Source: Crossiella sp. CA-258035
Lineage (GTDB): Bacteria > Actinomycetota > Actinomycetes > Mycobacteriales > Pseudonocardiaceae
Length of the DNA: 64,000 nt
Direction of reading: 5' to 3'
Assembly: GCF_030064675.1 (NCBI RefSeq)
Contig: NZ_CP116413.1
Location: forward strand, 4,062,001-4,126,000
This document shows positions 1 through 64,000 of the stretch, piece after piece. Numbering within the stretch: the stretch's first letter is position 1; each line of letters opens with the position of its first letter. A model generated the notes under the pieces. The model did not search any database. It was not told where the DNA came from and was given only the letters and a program-made list of their open reading frames with translations. Both the position numbers and the translations under genes were made by a program.

Positions 1-2
1 GC

Positions 3-806
3 AGCGAACGCCTGATCGGCCGGTTCCTGAGGTCCCACGGCGGCGACGGGATCACCGTGGCCACCAAGATGGGCCGCCGGGTCGAGCAGGTCCCGGCCAA
101 CTACACCCTGGACAACTTCCGCGCCTGGACCGACCGCTCCCGGGCCAACCTCGGCGTGGACACCCTGGACCTGGTCCAGCTGCACTGCCCGCCCACCGCG
201 GTCTTCTCCTCGGACGAGGTCTTCGACGACCTGGACACCCTGGTCGCGGAGAAGCGGATCGCCGCCTACGGCGTCAGCGTGGAGACCAGGGCCGAGGCGC
301 TGACCGCGATCGCCCGCCCCGGCGTGGCCAGCGTGCAGATCATCCTCAACATGCTCCGGCTGGGTCCGCTCGCCGAGGTGCTGCCCGCCGCGGCGGCGGC
401 CGGGGTCGGCATCCTGGCCAGGGTGCCGCTGGCCAGTGGCCTGCTTTCCGGGCGGTACCACGAGAACACCACCTTCGCCGAGAACGACCACCGCACCTAC
501 AACCGGCACGGCGAGGCATTCGACGTCGGCGAGACCTTCTCCGGCGTGGACTTCTCCGTTGGCCTGCAAGCGGTCCGGCGACTGGCCCCGCTGGTGCCCG
601 AGGGTGCGACCATGGCCCAGTTCGCGCTGCGCTGGATCATCGACCAGCCGGGGGTGAGCGTGGTGATCCCCGGTGCGCGCAACGCCGAACAGGCCAAGGG
701 CAACGCGGCCGCGGCGGAGCTGACCCCGCTGGGCGAGGACGCGCTGGCCACCGTGCGGGCGGTCTACGAGGAGCTGATCGCGCCGCAGATCGCCGACCGC
801 TGGTAG
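3..806 (+). CDS. Aldo/keto reductase, 5'-truncated by window edge
   Basis: NAD(P)H-dependent oxidoreductase with the TIM-barrel aldo/keto reductase fold. The reading frame is open from base 3, upstream of the GTG at 57, so the true start lies outside the window. The visible part has the family segments VATKMGRR, the DTLDLVQLHCPP strand and loop, and the C-terminal cofactor segment SVVIPGARNAEQ, which binds the 2'-phosphate adenine end in this family. The N-terminal Asp and Tyr of the catalytic tetrad would lie before the window. It ends in a strong hairpin shared with the convergent SDR gene. Substrate unknown; family assignment is secure. Confidence 0.9.
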   Translation, partial: SERLIGRFLRSHGGDGITVATKMGRRVEQVPANYTLDNFRAWTDRSRANLGVDTLDLVQLHCPPTAVFSSDEVFDDLDTLVAEKRIAAYGVSVETRAEALTAIARPGVASVQIILNMLRLGPLAEVLPAAAAAGVGILARVPLASGLLSGRYHENTTFAENDHRTYNRHGEAFDVGETFSGVDFSVGLQAVRRLAPLVPEGATMAQFALRWIIDQPGVSVVIPGARNAEQAKGNAAAAELTPLGEDALATVRAVYEELIAPQIADRW

Positions 807-815
807 CTCCCCCTC

Positions 816-844
816 GGCTGACCCCGGGCGGTCCGGGGTCAGCC
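816..844. terminator. Bidirectional hairpin terminator
   Basis: A perfect 12-bp inverted repeat (816-827 with 833-844, five-base loop) sits between the convergent aldo/keto reductase and SDR genes and overlaps the SDR stop codon. No U-tract, as is usual for actinomycete terminators. Confidence 0.75.
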
Positions 845-1594
845 GCGGCCGATCAGCGGCATGGTCGTGGCCATCACGGTGATGGTCTGCACGTTGGCCG
901 ACAACGGAAGTCCGGCCATGTAGCGCACCGCCCCGGCCACGTGCGCCACGTCCATGGTCGGCTCCGGCGCCACCGAGCCGTCGGCCTGGAGCACGCCGGA
1001 GCTCATCCGCTCGGTCAGCTCGGTGGCCGCGTTGCCGATGTCGATCTGCCCGCAGGCGATGTCGAAAGCCCTGCCCTCCAAGGAGATCGACTTGGTCAGG
1101 CCGGTGATCGCGTGCTTGGTGGCGTTGTAGGCGATCGCGTTCGGCCGGGGGACCTGGGCGGAGATCGAGCCGTTGTTGATGATGCGGCCACCGCGCGGGC
1201 GCTGCTCGCTCATCACCCGGAACGCCGCGCGGGCGCACAGGAACGCGCCGGTGAGGTTGGTGTCCAGCACCCGCTGCCACTGTTCGAGGGAGAACTCGGC
1301 CAGCGGCGTGGCGGGCGCGTTGACCCCGGCGTTGTTGAACAGCACGTCGACCCGGCCCCAGCGCTCGCGCACCGCCTCGAACAGCGCGTCCACCGACGCC
1401 GGATCGGTGACATCGGTCGGGGCCACCAGCACCGCGTCCGACTCCGCCGCGGTCTCCCGCAGCGCCCCGGCCCGCCTGCCCGCCAGCGCGACCCGGTGCC
1501 CGGCGGCGAGCAGTTCGCGGGCCACCGCGCGGCCGATGCCCGAGCCCGCGCCGGTGACCACCGAGACCGGGGCGGCGTGCTGTGGGGTTGCCAT
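839..1594 (-). CDS. Short-chain dehydrogenase/reductase (SDR)
   Basis: Classical SDR of 251 aa. It shows the TGAGSGIG nucleotide-binding loop near residue 15, the NNAG strand near residue 91, a Ser in the NNGSIS segment and the YNATK catalytic Tyr/Lys pair. The start is the ATG at 1594, nine bases after the Rid protein gene on the same strand, so the two are probably co-transcribed. Likely NAD(P)-dependent oxidation or reduction of a small alcohol or ketone; the substrate is not evident. The HxlR regulator divergent from the pair is the obvious candidate controller. Confidence 0.9.
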
Positions 1595-1603
1595 GGGATC
1601 TGT

Positions 1604-2011
1604 CTAGTCCAGGACGGCGGTGGCTTCCACCTCGATCAGGTGTTCGGGCACGTCCAGCGCGGCCACGCCGATCAGCGTGCCCGGCGGCACCGGAGTCACG
1701 CCAAGGGCCGCGGCGGCCCGGCCGATGCCGTCCATGAGCTGGGGCATCTTGTCCGGGGTCCAGTCCACGACGTAGATGGTCATCTTCGCCACGTCGGCGA
1801 ACGTGCCACCCACCTCGGCCAGTGCGGTGGCGACGTTGCGGTAGCACTGCTCGACCTGTGCGGCCAGGTCACCGGGGCCGACGGTGACCCCGTCGGCGTC
1901 CCAGGCGACCTGACCCGCCAGGAAGACCAGCCGGGATCCGGTCGCGACGGCGACCTGGTGGTAGGCGTCGACCTCGGGCAGTCCGCTGGGGTTGACCAGG
2001 GTGATGGCCAT
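1604..2011 (-). CDS. Rid (YjgF/YER057c/UK114) family protein
   Basis: A 135-aa chorismate-mutase-like Rid protein. Canonical RidA hydrolyses reactive enamine/imine intermediates and uses a conserved arginine in a P-A-R-S segment. Here the equivalent stretch reads VPPGTLIGVAAL, so the arginine is absent. This places it among divergent Rid subfamilies whose reaction is uncertain rather than with true imine deaminases. It is first in a two-gene operon with the SDR and divergent from the HxlR regulator, which suggests a small inducible catabolic or detoxification unit. Confidence 0.88.
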   Translation of the reverse strand: MAITLVNPSGLPEVDAYHQVAVATGSRLVFLAGQVAWDADGVTVGPGDLAAQVEQCYRNVATALAEVGGTFADVAKMTIYVVDWTPDKMPQLMDGIGRAAAALGVTPVPPGTLIGVAALDVPEHLIEVEATAVLD

Positions 2012-2109
2012 GCTCGCTCCTCCGTGCTCTCTTGCGGTTACTGGAGAACCGTAGGAGAGTGACCGCTGACCTGGAAGAACGCACTTTCGAGTGACTGGGG
2101 AACTTTTTG

Positions 2110-2490
2110 GTGACCAAGCAATACGCGGGCACGTCCGAGGAGCAGGCGGACCTGATGCGCGCGGACTCGCTGGCGCGGGAGATCTTCTCCGACATCGCGA
2201 ACAAGTGGGCGCTGCTGATCATCGAGGTGATCGGGGACGGCACGCTGCGCTTCGGCGAGGTGCGGGACCGGGTGCAGGGCATCAGCCACAAGATGCTCAC
2301 CCAGAACCTGCGCCTGCTGGAGCGCAACGGGTTGGTCGAGCGGTTCGTGCACCCCACCGTGCCGCCGAAGGTCGAGTACACCCTCACCGAGGCCGGGCGC
2401 GGGCTGCGTGCGACGGTGGACGGCATGTGCGCGTGGACCCGCCGGTTCCTCGGCCACATCGAGCAGTCCCGCCGCCGCTTCGACGCCTGA
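2110..2490 (+). CDS. HxlR-family winged-helix regulator
   Basis: Transcriptional regulator of about 126 aa with the HxlR signature: helix segment NKWALLIIEVI, then GTLRFGEVRDRVQGISHKML and the wing LVERFVHPTVPPKVEYTLTE. The start is taken as the GTG at 2110, with a G-rich ribosome site at 2097-2100; a TTG lies directly before it. HxlR proteins often respond to electrophiles or redox stress and act on adjacent divergent genes, here the Rid/SDR pair. The 98-bp spacer contains a small CACT-TTCG-AGTG palindrome at 2082-2093 that could be an operator. Confidence 0.9.
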   Translation: MTKQYAGTSEEQADLMRADSLAREIFSDIANKWALLIIEVIGDGTLRFGEVRDRVQGISHKMLTQNLRLLERNGLVERFVHPTVPPKVEYTLTEAGRGLRATVDGMCAWTRRFLGHIEQSRRRFDA

Positions 2491-2501
2491 AGGAGAACGC
2501 T

Positions 2502-2975
2502 GTGAGCACCGTGGCCCTGCGCCCGGTCCAGGACACCGACCTGGACGCCCTGTTCGAGCAGATGCGCGACCCCGAGGCGGTGCGGATGGCCGCCTTCACC
2601 GCCAGGGACCCCGACGACCGCGCGGCCTTCGACGCGCACATGCACAAGCTGCGCACCTCGCCGGAGGTCACCCTGCGCGCGGTGACCAGCGACGGCCGGC
2701 TGGTCGGCACCATCGGCAACTTCGTGATGGACGGCGACACCGAGGTCACCTACTGGATCGACCGCTCGGCCTGGGGACAGGGCATCGCCAGCCGGGCACT
2801 GGCCCTGGTGCTGGCCGAGCTGCTGGTGCGGCCGGTGTACGCGCGGGCGGCCAGCGACAACCTGGGCTCGCTGCGGGTGCTGCACAAGGCGGGTTTTGTG
2901 GCCATCGGCACGGAGGTCGCCTACGCCGCCGCCAGGGACGCCGAGATCGAGGAAACCGTGCTGCGCCTGGACTAG
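2502..2975 (+). CDS. GNAT N-acetyltransferase
   Basis: A 157-aa GCN5-related acetyltransferase of the RimJ/RimL type. It has the acetyl-CoA segment SAWGQGIASRALALV and the C-terminal SDNLGSLRVLHKAGF element typical of protein or small-amine acetyltransferases. The start is a GTG at 2502 behind AAGGAGAA, 11 bases after the HxlR stop, so it is probably in the same transcript. Substrate unknown. Confidence 0.9.
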   Translation: MSTVALRPVQDTDLDALFEQMRDPEAVRMAAFTARDPDDRAAFDAHMHKLRTSPEVTLRAVTSDGRLVGTIGNFVMDGDTEVTYWIDRSAWGQGIASRALALVLAELLVRPVYARAASDNLGSLRVLHKAGFVAIGTEVAYAAARDAEIEETVLRLD

Positions 2976-3046
2976 TGGCGGTCAGGACCGGCTGGCGGGC
3001 AGGGCGGGGGCACTGGTGCTCGTGGTCGCCAACTCTGTTGCTGAGC

Positions 3047-3084
3047 GGGAGCAGGCCCCGTACCGCCACCAGGGGCCTGCTCCC
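3047..3084. terminator. Bidirectional hairpin terminator
   Basis: A 13-bp perfect inverted repeat (3047-3059 with 3072-3084) lies between the convergent acetyltransferase and cutinase genes. Confidence 0.7.
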
Positions 3085-3090
3085 CAACGC

Positions 3091-3963
3091 TCAACCCTGG
3101 TGCGGACAGTTGCCGCGGTACTCCGAGATCGCACTGCCACTGGGAAGCGGGCACAGGAACTGCTCGTAGCGGGTGTCGTTGTCCACGAACCGCTTGAGCC
3201 AGGAGATGCTGTACTTGGCGATGGTCACGTTCGCCATGTTCGGGGCGAGGTGACTGGCGCCGGCCAGCTCCAGGTACGCCCTGTCCAGAGTGGACGGAAG
3301 GCTGGCGTAGAAGGGTTCGGCGTGCGCGGCGACACTCGCCACCGAGTCACGCTCCGCGCCGATGATCAGCGTGGGCGTCCGCACGGAGGACCAGTTCTTG
3401 GTGCCGTTCCAGGGTGTCAGCGGAATCGCCGCCTGCAACGCGGGCCGGTCCTTCGCCGCCTCCAGGCTGCCACCCCCGCCCATGGAATGCCCCATCACTC
3501 CCAGCCGGGAGCCATCGATGCGCCCACGGACCGAACTGCTCTGTGTGAGGTAGTCCAGCGCGGCCAGGAGCTGGTCCCCCCGCGCGGCGGGCTGGTCGTA
3601 ACGGCCGAGGGTGTCAATCGTGAAGATCACGAAGCCCTGGGACGCGAGACGCGGGCCGAACCACGACATGCTGGACTGACTCGCGGTGAAGCCGGGCGCG
3701 ACCGCGACAGCGCCGAAGGTGCCCTGACTGGTGTCGGTGGGGTAGTAGATCGTGCCGCCACCGAAGCCACGTACCGCGGTCGCCGACACCCGCGTCTCGG
3801 CGGTCTGGAACGGGCCGCGCGCGGCCTCGATGCTCGCGACGGTCGGCGCGGGACCGCGCTCGTAGGGATTTTCCGCACCAGGTCGCGCCTGAACCGCAGG
3901 CGCGACCAACAGACTGAGCGTCACAGCCAACGCGGCGGCCGGACGGAGACGAGCAAGAGTCAT
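3091..3963 (-). CDS. Secreted cutinase-type polyester hydrolase (PET-hydrolase-like)
   Basis: A 290-aa secreted alpha/beta hydrolase. The ATG at 3963 is followed by a signal peptide ending near A-Q-A at residue 27; upstream in-frame codons are not cutinase-like. The mature protein follows the actinomycete cutinase/PETase pattern: NPYERGP start, oxyanion segment PGFTAS (Phe92), nucleophile Ser160 in GHSMGGG, wobbling-Trp position Trp185 in LTPWN, Asp206 in IGAERDS, His238 in ASHLAPN, and a C-terminal Cys271-Cys286 pair expected to form a disulfide. Family members hydrolyse cutin, aliphatic polyesters and sometimes PET. The His before the nucleophile and Leu after the catalytic His are closer to Thermobifida-type cutinases than to the Ideonella enzyme. 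PET activity is inference. Confidence 0.9.
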   Translation of the reverse strand: MTLARLRPAAALAVTLSLLVAPAVQARPGAENPYERGPAPTVASIEAARGPFQTAETRVSATAVRGFGGGTIYYPTDTSQGTFGAVAVAPGFTASQSSMSWFGPRLASQGFVIFTIDTLGRYDQPAARGDQLLAALDYLTQSSSVRGRIDGSRLGVMGHSMGGGGSLEAAKDRPALQAAIPLTPWNGTKNWSSVRTPTLIIGAERDSVASVAAHAEPFYASLPSTLDRAYLELAGASHLAPNMANVTIAKYSISWLKRFVDNDTRYEQFLCPLPSGSAISEYRGNCPHQG

Positions 3964-4249
3964 GACACTCGCGCTTTCATTCGCAGGGGAGATGGCCGTC
4001 CCCAGGGGACTCCGCGGCGAGCGGACCACAGCCTTGCCGACACAACCGCACTCACGGCATGCTGTGACCCACATCACCGAACCGGTTGATCCGGCATCCG
4101 AAACAGCAGGGACATTTCGGAACAACCGAGAGTTTCCCTTGTGGCGCAACGCATGTCCACGGGACTACTACTTTCCGCACACCGCTGATATCGCTCCCAC
4201 TCCGGATGTTCACCCGAATGACAAATCCCTTCAACAACGCTCGCGGTCG

Positions 4250-5260
4250 CTACACCTGGGCCGGTCCGGGCAGCGCTGCGGGCAGCCCGAACGGCGGGAA
4301 GTGGCCGGCGCCGATGAAGGACGTGATCGTGGCGATCAGGCCGTGCCGGGCGGTGAAGGCGGTGATGGACCACGGCTGGTGGCTCGCCTCCGGGTGCTCG
4401 CCGAGGTAGAAGGCGACGGCGGGCAGTCCGTTGGCGGTGGTGAGCAGGTAGCGCCAGCTGGGACAGCGGGTCATCGGCACCTCGACCGCGAAGTCCACGA
4501 CGGCCTCGCGGCCGCGGTACCAGTGTGGCAGCGGCGGCATGGTCCAGGTGACGTCCGCGCACAGCAGCGCGAGCAGCGCGTCGGGATCGCCGTTGATCAG
4601 GGCGTCGGCGAAGCCGGTGGCCAACTGGCGCAACCGGCCGTCGTCGGTCGATGGGGGCGAGGACCCCGGCAGCTTCGCCTCGAGCGTCCTCCTGGCGCGG
4701 GCGATGGCGGAGCTGACCGACGTGGCGGAGGTCTTCATGATCTCGGCGATCTCGGCGGAGGAGAAGCCGAGCACCTCGGCCAGCACCAGTGCCGCGCGCT
4801 GGTTGCCGGGCAGGTGCTGCAGGGCGGCCACGAACGCCAGCTCCACCGACTCGCGGCGCAGGTACCGGTCGTCGGCGGCATTCCCTGGATAGGGGCCGAG
4901 CCAGGCCACGTCGGTGACCGGGTCGTTTCCTTCGACCACGGCCCGTTCGCTGGCCGGGCCGAGGTCCATCGGCAGGGCTCGCCTGCCCCGCGCCTCGGCC
5001 AGGTCGAGGCTGGTGCGGGTGGCCACGGTGTAGAGCCAGGTGCGCAGCGAGCTGCGGCCCTCGAACCGCCCGAACGCGCGCCAGGCCCGCAACAGGGCGT
5101 CCTGCAGGGCGTCGTCGGCGTCGTGCACCGAGCCGAGGATGCGGTAGCAGTACGCGCGCAGTTCGGTGTGCAACGGCGCCACCAGGCGGGTGAACGCGGC
5201 CTCGTCACCGGCGCGTGCGCGCTCGACGTCGGCGACCTGCGCGGAAAGAGTGTCGTCCAT
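4250..5260 (-). CDS. ECF sigma-70 factor with C-terminal SnoaL-like domain
   Basis: Extracytoplasmic-function sigma factor of about 336 aa. The sigma2 region is at residues 20-90 (AYCYRILGSVHDADDALQD), followed by an LGPYPG linker motif characteristic of the long SigX5/SigJ-like ECF group and a sigma4 helix-turn-helix at 140-195 (LGFSSAEIAEIMKTS). A C-terminal SnoaL/NTF2-like domain (about 205-336) in such proteins regulates sigma activity in place of a separate anti-sigma factor, and none is encoded nearby. The start is taken as the ATG at 5260; a GTG lies one codon upstream. Divergent from the DinB-fold gene. Confidence 0.9.
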   Translation of the reverse strand: MDDTLSAQVADVERARAGDEAAFTRLVAPLHTELRAYCYRILGSVHDADDALQDALLRAWRAFGRFEGRSSLRTWLYTVATRTSLDLAEARGRRALPMDLGPASERAVVEGNDPVTDVAWLGPYPGNAADDRYLRRESVELAFVAALQHLPGNQRAALVLAEVLGFSSAEIAEIMKTSATSVSSAIARARRTLEAKLPGSSPPSTDDGRLRQLATGFADALINGDPDALLALLCADVTWTMPPLPHWYRGREAVVDFAVEVPMTRCPSWRYLLTTANGLPAVAFYLGEHPEASHQPWSITAFTARHGLIATITSFIGAGHFPPFGLPAALPGPAQV

Positions 5261-5332
5261 CACCGACGATTCTGCCCGACGGCCGCGGTCTCACCCCGTG
5301 ACAGCACTGATCAGCGAGAAAGGACCACCACG

Positions 5333-5983
5333 ATGGCCGACCCCCGCAGCCGCCCCGCCGAGATCTGGCCGTTGGTGCACGCCGAACGCGCCGCCCTCGC
5401 CACCGACCTGACGCACCTCGCCGACGAGCAGTGGTCCACCCGTTCGCTGTGCAGCGAGCTGTCCGTGCGCGAGGTGCTGGCCCACCTGACCTCCGCGGCG
5501 AACCTGAACGGCCTGCGCTGGTTCGCCGGGGTGGTGCGCTGCCGCTTCGACTTCGACAAGCAGGTGGCCATGCGCCTGGCCGAACAGCTCGGCGACTCTC
5601 CCGCCGAGACACTGGAACGCTTCCGCCGCGCCGTCACCAGCACGACCAAGCCGCCACTGCCGGTCCTCGCGCTGCTCGGCGAGACGATCGTGCACGGCGA
5701 GGACATCCGCCAGCCGCTGGGGATCCAGCACGACTCCCCGATCTCGACGCTCACCCTGGTCGCCGAGTACTACCGGAGCACCGACCAGGTGGTCGTTGCC
5801 AGGAAACGGGTCGAGGGCCTGCGGCTGGTCGCCACGGACGGCCCCTTCACCGCGGGGGAAGGGTCGCTGGTGTCCGGCCGCACCCTTGCGCTGATCATGG
5901 CCATGACCGGTCGCGCCGGGTTCTGCGATGAGCTGCACGGGGACGGGGTTTCCACCCTGCGCGAGCGTTCGCCGCGTACCTGA
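5333..5983 (+). CDS. Maleylpyruvate isomerase-family (DinB-fold) protein, possibly mycothiol-dependent
   Basis: A 216-aa four-helix-bundle protein of the actinobacterial maleylpyruvate isomerase/mycothiol-dependent enzyme family. The metal-binding histidines are expected in REVLAHLTSA (about residue 45) and ETIVHGEDIRQPLG (about 125). Family members use divalent metal and mycothiol for isomerisation or S-transfer; many are uncharacterised. The ATG at 5333 follows GAAAGGACC. Divergent from the sigma factor, separated by 72 bp, so possibly part of its regulon. Confidence 0.85.
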   Translation: MADPRSRPAEIWPLVHAERAALATDLTHLADEQWSTRSLCSELSVREVLAHLTSAANLNGLRWFAGVVRCRFDFDKQVAMRLAEQLGDSPAETLERFRRAVTSTTKPPLPVLALLGETIVHGEDIRQPLGIQHDSPISTLTLVAEYYRSTDQVVVARKRVEGLRLVATDGPFTAGEGSLVSGRTLALIMAMTGRAGFCDELHGDGVSTLRERSPRT

Positions 5984-5992
5984 GCAGCGCGA

Positions 5993-6026
5993 AACCTGGC
6001 CAGGACTCCGGTGTCCCGGCCAGGTT
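5993..6026. terminator. Bidirectional hairpin terminator
   Basis: A 9-bp perfect inverted repeat (5993-6001 with 6018-6026) lies between the convergent DinB-fold gene and the first P450. It also marks the left edge of the metabolite cluster. Confidence 0.6.
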
Positions 6027-6053
6027 CCGCACTGTCGAACTAGCCTTGTCGCG

Positions 6054-7244
6054 TCACCACTTCACCGGCAGGCTCACCAGGCCGCCGGGCAGCAGGTTGT
6101 CCAGGAGTTCCAGCTCCTCCACCGGCACCGCCAGCTCCAGGTTCGGGAAGCGCTGGAACAACCGGCTGAACACCGCCTCCAGCTCCACCCGGGCCAGCGT
6201 GGCGCCGATGCACAGGTGCCGTCCGCTGCCGAAGGACAGGTGGGAGTTGGGTTCGCGGGTGACGTCGAAGGTGTCCGGGTCGGTGAAGAAGCGCGGGTCC
6301 CGGTTGGCGGCGATGCCGCTGATCAGCACCGCGTCACCGAAGTTGATGGTGACATCGCCCATCTTGATCTCGTCCCTGGCATAGCGGACGAAGTTGCCGC
6401 CGCCGGCGTCGGTGAAGCGCAGCATCTCCTCCACCGCGGACTCCACCAGCGAGGGGTCCTCCACCAGGCGCTTGCGCTGCTCGGGATAGGTGAGCATGTG
6501 CAGGGTGCCGAACTCCACCAGCACCACGGTGGTCATGTGCCCGGCGAAGAGCAGGCCGGTGGCCAGACCGACCGCGTAGTCCATGTTCAGCTTGCCCTCG
6601 TTGTAGGCGCGGGCGATGTCGGAGATCACGTCCTCGCCCGGGTTCGTGCGGCGCGCCTCGATGAGGGAACCGGTGTAGGCGCGCAGCTCGGTGAGCTGTT
6701 CCAGGGAGTGCTCGCCGTTGAACATGTCGGCCGCGCCCTCGGACCAGATGCGGAACTGGTCGCGGTCCTCGTAGGGCACGCCGAGCAGCTCGCAGATCAC
6801 CAGCACCGGCAACGGGAACGCGAGCTCCTGATGCAGGTCGGCCGGCGGCGTCTTCTTGGCCATCTCGTCGAGCAGGTCGTCGACCAGGCCGCCGATGCGC
6901 GGCCGCAGCATGCGCATCCGCTTGGCGGAGAAGGAACCGCCGAGCAGGGAGCGCATCAGGGTGTGGTCGTAGTCCTCGGTCTCGTAGGTGCCGACCGGAC
7001 CGCCCATCATGGCCGACTCGCTGACCTTCGCCGCGTTGGCCGGGTCCGGGTGCGAGCGGATCAGGCGGTGGTCGGTGAACAGCGACTTGGCCTCTTCGTA
7101 GCGGGTGACCAGCCAGGCCTCGTCGCCCATCATGGTGCGCACCTTGGTGATCGGGCGCTCGGCCTGGAGCTGCCGCAGCATCGGCGGGATGTCCAGGATG
7201 GTGGGGCGGTCGAAGGGGAGGGCGGGCATGTCCTGGGTGGTCAT
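6054..7244 (-). CDS. Cytochrome P450 (A), translationally coupled to radical SAM protein 1
   Basis: A soluble 396-aa class I P450. Oxygen-binding I-helix AGHMTT is at 234-239, E273-x-x-R276 forms the K-helix salt bridge, and the heme ligand is Cys345 in FGSGRHLCIG. It would hydroxylate, epoxidise or desaturate using an external ferredoxin/reductase, neither of which is encoded in the cluster. Its ATG overlaps the stop of radical SAM protein 1 by four bases, so the two are made from one message and may act on the same intermediate. It is divergent from P450 B and C in sequence. Confidence 0.95.
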   Translation of the reverse strand: MTTQDMPALPFDRPTILDIPPMLRQLQAERPITKVRTMMGDEAWLVTRYEEAKSLFTDHRLIRSHPDPANAAKVSESAMMGGPVGTYETEDYDHTLMRSLLGGSFSAKRMRMLRPRIGGLVDDLLDEMAKKTPPADLHQELAFPLPVLVICELLGVPYEDRDQFRIWSEGAADMFNGEHSLEQLTELRAYTGSLIEARRTNPGEDVISDIARAYNEGKLNMDYAVGLATGLLFAGHMTTVVLVEFGTLHMLTYPEQRKRLVEDPSLVESAVEEMLRFTDAGGGNFVRYARDEIKMGDVTINFGDAVLISGIAANRDPRFFTDPDTFDVTREPNSHLSFGSGRHLCIGATLARVELEAVFSRLFQRFPNLELAVPVEELELLDNLLPGGLVSLPVKW

Positions 7245-9148
7245 CGGGCGTCTCCCGTCAGTGCGGTGTCACAGACCTGGTACTCGGGCAGCATGTCCAG
7301 CATCTGCTCCAGCAAGTTGGCGCAGTACAGGCCGTTGGCGAGCGAGTCGTTCTCATCCGTGCAGACCTGCTTGTTCTTCCCGGTGAAGTCCAGGCGCACC
7401 CGGTGTGCCGAGGGATCGTCCAGCAGTTCGCGCTCGACCAGCTCGGCGACCAGGTGCGGCGGCAGGTCCACGGTCACGTGGTGCTCGCCCATCTCGAAGA
7501 TGTTCATCTCCTTCAACGGAACTCCCGGTTCCTGCACCGGTTCGATGTAGGGGTAGGGCCGGGCCACCATGTCCAGCTCGAACAGCGCGCGCACGGTCGG
7601 GTCCGACCACCACGGCTGCGCCGAGGCGAACTCGTGCATCAGCCGGTCCGCCTCCTGCCGGTGGCTGTGCTGGATCTGGTGGGCCACCATGCCGCCGTTG
7701 CTGTACTCGTAGTGGTCCAGGGTCTCCACCGAGCGCTTGATGTAGCGGGCGAGCTCGTACTCCTGGTGTTCCCGGTAGAAGGCCACCACCGCCCAGAACA
7801 GCTCGTCGAAGGACATGATGCCCTTGCGGTCCAGGTAGCTGGAGACGAAGAACAGCCCGCGCGAGTCGTAGACCGACAGCAGCGCGTACCAGAACCACAC
7901 GCCCTCGTCGTACTGCTCCCGGTTGACCCACTTGGTGCGCACCACCAGCTCGGCCTCGCCGACCGGGTTGGGCACCCGCTCGGTGTGCACGCCGAAGAGC
8001 TCGCGCTGCTCGTAGATCGGCGTGTTGTGCAGCAACAGCTGCGGGTACACGTTGATCATGTCGGCGCCGGTGCGGCACAGCTGCACGATTCCGTCCACAT
8101 AGGACCCCAGGGTCTCCCCGGGCAGCGGCCAGATCAGCTCGATGAAGGAGGGGATGTTCCTGGCCCGCAGGTCGCGCTGGAGCTCGGAGTAGGTCTCCCG
8201 CTTGATGTTCTTGCGCTCGATCAGGGTGAGCGCCTCGTCGCTGACGCTCTGCAGGGAGATCGGCTGGCGGGTGATCAGCCCACCGCGCAACAGGATGTCC
8301 ACGATCTTGGACACCCGCTCCGGGCTGTTCTTGGCCGACTGGATGGTCACCCAGTACGGGAACCCGTACTTCTCCTTGCACTCCACGATGTACTCGGTCA
8401 GCTCCACATCGCGTGCGGACAGGCCCCAGTTGGCATCGGCGATCATGACCGCGTAGATGTTGTTCTTGGCGATCCACTCGATGTCGGCCTTGACCCGGTC
8501 CATCTCGAAGCGGTGCACCTTGTCGTTGGTGGCCGCGCCCCAGTAGCAGAACCCGCAGCGGAACGGGCAGCCGCGGTTGGTCTCCAGCACCGCCACGTGG
8601 TAGGTCGAGTCGGTGAACAGGTTGGCCACGAACGGGCTCGGCACCTCGGTGAGCTCCTTGATCCGCGCGGCCGGCAGGGTGGTGGTCACCCGGCCGTCCC
8701 GGCGGAAGCTCAGCCCCGGCACCTTGCCCAGGTCCGGCGACTCGTTCGCCAGTTCACGCAGGTACTCCTGGAAGGTGATCTCGCCTTCGCCGTTGCACAC
8801 CGCCACGTTGTGCGCGCCCGGCGGGATGTAGTCCTCGCCGTGGTTCATCACCTGCGGGCCGCCCAGCAGGTACTGCGCGTTGGGCCGCAGGCGCACCAGG
8901 TCCTCCAGCACCTCGCGCACCAGCTTGCCGTTCCAGATGTAGCAGCTGAACGCGTAGATGTCGCAGTCCAGCTCGGCCAGCTCGGCCACCAGCGCCACCC
9001 GGCCGTCCGAGGTGTGCCGGGAAAGGATCTCGAACTCGTACTTCTGTGCGACCACCTCGTCCTGTCGGGCGTAACTCTGGAGGTATCCGGATACCAGCGG
9101 GAGGAAGCTGTGCCAGGAGTGGATCTCCACTAGCGCCACGGTTGTCAT
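7241..9148 (-). CDS. Cobalamin-type radical SAM enzyme 1
   Basis: A 635-aa protein with an N-terminal Rossmann-like domain (1-150; SCYIWNG, YLLGGPQVMNHGE, NGEGEITFQEYL) typical of B12-binding radical SAM proteins, then a radical SAM barrel with Cys194, Cys198 and Cys201 in NRGCPFRCGFCYWG to hold the 4Fe-4S cluster. A long C-terminal region (about 420-635) has no motif I can name. The ATG at 9148 is preferred because conserved sequence begins there. Relatives methylate unactivated sp3 carbons or P atoms, for example hopanoid methylases. Methylation or rearrangement of the terpenoid is inference. Divergent from the P450 B operon and paralogous to protein 2. Confidence 0.92.
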   Translation of the reverse strand: MTTVALVEIHSWHSFLPLVSGYLQSYARQDEVVAQKYEFEILSRHTSDGRVALVAELAELDCDIYAFSCYIWNGKLVREVLEDLVRLRPNAQYLLGGPQVMNHGEDYIPPGAHNVAVCNGEGEITFQEYLRELANESPDLGKVPGLSFRRDGRVTTTLPAARIKELTEVPSPFVANLFTDSTYHVAVLETNRGCPFRCGFCYWGAATNDKVHRFEMDRVKADIEWIAKNNIYAVMIADANWGLSARDVELTEYIVECKEKYGFPYWVTIQSAKNSPERVSKIVDILLRGGLITRQPISLQSVSDEALTLIERKNIKRETYSELQRDLRARNIPSFIELIWPLPGETLGSYVDGIVQLCRTGADMINVYPQLLLHNTPIYEQRELFGVHTERVPNPVGEAELVVRTKWVNREQYDEGVWFWYALLSVYDSRGLFFVSSYLDRKGIMSFDELFWAVVAFYREHQEYELARYIKRSVETLDHYEYSNGGMVAHQIQHSHRQEADRLMHEFASAQPWWSDPTVRALFELDMVARPYPYIEPVQEPGVPLKEMNIFEMGEHHVTVDLPPHLVAELVERELLDDPSAHRVRLDFTGKNKQVCTDENDSLANGLYCANLLEQMLDMLPEYQVCDTALTGDAR

Positions 9149-9226
9149 CTCGGTGTGCCTCCGTCCACTGGACTTGCAGCCCAAGGCGATGTCGGCCCGG
9201 AGCCTACGGACGCCCGCTTGGCGCCC

Positions 9227-9279
9227 GGCTGCACCAGAGCTGGACGCGGGCCCCGGTCCGCTCCAGTGCGGGTGCAGCC
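9227..9279. promoter_or_regulatory. Candidate SARP operator, inverted pair of 11-bp-spaced repeats
   Basis: In the 203-bp divergent promoter between radical SAM 1 and P450 B, CTGCACC (9229) is followed 11 bp later by CTGGACG (9240). The opposite strand carries CTGCACC followed 11 bp later by CTGGAGC, reading 9277 to 9256. The whole is an imperfect palindrome with nine-base identical outer ends (GGCTGCACC). Direct heptads at helical-turn spacing are how SARP regulators recognise DNA. Assignment to the SARP at 22.3 kb is inference. Confidence 0.5.
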
Positions 9280-9351
9280 GCATGACCAGCGCCGTTCTCT
9301 AGCGTCAGCACTCGAATCCGGATCCGGCGACGGCGGTGTGAGGAGACGTGC

Positions 9352-10542
9352 ATGAGCGCACCCGAGCGGGCCCCCGCTGTGTCCCTGCCCCTGGCCCAGC
9401 CCTCGATCACCGAGCCACCAGCGGAGTACGCCCGGCTGCAGGCGGAGTGCCCGGTGGCCAGGGTGGTCACCGAGAACGGCACGCACGCCTGGATGGTGAC
9501 CCGGTACGAGGACGTGCGCTTCGTGCTGGCCGACCCCAGGTTCAGCATCCGCTTCGCCGGCGCGGCCAGTGACAACGCCGAGGATGCTCCCGAGGAGTCG
9601 CTGTTCCAGGACCCGCCAGGGCACAGCCGGTTGCGCCGACTGGTCGGCCGGGCGTTCACCGCCCGCCGGATGGCCGACCTGCGGCCCGCGGTGCGGCGCA
9701 CCGCCGAACGGCTGGCCGCGGAGATGGCCGATGACTACCCGCCCGCTGAGCTGGTCAGTGACTTCGCCTTCCCGTTGTCCATCAACGTGATCAGCGAGCT
9801 GCTCGGCGTGCCCACTCCGGACCGGGCGGACTTCCGCGCCTGGTCCGAGGCGGTGATCAGCCTGACCGCGCACACCCCTGAGGAGATCGGCGCGGCCTGG
9901 AACAACCTCCAGGGTTATGTGGCCGAGCTGATCGAGGCCAAGCGCCGCGACCCCGGCAGCGACCTGATGAGCGCGCTGATCGCGGTGCGGGACAACGAGG
10001 ACGACAAGCTCAGCACCGGCGAGCTGCGCACCATGGCGGTCACCCTGCTGGTGGCCGGGCACGTCAGCACGGTCAACGCGATCACCATGGGCATGCTCAC
10101 CCTGCTCACCAACCGCGCCCAGTACGACCGCCTGGTGGCCGATCCCGGGCTGATCGAGGGCGCGGTGGAGGAGATCCTGCGCTGCCAGTTCGGCAAACGC
10201 GGCCTGATGCGCATCGCCAAGGACGACGTCCAGGTCGGCGAGGCGCTGATCCGCAAGGGCGACACCGTCTTCGCCGAGCTGGGCGCGGCCAACGTCGACG
10301 CCAGCCTGTTCCCCGAACCGGCCCGGTTCGACATCACCCGGCCGGAGAACCCGCACCTGGCGTTCGGCCACGGCATCCACCACTGCCTCGGCGCCGCGCT
10401 GGGGCGGATGGAACTGCACGTGACGCTGGAAGTGCTCAGCTCGGCCTTCCCGCTGATGCGCACCGTGCTGCCGGTGGAGCGGATCCCGCTGCGCACCGGC
10501 CTGCTCGACCAGAGCCCCGCCGCCCTGCTCGTGACCTGGTAA
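9352..10542 (+). CDS. Cytochrome P450 (B)
   Basis: A 396-aa soluble bacterial P450, first gene of the rightward five-gene operon 9352-15632. I-helix AGHVST is at 235-240 and heme Cys345 lies in FGHGIHHCLG. The ATG at 9352 follows GAGGAGAC. Strong similarity to P450 C in the N-terminal block (PxxTEPPxEYARL, SLFQDPPGH) and in the C-terminal LLDQ tail shows the two arose by tandem duplication. Probable role: regio- and stereospecific oxidation of the terpenoid scaffold. Confidence 0.95.
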   Translation: MSAPERAPAVSLPLAQPSITEPPAEYARLQAECPVARVVTENGTHAWMVTRYEDVRFVLADPRFSIRFAGAASDNAEDAPEESLFQDPPGHSRLRRLVGRAFTARRMADLRPAVRRTAERLAAEMADDYPPAELVSDFAFPLSINVISELLGVPTPDRADFRAWSEAVISLTAHTPEEIGAAWNNLQGYVAELIEAKRRDPGSDLMSALIAVRDNEDDKLSTGELRTMAVTLLVAGHVSTVNAITMGMLTLLTNRAQYDRLVADPGLIEGAVEEILRCQFGKRGLMRIAKDDVQVGEALIRKGDTVFAELGAANVDASLFPEPARFDITRPENPHLAFGHGIHHCLGAALGRMELHVTLEVLSSAFPLMRTVLPVERIPLRTGLLDQSPAALLVTW

Positions 10543-10556
10543 CGAAGGAGACGCCG

Positions 10557-11714
10557 ATGGGGGCACCGCCCTTCCCGTTCGCCCGCCCGTCCGTCACCGA
10601 ACCGCCGGTGGAGTACGCGCGGCTGCGCGCGCAGGAGCCGGTCAGCCGGGTCACCACCAACTCCGGGGAACCGGCCTGGCTGGTCACCCGCTACGAGGAC
10701 GTCCGGTTCGTGCTCTCCGACCTGCGCTTCGGCGTGCGCGCCCCGGGCGCGGCCGCGGCCACCGAGGACTCGCTGTTCCAGGACCCGCCGGGGCACACCC
10801 GGCTGCGCCGCCTGGTGTCCAAGGCCTTCACCGTGCGCGGGGTGGAAGCCTTGCGCCCCAAGGTGCAGGCCCTGGCCAAGCAGCTGGCCGGTGACCTGCG
10901 CGCGGCCGGTCCGCCCGCCGACCTGGTGGAGATCTTCGCCTTCCCCATGTCCATCGGGGTGATCACCGAGCTGCTCGGCGTGCCCGTGGTCGACCAGGCC
11001 GACTTCCGGCGCTGGTCGGAGGCGATCCTCTCGCTGGACGCCTTCAGCCAGGAGGAGGTGATGGCCGCGGGCAAGAGCCTGGACGAGTACTGCGCCGGGC
11101 TGATCGCGGACAAGCAGCGCAACCCGGGGCCTGACCTGCTCAGCGACCTGATCGCGGTGCGTGAGCAGGACAACGACCGGCTCAACGACCGGGAGCTGCT
11201 CACCATGGCGGAGAGCATCCTGATCGCCGGGTACGTCACCGCGGGCAACACCATCGGCCTGGGCGCGCTCACCCTGCTCACCCACCCCGAGGACTACCAG
11301 GCCCTGGTGGACGACCCGGAGCTGGTGCCGGGCGCGATCGAGGAGATCCTGCGCTACGCCTCGGAGATCGGCGGCCTGGTCCGGATCGCGCAGGACGACG
11401 TGCGCATCGGCGAGGTGCTGATCAAGGCCGGGGACATGGTGATCGCGCCACCGGCCTGCGCCAACCGGGACGAGCGCCGCTTCCCCAACCCCGGCCGGTT
11501 CGACCGCACCCGCCCCGGCAACCTGCACCTGGCCTTCGGGCACGGCGTGCACCACTGCCTCGGCGCCGCGGTGGGGCGGCTGGAGCTCCAGGTGGCCTTC
11601 ACCGAGCTGGCCACCAGCTTTCCCGGGCTGCGCCTGGCCGTGCCGGTGGAGGAGCTGCCGCAGCGGGCCGGACTGCTCGACCAGGGACCCAGCGCGCTGC
11701 CGGTGGCCTGGTGA
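10557..11714 (+). CDS. Cytochrome P450 (C)
   Basis: A 385-aa P450 and tandem paralogue of P450 B, 14 bp downstream of it. I-helix AGYVTA is at 224-229 and heme Cys334 in FGHGVHHCLG. The acidic residue usually preceding the I-helix Thr is Val here (and in B), so oxygen activation may rely on water or substrate groups, as in several macrolide and terpene P450s. The ATG at 10557 follows AAGGAGACGCCG. Likely oxidises the cluster product after or in parallel with P450 B. Confidence 0.95.
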   Translation: MGAPPFPFARPSVTEPPVEYARLRAQEPVSRVTTNSGEPAWLVTRYEDVRFVLSDLRFGVRAPGAAAATEDSLFQDPPGHTRLRRLVSKAFTVRGVEALRPKVQALAKQLAGDLRAAGPPADLVEIFAFPMSIGVITELLGVPVVDQADFRRWSEAILSLDAFSQEEVMAAGKSLDEYCAGLIADKQRNPGPDLLSDLIAVREQDNDRLNDRELLTMAESILIAGYVTAGNTIGLGALTLLTHPEDYQALVDDPELVPGAIEEILRYASEIGGLVRIAQDDVRIGEVLIKAGDMVIAPPACANRDERRFPNPGRFDRTRPGNLHLAFGHGVHHCLGAAVGRLELQVAFTELATSFPGLRLAVPVEELPQRAGLLDQGPSALPVAW

Positions 11715-11756
11715 CCACGCACTGTCTACTTCGGACACACAGGTGAGGACGAGCCG

Positions 11757-13706
11757 ATGACGCGGAGACAGGTGTGGTTGATCCAGCAGGGCATCTGGGA
11801 GATGGCCCTGGAGTCCATGCCGCTGGCTGCCGGCTATCTCAAGGCGACCGCGCTGCAGGACGAGAAGCTGGCCGCGAACTTCGACATCAAGATCATCAAC
11901 TTTGACGGTGGCAAGACGCTGTTCGGCATGGCCAGCGAGCTCTTCGCCGGCGAGGCCCCGGACATCATCGCCTTCTCGGTGCTGGGCTGGAACTTCCGCT
12001 CCTTCGCCGCGCTGGCCGAGACCTACAAGCAGCTCAAGCCGGACGGCTGGGTGGTCTTCGGCGGCAACCACGTGGCCAACCAGGCCAAACGGGTCTTCGG
12101 CATGTTCCCGGACGTGGACATCGTGGTCAACGGCGAGGGCGAGTTCACCTTCTGCGACCTGCTGCACGCGCACCTGGACGGCAAGGCGCGCAACGAGCTC
12201 GGCGGCATCCTGGGCATCTCCTTCCAGAGCGGCCACGGTGGGTACGTCACCACCGAGGAACGGCCGCGGATCGAGGACCTGGACGCCATCGCCTCCCCGG
12301 TGCTCACCGGCACCCTGGAGCTCACCGACGACGAGGGCAACTTCCGCTACGACGTGGCGCTGATGGAGACCAACCGCGGCTGCCCCTACCGCTGCTCCTT
12401 CTGCTACTGGGGCGGCGCGGTCGGCCAGCGGGTGCGGGCCTTCTCCAGGGAACGGCTGCGCCAGGAGGTGGAGCTCTTCGCCAAGCACAAGGTGCACACC
12501 ATCGTCATGTGCGACGCCAACTTCGGCATGCTGCCCATCGACCTGGAGTTCGTCGAGGACGTCATCGAGATCCGGCAGCGGCTCGGCTTCCCCAAGAGCA
12601 TCGAGACCTCCTGGGCCAAGAACAAGTCCAAGCTGTTCTACCAGATCGTCAGCGCGATGAAGGAAGCCGGACTGCACAGCTCGTTCACCCTGGCCCTGCA
12701 GACCCTCAACCCGGACGCGCTGGAGGGCATGCAGCGGCGCAACATGAAGGTCAACGACTGGGAGAGCCTGGCCGAATGGCTCGGCAAGGAAGGCATGGCC
12801 TGCTACGCCGAGCTGATCTGGGGCGCGCCGGGGGAGACCGTGGAGTCCTTCATGGAGGGCTACGACCGGCTGGCCAACCACGTCTCCAGGGTCGCGGTCT
12901 ACCCGATGCTGATCCTGCCCAACACCGCGTATGCGGAGAAGCGGGCCGAACACGGGCTGATCACGGTGCGCGGCAACAACGACGACTTCATGTACCTGAT
13001 CGCGCACAACACGATGACCCCGCAGGACAACCGGTACATGCACCGGTTCATCTTCTTCTCCAGGCTGGTCGCGGAGAACCCGGTGTTCCGGTTCCTCTGG
13101 GGACCGCTGCGCGAGCTCGGCGGGCTCACCCAGTCCGAGACGATCCGCTCGCTGATCGACTGGTTCGAGCGCAGCACCGACCCGGCGGCCGAGCCGTTCC
13201 AGCACGGGCTGAACAGCTCCTTCACCGACTCCGACGTGCTGGGCCCGGTGGTGGAGTACGTCTACGGCACGGTGGAGGCCAAGGAGGAGCTGCGCCGCTG
13301 GTGGCGTGAGTCGATGCTGCCCAGGGTGCCGAGTGAGCACGTGGCCCTGCTGGACAACGCCTTCGAGTACGACCTGCTCACCCTGCCCGCCTATTCCAGC
13401 CCCGGCCGGGAGCCCTCACCGTTGTACGCCAACGAGACCCTGCCGCTGGTGGAGGTCGAGGGCGACATGTTCCACGTGCGGCACAACGTGACCATCGCCT
13501 GCGACGTGCCCGCGATGTGCCTGGCGCTGCGGCGCGGGGAGTCCTACGCGCACACCGTGGGGGAGCAGGAGACCTCGCTGTACTACAAGGCCGGCGCCCG
13601 CAACTTCGTCACCTCCACCAACCACGAGGAGATCGTCTACTACATGGGCAGGCTGGCGCGAGAGATGTTCAGTGACAACCGGAGAGGCGTGGTGTCCCAT
13701 GACTGA
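11757..13706 (+). CDS. Cobalamin-type radical SAM enzyme 2
   Basis: A 649-aa paralogue of radical SAM protein 1. N-terminal B12-type Rossmann region (1-150; VVFGGNHVANQAKR, NGEGEFTFCDLL), cluster cysteines Cys209, Cys213 and Cys216 in NRGCPYRCSFCYWGG, SAM-barrel segments ELIWGAPGETVESF, and a C-terminal region shared with protein 1. The ATG at 11757 follows GTGAGGACGAGCCG. It ends eight bases inside the methyltransferase gene, so translation is coupled. Predicted to methylate an unreactive carbon or perform a related radical step using SAM and methylcobalamin; the substrate is inferred to be a cluster intermediate. Confidence 0.92.
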   Translation: MTRRQVWLIQQGIWEMALESMPLAAGYLKATALQDEKLAANFDIKIINFDGGKTLFGMASELFAGEAPDIIAFSVLGWNFRSFAALAETYKQLKPDGWVVFGGNHVANQAKRVFGMFPDVDIVVNGEGEFTFCDLLHAHLDGKARNELGGILGISFQSGHGGYVTTEERPRIEDLDAIASPVLTGTLELTDDEGNFRYDVALMETNRGCPYRCSFCYWGGAVGQRVRAFSRERLRQEVELFAKHKVHTIVMCDANFGMLPIDLEFVEDVIEIRQRLGFPKSIETSWAKNKSKLFYQIVSAMKEAGLHSSFTLALQTLNPDALEGMQRRNMKVNDWESLAEWLGKEGMACYAELIWGAPGETVESFMEGYDRLANHVSRVAVYPMLILPNTAYAEKRAEHGLITVRGNNDDFMYLIAHNTMTPQDNRYMHRFIFFSRLVAENPVFRFLWGPLRELGGLTQSETIRSLIDWFERSTDPAAEPFQHGLNSSFTDSDVLGPVVEYVYGTVEAKEELRRWWRESMLPRVPSEHVALLDNAFEYDLLTLPAYSSPGREPSPLYANETLPLVEVEGDMFHVRHNVTIACDVPAMCLALRRGESYAHTVGEQETSLYYKAGARNFVTSTNHEEIVYYMGRLAREMFSDNRRGVVSHD

Positions 13707-14403
13707 CCGCTATTCCTACATGGCCCAGTACCACGAGCTCTTCGCCTTGCCGTACAAGGAGCCCACCCAGCGCGCGGTGGCCAAGGCGGTGGCCGACTGC
13801 GCCAACGGCGTGCTGGAGATGGGCGCGGGCACCGGCCTGGTCACCGAGACCATCGCCGATGCCTGCCCCGGCGAGGTCTTCGCGGTGGAACCGGCCGCGC
13901 CGATGCGCGCGGTGCTGATGTCCCGGCTGGCCCGCAGGCCCGACCTGCAACGGCGGGTCACCGTGCTGCCGCAGGACGCGGTGACGGTGAAGCTGCCGGT
14001 GAAGGTGGACGCGGTGGTGCTGATCAGCATGCTGCTCTGCTTCTCCCCGGAACGCCGCGCCCAGCTGTGGCGGGTCTGCCGCGAGTCGCTCAACCCCGGC
14101 GGCCTGCTGGTGCAGGACCGGCCCGAACCCGCCACCGCCGACCCGATCGCGCCGGCCGCGGGCAGCCTCCAGGTGGGCCGGGCCCGCTACGACATCGAGT
14201 ACGCGGGCGTGCCCGCCGGTGACGGCGTGCTGCGGCTGAGCTGGTCCTACCGGATCACCGTGTGCGATGAGGAGGGCATCGAGGAGCGGGAGGAGATCGA
14301 CGCCTACCCGATCAGCGAGGAGGAGCTCAACGCCGAGCTGGACGAGGCCGGGTTCGAGCGTGCCGACGCCCCCGACGGGCTGCTCGGCTGGCGCCTGCGA
14401 TGA
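13699..14403 (+). CDS. SAM-dependent methyltransferase
   Basis: A 234-aa class I methyltransferase with motif I LEMGAGTGLV (about residue 37), an acidic post-I strand AVEPAAPM, and a post-motif III LNPGGLLVQDRPEP. The ATG at 13699 overlaps the radical SAM 2 stop by eight bases and its own stop overlaps P450 D by four. Probably an O-methyltransferase acting on a hydroxyl or carboxyl of the cluster product, since C-methylation is covered by the radical enzymes; that division of labour is inference. Confidence 0.9.
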   Translation: MTDRYSYMAQYHELFALPYKEPTQRAVAKAVADCANGVLEMGAGTGLVTETIADACPGEVFAVEPAAPMRAVLMSRLARRPDLQRRVTVLPQDAVTVKLPVKVDAVVLISMLLCFSPERRAQLWRVCRESLNPGGLLVQDRPEPATADPIAPAAGSLQVGRARYDIEYAGVPAGDGVLRLSWSYRITVCDEEGIEEREEIDAYPISEEELNAELDEAGFERADAPDGLLGWRLR

Positions 14404-15632
14404 CCGCCGATCCCGCGACCGAGGCGCGGGCCTTCCCGTTCTCCGCGGAGGGCCTGCGCCTGGATCCGCTCTACCAGCGCCTGCGCCAGGAGGAGCCGGT
14501 GCTGAAGGTGCGGCTGCCCTTCGGCGAGCAGGCCTGGCTGGTGACCCGCTACCAGGACGCGAAACTCGTGCTGGTGGACCCCCGGTTCTCCAGGGCGGCC
14601 ATGCACGGCCGCGACGTGCCGCGCTCCATGCCCTACAACTCCACCACCGGCATCGTCACCATGGACCCGCCGCAGCACAGCCGGGTGCGCACGCTGGTGG
14701 CCCGCGCCTTCACCCAGCGCCGCGCGGAAGCCTTGCGCCCCAGGGCGATCGAGGTCGCCGAGGAGCTACTGGACGAGATGCTGGCGGCGGGGCCGGCGCA
14801 GGACCTCGTTGCGCGGTACTCACTTCCGCTGACCAACACGCTGATCTCGGAGGTGCTGGGCATCCCCCGGGAGGACCAGGACCAGTTCCGCGAGTGGTCG
14901 GACATGGCGCTCTCGGCCGCGGTCAGCCCGGAGGAGTCCGAGCGGGTGGCCGGCCAGATGTGGGACTACCTGGAGACCTTCCTGCGCCGTCGCCGCAGCG
15001 AGCGGACCGACGACGTGCTCGGCGCGATGGTCACCAAGGGCGAGGACGAGCTGCCCGAGCACGAGCTGATCATGCTGGCGATGACCGTGCTGGTGGCCGG
15101 GTACGAGACCACCGCCTCGCACATCCCCAACTTCGCCTACGTGCTGCTGACCGACCAGCCGCTGCTGGACTCCCTGCGCGCGGACCGGGAGCTGATCCCG
15201 GCCGCGGTGGAGGAGCTGCTGCGCTGGGTGCCGCTGGAGGCGGGCGCCGGGCTGCCCCGGTACGCCACCGAGGACATCGAGATCGGCGGCGTGCTGATCA
15301 GGGCGGGGGAGCCGGTGCTGGTCGATCCGGCCGCAGCCAACCACGATCCGGCCGTGTTCGCCTGCCCGGAGAAGGTGGACTTCCACCGGGTGGACAACCC
15401 GCACCTGGCCTTCAGCCACGGCCCGCACCACTGCCTGGGCGCCTCGGTGGCCCGGATGGTGTTGCAGGTCGCGCTGGACCGGCTGCTGCTGCGGCTGCCG
15501 GACCTCCGGCTGGCGGTGCCGGAGGACCAGCTGGCCTGGAAGTCGCAGATGCTCATCCGCGGGCTGACGGCGCTGCCGGTGACCTGGACGGCGGCCACCA
15601 GTCCACCGAACCGTCCAGTGCCCGCGCGGTGA
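14400..15632 (+). CDS. Cytochrome P450 (D)
   Basis: A 410-aa P450 with I-helix AGYETT at 233-238 and heme Cys345 in FSHGPHHCLG, where the usual FG pair is FS. It closes the five-gene rightward operon, with a four-base overlap with the methyltransferase. Its last 27 codons run into the end of the convergent FAD monooxygenase gene, an 80-bp tail-to-tail overlap. Not a recent duplicate of B or C. Confidence 0.95.
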   Translation: MTADPATEARAFPFSAEGLRLDPLYQRLRQEEPVLKVRLPFGEQAWLVTRYQDAKLVLVDPRFSRAAMHGRDVPRSMPYNSTTGIVTMDPPQHSRVRTLVARAFTQRRAEALRPRAIEVAEELLDEMLAAGPAQDLVARYSLPLTNTLISEVLGIPREDQDQFREWSDMALSAAVSPEESERVAGQMWDYLETFLRRRRSERTDDVLGAMVTKGEDELPEHELIMLAMTVLVAGYETTASHIPNFAYVLLTDQPLLDSLRADRELIPAAVEELLRWVPLEAGAGLPRYATEDIEIGGVLIRAGEPVLVDPAAANHDPAVFACPEKVDFHRVDNPHLAFSHGPHHCLGASVARMVLQVALDRLLLRLPDLRLAVPEDQLAWKSQMLIRGLTALPVTWTAATSPPNRPVPAR

Positions 15633-16728
15633 CCGAGGCGGGCAGCAGCCCGCCGAACCGGATGCCCAGGTTCCGCGCGGCCACCGCGGGCGGCCAGGTC
15701 CACTGCCCGGCCAGGCCGACCCGCCGGGACCGCCGGGCCAGCGCCACCGCCCTGGGCAGCCGCAGCGCGGTGTACTCCGCCAGCGCACTGTCCAGATCGG
15801 ACACCCGGTCGGCGGGCAGCAGCAGGCCGAGGGTGACCGCGTCCTCCATGGCCAGGCAGGCCGGTCCGATGTTGGGGGTCATGGCATGCGCGGCGTCACC
15901 GACCAGCACGATCCGTCCACTGTGGAACGCGGGCAGCGGCGTGGCCAGCTCGGCCACGTCGTGGTGCAGCACCTGTCCCGGCTGCACCGCGGCCAGCAGC
16001 TCGGGGATCGGCGCGTGCCAGTGCCCGAACCGCCGCAGCACCGCCTGACGCTCGTCCCGCTCCCGTTCCCTCGGCGGGGCAACGGAGTTCGCGGACAGGT
16101 GCAGCAACCCGTCCGGCAGGTGCATCAAGCCGAAGCGGGTGCCCCGGCCCCAGGTCTCGGTGGCCTCGACCAGGTAGTCCGGCACCGGCACCACCATCCG
16201 CCAGCTGGTGTACCCGGCGTAGACCGGCCCGGGGTGCGCCGGGAACAGCGCAGTCCGCAGCCTGGAGCCGATCCCGTCGGCGGCCACCACCAGATCCGCG
16301 CCCAGCTCGCCTTCGCTGGTGTGCACCACCCCGTCCCGGGTCGCCGAGGTCACCGTCACCCCGGTGCGCAGCGACCCGGCGGGCAAGGCCTCGGCCAGCA
16401 TCGTGATGATGTCCCTGCGGTGCAGGCCCACCACCGGATCGCCGAAGCGGGCCCGGATGAAGGCCAGGTCGGAGCGGGCCAGCCAGCGCCCGTCCGGCCG
16501 CCGGATGCCCCCGGTCTCCTGCACCGCCCCGCGCTCGCGCACCGCGTCGCCGAGACCGAGCACGTCCAAGGCGCGCAACGCGTTCGGCGTCAGGCCGAGA
16601 CCCGCGCCGAGCGGTTCCAGCACCGGCGCCCGGTCGAACACGCTCACCCGCCAGCCGTTCTGGTGCAGGGCCACCGCACTGGTCAGCCCCGCCACCCCCG
16701 CCCCGGCGATCACCGCGTGCGGGGTCAT
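15553..16728 (-). CDS. FAD-dependent monooxygenase, candidate polyene epoxidase
   Basis: A 391-aa aromatic-hydroxylase-fold flavoprotein. It has the FAD Rossmann GAGVAG at 9-14, a DG segment (AADGIGSRLR) near 170, and the GDAAHAM ribityl-binding motif near 285. Close family neighbours include zeaxanthin-epoxidase-like enzymes and monooxygenases that epoxidise prenyl chains before cyclisation in bacterial meroterpenoid pathways. In this cluster such an epoxidase would supply the substrate for a cyclase with a weakened acid motif; that role is inference. It overlaps P450 D by 80 bp at the 3' end and starts only 23 bp from the divergent UbiA gene. Confidence 0.88.
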   Translation of the reverse strand: MTPHAVIAGAGVAGLTSAVALHQNGWRVSVFDRAPVLEPLGAGLGLTPNALRALDVLGLGDAVRERGAVQETGGIRRPDGRWLARSDLAFIRARFGDPVVGLHRRDIITMLAEALPAGSLRTGVTVTSATRDGVVHTSEGELGADLVVAADGIGSRLRTALFPAHPGPVYAGYTSWRMVVPVPDYLVEATETWGRGTRFGLMHLPDGLLHLSANSVAPPRERERDERQAVLRRFGHWHAPIPELLAAVQPGQVLHHDVAELATPLPAFHSGRIVLVGDAAHAMTPNIGPACLAMEDAVTLGLLLPADRVSDLDSALAEYTALRLPRAVALARRSRRVGLAGQWTWPPAVAARNLGIRFGGLLPASVTARALDGSVDWWPPSRSPAAPSARG

Positions 16729-16751
16729 GACCGTTCCCCGAGGGAGGCATT

Positions 16752-17732
16752 GTGAACGCCCGACGAACCCTGCTCGCCCACCTGGAGATCTGCCGCCCGG
16801 ACTCGATGTTCTACGCGGGCCTGGTCGGCCTGGCCGGCGCGGTGCTGGCCGCCCGGCTCAACCAGACCGACCCGGAGACCTGGCGGCTGTTCGCCGCCTG
16901 GGCCGCCCCCACCTTCGGCTGGATCGCCTCCCTCTACGGCGGCGACTACTTCGACCGGGAGCTGGACGCCACCGCGAAACCCCATCGCCCCATCCCGTCC
17001 GGCCGGATGAGTGCCCGGACCGCGTTCACCGGCATGGTGCTCACGATCGGGCTCGGACTGGTGTTCGCGGTGGCGCTGACCCCGCTGAACCTGGCGCTGG
17101 GGGTGGTCGCCGTGGTCACCGGGGTTTCCTACAGCCGGACGTTCAAGGCCCGCGGCCTGGCGGGCAACCTCATGCGCGGCGTCCCGACAGCGCTGGCCTT
17201 CCTGGTGGGGACCACGGCGAGCGGTCCGGTGCCGCCGTGGGAACTGCTGCCGCTGGCACTGGCGTTCTGGGTGCACGACTCCGCGTCCAATCTGGTGGGG
17301 GCGCTGTGTGATCGGGACAGCGACCGGGAGGGTGGCTACCGGACGTATCCGGTGCGGTACGGGGACGGCTCGACGCTGCGCATGCTGACTGTCCTCAATG
17401 GAGTGTGGATCGCGTTGGCCGTCGGCTGGCCACTGGCCCTGGACACCTCGGCGCTGGAGCTGTCCCTGCTGTGGCCCTTCCTGCTGCTCGCCCTGCCGCT
17501 GTGCTGGACCTGCTTCCTGATGCTGGCGCGTGCCGCCCGCCCCATCCCCCGGCTGGCCGCCCTGCGCGCCCACGAGGTGCTGGTGGGGGAGCGCCTGGTG
17601 CTGGCCTGCGGGTTCATCGCGCTGGGCGGCGGCCTGGTGCTGGCCCTGGCGGTGCTGGTCCCGGCCGCCGTCCTGACCGCCGCGGCCAGGTCGGTGATGC
17701 GCAGACGGGACCACCCCAGCCTGGCCCGCTAG
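16752..17732 (+). CDS. UbiA-family prenyltransferase or terpene cyclase
   Basis: A 326-aa membrane protein with about eight or nine hydrophobic segments. The first Asp-rich motif is GDYFDRELD (64-72), in which the canonical first Asn is Gly; the second is DRDSD followed by the usual G-x-RT-x-PV segment. Both bind Mg-diphosphate. UbiA enzymes transfer prenyl chains to aromatic or glycerol-phosphate acceptors, and some act as terpene cyclases. No aromatic-acceptor biosynthesis gene is seen in the cluster, which keeps the cyclase option open. GTG start at 16752 behind AGGGAGG; divergent from the FAD monooxygenase. Confidence 0.9.
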   Translation: MNARRTLLAHLEICRPDSMFYAGLVGLAGAVLAARLNQTDPETWRLFAAWAAPTFGWIASLYGGDYFDRELDATAKPHRPIPSGRMSARTAFTGMVLTIGLGLVFAVALTPLNLALGVVAVVTGVSYSRTFKARGLAGNLMRGVPTALAFLVGTTASGPVPPWELLPLALAFWVHDSASNLVGALCDRDSDREGGYRTYPVRYGDGSTLRMLTVLNGVWIALAVGWPLALDTSALELSLLWPFLLLALPLCWTCFLMLARAARPIPRLAALRAHEVLVGERLVLACGFIALGGGLVLALAVLVPAAVLTAAARSVMRRRDHPSLAR

Positions 17733-17745
17733 CAACCCCCACCCC

Positions 17746-17887
17746 GTGTTGGCCGTTCTCGTACGGCGTGTTGGCCGTTGTCGTACAGGGTGTTGGCCGT
17801 TGTGGACGGTCGGACGGATCGGCTGTCCCACAGCGGCCAACACCGTGTACCGGATCGGCCAAGACTGCGTACGAGAACGGCCAACAC
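17746..17887. repeat. Three direct plus three inverted GTGTTGGCCGTT repeats; long hairpin
   Basis: Between the convergent UbiA and polyprenyl synthase genes, three direct units start at 17746, 17768 and 17790 (core GTGTTGGCCGTT, first two followed by (C/G)TCGTAC). They are mirrored by inverted units at 17828-17843, about 17846-17863 (degenerate) and 17868-17887. The outermost pair is a perfect 20-bp match, so the 142-bp block can fold into one nested hairpin. It probably terminates both transcripts and looks like a mobile intergenic repeat. Confidence 0.85.
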
Positions 17888-17898
17888 GGGGCATGGGG

Positions 17899-18903
17899 TT
17901 AGCGGTCTCGGTCGATGGCCAGTTCGGCGAAGAAGGCGAGGCGGTCCCGGCTCGGCGAGGGTGGCAGCTTCACCAGCGCCGAGCCGGAGTTCTCCGCGTA
18001 GGTCCAGGCCATCTTGGCCGCGGACTCCAGCGCGCCGGTCCGGTCGAGCACCTCCAGGATCTGCTCGTGGCGGTGCCCCAGGTTCTCCTCGCCGGTGAGT
18101 GCCTGGCGCAGCAACCGGCGCTCCGGGTGGCCGCCGGCGCGGTAGGCCAGCAGGACCGGCAGGGTGAGCCTGCCGTTGCGGCTGTCACTGGTGTTCTCCT
18201 TGCCCATGGTGTCCGCCTCGCCGGTGTAGCCCAGGATGTCGTCCTGGATCTGGAAGGCGGTGCCCAGCGCCAGCGCGTACCGGGACAGCGCCTCCACCTG
18301 CTCCGGGGTGCCACCGGCCAGGATCGCGCCGCTCTCGCAGGCGCCCTGGAAGAACGCCGCGGTCTTCAGGCTGATCATGGTCAGGTAGCCGTCCAGGTCG
18401 AAGCGCAGACCGCGGCACAGCTCCTCCTCCATGCTCTGGCCCCGGCACAGGTCCAGGCCGCAGCGGGCCACCGCCTCCAGTGCGGCGGCCACCCTGCTGT
18501 CCGGCACACCGGTCCACCGGCACTCGGCCAGCCCGGCGAACAGGTCGAAGATCAGCGCGTCCCCGGCCACGATCGCGTTGCCCACGCCGAAACGGCTGTG
18601 CACCGAACGCCGGCCGCGGCGCAGCTCGTCGCCGTCGATGATGTCGTCGTGGATCAGGCTGGCCACGTGGCCGCACTCCGCGCCCACCGCGGCCGGCAGC
18701 ACCATCTCCGCCGAGCCGCCCACCGCGCAGGCGGACTCCAGCAGCAGGATGGGCCGGAACAGCTTGCCGCTGGGCACCAGCGCGTAGTGGCACATGGTGC
18801 TCAGCAGGCTGGAGGTGCGGGACCAGCGGGTGCGCAGCTTGCTCTCGGCGAGGTCGGTGAGCGCGGACAGGGCGAGTTCGGGGCGGGGGTCAGCGGACTG
18901 CAT
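17899..18903 (-). CDS. Trans-polyprenyl diphosphate synthase
   Basis: A 334-aa isoprenyl diphosphate synthase. The first Asp-rich motif is D86-D87-I-I-D90, the second is D221-D222-I-L-G225 with the last Asp replaced by Gly, and G-K-E-N-T-S-D follows. The residues four and five positions before the first motif are Ser82 and Ala81. Small residues there leave the product channel open and usually mean chains of C20 or longer. The ATG at 18903 follows GAGGAGAACAAC. Last gene of the leftward operon cyclase, P450 E, synthase. It should supply the linear precursor; chain length needs assay. Confidence 0.92.
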   Translation of the reverse strand: MQSADPRPELALSALTDLAESKLRTRWSRTSSLLSTMCHYALVPSGKLFRPILLLESACAVGGSAEMVLPAAVGAECGHVASLIHDDIIDGDELRRGRRSVHSRFGVGNAIVAGDALIFDLFAGLAECRWTGVPDSRVAAALEAVARCGLDLCRGQSMEEELCRGLRFDLDGYLTMISLKTAAFFQGACESGAILAGGTPEQVEALSRYALALGTAFQIQDDILGYTGEADTMGKENTSDSRNGRLTLPVLLAYRAGGHPERRLLRQALTGEENLGHRHEQILEVLDRTGALESAAKMAWTYAENSGSALVKLPPSPSRDRLAFFAELAIDRDR

Positions 18904-18913
18904 GTTGTTCTCC

Positions 18914-20233
18914 TCAGCTGGTTCGGAAAGCCTTGCGGCGCTGGAGAACCACCTCCGCCCCACGGGCGGGCGTGAGCACCGGGCCCATGGCTCGTTGGCG
19001 CTCCGGTTCCGGGGCCGCGGCCCGGAGCCGGGTGTGTGCCAGCACGGTGCTGATCACCGTGCGCATGGTGGTCATGGCGAAGGCCGCGCCGAGACACCGG
19101 TGCGGGCCGCCGCCGAAGGGCAGGAACAGTTCCGGTCCCGGCGCCTCGCCGAGGAAGCGCTCCGGCCGGAACTCCTCCGGTTCGGGATAGCGCCGGGGGC
19201 AGGAGTGCAGCAGCCCGAGGGAGAGCGCGAGCATGATCCCGGCGGGCAGCCGGTAGCCGTCGATGGTGGCTGGTGCGGCCAGGATGCGGGCGATGTCGCC
19301 CACCACCGGCCGCACCCGCAGCGTCTCGTTGATCACCGCGTCCAGGTACTCGTGCTGCCCGTCGGCCAGCTCGCCCTCCAGGCGGGCCAGCGCTTCCGGG
19401 TGCCGCACCAGCCGCTCGAAGGCCCAGGACAGCGTGGTCGCGGTGGTCTCGTGGCCGACCGCGAGCACGGTGACCAGGTTGTCCCGCAGGTCCTCGTCGG
19501 TGGCCGGCTGCCCGTCGGCGTGCCGCATCCGCAGCAGCAGCGAGAGCACGTCGGAGCGCTCACCGTCCACTTCGGAGCGTCGGCGGGCGATCTCGCTGTA
19601 GAGGATCTCGTCCACCGCGGCCTTCACCCTGGCGAACCGGCCGCCTGGGCTGTAGCGACCCCAGTCCTTGCGCAGCAACGGGAACAGCACCACCGCCGGG
19701 TTCATGTGCAGCAGCTTGGGCACCAGCGCGCGCAGCCCGGCCAGCCGCTTGAGGTCGGTGATGCCGAAGACCACCCGCATCATGATCTCCAGCGTCACGT
19801 GCTGCATCCTGGGCAGCAGCGACACCGGAGTGCCGGCCGGCCAGCGGCGCACCGCATCGGCGGTGACCTCGGCGATGGTGTCCTGGTACCGCTGCACGCT
19901 CGGCCCGCGGAAGGGCGGCAGCAGCACCTGGCGGCTGCGCACGTGCTCCGGCCCGTCCAGCAGCAGCACCGACCGCGGCCCGACCACGAAGTCCATCACC
20001 CGGTTCGCGTCCCCGGCCAGCAGCGTCGAGGACTCCGCGGTGACCGCGCGCCGGATCACCGCCGGATCGGCCGCGCACACCACGGTGCCCACCGGGAACA
20101 CCTTGATGGTGAACAGGTTCCCGTACTTGCGCCGGCAGTCCTTGGCGAACTCCAGCGGCTGGATCGCGGAGAGCACGGTCTGGGCCAGCACCGGCATCCG
20201 CGGCCCCGGTGGCAGCGAGATCGCCGGGTTCAC
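18914..20233 (-). CDS. Cytochrome P450 (E), coupled to the terpene cyclase
   Basis: A 439-aa P450 of a different type from A-D, closer to eukaryotic-like bacterial families. It has a proline-rich hinge (LPPGPRMP, residues 7-14) without a membrane anchor, I-helix VGHETT, the ERFL segment before the heme loop, and Cys380 in FGGGPHRCLG. The GTG start at 20233 overlaps the cyclase stop by four bases; upstream in-frame sequence belongs to the cyclase gene. Ten bases separate it from the synthase. Likely the first oxidase acting on the cyclised skeleton. Confidence 0.92.
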   Translation of the reverse strand: MNPAISLPPGPRMPVLAQTVLSAIQPLEFAKDCRRKYGNLFTIKVFPVGTVVCAADPAVIRRAVTAESSTLLAGDANRVMDFVVGPRSVLLLDGPEHVRSRQVLLPPFRGPSVQRYQDTIAEVTADAVRRWPAGTPVSLLPRMQHVTLEIMMRVVFGITDLKRLAGLRALVPKLLHMNPAVVLFPLLRKDWGRYSPGGRFARVKAAVDEILYSEIARRRSEVDGERSDVLSLLLRMRHADGQPATDEDLRDNLVTVLAVGHETTATTLSWAFERLVRHPEALARLEGELADGQHEYLDAVINETLRVRPVVGDIARILAAPATIDGYRLPAGIMLALSLGLLHSCPRRYPEPEEFRPERFLGEAPGPELFLPFGGGPHRCLGAAFAMTTMRTVISTVLAHTRLRAAAPEPERQRAMGPVLTPARGAEVVLQRRKAFRTS

Positions 20234-21957
20234 GGGCGCTGGGACTGGCCGGCCAGGCGCAGCCAGCACGCCAGCGCCCGCAGCGTGTAGGTGTGCGCGA
20301 TCAGGTCGTCGCTGTAGCAGAGGTCCTCGAAGTACAGGCCCACCGGCGCCTCCGGCCAGCTGCCCGCCTCGTTCTGCCGGGCCGCCAGCCAGTCCACCGC
20401 GCGCACCAGCCGCGGGTCCCACGGCGAGGTGCCGGCCCGCAGCAGCGAGTACACCGCCCAGGCGGTCTCCTCCACGGTCTCACCCGGCGCGCTGGTCTGC
20501 ACGCTGACCGGCCACGCGCCCGAGGGAGCCTGGTTGTCCCACAACCACTTCCGGGCCCGCACCGCCACCGGGTGGTTCGGCGTGCCCAGCTCGGCGTAGG
20601 TCTCCAGCACCTTGGCGGTGCCGTGCGTGCCGTCCCGGAACCACAGCGAGGGCAGCGATCCGTCCGGCAGCTGGTCGCCGTGGTACCAGCGCAGCGCGCG
20701 GTCGATGGCCGCCCTGGCCCCGCGCGGCTCACCGTGCTGGTGCAGGGCCATCACCACGTGCGCGGTGACCCCGGTGCACGGCCGGTCGTTGAGGATGAAG
20801 GAGTTGCGCACCCACTCCGACCAGGAACCGTTGCGGTTCTGCCGCACCCGCAGCCAGCGCAGCCCGTCGGCCACCTTGGGGTGGTCCCTGGACAGGCCGA
20901 GCAGCCCGAGTGTGGACAGCGCCACCGCGGTGTCCTCGGACTCCGGCCAGCCCGAGGGCACGTTCCAGGACCAGGCTCCGGCCGGGATGTTCAACGGCTT
21001 GAACGGTTCGGTCCACTGGGTGGAGAGCAGCCAGTCGCGGGTGCGCCGCAGCCGGGAGTCGGTGGCCACGTCGATGTGCTCGGCCAGCGCGTGCACCGCG
21101 TAGCAGGTCACCGCGATCTCCAGGTCGCGGTCGATCGCCCAGGACCCGTCCGGCCGCTGGGTGTCCAGCAGGTACTCCAGCGAGGCCTGCTGGATGTCCG
21201 GGCCGAGCTCGGCGGTGTGCAGCCCGAGGTACATCAGCGCGGAGATCATCGGGCACTCCTCCACGCCCCCGTTGGGCCCCATCACCGAACGCAGCCAGGC
21301 CAGCGCCCTCGGCCGGGCCAGCCAGCGCAGGAAACGCCGGGGCGCGCTGGCCGGGATCACCTTGGCCTGCATCAGTCCCAGGGCGAGCACCGCGGGCATG
21401 CCGATGGAGACCTTGTTGCGCAGCTTGGGCGGCAGCAACATGATCTCGATCGGCAGCGTGGGCTGGTCCTTGATGTCGCGCAGCCCCACCAGCGACCAGG
21501 CCACCGGCGCCGCCGCGGGCCAGGTTTTCGGCCCTGGGCCACGCATTCCGGGGATCACGTCGAAGGAACCGTTGGCCTCGATGAACTTGTGGCCCCTGGC
21601 GATCCGCTCGGCGGAGCCCTCGCGGTCCAGCCGGTGGCAGGCGGCGATGGCGAAGGCGGTCATGCCGGGGCTGCTCGGCGCGAACTTGTCGGCCATGCTC
21701 CAGCCGCCGTCCTCGCGCTGGTGCGCGCGCAGCCAGTCCATGCCCAGCTCGATGCGGTCCCGGTAGCGCTGCTCATCCGCGGTGGCCAGGGCCAGCAGGC
21801 CCAGTGCGGTGGAAACCGTCGACGAGGAAAGCCGATCGGTCCACGCGCCGTCCGGCCGTTGCCGCGCAAACAGGTGATCCACCGCCTTGCGCACCACCTC
21901 AGCGGTCCGCCCGGTCAGCTCAGGGGAATTCACAACTGGTTCGTTCACAAAAACCAT
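20230..21957 (-). CDS. Squalene-hopene-cyclase-like class II terpene cyclase with E-S-E-D motif
   Basis: A 575-aa alpha/alpha-barrel protein with several QW-type repeats (QRPDGAW, EDGGWS, QRPDGSW, QNRNGSW, APSGAW, NEAGSW). Squalene-hopene cyclases are about 630 aa and carry DXDDTA, whose middle Asp protonates the terminal alkene. Here the same place reads E339-S340-E341-D342-T343-A344, so the catalytic acid would be Glu341 and its partner is also Glu. Glu can still protonate an epoxide, as Asp does in oxidosqualene cyclases. This suits the FAD monooxygenase in the cluster. It heads a leftward operon. The start is the ATG at 21957; a GTG three codons later is possible. Confidence 0.88.
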   Translation of the reverse strand: MVFVNEPVVNSPELTGRTAEVVRKAVDHLFARQRPDGAWTDRLSSSTVSTALGLLALATADEQRYRDRIELGMDWLRAHQREDGGWSMADKFAPSSPGMTAFAIAACHRLDREGSAERIARGHKFIEANGSFDVIPGMRGPGPKTWPAAAPVAWSLVGLRDIKDQPTLPIEIMLLPPKLRNKVSIGMPAVLALGLMQAKVIPASAPRRFLRWLARPRALAWLRSVMGPNGGVEECPMISALMYLGLHTAELGPDIQQASLEYLLDTQRPDGSWAIDRDLEIAVTCYAVHALAEHIDVATDSRLRRTRDWLLSTQWTEPFKPLNIPAGAWSWNVPSGWPESEDTAVALSTLGLLGLSRDHPKVADGLRWLRVRQNRNGSWSEWVRNSFILNDRPCTGVTAHVVMALHQHGEPRGARAAIDRALRWYHGDQLPDGSLPSLWFRDGTHGTAKVLETYAELGTPNHPVAVRARKWLWDNQAPSGAWPVSVQTSAPGETVEETAWAVYSLLRAGTSPWDPRLVRAVDWLAARQNEAGSWPEAPVGLYFEDLCYSDDLIAHTYTLRALACWLRLAGQSQRP

Positions 21958-22326
21958 GCGCAGCCACCCCTATTTGCCAGTGTATCGGGTAAGGGCCCCG
22001 CTCAAAACCGTAGCGAGATCTCCTGGCCGTGCGGCTGGACTCGAACTGGAGTCGAGCCCTGCCGTTGACGGGCTCGCGACAGCCCTGCTGAGCTGCGCGG
22101 ATGTCGGACGTCCTGCATTGGGCTGCATCCGGCTGCACCGGCACAAAGGCCACCAGTGCGGAATCCTGTACCGAGTAAGATCAAGATAACGCGGTTATTT
22201 CGTAACTATCACCGCATTGAGATCCGATCATTCTGTGGTCAATGTGGCCGAGTTCTGGCAGTATCGGCGACCTAGGTAAGCACATAGGGTGTTCGGAGGC
22301 ATAACGCCAGGTCTGGGGGCTGGGGC
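21958..22326. promoter_or_regulatory. Divergent promoter region of cyclase and SARP genes
   Basis: A 369-bp non-coding spacer, less GC-rich toward the SARP side (22180-22260). It contains the tandem repeat described at 22035-22056, two GGCTGCA elements at 22122-22141, and an eight-base palindrome ACCTAGGT near 22270. No tRNA or small gene is recognised. Confidence 0.6.
22035..22056 (+). promoter_or_regulatory. Tandem 11-mer, candidate SARP box
   Basis: CTGGACTCGAA is followed at once by CTGGAGTCGAG, two 11-bp direct repeats one helical turn apart. The CTGGA core matches the inner heptads of the palindrome in the radical SAM/P450 promoter. It lies 78 bp upstream of the cyclase start, a fit for SARP activation of the leftward operon. 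Confidence 0.5.
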
Positions 22327-24252
22327 GTGACTTTAGAGCATGGTTCGTTAACTGGTGTTGCCGGTGAGTTGCCGCGGCAACGCCGAGCCGCGTCGGGACT
22401 CGGGCAACGGGAACCGGTCCGGCCGGGAGGGGGTGGTCCGCCGCGCGGACGAAAAGGACTGCGCCTGAACATCCTCGGGCCGCTGACCGTCTACCACTCG
22501 CACCGCCCGGTGGACATCGGCCCGCTGAAGCAACGATGTCTGTTGGGCCTGCTGGCCCTGCAACCTGACCGGGTGGTCACCCGGGACGAGATCATCGACG
22601 TGCTCTGGGGCGTCAACCCGCCGCGCACCTGCGCGGGCCTGGTGCACTCCTATGTCTCCCGGCTGCGCCGCGGCCTGCAGCCCGGTCGCGAGAGCCGGGT
22701 CAAGGGACAGATCATCACCGCCGTGCGCGACGGCTACCGGATGCCGGTGGAGGCCGGACAGCTCGACCTGCTGGAGTTCGACGAGCTGGTGCACCACGCC
22801 GAACGCGCCGCCGAGGACTCCGGCGCCGCGCTGGAGCTGTTCGACTCCGCGCTGCACCGCTGGCGCGGCCCGGTGCTCAGCGACCTGGTCGGCAGGTTGC
22901 GCCAGCACCCGGCGGCGATCGCGCTGTCCCAGCGCAGGCTCAACGCGGTGCTCACCTACGCCGACCTGTCCATCGCGCTGGGCCGCCCGGAACCCGCGCT
23001 GGAGCGGCTGCGCCCGCTGGCGCACGAGGAGTCGCTGCACGAGGGCCTGCACGCCAGGCTGATGCTGGCGCTGGCCGGCTGCGGACAGCAGGCCGAGGCG
23101 CTGCGGCTGTTCACCGAGCTGCGCCGCCGCTTGGCCGAGGACCTCGGTGTGACCCCCGGCGCGGAGATCCAGGAGGCACACCTGCGGGTGCTGCGCGGCG
23201 AACTGCCGATGGCCGCGGTGGTCGTGCCGCGCAGCGCGCCACGGGAGACCAGCGCCCAGGTCCCCACCCAGCTGCCCGGCGACACCCCCGGCCTGGCCGG
23301 ACGGGACCGTTATCTGGCCCAGCTGGACGCGATCCTCACCGGGGCCGAGGAAGCGGGCACGGTGATGACCACCGCCGTGGTGGGCGCGGCGGGGGTGGGC
23401 AAGACGACCCTGGCCGTGCACTGGGCGCACCGGGTCAGCAGCAGGTTCCCCGACGGTCAGCTCTTCGTGAACCTGCACGGCGCGGTGCAGCCGAACCGGG
23501 TGCTGGCCAGGTTCCTGCGCGCGCTCGGCGTGCCAGCCGACGAGGTCCCGGTGGAACTGGACGAGGCCGCCGCGATGTACCGGACCGTGCTGGCCAACCG
23601 GAAAGTGCTGGTATTGCTGGACAACGCGGTGCACGCCGCGCAGATCCGGCCGCTCCTGCCGGGCAGCCCGGGTTGTTTCGTGGTGATCACCAGCAGGCAC
23701 CGGCTGGGCAGCCTGGCCGCCAGCGACGGCGCGCACCTGCTCGACCTGGACGTGCTCAGCCCGGTGGACTCGCTGCGCGCGCTGGCCCGGATGCTCGGCC
23801 CGGAGCGGGTGCACGCCGAACCCGCGGCCGCCGCCGAGCTGACCAGGCTGTGCGCGCACCTGCCACTGGCGCTCAGCGCGGCCGCGGCCAACCTGGTCAA
23901 CCACCCGCACCACCGGATCGCCGACTACGTGGTGGCCCTGCACAACGGAAACCGCTTGGCCGCACTGGAGGTCGACAGCGACGACCAGCTCTCCGTGCGC
24001 GCCGCCATCGACCTGTCCTACGCCAGTCTGGACCTGGCCACGCAGCGCCTGTTCCGCCGCCTCAGCGTCATCCGCGGCGGCTTCTCCGGCGAGACCGTGG
24101 CCGCCCTGATCGACGGCACCTCGCACGACGCCGACCACATGCTCGACCGCCTGGCCGCCCAGCACCTCATCCGCGCCTCCGCGGGCTTCTACACCCTGGA
24201 CGACCTGATCCGCCTGTACGCCACCGAACGGGCTCAGGCCGAAGATCCCTGA
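22327..24252 (+). CDS. SARP-family activator with NB-ARC domain (AfsR/DnrI type)
   Basis: A 641-aa pathway regulator. A winged-helix DNA-binding domain occupies about 46-145 (LNILGPLTV to GYRMPV), the BTAD helical domain about 150-295 (LGVTPGAEIQEAH end), and an NB-ARC ATPase about 320-580 with Walker A GAAGVGKTT at 353-361 and KVLVLLDNA as Walker B. AfsR-like proteins of this shape lose or shorten the TPR tail, as here. The GTG at 22327 is preceded by a G-rich site. Codons 3 and 8 are TTA, the rare leucine codon read by BldA tRNA, so synthesis may be developmentally timed. It very likely activates this cluster. Confidence 0.92.
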   Translation: MTLEHGSLTGVAGELPRQRRAASGLGQREPVRPGGGGPPRGRKGLRLNILGPLTVYHSHRPVDIGPLKQRCLLGLLALQPDRVVTRDEIIDVLWGVNPPRTCAGLVHSYVSRLRRGLQPGRESRVKGQIITAVRDGYRMPVEAGQLDLLEFDELVHHAERAAEDSGAALELFDSALHRWRGPVLSDLVGRLRQHPAAIALSQRRLNAVLTYADLSIALGRPEPALERLRPLAHEESLHEGLHARLMLALAGCGQQAEALRLFTELRRRLAEDLGVTPGAEIQEAHLRVLRGELPMAAVVVPRSAPRETSAQVPTQLPGDTPGLAGRDRYLAQLDAILTGAEEAGTVMTTAVVGAAGVGKTTLAVHWAHRVSSRFPDGQLFVNLHGAVQPNRVLARFLRALGVPADEVPVELDEAAAMYRTVLANRKVLVLLDNAVHAAQIRPLLPGSPGCFVVITSRHRLGSLAASDGAHLLDLDVLSPVDSLRALARMLGPERVHAEPAAAAELTRLCAHLPLALSAAAANLVNHPHHRIADYVVALHNGNRLAALEVDSDDQLSVRAAIDLSYASLDLATQRLFRRLSVIRGGFSGETVAALIDGTSHDADHMLDRLAAQHLIRASAGFYTLDDLIRLYATERAQAEDP

Positions 24253-24265
24253 TGCCGCAAGCGAT

Positions 24266-24297
24266 CCCGGACCGTGGCCAGCCGGCCGCGGTCCGGG
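24266..24297. terminator. Bidirectional hairpin terminator
   Basis: A 9-bp inverted repeat (24266-24274 with 24289-24297) lies between the convergent SARP and glycosyltransferase genes, next to the latter's stop codon. Confidence 0.6.
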
Positions 24298-25638
24298 CTA
24301 GCGCACCAGCTCCAGGACCAGGTCCGCGGCCGTGCCCACCCCGCCGGTCCGGCGCTGCAACTGCGCGAACAGCTCCGCGCGCTCCCGGAAGGACCGCTCT
24401 TCCAGTAGCCGCAACAGTTTCCGGTGCACATCGTCCGGGTCGAGGGTCTCCGGCCGGTCCACCGTGAGACCGGCGCCGCTGTCCACCGCGCGGACCGCGT
24501 GGTCGTAGCAGTCCAGCCACAGCGGCCGGGTCAGCAGCGGTGTGCCGAAGTACAGGCCCTCGTGGAAGCTGTTGCTGCCGGCGTGGTTGAAGAACACCCG
24601 GACGCTGGGGTGGGCCAGCACGTCGTACTGCGAGGGCAGCCAGTCCTCGATCCGCAGGTTGCCGGGCAGGTTCGCGGGCAGGAAACGCTGCTGGTCCGCG
24701 GGCAGCTTCCAGAGCACCTGGTGCCTGCCGTCGAGCCTGCGCGCCACCTCGACCATCGCGCCGACCTCCGCCTCGGTCAGCCGGGTGATGGTGCCGAAGG
24801 CGACGTAGACCACCGAGTCGTGCTCGTCCAGCCAGCGCATCACCGGATCCGTCCCGTCGGTCTCCGGCAGCGGCGGCACCAGGGTGCCCAGCGGCTTGAG
24901 CTTGTCCGGCACCGGGAACGGATAGTCCAGCTCCAGCAAGGAGAAGCACAGGATCAGCGCGGCGGCGTCCACCGCGGTCTGCGGCTGGTAGCAGGACCGG
25001 TCCACGCCGAACTCGCGCATCACCTTGTCGTACTTCACCGCTTGGCCCAGCAGCGAGGGCCGCAGGAACAGGGTCCGCATCCGCCACCGGAACCACCAGT
25101 GCGCCAGCTTCTGCGCCCTGGTCATCACCCGCGGCAGCCCGGACTGCGGCACCGGGAAACCCTTGGGCAGGCTGCCCTGGCAGATGTCGCTGGGCAGGAA
25201 CGGCGCGGTGAGCACGAACGGGATCTTGCGGGTCATCGCCACCAGCAGGGCGTGGTGGCACAGGCTGTTGATCACCATCAGCGCGGGCCGGATCTGGGTC
25301 ACCGCTTCATCGAGGCGGCGGTAGCGGTCGCGGAAGTACTCCGGGTCCATCGACTGCGCGATCCGGGCCCGGTAGGCGGCGAACCGGGACCGGCCGGTGA
25401 CCGCGCGGTAGGTCCGGTCATCCCACATGGTCGCGGCGAAGGCGGGGTTGACCGCACCGAGTGAGACGAACTGGACAGACGAACGCGCGGCCAGCTTCTC
25501 GACCTCGACCCTGCGGTTCTCATCCGAGGCGAACCACAGGTCGGGCACGCCCCGCCTGGCCAGCTCGCCCGCCACCGCGAGGCTGGAGTTGATCAGCCCC
25601 GTCGACTGGGTGCAGCAGAACAGGATCGGTCTGGTCAT
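24298..25638 (-). CDS. GT1-family glycosyltransferase
   Basis: A 446-aa GT-B glycosyltransferase of the UGT/MGT type. The N-terminal acceptor domain begins MTRPILFCCTQSTG; the C-terminal donor domain has VVYVAFGTITRL (about 275) and the donor-binding loop FNHAGSNSFHEGLYFGTPLL (about 355-375). The Asp/Glu-Gln end of the plant PSPG box is D-C-Y-D-H here, so the sugar donor cannot be predicted. The ATG at 25638 follows AAGGGGACGCG. It would attach a sugar to a hydroxyl of the cluster product. No deoxysugar genes are nearby, so a common nucleotide sugar is likely. Confidence 0.9.
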   Translation of the reverse strand: MTRPILFCCTQSTGLINSSLAVAGELARRGVPDLWFASDENRRVEVEKLAARSSVQFVSLGAVNPAFAATMWDDRTYRAVTGRSRFAAYRARIAQSMDPEYFRDRYRRLDEAVTQIRPALMVINSLCHHALLVAMTRKIPFVLTAPFLPSDICQGSLPKGFPVPQSGLPRVMTRAQKLAHWWFRWRMRTLFLRPSLLGQAVKYDKVMREFGVDRSCYQPQTAVDAAALILCFSLLELDYPFPVPDKLKPLGTLVPPLPETDGTDPVMRWLDEHDSVVYVAFGTITRLTEAEVGAMVEVARRLDGRHQVLWKLPADQQRFLPANLPGNLRIEDWLPSQYDVLAHPSVRVFFNHAGSNSFHEGLYFGTPLLTRPLWLDCYDHAVRAVDSGAGLTVDRPETLDPDDVHRKLLRLLEERSFRERAELFAQLQRRTGGVGTAADLVLELVR

Positions 25639-25865
25639 CGCGTCCCCTTACTAATCAATCAGTCAGGTTGTCCGGTTCAGGACAGTAAAAGGCGACGAGA
25701 GCTAGGGAAAACCTGGCAGCGGATGCCAGTTGTCGATCGTTTGCGGTCGCCCAGGTCCGCCCGGATGGCGCCTGACCACACCTCGGCGACGGCGATTCGG
25801 TGCCGCGGCCACATGGTGCGGCGCAGATCCGGCTGCCTACCGTGAGGGCCCCGAGGGAGGTGGCG

Positions 25866-27554
25866 ATGAGAACACTCACCATTGGCCTGCTCACGCTCCT
25901 GCTGACCACCGCCGCGCCCCCGCCGACCGGCCGGTCGGCCACCACGCCCTGCACGGGCCTGACCGGCCTGCGGATTCCCGCCGCCGCCATTGGCCTGCCC
26001 AGCTCAGGTGGCGTGGTCACGGCAGCCGAGCAGGCGGTCGGACACTGCCGGGTGACGGCCGCGATCCGCCCGGTGGACCCCGCCGCGCCGGAGATCCGCT
26101 TCCAGGTCGGCCTGCCGAACCGCTGGAACCGCAAGGCGATGATGTTCGGCGGTGGCGGCTACAACGGCACCATCCCCGACATCGCGGGCACCGTGCCCTT
26201 CGGCCCCGCCGACCGGCCCGGCCCGCTGGCGCAGGGCTACGCCACCTTCGCCAGCGACTCCGGCCACCAGGCGGCCCCGGACTTCCAGCCCACCCGGTCC
26301 CTGGACGGCTCCTTCGGCCGCAACGACGAGGCCGTGCGCAACTTCGCGGGCGAGGCGCTGAAGAAGACCCGCGACGCGGCCCTGCACATCATCACCCGCC
26401 ACTACCGCGGAGCCAGGCCAGCGCACAGCTACTTCGCCGGCGGCTCCACCGGCGGCCGGGAAGCCCTGGCCGTCGCCCAGCGCTGGCCCGCCGACTTCGA
26501 CGGCGTCATCTCCGTCTATCCGGCCTGGAACGCCGCCAGCCTCGACCTGTTCTTCGGCCACCAGGCCCACATCCTGTCCCAGCCCGGCGCGTTCCCCGGC
26601 CCGGCCAAGCAGGCGCTGCTGCACCGCGCCGTGCTCACCACCTGCGACCCCGCGGACGGCCTCACCGACGGCGTCATCGCCAACGAAGCGGCCTGCCACT
26701 TCGACCCGCACACCCTGCGCTGCCCCGACGGCGCGGACCTCGGCGACTTCTGCCTGTCCGACAAGCAGATCCACGCCGTGCGCGCCCTGTCCGCACCACT
26801 GCGCTGGCCGTATACCCTGGCCAGCGGCGAAACCGGCTACCCCGGCTTCCCGTTCCTCTCCGGCGCGAGCATGACCACCGCCGTGCTCGGCATGGGCACC
26901 CAGGCCCCCGCCAACCCGATGCCCAAGACCAGCGGCTACGGCGTGCAGTTCTGGGACCAGTGGGTACGCCACTTCGTCACCTGGGACCCCGCCCACAACC
27001 CCCTCGCCATCGACCCCAGCCACCCCGGCCGCTGGCAGCAGCGGATCAGCGAGCTGTCGGCGTTGCAGGACATCAACAACCCCGACCTGAGCCGCTTCGC
27101 CCGCGCCGGCGGCAAGCTGATCCTGTTGCACGGCACGGCGGACGAGCTGGTCAGCCATCGGTCCACAGTGGACTACTTCGACCGGGTGCGGCAGCGGATG
27201 GGCGAGCCCGCGGTACGCCGGTTCGCCCGCTTCTACCTGGTGCCAGGAGCCAACCACGCCAACGTGACACCGGCGTTCATGGCCGGCTGGGACTCCCTGG
27301 GCGCACTGGAGCGGTGGGTCGAACACGGCAGAGCACCCCGGGACCCGGTGGTCACCGACAAGAACCCCAGCGCACTCGGCCGCACCCGCCCGCTCTGCGA
27401 GTCCCCGTCCTGGCCACGCTACCGGGGCACCGGCGATCCCTTGGCGGCAAGCAGTTTCGCCTGCGTCAGGACTGCGGCTGCCACGGAGCCCGCAGCACCT
27501 GGTCGAGCAGACCGTTCGCATACTCGACCAGCCAGCACACCTCCCGCGCGGTGA
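25866..27554 (+). CDS. Secreted tannase/feruloyl-esterase-family protein lacking the CS-D-HC cysteines
   Basis: A 562-aa alpha/beta hydrolase of the tannase and feruloyl esterase B family, with a signal peptide (first 25 residues) and an ATG at 25866 behind GAGGGAGG. Catalytic residues by alignment are Ser194 in GGSTGGRE, Asp426 in HGTADEL and His464 in GANHANV. Characterised members have a Cys next to both Ser and His that form a disulfide; here both neighbours are changed (Gly193, Ala465). Family substrates are phenolic esters. The conserved end is near SSFACV (about 27466); the last 30 or so residues read through into the antisense of a broken neighbour. Confidence 0.88.
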   Translation: MRTLTIGLLTLLLTTAAPPPTGRSATTPCTGLTGLRIPAAAIGLPSSGGVVTAAEQAVGHCRVTAAIRPVDPAAPEIRFQVGLPNRWNRKAMMFGGGGYNGTIPDIAGTVPFGPADRPGPLAQGYATFASDSGHQAAPDFQPTRSLDGSFGRNDEAVRNFAGEALKKTRDAALHIITRHYRGARPAHSYFAGGSTGGREALAVAQRWPADFDGVISVYPAWNAASLDLFFGHQAHILSQPGAFPGPAKQALLHRAVLTTCDPADGLTDGVIANEAACHFDPHTLRCPDGADLGDFCLSDKQIHAVRALSAPLRWPYTLASGETGYPGFPFLSGASMTTAVLGMGTQAPANPMPKTSGYGVQFWDQWVRHFVTWDPAHNPLAIDPSHPGRWQQRISELSALQDINNPDLSRFARAGGKLILLHGTADELVSHRSTVDYFDRVRQRMGEPAVRRFARFYLVPGANHANVTPAFMAGWDSLGALERWVEHGRAPRDPVVTDKNPSALGRTRPLCESPSWPRYRGTGDPLAASSFACVRTAAATEPAAPGRADRSHTRPASTPPAR

Positions 27555-28110
27555 AGCTCCCCTGGTGCCACACCATGAGTTCGGTCGGTCCGATCCGGTG
27601 CTCGATCGCCCACGCCGCGGGATGGGTGAGCATCCGCTGCCGGAGGTCCGGGCTGAGCACCGGGTTCTCGAACGACGGCACCGGACAGGACACCTCGAAG
27701 CCCCGGTCGAAGGGCTCGCCGCCCGGCCACAACCGCCGCGCGCTGTAGCCGCCCCGCAGCCAGCCCCGCCGCCGGACCAGCAACGGCGGGCACGGCGCGG
27801 GCAGCGGCAGCGTCACGACCACCTGCGGTGCCGGGTACTAATTCGTGCCCTCATCGGCGGCCACGGCCAGGAACGGACGTCCGCGATGGTTGCCGTGCAC
27901 CAGCTCACCGCTCGGCCTGCCGGGCAGCGGCGCGTTATCCCGCCGAAGCGGTAGTGCAGCAGAGAGGTGTCCGCCCCGACGCTGTACCGCTACCCGAACC
28001 GCCCCAGCCCGGCCTGACGACGCCCGTTGAGCCAGCACGCCACCAAGATCAGCGTCACCAGCGCGACGAACGCGAGCACCAGTAGCCATTCCGCACCTGT
28101 ACAACCCCCG
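27466..28110 (-). pseudogene. Broken actinobacterial membrane-anchored protein gene
   Basis: Three pieces of one likely protein in different states. An N-terminal membrane segment (EWLLVLAFVALVTLILV and a basic WLNGRR tail, about 28100-27990) ends in a TAG. The frame must then shift to continue with a segment reading GELVHGNHRGRPFLAVAADE. That stops at a TAG at 27838, after which the same frame reads VVVTLPLPAPCPPLLV and runs to 27466 (FEVSCPVPSFENPVLSP, HRIGPTELMVWHQGSFT). The order, one TM then GRPF then LP-x-PLP then a C-terminal domain, resembles common hypothetical proteins of actinomycetes. A GTG at 27822 could still make a 118-aa C-terminal product. Confidence 0.5.
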
Positions 28111-28509
28111 GCGGCCGTCCAGGTTGCCAACGTCCACGGGCAGGGCAGGCGGTTGAGCCGGACGACCGAACCCGGGTGGCGCCAATGAACAGCGCCATCC
28201 GGGCTTCCGCACGCCCGCCCTGCGAGTCCACCCCTGCACACCCGCCCCTGCGAGCCCGTCCTTCGCGCGTAACCTTCTCCACAACCATGAGTGATGGACC
28301 ACTCACTCCTGATTGGCGCAAGCGAGCCCTTCGGGCCTGAGTGGTCGACCACTCACACCTGCTACGCCGCAGGTCGACCCGAGTGACCGAAAGAGTGGTC
28401 GATCACTCACACTGGGCTGCCGCCTTGGGTGCTGAGTGGTCGGCCACTCACACTTCTCCAAAAGTCGAGCCCGGGTGGCGCCGATGAGCAGCGCCACCCG
28501 GGCCCTCGC
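28111..28509. repeat. Intergenic island of palindromes and hairpins
   Basis: No gene is seen here. It holds four copies of a palindrome based on TGAGTGGTCGACCACTCA, at 28288-28308, 28338-28358, 28393-28412 and 28433-28453, and two copies of a GC-rich hairpin at 28171-28203 and 28469-28503. Copies differ by a few bases, mostly at the palindrome centre. The block lies between the broken gene and the Rpf-like gene. Confidence 0.85.
28469..28503. terminator. Hairpin terminator of the Rpf-like gene
   Basis: A perfect 13-bp stem (28469-28481 with 28491-28503, nine-base loop) directly follows the stop codon of the leftward Rpf-like gene. An imperfect second copy is at 28171-28203. Confidence 0.7.
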
Positions 28510-29340
<831 letters not shown>

Positions 29341-29506
29341 CGGCGACCGGAGGTTTGACTCGGCGAGAGAAGGTTTGCGCAGCTCACGGCCACAAACGCG
29401 AGGGCCGCTCAGGTGCTGTTCGACGGCCTGGACAATCACACGAAGTGATGAAGCGGACACGCAGCGGAACAATCAGGCTGTCGGGGGATCCCGCCCAGGC
29501 GCGTCG

Positions 29507-29854
29507 TCACCCTCGGGGCTCGTGATAGCCGGTCACCGAACCACCCTCGCCGACCTCGCTGACCTCCTGGTTGACCGTCAGCCCCGCGCCCGCGGGCAGG
29601 CCGCTCGCACCCACCACCTCGCCGCTGACCCGTTCCGCGCGCTGGTCGACCCGCACCCACGCCTCGGGTTCCTTGCCGCTGGCCCGCCACCACTCCAGCC
29701 CGGCCCACACCAGCACCACCAGGGCCACGCCGGTGATGATCGCCCAGCCGGGGCTGTTGGTGGCGATGTTGATGCCCGCGCTGGCCGCCGCGCCGATCAC
29801 GATGGAGGTGGCGGCGGCTGGGCCCCGACCGAGCCGGAAACGTCGTTGCCGCAC
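29507..29854 (-). CDS. Small membrane protein of unknown function
   Basis: A 115-aa protein with a strong ribosome site (AAGGAGG) before the GTG at 29854. A basic N-terminus (VRQRRFRLGRG) precedes two hydrophobic stretches: TSIVIGAAASAGINIA (about 15-30) and AIITGVALVVLVWAGLEWW (about 37-55). A soluble tail contains AERVSGEVVGASGLPAG and NQEVSEVGEGGSVTG. I do not recognise the family. It lies 37 bp downstream of the FAD oxidoreductase on the same strand, so co-transcription is likely. Confidence 0.65.
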   Translation of the reverse strand: MRQRRFRLGRGPAAATSIVIGAAASAGINIATNSPGWAIITGVALVVLVWAGLEWWRASGKEPEAWVRVDQRAERVSGEVVGASGLPAGAGLTVNQEVSEVGEGGSVTGYHEPRG

Positions 29855-29891
29855 CTGGACCTCCTTGTGGTGGCGCGAAATCCGGTCAACC

Positions 29892-31265
29892 CTACCGCTG
29901 CCTGCTGCCCAGCACCCTGGCCTCGGCGGCGGTGAACGGTGGGGTCTGCCTGGCCGGGCCGGCGCCCGCGCGGGCGGCGTGCCAGAGCACCCTGGGGCTG
30001 AGCAGGCTGCTGGGTGGGGCGATGAGGTTGAAGATGTCGACCTGGGTGTCGGCGATGGCCCTGCTGTGCGCGCCCGCGGCGGAGATCCACTCGCCCAGGC
30101 GGTCGAAGAATGCCTCGATCCGGCCGGAGGCGGCGCCGGCGTGCCGCTGGTCCTGGCCTGCCGCCATGTCCCAGGCGTTCGCGCTGGCCTGGGTGATGGC
30201 GCGTTGCAGGGCGCGGGTGTCCAGCTCGCGGCGGGCCAGCTGGGTGCGCACGGCCAGTGCGGACAGGGCGGCGGCGGACATGCCGTGGCCGTAGATCGGG
30301 TTGAAGGTGGCGTAGGCGTCGCCGAGCACGGCGAAACCGTGCGGCGCGGGGCTGAGGCGGTCGAAGTGTCGGCGGCGGTTGGCATCGGCGCGGAAGCCGA
30401 AGGGCTGGCACAGCGGCGTGGCGGCGGCGATCAGGTCGGCCAGCACCGGGTGCGGCAGCCGGGCGGCGAAGTCGTGGAAGCCGTCCGGATCGGTGCTGGG
30501 CCTGCTGCCGGGGCCGCCGGAGAGGGTGATCATCCACTGGTCCCGCTCGATCGGGACCAGGGTTCCGTTGCGGCGCACCGGGTTGTCCGGTCCCGGGCTG
30601 CTCTGCACGGTGATCGCCGGGAAGTCCGGGACCGCTTCCGGCGGGGCCTGGAAGACCGCGGTGACGTAGAAGATACCGGGGTCCACAATGGACTGACGGA
30701 CCGGTGGGAAACCCAGCTCGGTCAACCAGTTCGTGGCCCGGGAGCGGCGGCCGGTGACGTCGATGACCAGGTTCGCGGCCAGCTCGGCCGGCCTGCCGGT
30801 GTCCGGGCTCCGGGTGCGCACGCCGGTGATCCCGGCCGGATCTCCGCGCAGGCCAACGACTTCGGACCGGCCGGCGATGGTCACGTTGGGCAGTTCGCGC
30901 AGCCGCCCGCGCAGGGTGGACTCCAGCAGTGAACGGCTCGCGCCCACCAGGAACTGCCTGCCCTGATAGCGCGGGAACCAGCCGCGCGAGGTCAGGCCGA
31001 GGTAGCGGCCGGGCATGTTGAGGTGCTGCGCGCCTGCCGCGTACAGCTCGGCCAGCACCCCCGGCACCAGCGCCTCGATCGCCCGCGCGCCGGCGGAAAC
31101 CAGCGCGTGGGTGTGCCTGGCCTGCGGCGCGCCCCGGCGCGGCACCGGGTCCGCGGTGAAGCTGTCCTGCTCGACCACGGTCACGGACTCCGCGTGTGGC
31201 GCGACGGCGAAGGCGGCCAGCATCCCGCCCATCCCGCCGCCGAGAATCGCGGCGTGCTGCACCAC
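29892..31265 (-). CDS. FAD-dependent oxidoreductase (monooxygenase fold)
   Basis: A 457-aa flavoprotein with the N-terminal GGGMGG dinucleotide-binding loop, an Arg-rich PRRGAPQARHTHAL segment, the DVTGRRSRATNWL segment near 185, and a GDAYATFNPIYGHGMS flavin-contact segment near 310. The overall pattern fits FAD-dependent monooxygenases related to geranylgeranyl-reductase and halogenase folds; no halogenase WxWxIP motif is visible. Start at GTG 31265 behind GGGGAGGAC; a second GTG follows directly. Substrate unknown. It is not clearly part of the terpenoid cluster. Confidence 0.8.
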   Translation of the reverse strand: MVQHAAILGGGMGGMLAAFAVAPHAESVTVVEQDSFTADPVPRRGAPQARHTHALVSAGARAIEALVPGVLAELYAAGAQHLNMPGRYLGLTSRGWFPRYQGRQFLVGASRSLLESTLRGRLRELPNVTIAGRSEVVGLRGDPAGITGVRTRSPDTGRPAELAANLVIDVTGRRSRATNWLTELGFPPVRQSIVDPGIFYVTAVFQAPPEAVPDFPAITVQSSPGPDNPVRRNGTLVPIERDQWMITLSGGPGSRPSTDPDGFHDFAARLPHPVLADLIAAATPLCQPFGFRADANRRRHFDRLSPAPHGFAVLGDAYATFNPIYGHGMSAAALSALAVRTQLARRELDTRALQRAITQASANAWDMAAGQDQRHAGAASGRIEAFFDRLGEWISAAGAHSRAIADTQVDIFNLIAPPSSLLSPRVLWHAARAGAGPARQTPPFTAAEARVLGSRQR

Positions 31266-31632
31266 GACAGTCCTCCCCAGGGATGGTGTGCCTGCGCCTC
31301 CAGGAAACTCGCGCCCGCGCCCATTGACGATCGGCTGATCGGGGTGACTGTCAGCCTTCCGCAAAATCGTGTCGTGGTGCGGCAAGAACTGTCGGCATTC
31401 GACGGAAGTTTGCGTCGGCCGCCAGACAAACCGCAGGTCGCTGTCGACATTCCGCCATTCGCCGCGTTGCCACACGATCGAGTGGTGAAAACCAGACCGG
31501 CAGTTTTGCAAGCGGCTGGCCGGCCGCGGCTCCAGCGGACCCAGCGCCCGAAGAGGCGGCGGTTCGGCGGTGACCCGATCGGGTAAGGCTGGAGGGCAGA
31601 TGATCGTCAGCGCACCGTGGAAAGGGCCGAGC
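31266..31632. other. Intergenic region without recognised gene
   Basis: A 367-bp spacer between the divergent FAD oxidoreductase and STAS genes. No coding pattern, hairpin or RNA gene stands out. Less GC-rich patches at 31340-31400 may hold the promoters. Confidence 0.5.
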
Positions 31633-32016
31633 ATGAACAGCGCCACCCCGCAGGACCACACCCCCACCGCCGCAGGCGCCGCGCCGATGACCGTCACCGT
31701 GGTCAGCCACCCGGAGGGCGTGGTGCTCACCCTGGTCGGCGAGGTGGACATGCTCACCACCCCTGACCTGCGCAAAACCCTCAAAGAGGTGCTGAGCACC
31801 GAACCGCCGGTGATCGTGCTGGACCTCACCGAGGTCGACTTCTTCGGCTCCAGCGGCCTGGCCGCCCTGGCTGAGACGCACCAGCAGGCCGGCCGCACCG
31901 ACCTGCGCGTGGTGACCACCAGCGCCGCCGTGCTGCGCCCGCTGCACGTCACCGCGCTGGACCGGCTGATCGGGGTCTTCCCGACGGTGACCGCCGCGTT
32001 GGAGGCCCCGGTCTAG
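31633..32016 (+). CDS. STAS-domain anti-sigma factor antagonist
   Basis: A 127-aa STAS protein of the SpoIIAA/BldG type. Core strand LVGEVDMLTTPDLRKTL and the phosphorylation loop DLTEVDFFGSSGLAAL contain the conserved serine that a kinase/anti-sigma factor would modify. The first 20 residues are a flexible Thr/Ala/Pro tail. The ATG at 31633 follows AAAGGGCCGAGC. Partner anti-sigma and sigma factors are not encoded next to it, so the target sigma factor is unknown. Confidence 0.9.
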   Translation: MNSATPQDHTPTAAGAAPMTVTVVSHPEGVVLTLVGEVDMLTTPDLRKTLKEVLSTEPPVIVLDLTEVDFFGSSGLAALAETHQQAGRTDLRVVTTSAAVLRPLHVTALDRLIGVFPTVTAALEAPV

Positions 32017-32279
32017 GCCGCGGGCGGCCGCCGGTTCCGGCGGACCAGCAGCACCACCACCACGGCACCGCCTGCGAGCAGGACCAGCAGTGCGGTGCCG
32101 CTCAGTGTCCACGGCAGCACCACCGGGGCCGCCGAGCCTCGCCAAGCGCGTCGACCTCCCGTGTCCGGGTCCTGGCCAAACTGCTGTTCCCCCAGGTGGG
32201 CGAGTGTTGGCCGCTGGTTGCCGTGCCTGTCCACAGAGGACGTTTGCCGGGCGACAAAGAGTGGGTAGTCCGCCGTCAT
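32013..32279 (-). CDS. Possible small membrane-anchored protein
   Basis: An 88-aa frame with a polar N-terminus and a C-terminal transmembrane helix (LSGTALLVLLAGGAVVVVLLV) followed by a basic RRNRRPPAA tail, the layout of a surface-anchored protein without LPXTG. It has no signal peptide at the ATG start, no clear ribosome site, and its start codon overlaps that of a divergent gene. Either this or nothing occupies the 260-bp gap. Low confidence. Confidence 0.4.
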   Translation of the reverse strand: MTADYPLFVARQTSSVDRHGNQRPTLAHLGEQQFGQDPDTGGRRAWRGSAAPVVLPWTLSGTALLVLLAGGAVVVVLLVRRNRRPPAA

Positions 32280-32481
32280 GACAACCAGTCCTGACGGCGC
32301 GCGTTGCGCCGGCCGTGCGCGATGGCTCGACGAGGTCGACGGCGTGCTGGAGTGCGCCCGTCCGGCCGGACACCCCGGCGCGCACCGGGCGCACGTCGAC
32401 CCGGTGACCGAGGTGTCCTGGCGGGAGGACCACTCCACGTCCACCAAGGGCCTGGTGGTCGTGGACTGGGAACCGGCCTAG
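32278..32481 (+). CDS. Small Cys/His-containing hypothetical protein
   Basis: A 67-aa protein with LECARPAGHPGAHRAHVDP, a Cys/His pattern seen in small actinobacterial proteins of unknown function. The ATG at 32278 overlaps the start of the opposing small frame. The stop overlaps the end of the convergent ATP-grasp gene by four bases. Function unknown. Confidence 0.55.
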   Translation: MTTSPDGARCAGRARWLDEVDGVLECARPAGHPGAHRAHVDPVTEVSWREDHSTSTKGLVVVDWEPA

Positions 32482-33827
32482 CCCGCGGGCAGCGCAGTTT
32501 CCAATCCGTTGAGCACCGCGTTGCAGTCCCGGCGCAGTGTCTCGGCGTCCTCCGCGGTCACCAGGAACACGCCCAGCCAGTTGCGGGAGCCGCCGGAGGG
32601 GTCGTAGACCGGCACCGGCTCGCCCTCTGGCATGGCGAAGGCCTTGACCGGCTCGGCCGCGGTGCCGGGGGAGAGCAGCGCGGACCAGTCCACCGCGCCG
32701 GGCCGCCAGCGCGGGGTGCCCGACCAGGGCGTGCCGTGCGCGTCGGTCGGGATGACCGCCAGCGAGGCCGCCGCCCGCTTGCCCTCCACCAGCATCGCCG
32801 CCGGGTGGTCCACCGGCTCGCCGAGCAGCTCGCGGACCAGCATCGCGATCGGGTCGATGCCGAAGACCTCCTCGATCTGCTTGGTCACCATCAGCCCGGC
32901 GAACCGGGCGCCGGTCTCGATCACCGCGCCGAAGCCGTCCGGGCCGAGCTTGACCTCGGTGTGCGTGCCGCAGGTGCCCAGGCCCAGCGCGTCCACCGCG
33001 CGGCGGGAGATGTCCTCCAGGTGCCGCTGCACCGGCTCGGGCAGCGTGCTCGGCATGGTGGAGGCGACCTCGGTGAACGGCGGGATCGCGGGCAGCTTCC
33101 CGGTGATGCACAGCGGGTGGTAGACGCCGTCGGCCACGATGCCCTCGACGCTGACGTAGTCGCCGTAGCCCGGTTCCGGGTACCAGCCCTCGGTCGACCC
33201 GGCCAGGATCTCCTCCACCAGCAGGTCCCGGTCGGTCTCCGGCGCGTACAGCTCGTTCATGCCGACCTGGTGGCCCAGCTCCAGGGCCTCGGCCACCTGC
33301 CGCCAGGCCGGAGCCACGTCCTCGGGGGTGTGCAACACCAGCTGGGCCACCGAACCCGCGCCCCAGGCGGGCTTGAGCAGCAGCGGCGGGGTCAGCTCGG
33401 TCATCGCCGCGGCCAGGTCGGCCTCGGAGTCCACCCGGCGGAACCGCGGGATCGGCACCCCGGCGCGCGCCCAGGTCTCCCGCATCAGCCGCTTGTCCCG
33501 CGCGGTGACCAGGCCGGGGCCGCCGCCGCGCAGGCCGAGCCGCTCGGCCACCTTGGCCACCAGCAGCACCGCGAACTCCGACATGGACAGCACCGCGTCC
33601 GCGCCCAGCTCCCTGGCGTGCGCGGTGACCAGGTCGACCAGGGCTTCGCCGCGGGCATCGGTGGTCAGCTCGGTGATCGAGGTGCAGGCGGGCCGCCAGT
33701 CCGCCTCGGCGGTCTCCGGCAACGGCATCAACGCGAGCACGTGCAGCTCACCGCAGCCTGCGATGCGCGGGAACACGTGCTCCAGCGGAGCGCCGCCCTT
33801 GACGTAGACGTAGAGGATCTTCTTCAT
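32478..33827 (-). CDS. ATP-grasp carboxylate-amine ligase
   Basis: A 449-aa ATP-grasp enzyme. The N-terminal lid region (1-110) has Rossmann-like KKILYVYVKGGAP; the ATP-binding region has ARDKRLMRETWARAGVPIP, the phosphate-loop-like LLLKPAWGAGSVAQ, and the metal-binding end VIETGARFAGLM, where the usual ExNxR Asn is Gly. The size and layout fit BacD-type L-amino-acid ligases or related amide-bond formers. The ATG at 33827 overlaps the stop of the upstream MFS gene by four bases. Ligase plus exporter suggests a small peptide or amide product that is pumped out. Confidence 0.88.
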   Translation of the reverse strand: MKKILYVYVKGGAPLEHVFPRIAGCGELHVLALMPLPETAEADWRPACTSITELTTDARGEALVDLVTAHARELGADAVLSMSEFAVLLVAKVAERLGLRGGGPGLVTARDKRLMRETWARAGVPIPRFRRVDSEADLAAAMTELTPPLLLKPAWGAGSVAQLVLHTPEDVAPAWRQVAEALELGHQVGMNELYAPETDRDLLVEEILAGSTEGWYPEPGYGDYVSVEGIVADGVYHPLCITGKLPAIPPFTEVASTMPSTLPEPVQRHLEDISRRAVDALGLGTCGTHTEVKLGPDGFGAVIETGARFAGLMVTKQIEEVFGIDPIAMLVRELLGEPVDHPAAMLVEGKRAAASLAVIPTDAHGTPWSGTPRWRPGAVDWSALLSPGTAAEPVKAFAMPEGEPVPVYDPSGGSRNWLGVFLVTAEDAETLRRDCNAVLNGLETALPAG

Positions 33828-35056
33828 CGAGCGCTTCCTTCGGTCACGGTCTCCGCGGCGGCCCGGCGGTGCGCGCGGCGGAGGAATACGGCCAGCACCG
33901 CCATCAGCACGACCGTGCCGATGGCCAGGTGCAGGAGGAACAGGTTCAACACGCCTGCGGAGAGGTAGGCGCCGAGCGCGAGCACGACGAGGGAGCAGAC
34001 GAGTCTGTCCACAATGGACTCAACGGAGAGCACGGTGGCCCGCCGGGAGGGGTCGGTGATGGCGTCGTTGACCAGCTGCCGCTGGATCGGGTAGGCCACC
34101 CCGGACACCAGGGAGAACACGCACATCAGGGCGATGGTCACGGCCAGTCCCGCGGGCACGAGCAGGGCGAGGCAGAGCGCGAGCGCGGTGGTCAGCACGA
34201 AGATCGCCCTGGTGTCGCTGAGCCAGCGCCGCACCAGGGCCGAGCGCGCGGCCCCGGCCACCTCGAACAGCGCGTTGGCCGCCATCAGCAGTCCGAAGGC
34301 GGCCACCGGCAGCTGCTTGGCGGCCAGGATCGGCTGGAACAGGTTGGTCTGGAGCACGCGGACCAGGGTGAACACCGCCACACCCTGCACGATCAGCAGC
34401 GTCAGCAGTCGCGAGCCGGTGACCACGCGGGCCGCCCCGGCCAGCGCTTGACCGAGCGGTTCGCGCGCCGACCGGACCGGGCCGGGCTCCGGGCTCGCCG
34501 GTGCGCCCGCCTGACCGCCGGGCAGCTCCGGCAGCCGGGCCGCCAGCACCACCGCGACCGCCGCCCCCGCCGCGGTCAGCAGGTACGGCAGCGGCGGGTG
34601 CCAGGCCATCAGCACCCCGGCCAGCGGCAGGCAGGCCACCCGGCCGATCAGGCTGGCCGCCCGCGCGTTGCCCTCGGCCTTCCGGTAGCGCTCCGGTTCG
34701 CCCGAACGCGCCAGGTATTCGTACAGATAGGCGCTGCCCGCACCGGAGACCAGCGAGTTCGCCAGCGCCACCAGCAGGAAGTGCACCAGGAATCCCCAGA
34801 AAACCGGCCAGAACACCGGCAGCAGGTTCGCCACCAGCAAGGTCCCGGCTCCGGCGAGCAGGAAGTGCCGGTAGTCGAACCGGTCGGCCAGCGCGCCGGT
34901 GGGAATCTCCAGCACGCAGAAGAACACGTAGTAGATGCTCTGGATGGTGAAGATCTGCTCGTCGGTCAGACCGGCATCGCGCTGGTAGAGGTAGAAGACG
35001 GGCAGCCACCAGAGCAGTCCGGAGAACAGTTGGTAGCCGTTGTACAGTCGGGTCAC
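33824..35056 (-). CDS. MFS transporter
   Basis: A 410-aa, about 12-helix major facilitator protein with the loop 2-3 motif GALADRFDYRHFLL and a matching region in the second half. It is translationally coupled to the ATP-grasp ligase, as BacE is linked to BacD in bacilysin loci, so export of the ligase product is a reasonable guess. GTG start at 35056; the divergent glycosyltransferase begins 144 bp away. Confidence 0.88.
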   Translation of the reverse strand: MTRLYNGYQLFSGLLWWLPVFYLYQRDAGLTDEQIFTIQSIYYVFFCVLEIPTGALADRFDYRHFLLAGAGTLLVANLLPVFWPVFWGFLVHFLLVALANSLVSGAGSAYLYEYLARSGEPERYRKAEGNARAASLIGRVACLPLAGVLMAWHPPLPYLLTAAGAAVAVVLAARLPELPGGQAGAPASPEPGPVRSAREPLGQALAGAARVVTGSRLLTLLIVQGVAVFTLVRVLQTNLFQPILAAKQLPVAAFGLLMAANALFEVAGAARSALVRRWLSDTRAIFVLTTALALCLALLVPAGLAVTIALMCVFSLVSGVAYPIQRQLVNDAITDPSRRATVLSVESIVDRLVCSLVVLALGAYLSAGVLNLFLLHLAIGTVVLMAVLAVFLRRAHRRAAAETVTEGSAR

Positions 35057-35200
35057 ATTCGCTCAACTCGGTTAACGGGAAATCGAGTTCATCGCAAATG
35101 GCGGGGATGAACAACGGGGAAACAGAATGTTATCATCCGAAGTCGGGCACGGCCAATCCGGCCGATGTGACTCTGCTCGCAACATTAAAGGATTTGATTC

Positions 35201-36283
35201 ATGCGGGTCCTTTTCCTGGGAAGTCCCGGAACCGGCCACCTGTTACCGCTGATTCCGCTGGCCACGGCATTCCGTGACCGCGGACACGTCATCGCGTTCG
35301 CCACCCTGGACGGCGGCGAGGCGGTCACCACCCTCGGCCTGCCGCACCTGCCCATCCAGCCCGGCCTGGACTGGCGCCGCGAACTGCGTCGCCTGGGCGC
35401 GCAGCGTCATCCGGACCTGCTGGCCCGCACCGTGGCCACCAACTCCGCCGACCGCGCCGCCTTCGTGCCCCTGGCCGCCCAGGTCAACCTGGAAGCCCTG
35501 CCGGCCACCATCGAGACTGCCCGCGCCTGGCGCCCCGACCTGGTGGTCTACGAGTACCTCTACCCGGCCGCCCTGGTCGCCGCCGCCGAGCTGGGCGTGC
35601 CCGCGATCCAGCACGAGCTGGGCTTCACCCGCACCGCCCCGCTCCGCGCCCTGATGCTCGCCGAGCTCGGCCACCCCACCCTGTCCCCGGCCGCCACCCT
35701 GGAGATCGCCCCGCGCGGCATGATCCCCGGCCCGGACTACGGCCGCCCCCTGCGCCCAGTCCCGGTCGACACCCCCGGCGACCTGCCGGCCCCGTCCGAC
35801 CGCCCACGCATCGCGGTCACCCTGGGCACCGTTCCTCCCAAGGTCGACGGCCTCACCCGCCTGGACCGGGTGGTCGCCGCCGCGGCCGAGCTGGACGCCG
35901 AGCTCATCCTGGTGATGGGCCGCATGGACATCAGCGACCTGGGCCCCCTGCCGCCCAACGTGCGCCCCACCGGCTGGCTGCCCTGGCACCGCCTGCTGGA
36001 GACCAGTGCCGCCGCCATCCACCACGGCGGCTCCGGCACCGCACTGGCCGCGCTGGGCGCCGGGGTGCCGCAGCTGGTGCTGCCGGACGGGTCGGACCGG
36101 TTCATCACGGCGGAGGCGGTGCACGCTCGCGGGGCCGGGGTGCAAGCGGCTGCCGATGACATCACGCCGGACCTGCTCCAGCACCTGCTCGGCGATCCGG
36201 GGCTGCGGGCGGCGGCCCGGGAGGTCGAGGCGGAGATCGCGGCCATGCCGGGACCGGGGGAGGTGGCGGCGGCGCTGGCCTGA
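35201..36283 (+). CDS. Macrolide-type GT1 glycosyltransferase
   Basis: A 360-aa GT-B enzyme, shorter than the usual 390-430 aa. N-terminal LFLGSPGTGHLLPLIPLA acceptor-domain start; C-terminal donor site AAIHHGGSGTALAALGAGVPQ with the H-H-G-G diphosphate-binding motif of antibiotic glycosyltransferases. The activator-type central segment is reduced. Codon 15 is TTA, so translation may need BldA tRNA. ATG at 35201 behind AAAGGATTTG. It is divergent from the MFS/ligase pair and could modify their product. The scrambled remnant at 39 kb belongs to the same family. Confidence 0.88.
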   Translation: MRVLFLGSPGTGHLLPLIPLATAFRDRGHVIAFATLDGGEAVTTLGLPHLPIQPGLDWRRELRRLGAQRHPDLLARTVATNSADRAAFVPLAAQVNLEALPATIETARAWRPDLVVYEYLYPAALVAAAELGVPAIQHELGFTRTAPLRALMLAELGHPTLSPAATLEIAPRGMIPGPDYGRPLRPVPVDTPGDLPAPSDRPRIAVTLGTVPPKVDGLTRLDRVVAAAAELDAELILVMGRMDISDLGPLPPNVRPTGWLPWHRLLETSAAAIHHGGSGTALAALGAGVPQLVLPDGSDRFITAEAVHARGAGVQAAADDITPDLLQHLLGDPGLRAAAREVEAEIAAMPGPGEVAAALA

Positions 36284-36701
36284 GCTGTGCGGGAGGCGCG
36301 GACTACTTGGCGAGCGACCCGTCCGTTCAGAAGCTGGCGAATCGCTGCGGACCGCCGAGAACGGCCAGTGCCTCAGCGACTGGCCCGTCCACGGTTCCGC
36401 CCAGCACACCGGTCGCGCCCCACCGCCGCAGCGGCATTCCGGCGGTCAGGTGGGAAACGAGTACAACGCCACCATTTCGCCCCCGGCTCCGCATTTTTCG
36501 ACCAGGCATGGTTCGCCCTGCCCGATGATTTGTGATACCGGTAGTTCGATCTACAACGACATTATGGCCTCGTCTTATGGTGCATGGGGGTGAACTTTCT
36601 CGACGGAAGGCGGGTAGTGCTGGAAAATAGGATGAGCGCGACTTCCTGCAGATAGACCCCGGTCGCGTCCATTTTCCCTGCTCCCACCCAAAAGGAATCC
36701 C
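36284..36701. other. Intergenic region, possible decayed coding tail
   Basis: 418 bp with no intact gene. On the minus strand, 36327-36470 reads as coding-like protein (LVSHLTAGMPLRRWGATG) with a stop at 36327 and no credible start, perhaps a C-terminal scrap. The rest, 36480-36700, has lower GC and probably carries the promoter of the dioxygenase gene. Confidence 0.4.
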
Positions 36702-37469
36702 ATGCATGACGACGACGAGCCAGTCGGCCGCGTACTCGGCAGGCGACAGGCGTTGATTCTGCTCGGTGCCGCGGGTGCCACACTCACGGTCGCGGGATCC
36801 ACCATGGCCAGTGCCACCACATCCGCCGCGGGTGCGCCCGAGGTCTGCGCGCTGGACTGCGTGGTCAAGCCAGAGCAGATGGAGGGCCCCTACTTCGTCG
36901 ACGAGCGGCTCAACCGCTCCGATATCCGCACCGAGCCGTCCACCGGCCAGCTGGTGCCCGGCACCGCGCTGACGATCAACTTCACCGTCCAGCAGATTCG
37001 TCAGCAGCAGTGCACTCCGCTGCCGGGCGCGATGGTCGACCTCTGGCAGTGCGACGCGTTCGGGTTGTACTCCGACATCCCGTCCCAGGGCAGCTCCGGC
37101 CGCCGATTCCTGCGCGGTTACCAGAACACCGACCAGGCGGGCGCGGCGCGGTTCGTCACCATTCTGCCGGGCTGGTACTCGGGCCGGACGCTGCACATCC
37201 ACATCAAGATTCGCACCATCGGGACCAACGGCCGGCCGTACGAGTTCACCTCGCAGCTGTACTTCACGCCCGAGTTCGGCGCGGCTTATCTGCGGACCGA
37301 TCCGTACCGGCGGCGGGGACCGGCCGACACCACCAACAACCGGGACTCGATCTACCGCAACGGCGGCGCCCAGATGCTGCTGCGTCCACAGCAGGCAGGC
37401 ACCGGCTACACCGCGGACTTCTCCATCGGCCTCGACCTGTCCAACACCCAGGTCGGCCGGCCCGACTAG
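36702..37469 (+). CDS. Tat-exported intradiol ring-cleavage dioxygenase
   Basis: A 255-aa protein of the protocatechuate 3,4-dioxygenase superfamily. The N-terminus has twin arginines Arg14-Arg15 in LGRRQALILLGAAG, a Tat signal that fits export of a folded iron protein. The catalytic beta-sandwich carries all four Fe(III) ligands: Tyr123 (WQCDAFGLYSD), Tyr159 (GWYSGR), His165 and His167 (LHIHIKI). Intradiol enzymes open catechols between the hydroxyls. The substrate is probably an extracellular lignin- or plant-derived catechol. ATG at 36702 behind AAAAGGAATCC. Confidence 0.92.
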   Translation: MHDDDEPVGRVLGRRQALILLGAAGATLTVAGSTMASATTSAAGAPEVCALDCVVKPEQMEGPYFVDERLNRSDIRTEPSTGQLVPGTALTINFTVQQIRQQQCTPLPGAMVDLWQCDAFGLYSDIPSQGSSGRRFLRGYQNTDQAGAARFVTILPGWYSGRTLHIHIKIRTIGTNGRPYEFTSQLYFTPEFGAAYLRTDPYRRRGPADTTNNRDSIYRNGGAQMLLRPQQAGTGYTADFSIGLDLSNTQVGRPD

Positions 37470-37570
37470 GAGCGAGTCGACGCGCTCGCGGGACCGGGGC
37501 AAGCGCCGTGTCAGCGGCTTTCTGTCTTTCGGCCGCCCGGAGCGACCCGGCTCCGCGAGGAGCCGCGCTG

Positions 37571-37613
37571 GCACCGGGACACCGCCGAAGGCTGACAGGC
37601 GGTGTCCCGGTGC
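37571..37613. terminator. Bidirectional hairpin terminator
   Basis: A perfect 16-bp inverted repeat (37571-37586 with 37598-37613, 11-base loop) lies between the convergent dioxygenase and a small gene. Strong stem, no U-tract. Confidence 0.8.
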
Positions 37614-37618
37614 GGCGG

Positions 37619-37801
37619 TCAGTGCTTGACCGCTGCCTCAGGAATCGGCAGGCCCAGCATGGCCAGCAGGTCGTGCTGGTCCTGGTCGTCGGTGGCGTGG
37701 CAGGCGACCGTGCGCGCTGCGCGCAGCTGCTGCCCCCGCTCGACGCGGCTGGCGTTCTCCCGGGCTTCGGCGAAACCGGTGTGGCGGGTCAGAGTGCTCA
37801 A
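37619..37801 (-). CDS. Small hypothetical protein
   Basis: A 60-aa polar frame (RHTGFAEARENASRVERG, DQDQHDLLAMLGLPIP) starting at a TTG with GGAG eight bases upstream. It ends just before a strong terminator and is divergent from the thioredoxin-reductase-like gene. Codon third-position bias looks coding. Function unknown; it may be a regulator of the divergent gene, which is inference only. Confidence 0.5.
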   Translation of the reverse strand: MSTLTRHTGFAEARENASRVERGQQLRAARTVACHATDDQDQHDLLAMLGLPIPEAAVKH

Positions 37802-37936
37802 GCGAGCTCCGTTTCCGGACTGGCCGGGTTCGCCAGCGTGTTCGGTTGTAGTGGGTTGACTCTACCCTGAACGCCCGATTTGCCAAATCAGCAACGAACT
37901 TTGCCAGGATCTCCGGGTCGCGCGCATGGTGGGGCC

Positions 37937-38950
37937 ATGACTGACAACGTGGATGTCCTGGTGATCGGTGGTGGGGCCGCGGGGCTCTCCGGCGCGCTGA
38001 CGCTGGCCCGCGCCCGGCGCAAGGTGCTGGTGCTGGACGCGGGGGAGCCGCGCAACGCGCCCGCGAGCGGGGTGCACGGGTTCCTCACCCGGGATGGGCT
38101 GCCGCCCGCGGAACTGGTGCGGGCCGGCGTGGCGGAGGTGCGGGAGTACGGCGGTGAGGTGCGGGCCGGGACCGTCACCTCAGCGCGGCGGACCGGCGAG
38201 GGGTTCGAGGCCAAGACGGCGGACGGGCGGCGGGTGCGGGCGCGGCGGCTGCTGGTGACCACCGGGCTGACCGATGAGCTGCCCGAGGTGGCCGGGGTGC
38301 GGGAGCGGTGGGGACGCGATGTGCTGCACTGCCCGTACTGCCACGGCTGGGAGGTGCGGGACCAGCCGATCGGCGTGCTGGGCTCCGGGCCGAACGTCAT
38401 GCACATGACGCTGCTGTTGCGGCAGTGGAGCCAGGACGTGGTGCTGTTCCGGCACACCGCGCCCGAGCTGACCGCCGAGGACCGCGCACGGCTGGCCGCA
38501 CGGGAGGTCGCGGTGGTGGACGGCGAGGTGGCCGGGCTGGAGATCACCGAGGACCGGGTGTCCGGGGTGCGGCTGGCCGACGGCCGGGTGGTGCCGCGGC
38601 GCGCGATCGCGGTGCTGCCGCGGTTCCTGGCCCGCGCCGGGTTCCTCGCCGAGCTGGGGCTCGAGGTGGCACCGCACCCGATGGGCGAGCACGTGCCGAC
38701 CGACGGCCGGGGCCAGACCTCGGTGCCCGGGGTGTGGGCGGCGGGCAACGTGACCGACCTGTCGGCCAGCGTGGTCGTCGCGGCGGCGGCCGGCATGGTC
38801 GCGGGGGCCGGCATCAACGGCGAGCTGGTGGAGGAGGACACCCGGCGCTCGGTCGGCCGCGGGCGCTTCTCGGCTGAGGTGGAGGCGCGGCTCGCCGAGC
38901 GGGTGCTCGGCGAGCGGCGGCACGGACTGGGCTCGCTGCTGGCCGGGTGA
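37937..38950 (+). CDS. Thioredoxin-reductase-like FAD/NAD(P) oxidoreductase
   Basis: A 337-aa two-dinucleotide-binding flavoprotein. FAD loop GGGAAG (11-16), ATG-like segment TTGLTDELPEV, Cys132 and Cys135 in HCPYCHGWEV, NADP-domain GVLGSGPNVMH, and C-terminal VPGVWAAGNVTDL. The C-P-Y-C-H spacing differs from the CATC of true thioredoxin reductase and is typical of actinobacterial stand-alone oxidoreductases and dithiol oxidases. It ends with 20-30 extra residues. ATG at 37937. A paralogue lies at 59961-60881. Confidence 0.9.
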   Translation: MTDNVDVLVIGGGAAGLSGALTLARARRKVLVLDAGEPRNAPASGVHGFLTRDGLPPAELVRAGVAEVREYGGEVRAGTVTSARRTGEGFEAKTADGRRVRARRLLVTTGLTDELPEVAGVRERWGRDVLHCPYCHGWEVRDQPIGVLGSGPNVMHMTLLLRQWSQDVVLFRHTAPELTAEDRARLAAREVAVVDGEVAGLEITEDRVSGVRLADGRVVPRRAIAVLPRFLARAGFLAELGLEVAPHPMGEHVPTDGRGQTSVPGVWAAGNVTDLSASVVVAAAAGMVAGAGINGELVEEDTRRSVGRGRFSAEVEARLAERVLGERRHGLGSLLAG

Positions 38951-38952
38951 GC

Positions 38953-39504
38953 TCAGCCGAGCCGTCGAGCTCGCGCACCTGGCACCAGCACCTCGTGCCC
39001 AACCGCGACAAGAGCTCTGGCCAGCGACATCACCGGGAACGCGTGCCCGACACCGTTGACATGCGGGAGGTGGCCCGGCCGATCAGTGTGCTGGTGCGGG
39101 CGCTGGTGGACGGGGTACTCGAACTGGCGCGGGAGTGGCGGCCCGACCTGGTGGTGCAGTCCCAGGCCCAGCATGCCGGGCTGGTGTGTGCGGGAGCGCT
39201 GCTGCCGGCCTGCGCGGCGATCGTGCACCACGGCGGCGCGGGCAGCACCATGACCGCCCTGGACGCCGGGGTGTCGCAGCTCGTGCTGCCCAGCGGGGCG
39301 GACCGTTACGTCAACGCCGACGCCGTTCGCGAGCGCGGAGTTGGTCTTTCCGCCGAGGAACACGAGCTGGTTGTGCCGCTGCTGAACCGGTTGCTCACCG
39401 ATGCCGGGTTGCGGGCCGAGGCGGCGGCGGTGCGCGCGGAACTGCGTGCGATGCCCGCGCCGGAGGTGGTAGCCGCGGAGCTGGTCGAGTGGGTCAGGGG
39501 CTGA
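38953..39504. pseudogene. Scrambled glycosyltransferase remnant with internal inversion
   Basis: Parts of a GT1 glycosyltransferase in two orientations. Minus-strand bases 39058-38953 encode the N-terminal acceptor start (GVGHAFPVMSLARALVAVGH then EVLV and a stop). Plus-strand 39058-39200 encodes the central LVDGVLELAREWRPDLVVQ segment, then jumps directly to the C-terminal donor site AAIVHHGGAGSTMTALDAG through 39504. So the 5' end was inverted and the middle third deleted. A 185-aa frame from 38947 spans the plus-strand part but cannot form a working enzyme. Confidence 0.75.
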
Positions 39505-41527
39505 CCAGTTCGCCGCCGCAGGAACACCGCGGCGTGGTGCAGCGGCGGCACAGCGTCCGGTGGCAGTAGCCGCAGACCGCCAGCTCCGCGAGTGGGGCAC
39601 CGGTCCGGCAGTCGCCGCAGTAGCGGGTGCTGGCCAGCAGCTCCGTGGATGGGGAACCGCTGTGCGCCAACAGCTCTCGGGCCTCGGGGGTGAGGTGCGC
39701 GGACCGGCGGTGCGCGGTGAGCAGGTCCAGGCCGAGTAGCGGGTCCGGTGGGCGGCCGTCGGCCACCCACAGCTCGGCCCGGTTGCGCAGTCTCGCGAAG
39801 AGTGCGCGGTCGGCCGGATCTCGTTGGCGGGCAACGGCTTCCAGCACGGCCCGGTCGCGGTGGTTGACCGGGAGCCTGGTCACCGGGCGGCGGCGGGCGA
39901 TGTCCGCGCGGCCGCTGGCGTAGGCCAGTTCGCCGCGCTGGAAGGCGGCCTCGGCGAGCAGGCTGAGCTTCTTCACCGTGGTGGTGCTGCTGACCGTGCG
40001 GAAGAACTCGCGCAGCGCCAACCACTCCGCATCCGGCGTCACCGGTCCACGCCGGCCGGCCAGCACGCAGCCGAGCAGCGCGACCAGGTCCGTGCGCAGC
40101 CCGGCGAGCTCGGCCAGCAGCCGGTCCAACTCCGTGTGCTGCCCGGCGTCCAGCAGATCGGTCGCCTGGAGCAGCAGCCAGCGCAGGGTCATTCCGGGAT
40201 CCTCGGTGCGGACCGGCTGCGCCGCCACCGTGGCCGCCGTCCCGTGCTCGCCGCTGACCAGGTAGTACAGCCGCATCGCGGCCAGCGCGGAGGGGCTCTC
40301 CCGGTCCGCGGCGAAGGACCGCCGGACATACGGCAACGCGCGCGGGGGGTCGTCCAGCATCAGCCAGGACTGGGCCAGCAGCGCGGTGTCCAGCTCGTAC
40401 TCGAAGGTCCCCAGGCGTTCCCAGGCCAGTGCCGCCGCGCGCAGCCGCTCGGCGTCGGCGGGCTCTCCGGTGATCTCCAGCAGCTCCACCAGCGCCTTCA
40501 CCCGCAGGCAGTGGAAGCTCGGCGCGATCCCGCCGGGCAGCGCCGGATCGGCCAGCGCGCGCCCGCTCAGCTCCTCGATCCGCAGCAGCGCGGGCACGGT
40601 GTGCAGCTGGTAGAGCTGGTGGCATTCCGGCAGCCAGGCCGCCCAGCCCAGCGAGAGCCGCACCTCCGCCACTTCCTCCCGGCGCGGCCAGGAGTCCAGC
40701 TGGGGCAGCAAAGCCGCCAGCGGATACCGGACCAGACCGGGGTCAGCGCCCAGGAAACTGGTGTGCTCGTCGCCAAAACCCAGGTGCTGACCGAAGTAGT
40801 CGATGATCTCCGCGGTGTCCGGCCGGGCCGCAGGGTCCTCGGTCAGCGCGCGGTCCACCAGCTCCGCCAGCCAGTCCCAGCCGATCGGGCCTTCGCGCAG
40901 GGTCCAGCCCCAGGCCCAGACGTCCATCGCCGGATCCGCGGGCGCACCGGCGTGCTGCTCCGGCGCGGCATAGCCCTCGGTCAGCCGCCAGCTGGTCGGC
41001 CCGTCCGTCTCGGCCAGCGTCTCCAGATCCGAGAGGACCGTCTGCCAGCCGTCCTCGTGGGCGAAGAGCACGTTCTCCGGCTTGACATCGCCGTGCACCA
41101 CCCCGGCCTGGTGCAACCGGCGCAGCGCGCAGACCAGCGCCAGCCCGTGGTAGGCCAGTTCCGCGGGTTCGAGCTCGGCCGTCAGCCGGTCGCGCAGGCT
41201 GCCGCCGGGGCAGTGCGGCAGGCACAGGTAGTGCAGCGGGCCGCCGGGATCGCCCACGGTCTGCTCGATCGGCAGGATGCCGCCGAAGCCGAACCGCAGC
41301 ATCCGCAGCGCCTCGGCCTCGCGCCGGGCCAGCGACTCCGGGGTGCGCGCGGTGAAACCCTTGAGCACCACCAGGTTCCCCTCCGCGCGCCGGGCCACCA
41401 GGACCGCCTCGGCCAGCTCGCCGACCACCTCGAACTCGCCGATCCGGCCCCGGCCCGGCGCTTCCCGCAACGCGGCCGCGGCGGTCAGCGCGCGCGAGAA
41501 GTACGGCGCGGCAAAGGGATCGGTCAT
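39494..41527 (-). CDS. Atypical protein kinase with helical repeats and zinc ribbon
   Basis: A 677-aa protein. The kinase lobe (about 30-250) has Lys56 in VVLKGF, catalytic loop HGDVKPEN (145-152), and EGYAAPEQ; the glycine-rich loop is weak and DFG is D167-L168-E169, so Mg binding may be altered. Residues about 290-620 are alpha-helical, TPR-like. The tail (about 640-677) has paired cysteines (CGDC, CGYCHRTLCRRC, CSCGG) for one or two zinc sites. The ATG at 41527 overlaps the stop of the 209-aa partner by four bases. Its last bases overlap the glycosyltransferase remnant. Probably senses or signals with the partner. Confidence 0.85.
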   Translation of the reverse strand: MTDPFAAPYFSRALTAAAALREAPGRGRIGEFEVVGELAEAVLVARRAEGNLVVLKGFTARTPESLARREAEALRMLRFGFGGILPIEQTVGDPGGPLHYLCLPHCPGGSLRDRLTAELEPAELAYHGLALVCALRRLHQAGVVHGDVKPENVLFAHEDGWQTVLSDLETLAETDGPTSWRLTEGYAAPEQHAGAPADPAMDVWAWGWTLREGPIGWDWLAELVDRALTEDPAARPDTAEIIDYFGQHLGFGDEHTSFLGADPGLVRYPLAALLPQLDSWPRREEVAEVRLSLGWAAWLPECHQLYQLHTVPALLRIEELSGRALADPALPGGIAPSFHCLRVKALVELLEITGEPADAERLRAAALAWERLGTFEYELDTALLAQSWLMLDDPPRALPYVRRSFAADRESPSALAAMRLYYLVSGEHGTAATVAAQPVRTEDPGMTLRWLLLQATDLLDAGQHTELDRLLAELAGLRTDLVALLGCVLAGRRGPVTPDAEWLALREFFRTVSSTTTVKKLSLLAEAAFQRGELAYASGRADIARRRPVTRLPVNHRDRAVLEAVARQRDPADRALFARLRNRAELWVADGRPPDPLLGLDLLTAHRRSAHLTPEARELLAHSGSPSTELLASTRYCGDCRTGAPLAELAVCGYCHRTLCRRCTTPRCSCGGELVSP

Positions 41528-42153
41528 GCGGTCTGCAAGGCCGCGTAAGCCTGGCAGACCACCAGCCAGCGCTGCCGGTGGAAGGCCACGGTCTCCTCGA
41601 TCAGGCTGCTCAGCTCCTGGCCCAGCTCGCCGTCCAGCGAGGCGTAGAACCGGTCCAGCACCGCGGTGCCCGAGGTCTTGAGCTGGTGCACCGCGCTGCG
41701 CTGGATCTCCCCGGTGGGGAAGTACTTGAGCACCGCCACCGCGAACGCCCGCTCCGGCTCGGTCAGGGTGGCGTCGCTGAAGGCGTGCGCCACCGCGTGC
41801 ACCCGCACCCGCACCGGCTCGAACTCCAGCCGCAGCCGCCGCAGCAGGTTCGCCGCCGCGCGCACCTGGTCCGGGAAGTGCGCCATGCCGTGCTGCCAGG
41901 CGTCCGGGGTCAGTTCCAGGGCCTTGTCGAACATCAGCAGGTAGTCCCGGTGCACCGCTTCCAGGTCGGTCATCAGCTGGCGCAGCGCGGACCGGGAGCC
42001 GAAGGCGGTGGCCAGCTCGTCCACCGCGGCCAGCGCGGGACCCGCGTTGACGTGCACGCCGCCGTGCACCACCCCGGCCTGCACGGCCGCGCCGTGCACC
42101 GTGCCGGAGACCGTGTTGGCCACCTGCGGCCGCTCGCCGCTGTCCGTGCTCAT
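41524..42153 (-). CDS. Kinase partner with N-terminal V-x-G-x-V-x-Q tag
   Basis: A 209-aa soluble protein. Residues 11-36 form the repeat NTVSGTVHGAAVQAGVVHGG, which resembles the short beta-repeat tags found at the N-termini of actinobacterial STAND, effector-associated and signalling proteins. The remainder is helical (AVDELATAFGSRSALRQLM, HGMAHFPDQVRAAANLLRRL). I do not recognise a catalytic site. It is translationally coupled to the atypical kinase and may be its substrate or adaptor. A similar tag starts the STAND protein at 45939. Confidence 0.75.
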   Translation of the reverse strand: MSTDSGERPQVANTVSGTVHGAAVQAGVVHGGVHVNAGPALAAVDELATAFGSRSALRQLMTDLEAVHRDYLLMFDKALELTPDAWQHGMAHFPDQVRAAANLLRRLRLEFEPVRVRVHAVAHAFSDATLTEPERAFAVAVLKYFPTGEIQRSAVHQLKTSGTAVLDRFYASLDGELGQELSSLIEETVAFHRQRWLVVCQAYAALQTA

Positions 42154-42181
42154 GGCGACACGTTACGTGAGGACGAGGCGG

Positions 42182-42218
42182 AACCCCGCCACCGGAAGGA
42201 GATCCGGCAGCGGGGCTC
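42182..42218. terminator. Imperfect hairpin terminator
   Basis: A GC-rich inverted repeat of about 15 bp with two or three mismatches lies between the kinase-partner start region and the subtilase stop codon. It would end the subtilase transcript. Confidence 0.5.
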
Positions 42219-42229
42219 GGCGGGGTGAC

Positions 42230-43408
42230 TCAGAGACCGGCGGAGAACAGCAGCCGGTTGACGGTGCCGCCGGTGGTGCCACCGGAGACCTTGTTCGGGG
42301 TCGCGTTGGTGTTCAGCCAGTTGTGCACGGTGGCCGAGGGGGCGTCACCGAAGCGGGCCTTGTACAGCGCGGCCACACCGGCCACGTGCGGGGTGGCCAT
42401 CGAGGTGCCGCTCATCGAGCCGCTGCCGCCGGTGCGCACGGTGGAGATGATGTTGCTGCCGGGGGCGTAGAGGTCGACGCAGGCCCCGGTGCTGGAGAAG
42501 GAGGAGCGGGCGTCGGTGATCTCCGAGGAGGCGACCACGGTCGCGGTCTCCACCTTGCGCGGCAGGCGGTCACAGGAGTTGCCGCCGGTGTTGCCCGCCG
42601 AGGTGGCCAGGAAGACGCCGGAGGAGATCATGTTGCGGATCGCGGTCTCCAGCGCCGCACTGTGGGTGAAGTTCCACGAGGTGTTGGCCACCGCGGGCTT
42701 CTTCGCGTTCTGGGTGACCCAGTTGACACCGTTGAGCATGGAGGTGGCGGTGGCGCTGCCGGAGCAGTTCATCACCTTCACGCCGTGCAGGCTGACCTTC
42801 TTGGCCACGCCGTAGGTCTTGGAGCCGATGGTGCCCGCCACGTGCGTGCCGTGACCCTGGCAGTCGGTGTTGTTGGTGTCGATGGCGTTGTGGTCGAAGG
42901 TGGCCCGGCCCTCGAAGTCGGCGTGCGAGGGGGTGATGCCGGTGTCGATGATGTAGGCGTGCACCCCGGCGCCGGTGGCGTTGTAGGTGAAGCTCTTCGA
43001 CAGCGGCAGGTCGCGCTGGTCGACCCGGTCGATGCCCCAGGACGGCGGGTTCGGCTGGGTGGCCTCCAGCGCGTCGGTGACCAGCACGTCCTGCTCGATG
43101 CTCTTGACCGCCGGGTCGCGCCGCAGCTGGCGCAGCTGGCCGGGGGTGAGCTTGGCGGAGAAGCCGGTGACCGCGGCGCTGAACTCGGCCGCGGGCTTGA
43201 TGTCCAGCGCGGTGGTCAGGCTGCGGCCCCTGGCCTTGGCCGGGTCGGTCACCACGATGTAGGTGTCCGCGATGGGCTGGGTGGTCGCCGAGGCGGTGGC
43301 CAGCGACAGGGGCGCCTGGTAGGCGGGTTCTGCCATGGCGGTGGCCGCGGTCAGGGTGGACAGGGCGGCGGCTGAGAACACCGCGAGAGCACGGTTGAGC
43401 GGATGCAC
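42230..43408 (-). CDS. Secreted S8 (subtilisin-like) serine protease
   Basis: A 392-aa preproprotease. The signal peptide ends near AMA (residue 26). An I9-type propeptide (about 48-112, TYIVVTDPAKARG to SIEQDVLV) precedes the catalytic domain with Asp155 in YIIDTGI, His186 in GHGTHVAG, Asn in TSAGNTGG and Ser336 in GTSMATPHVAG. It has no C-terminal add-on domain. Proteinase-K-like cysteines are present (CQGHG, NCSG, SCDR). GTG start at 43408 behind AGGAG. Degrades extracellular protein. Confidence 0.95.
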   Translation of the reverse strand: MHPLNRALAVFSAAALSTLTAATAMAEPAYQAPLSLATASATTQPIADTYIVVTDPAKARGRSLTTALDIKPAAEFSAAVTGFSAKLTPGQLRQLRRDPAVKSIEQDVLVTDALEATQPNPPSWGIDRVDQRDLPLSKSFTYNATGAGVHAYIIDTGITPSHADFEGRATFDHNAIDTNNTDCQGHGTHVAGTIGSKTYGVAKKVSLHGVKVMNCSGSATATSMLNGVNWVTQNAKKPAVANTSWNFTHSAALETAIRNMISSGVFLATSAGNTGGNSCDRLPRKVETATVVASSEITDARSSFSSTGACVDLYAPGSNIISTVRTGGSGSMSGTSMATPHVAGVAALYKARFGDAPSATVHNWLNTNATPNKVSGGTTGGTVNRLLFSAGL

Positions 43409-43767
43409 GTGGTGGCTCCTTCAGTGCCCCGCCGACCGGGCTGCTCACCGCAGGGTTGGTGAGCGGACTGTCGCCCGGTCGTGGGTCACCCAGCAGAGTG
43501 ACGAGTGTGTCCGCGCAGGTCAATGGCGCTGATCAAATGTCTGCCCCGGTCCATCCGTTCTGCGGTGCGGCTTCCGTCTTCCGGACGAGGCGAGTCGGGG
43601 GTTGCGCTCGGCCGCCTGGTCAGGGCAGGGGGTGCGGCTACCCCAGTGCTGGTGTGCGCGGCGGTGCGTCCGGATTGGCATCGCCGTGGGTCGAAAGTGG
43701 GGACGCTGAGTGAGCCAGGGCCTGTCATTCGCTGTGCTGAGGCCGGTGCGCGCCTGGCACAGCGGCC
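43409..43767. other. Intergenic region without recognised gene
   Basis: 359 bp upstream of the subtilase and of a STAND/SARP fragment. No coherent frame or RNA structure was recognised; it should hold the subtilase promoter. Confidence 0.5.
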
Positions 43768-44148
43768 GCCGCCCAGCCGCTGGCCGCCTTCGAGCAGGTC
43801 CGGCGCAACCTGGCCGAGGAGCTGGGCGTGGACCCCGGTCCTGGGCTGCGCTTCCTGCACGAGCGCATCCTGCGCGCCGATCCCGCCCTGTTCGGCAAGG
43901 CGGCTGCCCCGCCCGCGGCGCCCGCCCAGCCGCCCGCGGACCTGCCGGTGTTCACCGGGCGGGAGGCCGAGCTCGCCGACACTGTGGCCCGGCTCAGCTC
44001 GGCGACCTGCCGGGCGGGTGTGGCCGTGGTGCACGGCATGCCGGGGGTCGGCAAGACCAGCTGCGCTCTACCGCGCCACCAGGGTGCTCGACACCTCGGT
44101 GACCGCGGCCGTGCAGCTGGGTTCGGCGGCTACATCCTGGAGTGCTGA
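43768..44148 (+). pseudogene. Fragment of an AfsR/SARP-STAND regulator
   Basis: A single frame reads the end of a BTAD domain (LAAFEQVRRNLAEELGVDPG, then LRFLHERILRADP), a Pro/Ala linker, and the first part of an NB-ARC domain up to the P-loop GMPGVGKTS, after which sequence homology stops. The DNA-binding domain, most of the BTAD and the ATPase body are missing. It is the remains of a second SARP or STAND gene, truncated at both ends. Confidence 0.7.
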
Positions 44149-44149
44149 C

Positions 44150-44638
44150 CTACTCCGCGAGCACCTCGTCGGCGAACCGGTTCAGGTTGGCCAGCATCCG
44201 CTCCGCGCGTTCCTCGGTGCTCAGCGACTCCTTGGGGTTCGGCACCGAGGGCTTGCGCCGCCCGCGCACGTACAGCGAGCAGGCCAGGTCCGCGCACAGG
44301 TAGGTGCCGACGGTGTTGCCCAGCTTCCCGGCCGCCCCGGCCCGGCGCGCGGCGAACAGCGCCACATCGCCGGTGCCGTGCGTGGTGAGGCAGAACGCGC
44401 ACATGGACTGCTTGATCCGGCCCGGCGTGGCCGCCAGCGCCAGCCCGACCACCTCGCCGCCGCGCGGGAAGACGAGGTAGCCGTTGTTGGTGGCCTTGGG
44501 ATCCCGCCAGCCGAGGAAGTCCAGCTCGGCCCAGTCGATCTCGGTCAGCTTCCCGGGCAGGGCCAGCCGTTTGGCCTCGCCCTTGGAGCAGTTGGCGAAG
44601 GACGCCCGGATGGTGTTCTCAGCTAGCGGTTCCACCAC
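44150..44638 (-). CDS. FBP-domain (FusB-like, EF-G-binding) zinc-finger protein
   Basis: A 162-aa protein of the FBP family. A helical N-terminus (1-60) leads to WRDPKATNNGYLVF and a C-terminal treble-clef zinc site with cysteines in MCAFCLTTH and LCADLACS. FusB-type proteins bind elongation factor G and rescue fusidate-stalled ribosomes; chromosomal actinobacterial homologues have uncertain roles. Start at GTG 44638; a second GTG follows directly. Confidence 0.85.
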   Translation of the reverse strand: MVEPLAENTIRASFANCSKGEAKRLALPGKLTEIDWAELDFLGWRDPKATNNGYLVFPRGGEVVGLALAATPGRIKQSMCAFCLTTHGTGDVALFAARRAGAAGKLGNTVGTYLCADLACSLYVRGRRKPSVPNPKESLSTEERAERMLANLNRFADEVLAE

Positions 44639-44674
44639 CCGATCATCAGCGCGCGGCCGGAGCCCGGCAACTCA

Positions 44675-45010
44675 TTAACCCGCCAGCTCGCTGCCCCAGT
44701 CGTGCAGCGCGACCAGTACCGGCCACAGCGCCCGGCCCCGTTCGGTGAGCTCGTACTCCACCCTCGGCGGGATCTCCGGGTACAGCGTGCGGGTCAGCAC
44801 CCCTTCGTGCTCCAGCGCCCGCAGCCGGTCGGTGAGCGTCTTGGCGCTCGGACTGCCCAGCGCGGTCCGCAGCTCGCCGAAGCGCAGCGGTCCGCACATC
44901 AGCTCGCGCACCAGCAACGTGGTCCACTTCCCGGTCAGCACCCCCAGCGCCCGCTCCACCGCACCCGGCTGGGCCTGCCCGCAAACCCCCTGCTCAACCC
45001 CAGTTGCCAT
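44675..45010 (-). CDS. HxlR-family regulator
   Basis: A 111-aa winged-helix protein: GALGVLTGKWTTLLVREL-type recognition fold, CGPLRFGELRTAL, and wing TRTLYPEIPPRVEYELTERG. One N-terminal cysteine (Cys10) could serve as a redox sensor as in some HxlR members. Divergent from the NmrA-like gene with a 57-bp spacer, so it probably controls that gene and itself. Confidence 0.92.
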   Translation of the reverse strand: MATGVEQGVCGQAQPGAVERALGVLTGKWTTLLVRELMCGPLRFGELRTALGSPSAKTLTDRLRALEHEGVLTRTLYPEIPPRVEYELTERGRALWPVLVALHDWGSELAG

Positions 45011-45067
45011 GCTGAAACTATGCCACTTGCTGGGTACCGTTGGCCGCCTGCGCCTAGCGTCCCCGGC

Positions 45068-45892
45068 ATGATCATCGCAGTGCACGGGGCCACCGGCCTC
45101 CAAGGCGCCCCGGTCGTCCGGCAGCTCCTCGCCAAGGGCCACGAAGTCCGCGCCCTCGCCCGCAATCCGCACCGCGCGCCCGCCGGCGCGCACCCCACTC
45201 CCGTCGACCTGGCCGACCCCGGATCCCTCGCCGCCGCCTACCGCGGGGCCGACGCCGTGGTCGTGCAGTTCCCGGTCATCTTCAGCGAGGTGATCCTGGC
45301 CCAGGTCGACGCCATCCTGGAAGCCTTGTCCGGCACCAAGGTCGAGCACGTCATCTTCAACACCAGCGGCGGCATCCAGCGCACCGAGACCGGACATCCC
45401 TTCCTGGACGCCAGATCCCGCCTCATCCGCGACCTGCCCAAGCTCGCTCCGACCGTCTCGGTCCTCGGTCCCGCGGCCCTGTACAACGAGGTCCTCGCCG
45501 ACCCGTGGACGGTGGCGGGCAACGAGATCCGGCATCCGCTGCCACCCGAGCTGGCCCTGCCCTGGGCGGCGTCCGAGGACGTGGCCACCGCGATCGGTGA
45601 GCTGCTCACCGAACCGGTGCCCGCCCAGTTGATCGGCGGGCCGGAAGACCTCACCGGGTTCCAGGTGGAGGAGGTGCTCTCGGCGGTGCTGGGGCGTGAG
45701 GTGCGCTGGCGGACAACAGAGATCGAGAAGTTCCGGGAGCTGATGACGCCGCATCTGGGCGCGGAGGTGGCGGCTGGGGTGGCCGGGTCCTACACGGTGG
45801 TGACCGCCGACTCGGTGGACCCGGCGCTGATCCGGCGCGGCACCACGACTCTCCGCGACTGGGCCGAACGGTGGCCTTGGACGGCTGTTTGA
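45068..45892 (+). CDS. NmrA-like NAD(P)-binding protein
   Basis: A 274-aa atypical short-chain dehydrogenase. Nucleotide loop HGATGLQGAPVVRQLL near the N-terminus; no YxxxK catalytic pair is visible, so it may be a redox sensor or a quinone-oxidoreductase-like enzyme (NmrA/QorB type). Divergent from an HxlR regulator, a common pairing for genes induced by electrophiles. ATG at 45068. Confidence 0.88.
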   Translation: MIIAVHGATGLQGAPVVRQLLAKGHEVRALARNPHRAPAGAHPTPVDLADPGSLAAAYRGADAVVVQFPVIFSEVILAQVDAILEALSGTKVEHVIFNTSGGIQRTETGHPFLDARSRLIRDLPKLAPTVSVLGPAALYNEVLADPWTVAGNEIRHPLPPELALPWAASEDVATAIGELLTEPVPAQLIGGPEDLTGFQVEEVLSAVLGREVRWRTTEIEKFRELMTPHLGAEVAAGVAGSYTVVTADSVDPALIRRGTTTLRDWAERWPWTAV

Positions 45893-45938
45893 CCCGTTCT
45901 CGCTCCCCGCGGTACTTGACCGGATACCCTCGGTCACC

Positions 45939-47684
45939 ATGTCGGAGAACGAGGTCGTCGGTGTGGCCGGGCCGGTGGTCCAGGTCAGCACGGTGACCGG
46001 CTCGGTCGTGATCACTCAGGCCCGCGGCAACCTGCCACCGCCGCCCGCGCCCGTGGTCAACCGGACCGCGGAGCTCGACACCCTCTCGGAGCTGGTCGGT
46101 GCGCGACCCGTGGTGGTCAGCGGCGTGGCGGGGGTTGGCAAGACCAGCCTGGTCCTGCACTGGGCCGAGCGGTACGCGTACCGGTTCCCCGACGGCCGGT
46201 TCTACTTCCGCTCGGCCTGGCTGCCGCTGCGCCGCCTGCTCGTCCAGCTCGGGGTGGACCACGCGGCGGTGCCCGAGGGGCTGGACGCGCAACTGGCGCT
46301 GCTGCGAAGCACGGTCGGGCAGCAGCAGATCCTGGTGGTGCTGGACGAGATCGAGGACCCGGTTCCGGTTCGCGAACTGCTGGACGGTGTGCCCGGCCTG
46401 ACCGTGCTGATCATCAGCCGGACCGAGGTGGACGCCGCGCTCGTGCTGCCGCCGTCCGGTCTGCCCTTCGCGGTCGAGAAAGCCTGGCAGGAGCTGACCG
46501 AGGACGGCAGGGTGGCGCTCAGCCTGATCGCCCGCGTGCCAGGGACCGACCTCGGCGAGGAGACGTTCCGGGCGCTCACCCGCGACCCTGGCAGCGATCT
46601 CCGGGTGGCGGAGCTGGTGCGGGCGGGGTTGCTGGAGCGGCACGGCGGGCGGCTCCGGATCCCGTCAGCGGTCCGCCACCCCCTGCGGCGGCTCCGCCAG
46701 GGGGTCGAGGTCGAGCACTACCTGCGCCACGCCATGGCGGCCGATCAGAAGCTGTCCCCGCACCGCCCACTGCCCCGGCACCGGGACCAGGCTGACGGGT
46801 TCTTCCCCGACGCGGCAGCCGCACTCGCCTGGTTGGACGAGGAGCACGGCAACCTGCTCGCGGCCCAGTGCCGCTGCCTCGTACTGCACCTGCACGCCGA
46901 GGCCTGGCAACTGGCCTGGGCACTGGAGACCTACCACCGCCGCCGGGGCCTGCTGGGCGACCCGGCCACCCAATGGCAGGCCGTGCTGGTCAGCGCCGCG
47001 CTGACCAGGGATGCCGCCGGACAACTGCTGGCCCAACAGGTGCTGGCCGACCTGGACAAGCCGGTCGAACGCACCCCGGAAGCGGCCACCCTCGAAGGCA
47101 TCGCCGCCGTGCACGCCGAACTCGGCGACTACACCGCCGCCAGGCTCAACTGGGACCGCGCCCAGGACCTGAGCCGCGGCCCGGCCACCGAGGTCACCGT
47201 CTACACCACCTCCGACAACGGGGAAGCGCTGTGCCAAGCCGTGGTCGGGCTGCTCCAGGTCGCCGGGTTCGAGTTCGCCGGGGCCGAGCCGCCGGTGCGC
47301 GGGTCCTGGTTCCAGCGGTTCCGGGTGCGCGGGGACAGCAAGGCCGTGGACAAGCTCGGCGAGCTGGCAGGGAAGCTGGAGCGGGCCGCGGAGCTGAGGT
47401 ACATCGCCACCCCGCGTTCGGAGAACGACGAGCGGGAGGCCGGCGCGATCGCCAAGCTGGCCGAGGCGATGAAGGAGGTGGACGAGGTGGTGATCCGGAC
47501 CTCCTCCGTGTTGTTCGTCAAGACCGGCGGCTGTGTCATGTCCATCGTGCTCAGCGAGGACCAGATCCGCTGCCTCGACCGCAACCCCCAGCTGATGCGC
47601 GCCCCGGGGCAGGTGCTGGACGCGCTCGCCGAGCTGGTGCGGGCTGAGCCGGTGCCGCTGGCGGTGGAGGGACAGACCGGGTAG
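45939..47684 (+). CDS. STAND NTPase with TPR-like region and conserved C-terminal domain
   Basis: A 581-aa protein. The N-terminal tag (5-30, VVGVAGPVVQVSTVTGSVVI) is like that of the kinase partner. An NB-ARC/STAND ATPase follows with Walker A GVAGVGKTS (62-70) and Walker B ILVVLDE (about 126). After a helical, TPR-like region (about 260-420) comes a domain of about 150 residues (VTVYTTSDNGEALCQAV, RGSWFQRFRV, SSVLFVKTGG) that I have seen attached to actinobacterial STAND/TPR proteins but cannot name with certainty. It lacks DNA-binding or protease motifs. STAND proteins are switches in signalling and anti-phage defence. Confidence 0.85.
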   Translation: MSENEVVGVAGPVVQVSTVTGSVVITQARGNLPPPPAPVVNRTAELDTLSELVGARPVVVSGVAGVGKTSLVLHWAERYAYRFPDGRFYFRSAWLPLRRLLVQLGVDHAAVPEGLDAQLALLRSTVGQQQILVVLDEIEDPVPVRELLDGVPGLTVLIISRTEVDAALVLPPSGLPFAVEKAWQELTEDGRVALSLIARVPGTDLGEETFRALTRDPGSDLRVAELVRAGLLERHGGRLRIPSAVRHPLRRLRQGVEVEHYLRHAMAADQKLSPHRPLPRHRDQADGFFPDAAAALAWLDEEHGNLLAAQCRCLVLHLHAEAWQLAWALETYHRRRGLLGDPATQWQAVLVSAALTRDAAGQLLAQQVLADLDKPVERTPEAATLEGIAAVHAELGDYTAARLNWDRAQDLSRGPATEVTVYTTSDNGEALCQAVVGLLQVAGFEFAGAEPPVRGSWFQRFRVRGDSKAVDKLGELAGKLERAAELRYIATPRSENDEREAGAIAKLAEAMKEVDEVVIRTSSVLFVKTGGCVMSIVLSEDQIRCLDRNPQLMRAPGQVLDALAELVRAEPVPLAVEGQTG

Positions 47685-47713
47685 GCGCGGCCCGGATGGG
47701 GTAGACCGGTGCT

Positions 47714-48076
47714 ATGCCGAGACGAATCCTGCCGGTGGTGGGGCTGGCGGTGCTGCTCGCGGGCTGTGGCGGCAACCCGACCGCACCCGGTGGCAGCACC
47801 CCAGCGCCCACCAGCAACCCGGCCTCCACGACCAGCGCGCCGCCGCCGACGAACGTGCCGGGGGAGCTGACATTGCAGGGCAAAGTCAGCGCGGGGGTGG
47901 AGGCGAGCTGCCTGGTCATGGAGTCCGGCGGCAAGCAGTACCTGCTGGTCGGCGGGGACCCGGCGGTGGTCAAGCCCGGCGCGGAGGTCGAGGTGCGCGG
48001 GGTGGTCAAGCCGGACCTGGTCTCCACCTGCCAGCAGGGCGAGCCGCTGGAGATCAGCTCAGCCAAGAGTCGCTGA
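47714..48076 (+). CDS. Small lipoprotein
   Basis: A 120-aa protein with a lipobox (VLLAGC, Cys at about 18) after a short hydrophobic signal, a Thr/Ser/Pro linker to about residue 50, and a small beta-rich domain (LTLQGKVSAGVEASCLVMES, VVKPDLVSTCQQG) with two cysteines that may pair. Anchored on the outer face of the membrane. Function unknown. ATG at 47714, 29 bp after the STAND gene. Confidence 0.8.
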   Translation: MPRRILPVVGLAVLLAGCGGNPTAPGGSTPAPTSNPASTTSAPPPTNVPGELTLQGKVSAGVEASCLVMESGGKQYLLVGGDPAVVKPGAEVEVRGVVKPDLVSTCQQGEPLEISSAKSR

Positions 48077-48079
48077 GCC

Positions 48080-48787
48080 TCACTCCTCGATCGCGCCGCC
48101 CACCGCGCGCAGGTGCTCGCGGAAGGTCAGCGCCGGGTTGTCCCGCCGGGCCGCCAGGTAGCCGTCGAAGCCGACCTGGGCGCGCAGCGAGACCCCGGCG
48201 CGGATCCGCTCGGCCTGCTGCCGCTCGGTGTCCCGGATGCCCTCGGCCAGCGCCAGCAGCTCCCCGGCCCGCTCGGCCGGTGCGAACAGCACGCCGTCCT
48301 CGTCGCCTAAGACCAGGTCCGCGGTGGTCACCGTCCAGTCACCGACCCTGGCGGCGGTCAGCGCGTCGGCCGGGCGCGGGTCCAGGCGCAGCGGGCCGGT
48401 GGCCAGGCTGCCCTGGCTGAACAGCGGCAGGCCGATCGCGCGCAGGTCCGCGGTGTCCCGGTGCAGGCCCCAGATCACCACGCCCTGGACTCCGGCCAGC
48501 TGTGCCTCCAGCGCGGCCAGGTCGCCGACGCAGGCCTCGTCGGTACGGCCGCCGTTGTCCACCACCAGCACGTCGCCGGGCTCGGCCTGCTCGTAGGCCT
48601 CCAGGAAGATGTCCACGCTGCCCACGTGCCGGGCGGGCAGCGCGCGGCCGGACACCCGGGCGCCGGGGAACAGCGGGAGCATCGGCGCGGGCGCGCAGCG
48701 CACCGGGACCCCGGCCCGCACGCAGGCGTCGGCCAGGTGCGCGGTGGTCAGCGTGGCGAATCGGCGGACCAGCTCATGAGTGTCCAT
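48080..48787 (-). CDS. RraA-family aldolase-like protein
   Basis: A 235-aa protein of the RraA/HMG (4-hydroxy-4-methyl-2-oxoglutarate) aldolase family. Conserved GDVLVVDNGGRTDEACVGDL and WGLHRDTADLRAIGLPLFS carry the Arg-Asp metal/substrate pocket found in the aldolase branch, so pyruvate-aldolase or oxaloacetate-decarboxylase activity is more likely than RNase E inhibition. Codon 160 is TTA. The ATG at 48787 behind AGAAGGAAACC lies inside the end of the MarR-GNAT gene (14-base overlap), showing coupling. Confidence 0.88.
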   Translation of the reverse strand: MDTHELVRRFATLTTAHLADACVRAGVPVRCAPAPMLPLFPGARVSGRALPARHVGSVDIFLEAYEQAEPGDVLVVDNGGRTDEACVGDLAALEAQLAGVQGVVIWGLHRDTADLRAIGLPLFSQGSLATGPLRLDPRPADALTAARVGDWTVTTADLVLGDEDGVLFAPAERAGELLALAEGIRDTERQQAERIRAGVSLRAQVGFDGYLAARRDNPALTFREHLRAVGGAIEE

Positions 48788-49679
48788 GGTTTCCTTCTCC
48801 GGCAAGGGGTTTCTCGAACCAGTGGTGGGCGTAGGGCTCCTCGTTGAACGCCGGGACCTCGTGGTAACCGGCCGCCCGGTACAGCCCGATCGCCTCGGTC
48901 AGCGCCCGGTTGGTCTCCAGCCGCACCGCCCGCGCCCCGTGCGCGAGGGCCCTGGCCTCCAGCTCCGCCAGCAGCCGCCGCCCCAGGCCGAGCCCGCGGA
49001 CGGTGGGGGAGACCCACATGCGTTTGATCTCCGCGTACGCCGGCGGGCGCGGCTTCAGCGCGCCGCAGCCCACCGGTTCCCCGTGCAACGTGGCCACCAG
49101 CAGCAGCCCGTGCGGCAGGGTCAGCTCCGCGTCCTCGGCCGGGATGCTGCGCGCCGGGTCGAACCCGTCCTCGAACCGCCCGGCCAGCTCGGCGAAGTAG
49201 GCGGCCAGGCAGTGCCGCGCGGCGGGCTGCCACGGGTCCACCACCGCCACCTCGACCATCGAGGCCGCCAGCAACCGCTCCACCTCGGCCATCGCCGAGA
49301 TCAGCCGGTCCCGCTGGCCACCGTTGAGCGGCGCCAGCATCGAGGCCGCCAGCTGATCGGACAACCGGTCCAGCTCGGCCCGCTCGGCCAGCCCGGCCGC
49401 GGTCAGCCTGGCCACCCGGACCCGCCCGTCCGCCCCCGGCCCGACCTCGACCAGGCCTTCGGCGGTCAGCGCGCGCAGCATCCGGCTCAGGTACCCGGAG
49501 TCCAGGTCCAGCCGCGCCCGCAGCTCCCGCACCTCGCGGCCGTCCGCGCCGATCTCCCACAGCACCCGGCACTGGCCCAGCGGCCGGTCCCTGGACAGGT
49601 AGGCCTCGTCCAGCGCGCCGAGCCGCTGGGTGACGGTCCGGTTGAACCGCCGCACCCCCTCGATCAGCCCGCGCTCCAT
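48774..49679 (-). CDS. MarR-type regulator fused to GNAT acetyltransferase
   Basis: A 301-aa fusion. Residues 1-140 are a MarR winged helix (LGQCRVLWEIGADGREVREL, LDLDSGYLSRMLRALTAEGLV). Residues 150-295 are a GNAT domain with acetyl-CoA loop VRGLGLGRRLL and GYHEVPAFNEEPYAHHWFEK end. This architecture is a known type in which the acetyltransferase part may sense or modify a ligand. Divergent from TerC, overlapping the RraA-like gene. Ligand unknown. Confidence 0.9.
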   Translation of the reverse strand: MERGLIEGVRRFNRTVTQRLGALDEAYLSRDRPLGQCRVLWEIGADGREVRELRARLDLDSGYLSRMLRALTAEGLVEVGPGADGRVRVARLTAAGLAERAELDRLSDQLAASMLAPLNGGQRDRLISAMAEVERLLAASMVEVAVVDPWQPAARHCLAAYFAELAGRFEDGFDPARSIPAEDAELTLPHGLLLVATLHGEPVGCGALKPRPPAYAEIKRMWVSPTVRGLGLGRRLLAELEARALAHGARAVRLETNRALTEAIGLYRAAGYHEVPAFNEEPYAHHWFEKPLAGEGNHGHS

Positions 49680-49758
49680 TCTCTGACCTTAGTCAGCGAA
49701 TGGAGCCGGTGGCCAGATGTGGTTAAGATCGAGACCGACGCGGCGGGGGAGGATCAGC

Positions 49759-50736
49759 ATGGTGTTGCCCGTGCCCGGCTGGCTGTGGGCCGCCACCATC
49801 GCTGCCCTGATCCTGTTGCTGGCGGTGGACCTGCTGCTGGCTGTCCGCCGCCCGCACGCGGTCGGGGTGCGCGAGGCGACCGCGTGGCTGGTCTTCTACT
49901 TCGGGCTGGCGGTGGTGTTCGCGGCCGGGGTGTGGTTCTTCGGCGGGGCCGGGCCAGGGGTCGACTTCGTGACCGGCTACCTGACCGAGTACTCGCTCAG
50001 CGTGGACAACCTGTTCGTGTTCGTGGTGATCCTGTCGACCTTCGCGGTGCCCGCGGTGCACCAGCAGCGGGTGCTGCTGTTCGGCATCGTGATCGCGCTG
50101 GTGCTGCGGGCCGCGCTGATCTTCCTCGGCGGGGCGGCGATCAACGAGTTCAGCTGGGTGTTCTGGATCTTCGGCGGGTTCCTGGTGTACACCGCCGTGC
50201 AGCTGGCCCGGCAGCGGGAGCAGACCCACGAGTACCAGGAGGGCGCGCTGGTCCGGTTGCTGCGCAAGCGGTTCCGGGTCACCGAGGACTACGTGGGCGG
50301 CCGGTCGCTGGTGCGCATCGACGGCAAGCTGTGGCTGACCCCGATGTTCGTGGTGATGGTCGCGGTCGGCTCGGCCGACCTGCTCTTCGCGGTGGACTCC
50401 ATCCCGGCCATCTACGGCATCACCCAGGACACCTACCTGGTCTTCGCCGCCAACGCCTTCGCCCTGCTCGGCCTGCGCCAGCTGTACTTCCTGATCGGCC
50501 ACCTGCTGGACCGGCTGATCTACCTCTCCTACGGCCTCGCGGTGATCCTCGGCTTCATCGGCGTGAAGCTGATCCTGCACGCGCTGAAGAAGAACGAGCT
50601 GCCCTTCCTCAACGGCGGCGAGCCGGTCGGCTGGGTGCCCGAGATCAGCAACTGGCTGTCGCTGGGCGTGGTGGCCGGAGTGCTGGTGGTGACGGCCGTG
50701 GTGAGCCTGGTCGCGACCCGGCGGCGGGCGGCCTGA
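49759..50736 (+). CDS. TerC-family integral membrane protein
   Basis: A 325-aa protein with about nine transmembrane helices and the TerC signatures SLSVDNLFVFVVI and FAVDSIPAIYGI, whose acidic residues line a metal path. TerC proteins function in metal (often Mn) export or metallation of exported proteins, and in tellurite resistance contexts. No other ter genes are nearby. ATG at 49759 behind GGGGGAGG. Confidence 0.9.
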   Translation: MVLPVPGWLWAATIAALILLLAVDLLLAVRRPHAVGVREATAWLVFYFGLAVVFAAGVWFFGGAGPGVDFVTGYLTEYSLSVDNLFVFVVILSTFAVPAVHQQRVLLFGIVIALVLRAALIFLGGAAINEFSWVFWIFGGFLVYTAVQLARQREQTHEYQEGALVRLLRKRFRVTEDYVGGRSLVRIDGKLWLTPMFVVMVAVGSADLLFAVDSIPAIYGITQDTYLVFAANAFALLGLRQLYFLIGHLLDRLIYLSYGLAVILGFIGVKLILHALKKNELPFLNGGEPVGWVPEISNWLSLGVVAGVLVVTAVVSLVATRRRAA

Positions 50737-50756
50737 GCGCGGGTAGCGTGCGGATC

Positions 50757-51389
50757 ATGACCTCGCGCCACATCCCCTGCCGGGCCGTGCTCTTCGACTG
50801 CGACGGCGTGCTCGTCGACTCCACCGGCCCCGCCGAGGACGCCTGGCGGCAGTGGGCCATCGAGCACGGCCTCGACCCCGAGGTGGTCCTGGACGGTATG
50901 CACGGCGTGCGCTCCCAGGACACCGTGGCCAAGTACCTCGCGCCGGAGCAGCGGGCGGCGGGCAACGCGCGGATCGAGGAGATCGAGGTCAACGGGGCCG
51001 AGGGCACGGTGCCGATCGCCGGCATCCCGGCCCTGCTGGCCAGCCTGCCGGAGAACTGGGCGGTGGTCACCTCGGCCACCCTGCCGCTGCTGCGCGCCCG
51101 GCTGGCCGCGGCCGGGCTGCCGCTGCCCTCGGTGGTGGTGACCGGCGAGCTGGTCAGCGCGGGCAAGCCCGACCCGGAGGGCTACCTGGCCGCCGCCGAG
51201 CGGCTGGGCGTGCCGATCGGGGAGTGCGTGGTGGTGGAGGACAGCGCCGCGGGCATCCAGGCCGGGCTGGCCGCAGGGGCCGGGCACGTGCTCGGGGTGG
51301 GCAAAGAGGAGCACCTGGACCTGGCGCACAGCGCGGTCCCCGACCTGACCGGCGTGACCTGGGACGGCACCGGCCTTCGGGTCGGCTGA
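50757..51389 (+). CDS. HAD-superfamily phosphatase (sugar-phosphatase-like)
   Basis: A 210-aa HAD hydrolase of the beta-phosphoglucomutase/DOG phosphatase type. Motif I FDCDGVLVDS with nucleophile Asp14 and acid/base Asp16, motif II TSATLPLLRARL, motif III GKPDPEGY and motif IV VVEDSAAGI. Cap domain C1 lies between. Probable substrate is a small sugar phosphate. ATG at 50757, 20 bp after terC. Confidence 0.92.
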   Translation: MTSRHIPCRAVLFDCDGVLVDSTGPAEDAWRQWAIEHGLDPEVVLDGMHGVRSQDTVAKYLAPEQRAAGNARIEEIEVNGAEGTVPIAGIPALLASLPENWAVVTSATLPLLRARLAAAGLPLPSVVVTGELVSAGKPDPEGYLAAAERLGVPIGECVVVEDSAAGIQAGLAAGAGHVLGVGKEEHLDLAHSAVPDLTGVTWDGTGLRVG

Positions 51390-51397
51390 CCCCCTGA

Positions 51398-51446
51398 CGC
51401 GCCACGGCGCCGATCCGCGGTGGTCGCGGGTCGGCGCCGTGGCGCG
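51398..51446. terminator. Bidirectional hairpin terminator
   Basis: A perfect 16-bp inverted repeat (51398-51413 with 51431-51446) lies between the convergent HAD gene and the small antitoxin-like gene. Confidence 0.85.
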
Positions 51447-51458
51447 CGCGAAGCCTGG

Positions 51459-51641
51459 TCAGCCGCGCTGCTCCTGGTTGCGGTCGAGGAAATCGCCCGC
51501 CTTCTCCTGGGCCTTGTCCACCTTGTCCGAGTGCTTGCCGCCGGTGCGCTCGTCGATCATGTCGCCGGCCTTCTGCACGCCGTCCTTGGCCTTGTCGGAG
51601 TGCTGGCCGAGGGCGTCCTTGGCCTTGTCGATGAAACTCAT
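51459..51641 (-). CDS. MT0933/Rv0909-like small antitoxin-family protein
   Basis: A 60-aa Lys/Asp-rich helical protein (MSFIDKAKDALGQHSDKAKD, two similar heptad-like units HSDKAKD and HSDKVDK) typical of the actinobacterial MT0933-like family. Some members are annotated as antitoxins, though no toxin gene is adjacent here and a stress role is equally possible. ATG at 51641 with AAGGGACATCGCC upstream. Confidence 0.8.
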   Translation of the reverse strand: MSFIDKAKDALGQHSDKAKDGVQKAGDMIDERTGGKHSDKVDKAQEKAGDFLDRNQEQRG

Positions 51642-51774
51642 GGCGATGTCCCTTCCTGTTCGGTCGGTACCTCCCGTCCTGCTTTCCCGTTCGGCCGGGA
51701 AAACCACCTCTCGTACCGCATCAGCGGTCACTCGTTCGGGGGACAAGAGCTGGTTTCTTGCCCTCGACGTGTGT

Positions 51775-51808
51775 CCTGTGGTTCATTAGTGGAGTAACGA
51801 ACCACAGG
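51775..51808. promoter_or_regulatory. Perfect palindrome, operator of the GntR regulator
   Basis: CCTGTGGTTC (51775-51784) and its exact reverse complement (51799-51808) flank 14 bases with TTAGT/AGTAAC symmetry. It lies 12 bp before the GntR start, the typical autoregulatory operator position for YtrA-type regulators. Confidence 0.75.
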
Positions 51809-51820
51809 ACCGGAGTCCGG

Positions 51821-52189
51821 ATGTTCAACGACGGCAGTCCGATCTACCGGCAGATCGCCGAGCGGATCGAGGCGGACGTGCTCAGCGGGGTGCTGGCCGC
51901 GGACGAGCAGGTCATGTCGACCAACCAGTACGCGGCCTTCTACCGGATCAACCCGGCGACGGCGGCCAAGGCGTTCCAGCAGCTGGTCGAGCGGGGTGTG
52001 CTCTACAAGAAGCGAGGTCTGGGGATGTTCGTCAGTCCGGATGCCCGCGAGCTGTTGCGGGCCCGGCGCGGGGAGCGGTTCTTCGCCGACGTGGTGGACC
52101 CGATGGTCGCCCAGGCCAAGGCGATCGGGATCCCGGCCGAGCAGATCGTGCGGCGGATCCGGGAGCTGACCGAGGAGGAGGGGGCATGA
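51821..52189 (+). CDS. YtrA-type GntR regulator
   Basis: A 122-aa GntR protein with only the winged helix (PIYRQIAERIEADVLSGVL, RINPATAAKAFQQLVERGVL, KKRGLGMFV) and a short C-terminal dimerisation helix, as in the YtrA subfamily that controls adjacent ABC transporters in response to cell-wall stress. ATG at 51821. The stop overlaps the ABC ATPase gene by four bases, so it heads a three-gene operon. Confidence 0.92.
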   Translation: MFNDGSPIYRQIAERIEADVLSGVLAADEQVMSTNQYAAFYRINPATAAKAFQQLVERGVLYKKRGLGMFVSPDARELLRARRGERFFADVVDPMVAQAKAIGIPAEQIVRRIRELTEEEGA

Positions 52190-53067
52190 CGCTCACCGTG
52201 GAGGTGGCGGGGCTCGGGTTGCGCTACGGCGCGACCTCCGCGTTGCGGGACATCGGGTTCCGGCTGAGCGGGCCGGGGATCTGCGGGGTGCTGGGCCGCA
52301 ACGGCTCCGGCAAGACCAGCCTGCTCTCCGTGCTGGCCGCGTTCCGGCGGCCCAGCGAGGGGACCGTGCTGCTGGACGGGGAGCCGGTGTTCGAGAACCC
52401 GCGCAACACCAGGCGGATCTGCCTGATCCGCGAGGCCGGGGACACCGTGGAGAGCGACGACCGGGTGAGCGGCGCGCTGGAGCTGGCCGCGGAGCTGCGC
52501 CAGGACTGGGACCAGGAGTACGCCGAGGAGCTGCTGGCGAAGTTCCGCATCGGGCCCAAGCAGCGGCTCAACGAGCTGTCCAGGGGACGCCGGTCGGCGC
52601 TGGGCGTGGTGCTGGGACTGGCCAGCCGGGCCCCGCTGACCATCTTCGACGAGACCTACCTCGGCATGGACGCGCCCGCGCGGATGACCTTCCACGACGA
52701 GCTGCTCGCCGACCACATCGCGCACCCGCGCACCTTCCTGCTGGCCAGCCACCTCATCGACGAGGTCGCGCCGCTGCTGGAACGGGTGCTGCTGCTGGAC
52801 AACGGCAGGCTGGCCGCCTTCGAGGAGGTCGAGGACCTGCGCTCGCGCGGGGTGCGGGTGACCGGAGACGAGGACGCGGTGGCCCAGGTCGTGGCCGGAC
52901 TGGAGGTCATCGGCGAACGGCGGCTGGGCCGGACCCGGCAGGCCGTGGTGTACGGGGAACTGGACGCCGACCGGCGGGCCGCGGCCGAGGTGGCCGGGGT
53001 CGAGGTGGGGCCGTTGTCCTTGCAGGAGCTCATCATCCACCTCACCGGAGCGGAGGAGCGGGCATGA
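52186..53067 (+). CDS. ABC transporter ATPase
   Basis: A 293-aa ATPase: Walker A GRNGSGKTS (37-45), an altered signature LSRGRRSALG in place of LSGGQ, Walker B LTIFDETYLGMD, and H-loop LLASHLIDE. Residues 215-293 are an extra domain often seen in bacitracin/lantibiotic-type ABC ATPases. Works with the membrane protein encoded four bases downstream. Probably an envelope-stress or antimicrobial efflux system repressed by the YtrA-like regulator. Confidence 0.9.
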   Translation: MTLTVEVAGLGLRYGATSALRDIGFRLSGPGICGVLGRNGSGKTSLLSVLAAFRRPSEGTVLLDGEPVFENPRNTRRICLIREAGDTVESDDRVSGALELAAELRQDWDQEYAEELLAKFRIGPKQRLNELSRGRRSALGVVLGLASRAPLTIFDETYLGMDAPARMTFHDELLADHIAHPRTFLLASHLIDEVAPLLERVLLLDNGRLAAFEEVEDLRSRGVRVTGDEDAVAQVVAGLEVIGERRLGRTRQAVVYGELDADRRAAAEVAGVEVGPLSLQELIIHLTGAEERA

Positions 53068-53771
53068 CCGGGTATCGGCTGACGCGGTTCCCCACCCGCG
53101 GGATCTTCGCCTTCGTGGCGCTGCTGTGGCTGGCCTTCGCGGTGGTGATCGGCCTGGTGCTGACCGGGATCGCGGTGTTCGGCACGGTCACCGAGAGCGT
53201 GTGGGACAACGCGGTGCAGGTCTCCATGTGGTTCGCCTTCGGCTTCACCGCGTGGATGACCTACAAGTACCTGCCGGTGTACGTGGCGCACGGGATCACC
53301 CGGCGCGAGTACGCGGCGCGGGTGGTCGGCTTCGTCGGCGTGCTGGCCGTGCTGATGGCGGTGCTGACCGCGCTCGGCTACCTGGCCGAGGCCGGGGTGT
53401 ACGCGCTGGCCGACTGGCCGCATTCGCTTGCCGCGGAACGACATTTCCGCTCGGCTGCCGAGGTTCCGCTGGTGCTGCTGGTCCAGCTGCTCAACTTCGG
53501 CGCGGTCAGCGCGATCGGCGCGCTGCTCGCCGCCGCGATGTACCGCAACCACCTGCTCGGGGTGCTGTTGCTGCCGGTGGCCGCGGTCGCGGTCGGCGCG
53601 GCCAACGTGCTCACCGGCACCGGGGCCGGGGTGTTCCTCGGCAAGTTCGTCCAGCTCGGCCCCGGGTCGCTGGCGGTGGGCGCGCCGGTGTGCCTGGCGC
53701 TGATCGCGCTGGTGCTGGGCGGGACCTGGTGGCTGCTGCGTGATGTGGCCATCCGTCCGGTGACCACTTAA
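53064..53771 (+). CDS. ABC transporter membrane subunit
   Basis: A 235-aa protein with about six hydrophobic helices (VALLWLAFAVVIGLVLTGIA, VVGFVGVLAVLMAVLTALGY, FGAVSAIGALLAAAMY, VGAPVCLALIALVLGG). It overlaps the ATPase gene by four bases, which makes a partner permease likely. No direct family signature recognised. Confidence 0.75.
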   Translation: MTGYRLTRFPTRGIFAFVALLWLAFAVVIGLVLTGIAVFGTVTESVWDNAVQVSMWFAFGFTAWMTYKYLPVYVAHGITRREYAARVVGFVGVLAVLMAVLTALGYLAEAGVYALADWPHSLAAERHFRSAAEVPLVLLVQLLNFGAVSAIGALLAAAMYRNHLLGVLLLPVAAVAVGAANVLTGTGAGVFLGKFVQLGPGSLAVGAPVCLALIALVLGGTWWLLRDVAIRPVTT

Positions 53772-53799
53772 GACTGTCCACAGAGGAGATTGGGGGAGC

Positions 53800-54552
53800 A
53801 TGGCCGTCATCGAGGTGGAGAACCTGCACAAGCGGTACCGGGACACGGTCGCGGTGCGGGACATCGGGTTCCGGATCGAGGAGGGGGAGATCTTCGGCAT
53901 CGCCGGACTGAACGGCGCGGGCAAGACCACCACCGTGGAGTGCGTGGAAGGGCTGCGGCGGCCCGACGGCGGGCGGGTGCGGGTGCTCGGGCTGGACCCG
54001 TGGCGGGACCGGGCCCGGCTGCGGCAGGTGGTCGGCTCGCAGCTGCAGGACAGCATGCTGCCGGAGAAGATCCGGGTCGGCGAGGCGCTGCGGCTGTTCC
54101 GCGCCTTCTACGCCGAGGGCGCCGATCCGGACGAGCTGCTGGCCGAGCTGGACCTGGAAGCCAAGCGGGACACCGCTTTCGAGGCGCTCTCCGGCGGGCA
54201 GCGACAGCGGCTGTCCATCGCGCTGGCGCTGATCGGCAACCCGCGGATCGTGGTGCTCGACGAGCTGACCACCGGCCTGGACCCGGCGGCCCGGCGGCGC
54301 ACCTGGGCGCTGATCGAGAAGATCCGCGGCACCGGGGTGACCGTCGTGCTGGTCACCCACTTCATGGACGAGGCCGACCGGCTGTGCGACCGGCTGGCCA
54401 TCTTCCACCGCGGCCAGGTCGCGGCCCTGGACACCCCGGCCAACCTGCGCGCCCAGCTCGCCCGCAGCCGGGGCGTGCCGGACGTGCCACTGGAGGAGGT
54501 CTTCCTGGACCGCACCGGCGAGCTCCCCGAAGCAGTGGAGGCGGAGGCATGA
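53800..54552 (+). CDS. ABC-2 type transporter ATPase (drug/daunorubicin-resistance-like)
   Basis: A 250-aa ATPase with Walker A GLNGAGKTT, signature LSGGQRQR, Walker B RIVVLDELTTGLDP and H-loop LVTHFMDEADRL, the pattern of DrrA-type exporters. ATG at 53800 behind GGGGGAG. It overlaps its permease by four bases. Likely exports a hydrophobic compound. Confidence 0.93.
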   Translation: MAVIEVENLHKRYRDTVAVRDIGFRIEEGEIFGIAGLNGAGKTTTVECVEGLRRPDGGRVRVLGLDPWRDRARLRQVVGSQLQDSMLPEKIRVGEALRLFRAFYAEGADPDELLAELDLEAKRDTAFEALSGGQRQRLSIALALIGNPRIVVLDELTTGLDPAARRRTWALIEKIRGTGVTVVLVTHFMDEADRLCDRLAIFHRGQVAALDTPANLRAQLARSRGVPDVPLEEVFLDRTGELPEAVEAEA

Positions 54553-55310
54553 CCACCCTGACCGCGTTGCCCCGCACCACCGGCTGGCGCGCCCTGGTCC
54601 TCAGCGAGGCCCGGCTGCTCTGGCGCGATCCCGGCGGCCTGGTGCTGCCGGTGGCCCTGCCGCTGCTCATCATGGTGATGAACGGCATGGGGGCCAAGGC
54701 GTTCAGCCCGCCGGGCGGGATCCGCGCCTTCGACACCCTGGCCACCCCGGTGGCGCTGGGCATGATCGTGGCCACCACCGGGCTGGTGAACGTGCCCGCG
54801 GTGCTGGTGGCCTACCGCACCACCGGGGTGCTGCGCCGGATGTCGGCCACCCCGGTCAGCCCGGTGGTGCTGCTCGGCGCCCAGGTCCTGGTCAACCTGG
54901 CCCTGTCCGCCTTCGGCATCACCCTGGCGCTGACCGTGGCCGCGCTGGCCTTCGACCTGCGCGCCCCGGCCGCGCCACTGGCCGCCGGGATGGCCTTGGT
55001 GCTGGGGGTCTTCGCCAACTACGCACTCGGCGTGCTGCTGGCCGCGGTGGTGCCCTCGGCGAGCGCGGTGGTCGGCATCGGACTGGTGGCCTTCTTCGCC
55101 ACCTTCGCCGCCGGTGGTGGGTTCCTGCCCGCGGAACGGCTGCCCAGGTGGCTGGCCGCGATCGGCGAGTTCACCCCGTTCGGCGCGATGCTGCGGGCGA
55201 TGCGGGACGCCTGGTCGGGGGCCGGGTTCTCGGTGTTCCACCTGGTGGTGCTGGCGGCGCTGGGGGTGCTGCTGACCGCGTTGTCGGTCCGGCTGTTCCG
55301 CTGGAGCTGA
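54549..55310 (+). CDS. ABC-2 type permease
   Basis: A 253-aa membrane protein with six predicted helices and the ABC-2 segment VAYRTTGVLRRMSATPVSPV before helix 3. Partner of the preceding ATPase (DrrAB-like exporter). Ends one base before the stop of the convergent MFS gene. Confidence 0.92.
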   Translation: MTTLTALPRTTGWRALVLSEARLLWRDPGGLVLPVALPLLIMVMNGMGAKAFSPPGGIRAFDTLATPVALGMIVATTGLVNVPAVLVAYRTTGVLRRMSATPVSPVVLLGAQVLVNLALSAFGITLALTVAALAFDLRAPAAPLAAGMALVLGVFANYALGVLLAAVVPSASAVVGIGLVAFFATFAAGGGFLPAERLPRWLAAIGEFTPFGAMLRAMRDAWSGAGFSVFHLVVLAALGVLLTALSVRLFRWS

Positions 55311-55311
55311 G

Positions 55312-56811
55312 TCACGAGTGCGCCTCCGCCATCGGGCGCACCGAGCGCAGCGCCACCAGCACGAACCCGGCCAGCACCAGGCACCCGGCCACGCCGATCC
55401 AGGCCACCCAGTGCAGCCCGCTGACGAAGGACTCCTTGGCCGTGGCCAGCAGCGCGGCGCCGAGCGCACCGCCCAGCTCGCCGCTGAGCCGCACGGCCGC
55501 GGCCAGGGTGTCCCCGGCGATGGCCAGCTGCTCACCGGTCAGCCCGGCCGGTGGCGAGCCGAAGAGTCCGGCGCGGTAGACCACCGCGCCGAGGCTGCCC
55601 AGCAGGGCGATCCCGGCCGCGCCGCCGAACTCGTTGGCGGTCTCGGACAGGGCGGCCGCCGCGCCCGCCCGCTCGGGCGGGGCGGTGGCCAGCACCAGGT
55701 TGGTGGCGATGGCCGCGACCGCGCCGATGCCCGCGCCCATCACCACCTGGGAGGCCAGCACCCACAGCACCCCGCTGTCCGCGCTGACCTGGGCGATGAG
55801 CAGGAAGCCGCCGGAACCGACGGTCAGTCCGGCGGCGACGAGGTAGGCCGGGCGGACGGTGCCCGCGACCGCGGTGGCCAGGCTGACCCCGGCCAGCATC
55901 CCGGCCATGCCGGGCAGCGACCACAGCGCGGACTCGAACGGGCTGTAGCCCAGGATCAGTTGCAGGTACTGGGTGACGAACAGGCCGATGCCGCCGAGCA
56001 CCAGGTAGGTGATGGTGCAGGCGACGATCGAGCCGCTGAACCTGGCGTGCCGGAACAGCCGCACGTCGATCATCGGGTCGGTGGCGCGCAGCTGCCGCCG
56101 CACGAACAGCCAGCCGACCGCCAGCCCGGCCGCGATCACGCCGAGGTGCGCCCACGCCAGGCCGTCCACGGCGATCTTCTTGATGCCGTAGATCACCGGC
56201 AGGATGGCCGCCAGCGACAGCAGCGCGCCGAGCAGGTCGAACCGGCCGGCCTCCGGGTTGCGCGCCTCCGGCAGCAGCACCGGGCCGAGCACCAGCAGCA
56301 CCAGCATCACCGGCACGTTGAGCAGGAACACCGAGCCCCACCAGAAGTGCTCCAGCATCAGCCCGCCGATCACCGGGCCGACCATGGTGCCGCCGGCGAA
56401 GCCCATGGTCCACACGCTGACCGCGATCTGGCGTTCCCTGGCGTCGGTGAACATGGTGCGGATCAGTGAGAGTGTGGACGGGGCCAGCGTCGCCCCGGCC
56501 ACGCCGAGCAGCGCCCGCGCGGCGATCAGCAGCTCGGTGCTCGGCGCGTAGGCGGCCAGCACCGAGGCCGCGCCGAAGAGCGCCGCGCCGGCCAGCAGCA
56601 CCCGGCGCCTGCCGAAGCGGTCGCCGAGGGTGCCCATGGTGATCAGCAGTCCGGCCAGCACGAAGCCGTAGAGGTCCAGGATCCACAGGAGCTGGCCGCT
56701 GCTCGGGCGGAGCTCGGCGCTGAGCGCGGGCACCGCGTAGAAGAGCACCGACAGGTCCATGGACACCAGGATCGTGGGCAGGGCCAGTACCGCGAGGCCA
56801 AGCCATCGCAT
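55312..56811 (-). CDS. DHA2-family (14-helix) multidrug MFS exporter
   Basis: A 499-aa, 14-helix drug:proton antiporter. Motif A GTLGDRFGRRRVLLAG, motif C MGFAGGTMVGPVIGG, and acidic residue in the first helix (MDLSVLFYAVPAL). Similar to SmvA/EmrB-type exporters of quaternary amines and dyes. ATG at 56811. Divergent TetR at 56899 with operators in between, so inducible efflux is likely. Confidence 0.92.
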   Translation of the reverse strand: MRWLGLAVLALPTILVSMDLSVLFYAVPALSAELRPSSGQLLWILDLYGFVLAGLLITMGTLGDRFGRRRVLLAGAALFGAASVLAAYAPSTELLIAARALLGVAGATLAPSTLSLIRTMFTDARERQIAVSVWTMGFAGGTMVGPVIGGLMLEHFWWGSVFLLNVPVMLVLLVLGPVLLPEARNPEAGRFDLLGALLSLAAILPVIYGIKKIAVDGLAWAHLGVIAAGLAVGWLFVRRQLRATDPMIDVRLFRHARFSGSIVACTITYLVLGGIGLFVTQYLQLILGYSPFESALWSLPGMAGMLAGVSLATAVAGTVRPAYLVAAGLTVGSGGFLLIAQVSADSGVLWVLASQVVMGAGIGAVAAIATNLVLATAPPERAGAAAALSETANEFGGAAGIALLGSLGAVVYRAGLFGSPPAGLTGEQLAIAGDTLAAAVRLSGELGGALGAALLATAKESFVSGLHWVAWIGVAGCLVLAGFVLVALRSVRPMAEAHS

Positions 56812-56824
56812 CGAATTCCCCCAG

Positions 56825-56865
56825 GTTTACGTCGTAAACATCGTGGACGCTTACAACGTATACTT
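56825..56865. promoter_or_regulatory. Two TetR operator candidates
   Basis: GTTTACGTCGTAAAC (56825-56839) is a near-perfect palindrome with seven-base arms. A looser copy GCTTACAACGTATAC follows at about 56849-56863. Both lie in the 87-bp spacer between the MFS exporter and the TetR gene. Confidence 0.7.
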
Positions 56866-56898
56866 CGAACCCCGAGTAGGGCAACTGAGTGGAGGAGC

Positions 56899-57564
56899 AT
56901 GCGCGAGACGGCGACCCGGCGACCCGGCCTGAGCCAGGAGCTGATCGTGTCCACCGCGATCGAGCTGGCCGATGAGGGCGGCCTGGACGCGGTGACCATG
57001 CGCGGGGTCGGCCAGCGCCTGGGCGCCTCCGGCATGGCGCTGTACCGGCACGTGGCCAACCGGGAGAAGCTGGTCGAGCTGATGATCGACCGGGTGGCGG
57101 GGGAGTACGCCTACCCCGAGCCGCGCCCTGGGCACTGGCGGGAGTCGCTGGCCGCGGTGGCCCGGCAGGACTGGCGGTCCTTCTTCGCGCACCCGTGGAT
57201 GCTGGCCGCGACCGCCACCGCCCGGCCGCCGCTGGGTCCCAACCTGATGGCCAACATGGAGTGGGCGCTGGCCAGCTTCGACGGCCTCGGCCTGTCCGCG
57301 CGCGAGCGGCTCTACCTGCTCGGCGTGGTCACCAGTCACGGCCACGGGCTGGCCATGGTGTGGCTGGGCGGGGACGCGGTGCCCGACACCAAGGCCACCA
57401 CCGGCTGGTGGCGGGAGCGGGTCAGCGCGGCCGAGGGCTGTTCCCGGCTGCTCGCGATCACCGAGGAGCTGGGCGAGGAGGTCTACGTGCAGGAGGAGTT
57501 CGAGTTCGGGCTGGAGCGCCTGCTCGACGGCCTCGCGCTGTACCTGGACCGCCGACGTCAGTGA
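56899..57564 (+). CDS. TetR-family regulator
   Basis: A 221-aa repressor. The N-terminal helix-turn-helix (STAIELADEGGLDAVTMRGV, LGASGMALYRHVANREKLVE) precedes a ligand-binding TetR_C domain (LAAVARQDWRSFFAHPWM to LERLLDGLALYL). It probably represses the divergent MFS exporter. ATG at 56899 behind GGAGGAGC. The stop overlaps the ROK gene by seven bases (tail to tail). Confidence 0.92.
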   Translation: MRETATRRPGLSQELIVSTAIELADEGGLDAVTMRGVGQRLGASGMALYRHVANREKLVELMIDRVAGEYAYPEPRPGHWRESLAAVARQDWRSFFAHPWMLAATATARPPLGPNLMANMEWALASFDGLGLSARERLYLLGVVTSHGHGLAMVWLGGDAVPDTKATTGWWRERVSAAEGCSRLLAITEELGEEVYVQEEFEFGLERLLDGLALYLDRRRQ

Positions 57565-58682
57565 GCCGGGCGCACCGCCGCTGACCTGGCGTGTTCCAGT
57601 GCCAGCTGCAAGGCCCCGTGCGCGGGGGCGGCCGAGCCGAGGGTGCCGTGGCTGAGCCGGACCGGCGCGGGGGAGCGCTGGGCCACCGCCGCGCGCACCG
57701 GTTCGAGCAGTGCGGGATGGGTGCCCACCGGGCCGCCCAGCAGCACCAGGCCCGGATCGACCACCGCGGTCACCGAGGCCACCACGCGGGCGATCGCGGC
57801 GCTGAGCGTGCCGATCGCCTTGCGCCGGGCCGCGTTGTCCTTGCCGGACAACAACTCCAGCACCGCGTGCACGTCACCGCGGCCGAACCCGGCGGCCGCT
57901 AGCTCGGCGGCCAGGGTGCCCTCGCCACGGCCCGGCAGGTAGCCGATCTCCCCGGCCAGGCCGTGCGCGCCGCGGATCAGCTTGTCCCCCAGGCACAATC
58001 CGACACCCAGGCCCGCGCCGACGTAGACGTAGGCGAAGCTCTCCGCGCCGACCGCGCCGCCACCGCGGTGTTCGGCCAGCGCGGCCAGGTTCACGTCGTT
58101 GTCCACCAGCACCGGCGCACCGGTCACCTCGGCCAGCACCTCCGCCGGGCTGACCAGGCCCTCCGGGAACGGCGAACCGGGCAGCGCGACCACCTCGCGC
58201 GAGCCGGGCGCGACCGGGTTGGCCACCGAAACCCCCACCGCCCGCAGCGGTCCACGCCGTTGCGCCGCCTGCGCCTCCCGGACCACCTCGCGCAGGGCGG
58301 CGGCCAAAGCCTTGCTGTCACCCGGTTTCCCCGGTGGCCGCAGGTGCTCCCGCCGGATGGCTCCGGCCAGATCCGCTGACTGGGCCCGGATTCCGGACTG
58401 GTCCAGCACCACCGCGAGCACCCAGCCCGCGGCCACGCCCAGCTCGTAGAAGGTGCCGACCCGGCCGCGCCGCCCGGTCTCGGCCAGCCCGGTGGCGTCC
58501 AGCAAACCGGAGTCGACCAGGCGGCGCACCGACTCCGACACCGTCGGCTTGGAGATCCCGGTGACCGCGGCCAGCTCCGCCCTGGTCACCCGGCCGCGGG
58601 TGATCACCTCGGCGAGCAGCCGTGTGTCGGTGCCCGTGCGGAGCACCGACTGCGGGAGGGCTCTTGCGCTGTCTCGGGTCAC
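57558..58682 (-). CDS. ROK-family transcriptional regulator without the zinc motif
   Basis: A 374-aa protein with an N-terminal winged helix (TRAELAAVTGISKPTVSESV, about 32-60) and a C-terminal sugar-kinase-like ROK domain (VLVDNDVNLAALAEHRGGG, AYVYVGAGLGVGLCLG, GLAGEIGYLPG). The CxCGxxGC zinc site that follows GEIGH in typical ROK proteins is absent; the stretch reads GYLPGRGEGTLAAEL. Sugar sensing may thus be changed. Start at GTG 58682, divergent from the DUF1479 gene with a 43-bp spacer, so it may control that gene. Confidence 0.9.
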   Translation of the reverse strand: MTRDSARALPQSVLRTGTDTRLLAEVITRGRVTRAELAAVTGISKPTVSESVRRLVDSGLLDATGLAETGRRGRVGTFYELGVAAGWVLAVVLDQSGIRAQSADLAGAIRREHLRPPGKPGDSKALAAALREVVREAQAAQRRGPLRAVGVSVANPVAPGSREVVALPGSPFPEGLVSPAEVLAEVTGAPVLVDNDVNLAALAEHRGGGAVGAESFAYVYVGAGLGVGLCLGDKLIRGAHGLAGEIGYLPGRGEGTLAAELAAAGFGRGDVHAVLELLSGKDNAARRKAIGTLSAAIARVVASVTAVVDPGLVLLGGPVGTHPALLEPVRAAVAQRSPAPVRLSHGTLGSAAPAHGALQLALEHARSAAVRPAH

Positions 58683-58725
58683 CGGCCTAGCCTGCCACCA
58701 GCATCTAGTTAGGTGAGGTTACCAA

Positions 58726-59964
58726 ATGGGACCAAGTACCGCACCCGCTGACTTCCCGGCCGCCATCCGCGCGGCCAAGACCGAGCTGCGCGCCCGCATC
58801 GGCGACGTCCGCGCCGCATTCGCCCAGGTGGAGGCGCGGATGCGGGAGGAGGTCGCGGCCGTGGTCGCCCAGCGCGAACGCGGCGAGCAGGTCTGGCCGG
58901 TGCTGGAGCTGGCCGAGCTGGACCGGGCCACCGAAGCCCAGCGCGCGGCGATCCGCCGCCGCGGCTGCGCGGTCATCCGCGGCACCTTCCCGCGCGAGCG
59001 CGCCGAAGCCTGGGACGCCGAACTGGTGGACTACCTGGCGCGCAACGACTTCGAGCGCAGCTACCGCTACCTGGACGACGGCGTCTTCGGCGGCCTGGCC
59101 GCGGGCAAGCCGTCGATCTTCCCGATCTACTGGTCCGGCCCGCAGTTGGCGGCGCGCTCGGACCCGAACATGGCCGCGGTGCGCACCTTCCTCAACGGCT
59201 TCTGGCGGCACGAGTCCGAGGGCCGGGTCTGGTTCGACCCGGCCCGCGACACCGCCTACCCCGACCGGGTCCGCCGCCGCGCACCCGGCGCCAGCTCCGC
59301 GGGTCTGTCCCCGCACACCGACTCCGGCTCGGTGGAACGCTGGCTGCTGCCCGCCTACCAGCAGGTGTTCCGGCACGTCTTCAGCGCCGACCCGCTGCGC
59401 TACGACCCGTGGGACGGCGCCTACCGCACCGAGGTGCACGAGTACCCCTCCACGGTGATGTGCTCGGCCTTCCGCACCTTCCAGGGCTGGACCGCGCTCT
59501 CCGAGATGGCCCCGACCGAGGGGGTGCTGCACGTGGTCCCGATCCCCTCGGCCATGGCCTACCTGCTGCTGCGCGCCCTGCAGGACGACGTGGCCGAGGA
59601 CGACCTGTGCGGCGCGGCCAACGGCCAGGCCCTGCCGATCAGCGAACGCTGGCACAGCCTGCTGCTGCCCGCGCTGACCCCGATCCCGGCGGTCGAACCG
59701 GGCGACACGGTGTGGTGGCACGGCGACCTGATCCACTCCGTCGGCCCGGTGACCGGCCAGCGGGGCTGGGCCAACGTCATGTACATCCCGGCCAGCCCGC
59801 ACTGCCCGAAGAACGCCGAGTACGCCGCCCGCTGCGGTCAGGCCTTCCTGACCGGCGCCAGCCCGGCCGACTTCGCCGCCGAGGACTACGAGACCACCTG
59901 GACCGGCCGACCGGGACTGGCGGAGCTGAACCCGTTGGGGCGCAGGCAACTCGGCCTGGACTAG
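58726..59964 (+). CDS. DUF1479 (YbiU-type) iron/2-oxoglutarate dioxygenase-like protein
   Basis: A 412-aa protein of the YbiU/DUF1479 family with a double-stranded beta-helix. Metal ligands can be placed at His197 and Asp199 (SPHTDSG) and His337 (DLIHSVGPV), followed by an Arg for 2-oxoglutarate. Substrate unknown; fungal and bacterial relatives are uncharacterised or act on small molecules. ATG at 58726. Divergent from the ROK regulator and ends four bases inside the convergent oxidoreductase gene. Confidence 0.88.
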   Translation: MGPSTAPADFPAAIRAAKTELRARIGDVRAAFAQVEARMREEVAAVVAQRERGEQVWPVLELAELDRATEAQRAAIRRRGCAVIRGTFPRERAEAWDAELVDYLARNDFERSYRYLDDGVFGGLAAGKPSIFPIYWSGPQLAARSDPNMAAVRTFLNGFWRHESEGRVWFDPARDTAYPDRVRRRAPGASSAGLSPHTDSGSVERWLLPAYQQVFRHVFSADPLRYDPWDGAYRTEVHEYPSTVMCSAFRTFQGWTALSEMAPTEGVLHVVPIPSAMAYLLLRALQDDVAEDDLCGAANGQALPISERWHSLLLPALTPIPAVEPGDTVWWHGDLIHSVGPVTGQRGWANVMYIPASPHCPKNAEYAARCGQAFLTGASPADFAAEDYETTWTGRPGLAELNPLGRRQLGLD

Positions 59965-60881
59965 CCGCGCAACACGGCCAGCTCCCGTTCGATGTCCTCG
60001 GCCAGCAGGTGGTGGTTGATCGCGATCGCGGTCACCGACCCGGCCGCGGCGGCCTGGATCGCCTGCGCGCTCTCGCTCACCACGTTCCCGGCCGCCCACA
60101 CCCCCGGCACGCTGGTCCGGCCCGCGCCGTCCACACTGACCCAGCCGTTGTCGCCGACCCGGCAGCCCAGCTTGGTCAGCAGCTCGTCCCGTGGCAGGAA
60201 CCGCGGCCCGACGAACACCGCGCGGCGCGGCTCCACCCGGCCGTCGGCCAGCTCCACCGCGCTGACCCGGTCCTCCTCGGTCCGCACCCTGGCCACCTCG
60301 CCCTCGATCACCCGGATTCCCCTGGCGGACAACCGTTCCCGCTCCGGCTCAGTCAGGACGATCCGGTGCGGGAAGAAGACCACGTCGGCCGACCACTGCC
60401 GGATCAGCACCGCCTGATGCAGGGTGAACGGCCGGTTGTCCCCGCCCAGCACGGCGATCGGGGAGTCCCTGACCTCGTGACCGTGGCAGTACGGGCAGTG
60501 CAGCACATCCCGGCCCCAGCGCTCGCGCAGGCCACCGATCTCCGGCAGCTCATCGCGCAACCCGGTGGCCACCACCAGGTTCCGGCTGGTCAAGTCCTCT
60601 GTGGACAGTCGAACGCGGAACCCGCCCTCGGCAGGCTCGATCGTGTGCACCCGCTCGGCGCGCAGCTCGCCGCCGTACCTGGCCACCTCGGCCCGGCCGG
60701 TGGCCAGCAGCTCGGCGGGCGGGGTGCCGTCCTGGCCCAGGAAGCCGTGCAGGTGCGCCGAGGGCGCGTTGCGCGGCTCGCCCGCGTCCAGCACCAGCAC
60801 CCGGCGATGGGCCCTGGCCAGCATCATGGCCGCGGTCAGTCCCGCCGTGCCGCCGCCGACCACCACTACGTCGAAGTCCAT
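59961..60881 (-). CDS. Thioredoxin-reductase-like FAD/NAD(P) oxidoreductase (paralogue)
   Basis: A 306-aa flavoprotein: GGGTAG FAD loop (9-14), VATGLRDELPEI, Cys129 and Cys132 in HCPYCHGHEV, and VPGVWAAGNVVSES at the C-terminal FAD site. Same C-P-Y-C-H active site as the gene at 37937 and about 30 residues shorter at the C-terminus. ATG at 60881 behind GGGGGAGC. Probably reduces a dithiol or small disulfide; no partner thioredoxin is next to it. Confidence 0.9.
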   Translation of the reverse strand: MDFDVVVVGGGTAGLTAAMMLARAHRRVLVLDAGEPRNAPSAHLHGFLGQDGTPPAELLATGRAEVARYGGELRAERVHTIEPAEGGFRVRLSTEDLTSRNLVVATGLRDELPEIGGLRERWGRDVLHCPYCHGHEVRDSPIAVLGGDNRPFTLHQAVLIRQWSADVVFFPHRIVLTEPERERLSARGIRVIEGEVARVRTEEDRVSAVELADGRVEPRRAVFVGPRFLPRDELLTKLGCRVGDNGWVSVDGAGRTSVPGVWAAGNVVSESAQAIQAAAAGSVTAIAINHHLLAEDIERELAVLRG

Positions 60882-60996
60882 GACAAAGCTCCCCCACAGC
60901 GGCGCGCGCCACTGTCAGCTGTGTGTGAACTGCTCCCTCGGCCGGTCGAACGCCAGGCCCGGGTCTCGCCCCAGAACGGGTCGCCGGGGCACGCTA

Positions 60997-61842
60997 TCAC
61001 CAGACCGGATCGAGTTCGAGCAGTTTCAGCGTGCGCTGCCACAGCTCCTGCCCGAACGCCGGATCGTGCGGCTGAGGGCCCTTGGGCGGCTGACGGCGCA
61101 TCAGGTGGAAGTAGGCGCCGTTGACCGACTCCGCCGCCGCGGTGGCCAGGTGCACCAGCGGCGCGGCCCCCTGGTCCGGGCTGACCGCCAGCCGCCTGCC
61201 CAGCGGCGAGTGGATCATCACCTTGCCGAACAGCCCGAACACCCCGTCGTTGCGGAAGAACTCGCTGGCGACCAGTCCGGGGTGGAAGGAGGAGGCGGTG
61301 AGCCCGCTGCCGGCGGCCCGCCGGGCGAGTTCCTGGGTGAAGAGCACATTGCCGAGCTTGGAGCAGGCGTAGGCGCGGGTGCTGCGGTAGCGGCCGCGGG
61401 CGGAGTCGAGGTCGTCGAGGTCCAGCCGCGCCCAGGAGTGCGCCGCGCTGGCGGTGGAGATCACCCGCGCGCTGCCCAGTGCCGGGGCGAGCAGGTGGGT
61501 GAGCAGGAACGGGGCGAGGTAGTTGGTCTGGAAGGTCAGCTCGTGGCCGTCCGCGCTGAGGGTGCGCCTGCTGACCTGCCGGCCCGCGTTGTTGACCAGC
61601 ACGTCGATCACCGGATAGTGCGCCAGCAGCTCCCCGGCCAGCCGCCGGACCTCCGCCAGCCTGCTGAAGTCGGCCACGAACGGTTGCCCGCCAACCTCTT
61701 CCGCCACCGCCGCGGTCTTCGCCGGCGACCGCCCGACCACCGCGACGGTGGCCCCGAGCCTGCTGAGCTGCCGCGCCCCGGCTGCCCCGACCCCAGCGCT
61801 GGCTCCGGTGACCACCACGATCCGCCCGTCAAGATCAGACAT
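60997..61842 (-). CDS. Short-chain dehydrogenase (retinol-dehydrogenase-like)
   Basis: A 281-aa SDR with TGASAGVG (near 14), NNAG (near 87), a Ser in ISTASAAHSW, and catalytic YACSKLGN (near 154). The long C-terminal part is typical of the RDH/WWOX-like group that acts on lipophilic alcohols and ketones. ATG at 61842. An in-frame upstream extension lacks family character. Confidence 0.9.
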   Translation of the reverse strand: MSDLDGRIVVVTGASAGVGAAGARQLSRLGATVAVVGRSPAKTAAVAEEVGGQPFVADFSRLAEVRRLAGELLAHYPVIDVLVNNAGRQVSRRTLSADGHELTFQTNYLAPFLLTHLLAPALGSARVISTASAAHSWARLDLDDLDSARGRYRSTRAYACSKLGNVLFTQELARRAAGSGLTASSFHPGLVASEFFRNDGVFGLFGKVMIHSPLGRRLAVSPDQGAAPLVHLATAAAESVNGAYFHLMRRQPPKGPQPHDPAFGQELWQRTLKLLELDPVW

Positions 61843-62021
61843 GTCGAAACGACCTTCCCCCAAGGAAATGTGACCGCCCGATACTGCCAGTCCGCAGGCG
61901 TTCGCGGGCACTGTGGTTTCAGTGTCGACCGAAGTTAGTAGGGTGGGGCAGGAAGAGCGAAAACCGCCGAGAGAGGGCTGTCGGGCTGACCACGCCCGGG
62001 CGCCGGAAGAGACTGGGGCGT

Positions 62022-62696
62022 ATGGGACTTGCGGAGATCACCGCACGGCAACCGCTGCGGCTGATGGGAGTCGCGGCGGCGCTGGCGCTGTCGGTGGCTG
62101 CCTGCACCGGCCCGCCACCACGCCCGCCCGCCCCTGCCCCCGCGGTCGCGGCCATCGACCAACCCGGCAGGTCACCGGTGCCCCGCCCGGACAACCTGGA
62201 GGACGTCCCCGGCACCACCCTTCAGCGCTCACCCCGCCTGGAAGAGGAACTGCGCCGGGCCCTGCCACCAGGCCTGCGCGTGGTGCGGACGAACTCCGCG
62301 GTCGAGCCCGTCCTGTCCGCCCGCCACTACGAGATCGGCGCCCTGGTCACCGACGGCACCGGCTACGGCACCGTCCTGGTCACCTTCGACAGCCCACCGA
62401 TCACCTCAGGCGAACCGGGCTGCCTCAAACCCGACCGGCCACACTGCCGCATCCTGCCCCGCCCGAACGGCGACACCGTGTCCATGGTCGACCGCAGCGG
62501 GAACACCGAACGGCGGGCCATCACGGCCGAGCGGTACCGCGCCGACCAGAAGCTGGCGCTGACGGTGCGCTCGCTGGACGGGGCCGATGAGCGGCCGTCG
62601 CGGTTCTGGCGGGGCGGGCCGAGACTGGACCGGGTGCCGCTGGACGCGGACCAGGTGGTGGCACTCAGCGACCACCCGGGGTTCACGCCTGACTGA
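62022..62696 (+). CDS. Lipoprotein of unknown function
   Basis: A 224-aa protein with a signal (LMGVAAALALSVAAC) whose Cys (about 28) forms a lipobox, a proline-rich linker, and a C-terminal globular part (about 65-224: LRVVRTNSAVEPV, YGTVLVTFDSPP, CLKPDRPHC). Surface-anchored; family unknown. ATG at 62022. Confidence 0.8.
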   Translation: MGLAEITARQPLRLMGVAAALALSVAACTGPPPRPPAPAPAVAAIDQPGRSPVPRPDNLEDVPGTTLQRSPRLEEELRRALPPGLRVVRTNSAVEPVLSARHYEIGALVTDGTGYGTVLVTFDSPPITSGEPGCLKPDRPHCRILPRPNGDTVSMVDRSGNTERRAITAERYRADQKLALTVRSLDGADERPSRFWRGGPRLDRVPLDADQVVALSDHPGFTPD

Positions 62697-62970
62697 GGCC
62701 GGGCTCCGGTGGCGGGATGGGCGGGGTGGGCAGGGGGTGCCCCGGGTCCGGGTCCGGGGTCGGAAGTGGTTGGGGCGTACCGGGTTCCGGGTTCGGCGGG
62801 GCAGGGCTGGGCGTCGGCTGCGGGGCCGGTCCGGGGTTCGGCTGGGGCGGCACCGGGTCCGGCACCGGGATGGGCGGGACCGGCTGCGGTTCGGGCTGCA
62901 GCGGCGGCGGTGGCGGAGGCGTCGGCTGGGTCATCTCCTGGGAATACCCCGTCGCGACCGTTCCCACCAT
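62683..62970 (-). CDS. Possible proline-rich small protein
   Basis: A 95-aa minus-strand frame rich in P-x-P (PPPPLQPEPQPVPP, PQPTPSPAPP). The underlying DNA is a low-complexity GGnnCCGG-like tract, and no proper ribosome site is seen at either ATG, so it may be spurious. It overlaps the lipoprotein end by 14 bp. Low confidence. Confidence 0.25.
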   Translation of the reverse strand: MVGTVATGYSQEMTQPTPPPPPPLQPEPQPVPPIPVPDPVPPQPNPGPAPQPTPSPAPPNPEPGTPQPLPTPDPDPGHPLPTPPIPPPEPGLSQA

Positions 62971-62988
62971 CGGCCAGGATCAGGAACC

Positions 62989-63705
62989 GTGCCAGCCGAC
63001 CCACGCGTGCTCGCCCGGATCGCGGCCAAGCACGGCCACGCCGCGGCGGACCTCCGCCCACTGCCGCCCGGCGAGGCCAACCACGTCTACCAGCTCGGCC
63101 CCGACCTGGTCCTGCGCATCCCCCGCGGCAACCCGGCCGACCTGCACAAGGAAGCCGCCGTCATCCCGGTGGTCCGCGCTGCCGGCGTCGCCACCCCGGC
63201 CCTGGTCGCCTAGAACCCCGCCGCCCTGCACGCCCTGGGCCACCACCTCTCCCGCCTGCACCGCATCACCCCGGCCACCCCGATCCCCGGCGTCCCTGCC
63301 GAGGTCCCCGGCCGCGACCCCCGCCACCTGGCCGACCACCTGGCCACCGCAGGCCACCTCGACCCCGCCAGCGCCCACTGGCTCACCGCCTGGTTCGACC
63401 ACCTGGACGCCCACCGCCCCGACGCCGAACCGGTCCTCGTGCACGGCGACCTCACCCCGCGGAACCTGTTGACGCACCACAACTCCACCACCCTCATCGA
63501 CTGGGGCGATGCCACCTGGGCCGCCCGCATCCTCTGGCACCACCTGTCCTGGACGCTGGGCCGGTTGCGCGATCCGGGGCCGCGCCCGGATCAGCGGCAC
63601 TGGACCGCGCCGCCGTATGCGCGGCTGTTGAGCCTGCTGCGTTTCCTGGCCGATCGGCCCGCGGAGCCGTGGCGGTCCCTGGTGCCGGTCCGCTCAGTAT
63701 CATGA
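62989..63705 (+). pseudogene. Aminoglycoside-phosphotransferase-family gene with in-frame stop and deletion
   Basis: Kinase-like (APH/choline kinase) frame. From GTG 62989 it reads LPPGEANHVYQLGPDLVLRI and AAGVATPALVA, then TAG at 63211-63213. The same frame goes on with LGHHLSRLHRITPA, the catalytic VLVHGDLTPRNLLTH (Brenner motif) and LIDWGDATWA (metal DFG-like), to 63705. Compared with intact family members, roughly 35-50 residues that carry the hinge are missing at the stop. So it is both interrupted and internally deleted; a functional kinase is unlikely. Confidence 0.75.
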
Positions 63706-63743
63706 CCGGGTCAGCGAAACCCTTGCGGCCGAGGTGGCGTTCG

Positions 63744-64000
63744 ATGGATCCGATCTCACTCGTCGTCGGTGGGGGACTGCTGCTGTTCGGCTACGTCGCC
63801 GGTCTGCTGACCCGGCGCAAGCGCGAGCCGAAGCCGCTCACCGCTGACTGCGGCTGCGGCCACTCCCTGGCCATGCACGACCCGGAGAACGGCAACTGCC
63901 ACGCCGAGGTGCAGCGGAAGGACTCCTACGGCAAGGACGGCACCTACGTCGGCACCACCTATGCGCAGTGCCCATGCCGGCAGTACGTGGGGCCGCGGCC
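63744..64000 (+). CDS. Small membrane-anchored cysteine-rich protein, 3'-truncated by window edge
   Basis: Begins at ATG 63744 and runs off the window (85 codons visible). An N-terminal transmembrane helix (SLVVGGGLLLFGYVAGLL) with a basic stop-transfer (RRKREPK) is followed by a cytosolic Cys/His-rich part (CGCGHSLAMHD, NCHAEV, CPCRQY), which could bind zinc. Function unknown. Confidence 0.7.
   Translation, partial: MDPISLVVGGGLLLFGYVAGLLTRRKREPKPLTADCGCGHSLAMHDPENGNCHAEVQRKDSYGKDGTYVGTTYAQCPCRQYVGPR

Follow-up and report, generated by a model that had tools for sequence, protein, structure and literature searches.

A SARP-controlled, radical-SAM-bearing gene cluster of Crossiella and its candidate meroterpenoid chemistry

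The locus analysed here raises the question of what two cobalamin-dependent radical SAM (rSAM) proteins do beside a squalene–hopene cyclase (SHC)-like protein, a UbiA protein and five P450s. It comes from Crossiella sp. CA-258035, a member of a soil actinomycete genus. The original prediction saw in it the source of a C-methylated, highly oxidised and glycosylated polycyclic terpenoid or meroterpenoid, with the hopanoid methylases HpnP and HpnR as the analogy for ring methylation. We argue that the locus is almost certainly a terpenoid cluster and that a meroterpenoid made by the UbiA protein is probable. A SARP-controlled meroterpenoid-type biosynthetic cluster bearing rSAM proteins is our preferred explanation overall, and to this reading as a whole we give an even chance.

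Gene content and conservation

Within the window (the whole 64 000-nucleotide stretch of DNA that was analysed), Pfam and NCBIfam assign to positions 6054–25638 five P450s, two cobalamin rSAM proteins, one SAM methyltransferase and one flavin monooxygenase (FMO), together with UbiA, a polyprenyl synthase (IDS), the SHC-like cyclase, a SARP and a glycosyltransferase (GT) (Table 1). Every gene class originally named is therefore present, and the assignment of a single SARP to the cluster was right. P450a and rSAM1 overlap by 4 bases; the homologous part of rSAM1 begins at about residue 48, which places the true start of the gene probably at base 9142 or close to it. The likely methyltransferase start gives an 8-base overlap with the rSAM2 stop, and translational coupling is likely. 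Since most homologues of P450e are called at about 440–500 aa, its start probably lies near base 20230. NCBIfam scores do not decide the chain length of the IDS product. A minus-strand ORF at 16725–17894, which has no Pfam or NCBIfam match and faces UbiA on the opposite strand, was rejected as a gene. The inverted repeat between UbiA and IDS belongs to a family spread genome-wide and is not specific to the cluster.

Table 1. Features of the cluster (positions in the window)
Feature	Position	Strand	Basis
P450a, pentalenolactone-synthase-like CYP	6054..7244	-	420.5 bits, below cut-off 700; heme motif FGSGRHLCIG
rSAM1, cobalamin radical SAM, CysS-like	7241..9283	-	39% identity to CysS over 618 aa; CPFRCGFC
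P450b	9352..10542	+	Pfam, NCBIfam, motif scan
P450c	10557..11714	+	Pfam, NCBIfam, motif scan
rSAM2, cobalamin radical SAM, KedN5 subfamily	11757..13706	+	995.4 bits, cut-off 700; CPYRCSFC
SAM methyltransferase	13699..14403	+	Pfam, NCBIfam; start 13699 likely
P450d	14400..15632	+	Pfam, NCBIfam, motif scan
FMO, HpxO / 6-hydroxynicotinate 3-monooxygenase type (FAD_binding_3)	15553..16728	-	Pfam, NCBIfam, solved-structure matches
UbiA prenyltransferase	16752..17732	+	PF01040, 113.7 bits; motifs GDYFDRELD, CDRDSD
Inverted-repeat element between convergent UbiA and IDS	17733..17902	.	genome-wide repeat family
Polyprenyl diphosphate synthase (IDS), polyprenyl_synt	17899..18963	-	DDIID intact
P450e, open frame	18914..20422	-	Pfam, homologue comparison
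SHC-like cyclase, 575 aa	20230..21957	-	SQHop_cyclase N and C; PESEDT replacing PDVDDT
SARP-family activator, BTAD + NB-ARC	22327..24252	+	Pfam
UDP-sugar-type glycosyltransferase (UDPGT)	24298..25638	-	Pfam

The core from SARP to P450a is kept in four of the five Crossiella genomes of the sample, being syntenic at 81–100% identity in three besides the window's own (G086, G108 and G055); the fifth (G016) has an SHC relative only (38%), with no match to rSAM1 or rSAM2. The GT lies outside this conserved core: it is present in the window's species (its own genome and G086) and absent from the 40-kb stretches of G108 and G055. Clusters of Kutzneria, Kibdelosporangium, Amycolatopsis and Actinokineospora have SHC, P450e, UbiA, FMO, IDS and rSAM2 in common with the window. 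The SHC clade comprises 15 loci in 13 of 297 family genomes, and 13 of these loci (window counted) carry rSAM2, UbiA, FMO, IDS and P450s within the window or within stretches of 37–40 kb. A UbiA-based search gave 27 named loci, nine with rSAM2, and all nine have the cyclase with the PE[ST]EDT motif discussed below, FMO, P450e and IDS; these nine are members of the 15-locus set found again and not an independent sample. Genes between the shared ones were annotated with Pfam in chosen relatives, including G159 (seven genes), G093a (three), K. persicum contig 48 (nine) and G108 (one), and the other assignments were made by BLAST to those. Surroundings were inspected for 21 of the 41 rSAM2 loci found (13 at 67% identity or above and 8 of the 28 below).

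Judged from gene content, the UbiA/IDS/rSAM2, SHC and rSAM1 steps are separable across loci. G055 has a second UbiA–IDS–rSAM2 locus (L143), whose called genes include no SHC; a 221-aa ORF in it, considered as a membrane cyclase, has no hydrophobic segments and was judged not to be a gene. Two clusters keep the PE[ST]EDT cyclase without rSAM2: that of G290, in whose 40 kb no UbiA was found, and that of K. persicum contig 48, which has UbiA and FMO. The K. persicum rSAM1, on contig 49, seems to be joined to contig 48, because the two ends carry different parts (residues 267–373 and 1–102) of one G290 gene; the contig ends thus point away from the rSAM2 cluster of contig 9, which had also been considered as its neighbour. 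Confinement of rSAM1 to Crossiella is ruled out by the copies in clusters of other genera.

The two radical SAM proteins

Both proteins do have B12-binding and radical SAM domains, but at 34% identity they are not the close paralogues that had been supposed, and they belong to different subfamilies. Against the KedN5 model NF033712, rSAM2 lies far above the cut-off (Table 1) and rSAM1, with 305.8 bits, below it. The known context of KedN5 is the naphthoate of kedarcidin, an enediyne and not a terpenoid; rSAM2 resembles the family by score but differs from it in setting. The analogy with HpnP and HpnR failed: against the HpnR model TIGR04367 (cut-off 650) rSAM1 and rSAM2 score 25.0 and 35.7 bits, and on these scores hopanoid-type methylation was rejected; no HpnP model is among the NCBIfam matches of either protein at E≤0.001, in a collection that may contain no such model. 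The nearest solved relatives of the two proteins are CysS and TokK.

In cystobactamid biosynthesis, an oxygenase, an O-methyltransferase and CysS together take a methoxy group to ethoxy and isopropoxy. rSAM1 aligns with CysS over its full length, B12 and radical SAM domains included (498.9 bits), has the CxxxCxxC motif and keeps Trp75 of CysS. The residues that contact the substrate in CysS are changed (F17W, W188V, W271T, S273Q, H371Y, F485Y, D607A and H617E); the substrate therefore probably differs, and a methoxy target is not required. The gene order rSAM1, P450c, O-methyltransferase, P450a occurs in both Kutzneria (L109) and Actinokineospora (L113); the O-methyltransferase of L113 is of the Methyltransf_2 type, and the L109 copy is 66% identical. 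In the Amycolatopsis cluster of G156, the O-methyltransferase and P450a are present and no rSAM1 is found at E≤1e-80, which is what a pathway ending at methoxy would be expected to show. We suggest, with somewhat less than even confidence, that rSAM1 is an alkoxy homologator; Kutzneria, with rSAM1, and Amycolatopsis coloradensis, which lacks it, form a natural comparison pair. In a tree, the Crossiella rSAM1 stands apart from that of the other terpenoid clusters, which groups (91/89 support) with copies that K. persicum carries in an NRPS-like locus, and recruitment of rSAM1 into terpenoid clusters may have been independent, the label needing two changes on the tree. The methyltransferase of the window is not of the Methyltransf_2 type. 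A role as prenyl-diphosphate C-methyltransferase is possible for it, with no match so named among the solved structures that it hits.

For rSAM2, we put at somewhat less than even the chance that its substrate is the acceptor of UbiA, a head group of aromatic or other type, modified either ahead of prenylation or afterwards, with the SHC step independent of rSAM2. Such a role is consistent with the pairing of rSAM2 with UbiA and IDS in L143, with the G290 cluster, where neither rSAM2 nor UbiA was found, and with a paralogue at 57% identity (L040, same genome) that lies near an AMP ligase, a polyketide-cyclase-like protein and an aromatic-ring hydroxylase; against it stand the failure to identify an acceptor-making gene and the presence of UbiA and FMO without rSAM2 on K. 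persicum contig 48. We regard it as improbable that one or both rSAM proteins methylate sp3 ring or backbone carbons of the cyclised terpene as hopanoid methylases do. Although the cobalamin rSAM class methylates both sp2 and sp3 carbons (accessible text of PMC12846815), and a pocket unlike that of CysS makes another carbon possible for rSAM1, the HpnR scores, the kinship with CysS and TokK and the P450 and O-methyltransferase adjoining rSAM1 in two relatives argue against it. It appears more likely that the two proteins lengthen an ether or modify a head group than that they methylate rings in hopanoid style. The predicted C-methylation is thus still likely as carbon methylation in the broad sense, but its target could be the methyl carbon of an ether or a carbon of the head group.

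The cyclase, UbiA and the flavin enzyme

The squalene–hopene-like cyclase carries SQHop_cyclase N and C domains (79.8 and 127 bits) and so belongs to the squalene/oxidosqualene cyclase fold superfamily, but it scores 102.0 bits against the hopene-cyclase model TIGR01507 (cut-off 431.1) and is without the DXDD acid motif. In alignment with the solved SHC 1gsz, PESEDT of the window's cyclase falls on PDVDDT, and PE[ST]EDT stands at this site in 15 of 15 loci (window counted), the motif in G100, whose gene spans the junction of two sequence stretches, having been read separately. A motif so constant allows the acid requirement of SHC-type cyclases to be put to the test. No product assigned to the PE[ST]EDT clade was found in the open literature searched, which is part of the literature; a paper (Chem. 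Sci. 2024/2025) cited in the accessible portion of PMC13307353 possibly describes a bacterial cyclase of similar kind and could overlap with the present finding.

UbiA has the prenyltransferase domain with both Asp-rich motifs intact, reaches no NCBIfam equivalog cut-off and finds its best solved match in digeranylgeranylglyceryl phosphate synthase. In two wider relatives it is fused to an isopropylmalate/homocitrate-synthase-like domain, an arrangement that would fit acceptor supply. The supposed FAD epoxidase-like enzyme proved to be a FAD_binding_3 monooxygenase, but one closer to aromatic hydroxylases than to squalene epoxidase, with no squalene-epoxidase SE domain (PF08491) among its matches at E≤0.001; wider relatives L078 and L087 do contain this domain.

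If UbiA were itself a terpene cyclase of the UbiA type, like those of platencin-type pathways, and the SHC-like protein a class II cyclase, the product would be a pure terpenoid, and this we consider about as improbable as ring methylation. Some UbiA proteins are indeed cyclases rather than prenyl transferases, bacterial UbiA-type diterpene cyclases being among them (PMC10301674, in the text available), and no acceptor-making gene was recognised in the conserved core. However, the intact motifs, the best solved match and the two fusions all favour prenyl transfer, and a profile of 17 cyclase sequences scores 204 bits with SHC structures against 55 with ent-CPP synthase. To the idea of a standard locus for hopanoids or other membrane lipids, which the SHC-like protein and prenyl synthase might suggest, we give practically no weight, considering the hopene-cyclase score, the missing DXDD, SARP control, five P450s and a distribution as patchy as 13 of 297 family genomes.

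A candidate route and its known counterparts

Reading the chemistry from gene content, homology, conserved linkage, the motif exchange and the rSAM1–P450–O-methyltransferase–P450a neighbourhood of two relatives, we propose a meroterpenoid route in which IDS would make an all-trans prenyl diphosphate, UbiA would join it to a small acceptor from primary metabolism, and the flavin enzyme or P450e would oxidise the chain or head group. The soluble SHC-like cyclase would then fold the chain via the PE[ST]EDT carboxylates instead of DXDD; a weaker acid would be appropriate if the alkene were activated, for instance as an epoxide. After scaffold hydroxylation by P450s, a hydroxyl would be O-methylated and the CysS-like rSAM1 would add at least one methyl to the methoxy carbon (giving ethoxy, isopropoxy and so on); the KedN5-type rSAM2, its gene coupled to the methyltransferase, would place a further methyl, again by radical chemistry, on a carbon of the head group or of a different ether, and in the window's species the GT may attach a sugar. 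Gene content and conservation support the heavily oxidised, possibly glycosylated terpenoid or meroterpenoid first proposed. We are doubtful, on balance, that two features would hold jointly, namely an SHC-type cyclase working with a re-tuned Glu-x-Glu-Asp acid site in place of DXDD and branched alkoxy groups (ethoxy, isopropoxy, tert-butoxy) built by P450, O-methylation and rSAM on an actinomycete meroterpenoid.

As originally supposed, no described pathway with this combination was found in the open literature searched, which covers part of the literature, and the same search returned no description of rSAM ether extension on terpenes. Longestin (KS-505a) is reportedly polycyclic and made with an SHC-like cyclase and a UbiA protein. 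The consulted parts of PMC10301674 and PMC9401056 describe it as a bacterial meroterpenoid or tetraterpene glycoside of Streptomyces argenteolus whose methylated isoprenoid units are supplied by a dedicated methyltransferase. Compared by description only, the two systems differ in that longestin owes its extra methyls to a SAM-dependent IPP methyltransferase (PMC9401056), whereas the window cluster has two cobalamin rSAM proteins. The zigralone cluster, as given in the accessible text of PMC13307353, is alike in its polyprenyl synthase, UbiA-like prenyltransferase and five P450s, has two methyltransferases and uses tryptophan, from primary metabolism, as acceptor; it differs in its Pyr4-like membrane cyclase, and the gene list there contains no SHC-like cyclase or rSAM protein.

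In the cystobactamid system, CysC oxygenase and CysF O-methyltransferase precede CysS, whose substrate is a pantetheine-bound aminobenzoate (PMC12846815, in the portion seen). The contact residues of CysS are not kept in rSAM1, and the cluster genes of the window include neither an NRPS nor a carrier protein; the likeness lies in the full-length homology to CysS and in the P450 and O-methyltransferase that come after rSAM1 in two relatives. The present genes form a defined set with which cobalamin radical-SAM ether homologation, known from a carrier-bound aminobenzoate, can be tested on terpenoids.

Cluster content and the inverted-repeat element

We find that the cluster is real, conserved and, as far as searched, uncharacterised, and that it is a variant of bacterial meroterpenoid-type clusters; its interest lies in a CysS-like enzyme and in the altered acid site of its cyclase. 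All gene classes originally predicted at 6054-25638 were confirmed by open frames, coding-bias calls, Pfam and NCBIfam (window, G000:C1:4062001-4126000; genome, 9.17 Mb in one contig), the methyltransferase being of a generic class. No description of the same gene set was found among the matches listed in searches of the open-access literature. The set from the SARP regulator to P450a is kept in three other Crossiella genomes (G086, ranked as the same species as the window's genome, G108 and G055), and since its neighbours in G108 and G055 differ from those in the window, we do not count the glycosyltransferase and tannase as core. In the fifth Crossiella genome (G016) the clade cyclase is absent, the sole match being a 38% relative, and neither of the cobalamin radical SAM proteins, rSAM1 and rSAM2, has a match at the thresholds used (E<=1e-80 and E<=1e-120, respectively).

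Features of the cluster region (window positions)
Feature	Position	Strand	Remarks
P450a	6054-7244		end of core set
Methyltransferase, likely start (ATG)	13699		8-base overlap with rSAM2 stop
UbiA prenyltransferase	16752-17732
Inverted-repeat element	17733-17902		between convergent UbiA and polyprenyl diphosphate synthase (IDS) genes; unit GTTGGCCGTTNTCGTACR
SHC-like cyclase	20230-21957	-
SARP	22327-24252		end of core set
Glycosyltransferase	24298-25638	-	outside core
Tannase	25800-27554		outside core

The unit of the inverted-repeat element has 86 exact matches genome-wide (43 on each strand; none for a reversed control pattern), and as RNA the element folds at -136 kcal/mol (z -13.2). It looks like a member of a genome-wide hairpin family and is perhaps a two-way terminator.

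The cyclase acid site within a wider UbiA group

The cyclase (575 aa; Pfam SQHop N and C domains) scores 102.0 against the NCBIfam hopene cyclase model (cut-off 431.1), and its profile scores are 204 bits for SHC, 104 for lanosterol synthase, 55 for ent-CPP synthase and 44 for MstE. At the catalytic position it carries PESEDT, whereas the solved SHC has PDVDDT; PESEDT or PETEDT occurs in all 15 clade loci (window included; 54-100% identity), which lie in 13 of 297 family genomes. Outside this clade, identity falls to 42-43% and then 38%, the latter group having GWPx[TV]LE[ST] at the acid-motif position. Pseudonocardiaceae SHC-like proteins (G000:C1:5209935-5211551 and L024-L038; 34-38% identity) have GWPx[TV]LE[ST] in place of the expected DXDD in their fetched loci. 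Among 27 named loci found through UbiA alignment, the flanks fetched for 18 contain an SHC relative, which has PE[ST]EDT in 11 and other motifs in seven (PDTDDT twice; PEADDT, PNTDDT, PETDDT, PNSGNT and PNTGNT once each). The acid site thus marks a clade inside a larger group with UbiA, prenyl synthase and SHC-like genes.

UbiA has both Asp motifs, is closest among solved structures to DGGGP synthase and reaches the cut-off of no NCBIfam equivalog; the FAD monooxygenase (FMO) resembles HpxO and 6-hydroxynicotinate 3-monooxygenase, and the FMOs of two wider-group loci (L078, L087) are squalene-epoxidase-like. UbiA frames reach 820-930 aa in at least seven wider loci (L081, L083, L085, L087, L088, L089, L091), running on, in the two examined (L089 and L081), into an isopropylmalate/homocitrate-synthase-like domain. 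Ketosynthase-III-like and AMP-binding genes lie near L089, and 14 of the 27 named loci have DXS-like genes (family by BLAST, with Pfam on one member). Three loci from a record titled Rhodococcus rhodnii NRRL B-16535 (L071, L076, L084) share their cluster layout with Kibdelosporangium aridum (L076 pairing with L077, and L084 with L083); the R. rhodnii-titled genome (G093; 12.4 Mb) was placed in the window's family, in the genus of K. aridum (g27), and the record is probably mislabelled.

Distribution of the two radical SAM proteins

The original prediction drew an analogy with hopanoid methylases, which is not supported; neither protein scores as HpnR. Against the KedN5-family model (cut-off 700 bits) rSAM2 reaches 995.4 bits and is a family member, whereas rSAM1 stays at 305.8 and matches CysS with 499 bits (39% identity across 618 aa).

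Relatives of rSAM2 (E<=1e-120) occupy 41 loci in 32 of 297 family genomes. At 67% identity or more there are 13, of which 12 lie in PE[ST]EDT cyclase clusters; the remaining one (L142, in G254), with an O-methyltransferase, a DegT-type aminotransferase, an EryCIII-type glycosyltransferase and an HpaB hydroxylase, is by gene content a different kind of cluster. A cyclase cluster also surrounds the 59% copy on contig 53 of G093. Of five more loci fetched at 59-61% identity, L143 (G055) has UbiA, IDS, P450s and methyltransferases, with no SHC among the called genes; three have no core genes, and in one a P450 is accompanied by two distant O-methyltransferase-like genes. L143 and L148 (G055:C1:8858500-8896300) represent a second Crossiella locus (rSAM2 at 60%), with two methyltransferases, a glycosyltransferase-like gene and SARPs. 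The window's genome also holds L040 (G000:C1:4473000-4492900), a possible aromatic or enediyne-like cluster with a KedN5-like protein (57%), an AMP ligase, a polyketide-cyclase-like protein, an aromatic hydroxylase and four related tandem genes 33-36% similar to the L142 glycosyltransferase, and L039 (G000:C1:4343000-4362900), with three B12-binding open frames in 8 kb, one of them KedN5-like (48-50%).

Outside the window, 12 of 14 cyclase stretches carry rSAM2, each with UbiA, FMO and one or more conventional methyltransferases; the exceptions are K. persicum contig 48 (G065a), which lacks rSAM2 at E<=1e-120, and its close relative G290. On contig 48 (L047, L070 and, with contig 49, L116) the cyclase, P450e and IDS lie beside ketosynthase, ACP, KR and FabA-like genes, with UbiA and FMO further along. 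Because different parts of a single G290 gene lie at the contig 49 end and the contig 48 start, rSAM1 probably adjoins this cluster across the contig break. The whole is likely a polyketide-terpenoid hybrid. Since rSAM1 and rSAM2 are separate in some clusters, they probably make distinct, optional modifications.

A CysS-like enzyme and the proposed pathway

Relatives of rSAM1 number 18 loci in 15 of 297 family genomes (E<=1e-80); among 396 phylum genomes only the window's own has one (E<=1e-60). Seven lie within, or seemingly abut, a PE[ST]EDT cyclase cluster: four in Crossiella, Kutzneria L109 (a few genes away on the same chromosome), Actinokineospora fastidiosa L113 and K. persicum L116, the last two with rSAM1 at contig ends and linkage that we infer. 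The other 11 (10 fetched stretches; Pfam on L089 and L112 only) look NRPS-like, because nine stretches have an AMP-binding-like frame. L109 and L113 share the order rSAM1, P450c, O-methyltransferase, P450a (in L113 rSAM1 runs on the opposite strand, and the O-methyltransferase there has Methyltransf_2 and dimerisation domains); Amycolatopsis G156 has a 69% O-methyltransferase homologue and a P450a homologue, without rSAM1 at E<=1e-80. In an rSAM1 tree of 19 sequences the three non-Crossiella terpenoid copies cluster (100/100) and join the K. persicum copies of an NRPS-like locus (91/89), with Crossiella as a separate branch.

The most economical reading is that a prenyl chain would be made and transferred by UbiA, that oxidation would precede cyclisation by the SHC-type enzyme with its Glu-x-Glu-Asp site, and that P450 decoration and then O-methylation would follow; rSAM1 may then extend a methoxy group by radical chemistry, and rSAM2 may add a second C-methylation, all steps beyond gene homology being our inference. 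Of ten CysS residues compared, drawn from PMC12846815, only Trp75, which lies beneath the cobalt, is unchanged in rSAM1, and a pocket so altered relative to CysS argues for a different substrate, with a methoxy group as the putative target. The rSAM1 set resembles CysC/CysF/CysS of the cystobactamid pathway in gene neighbourhood and homology.
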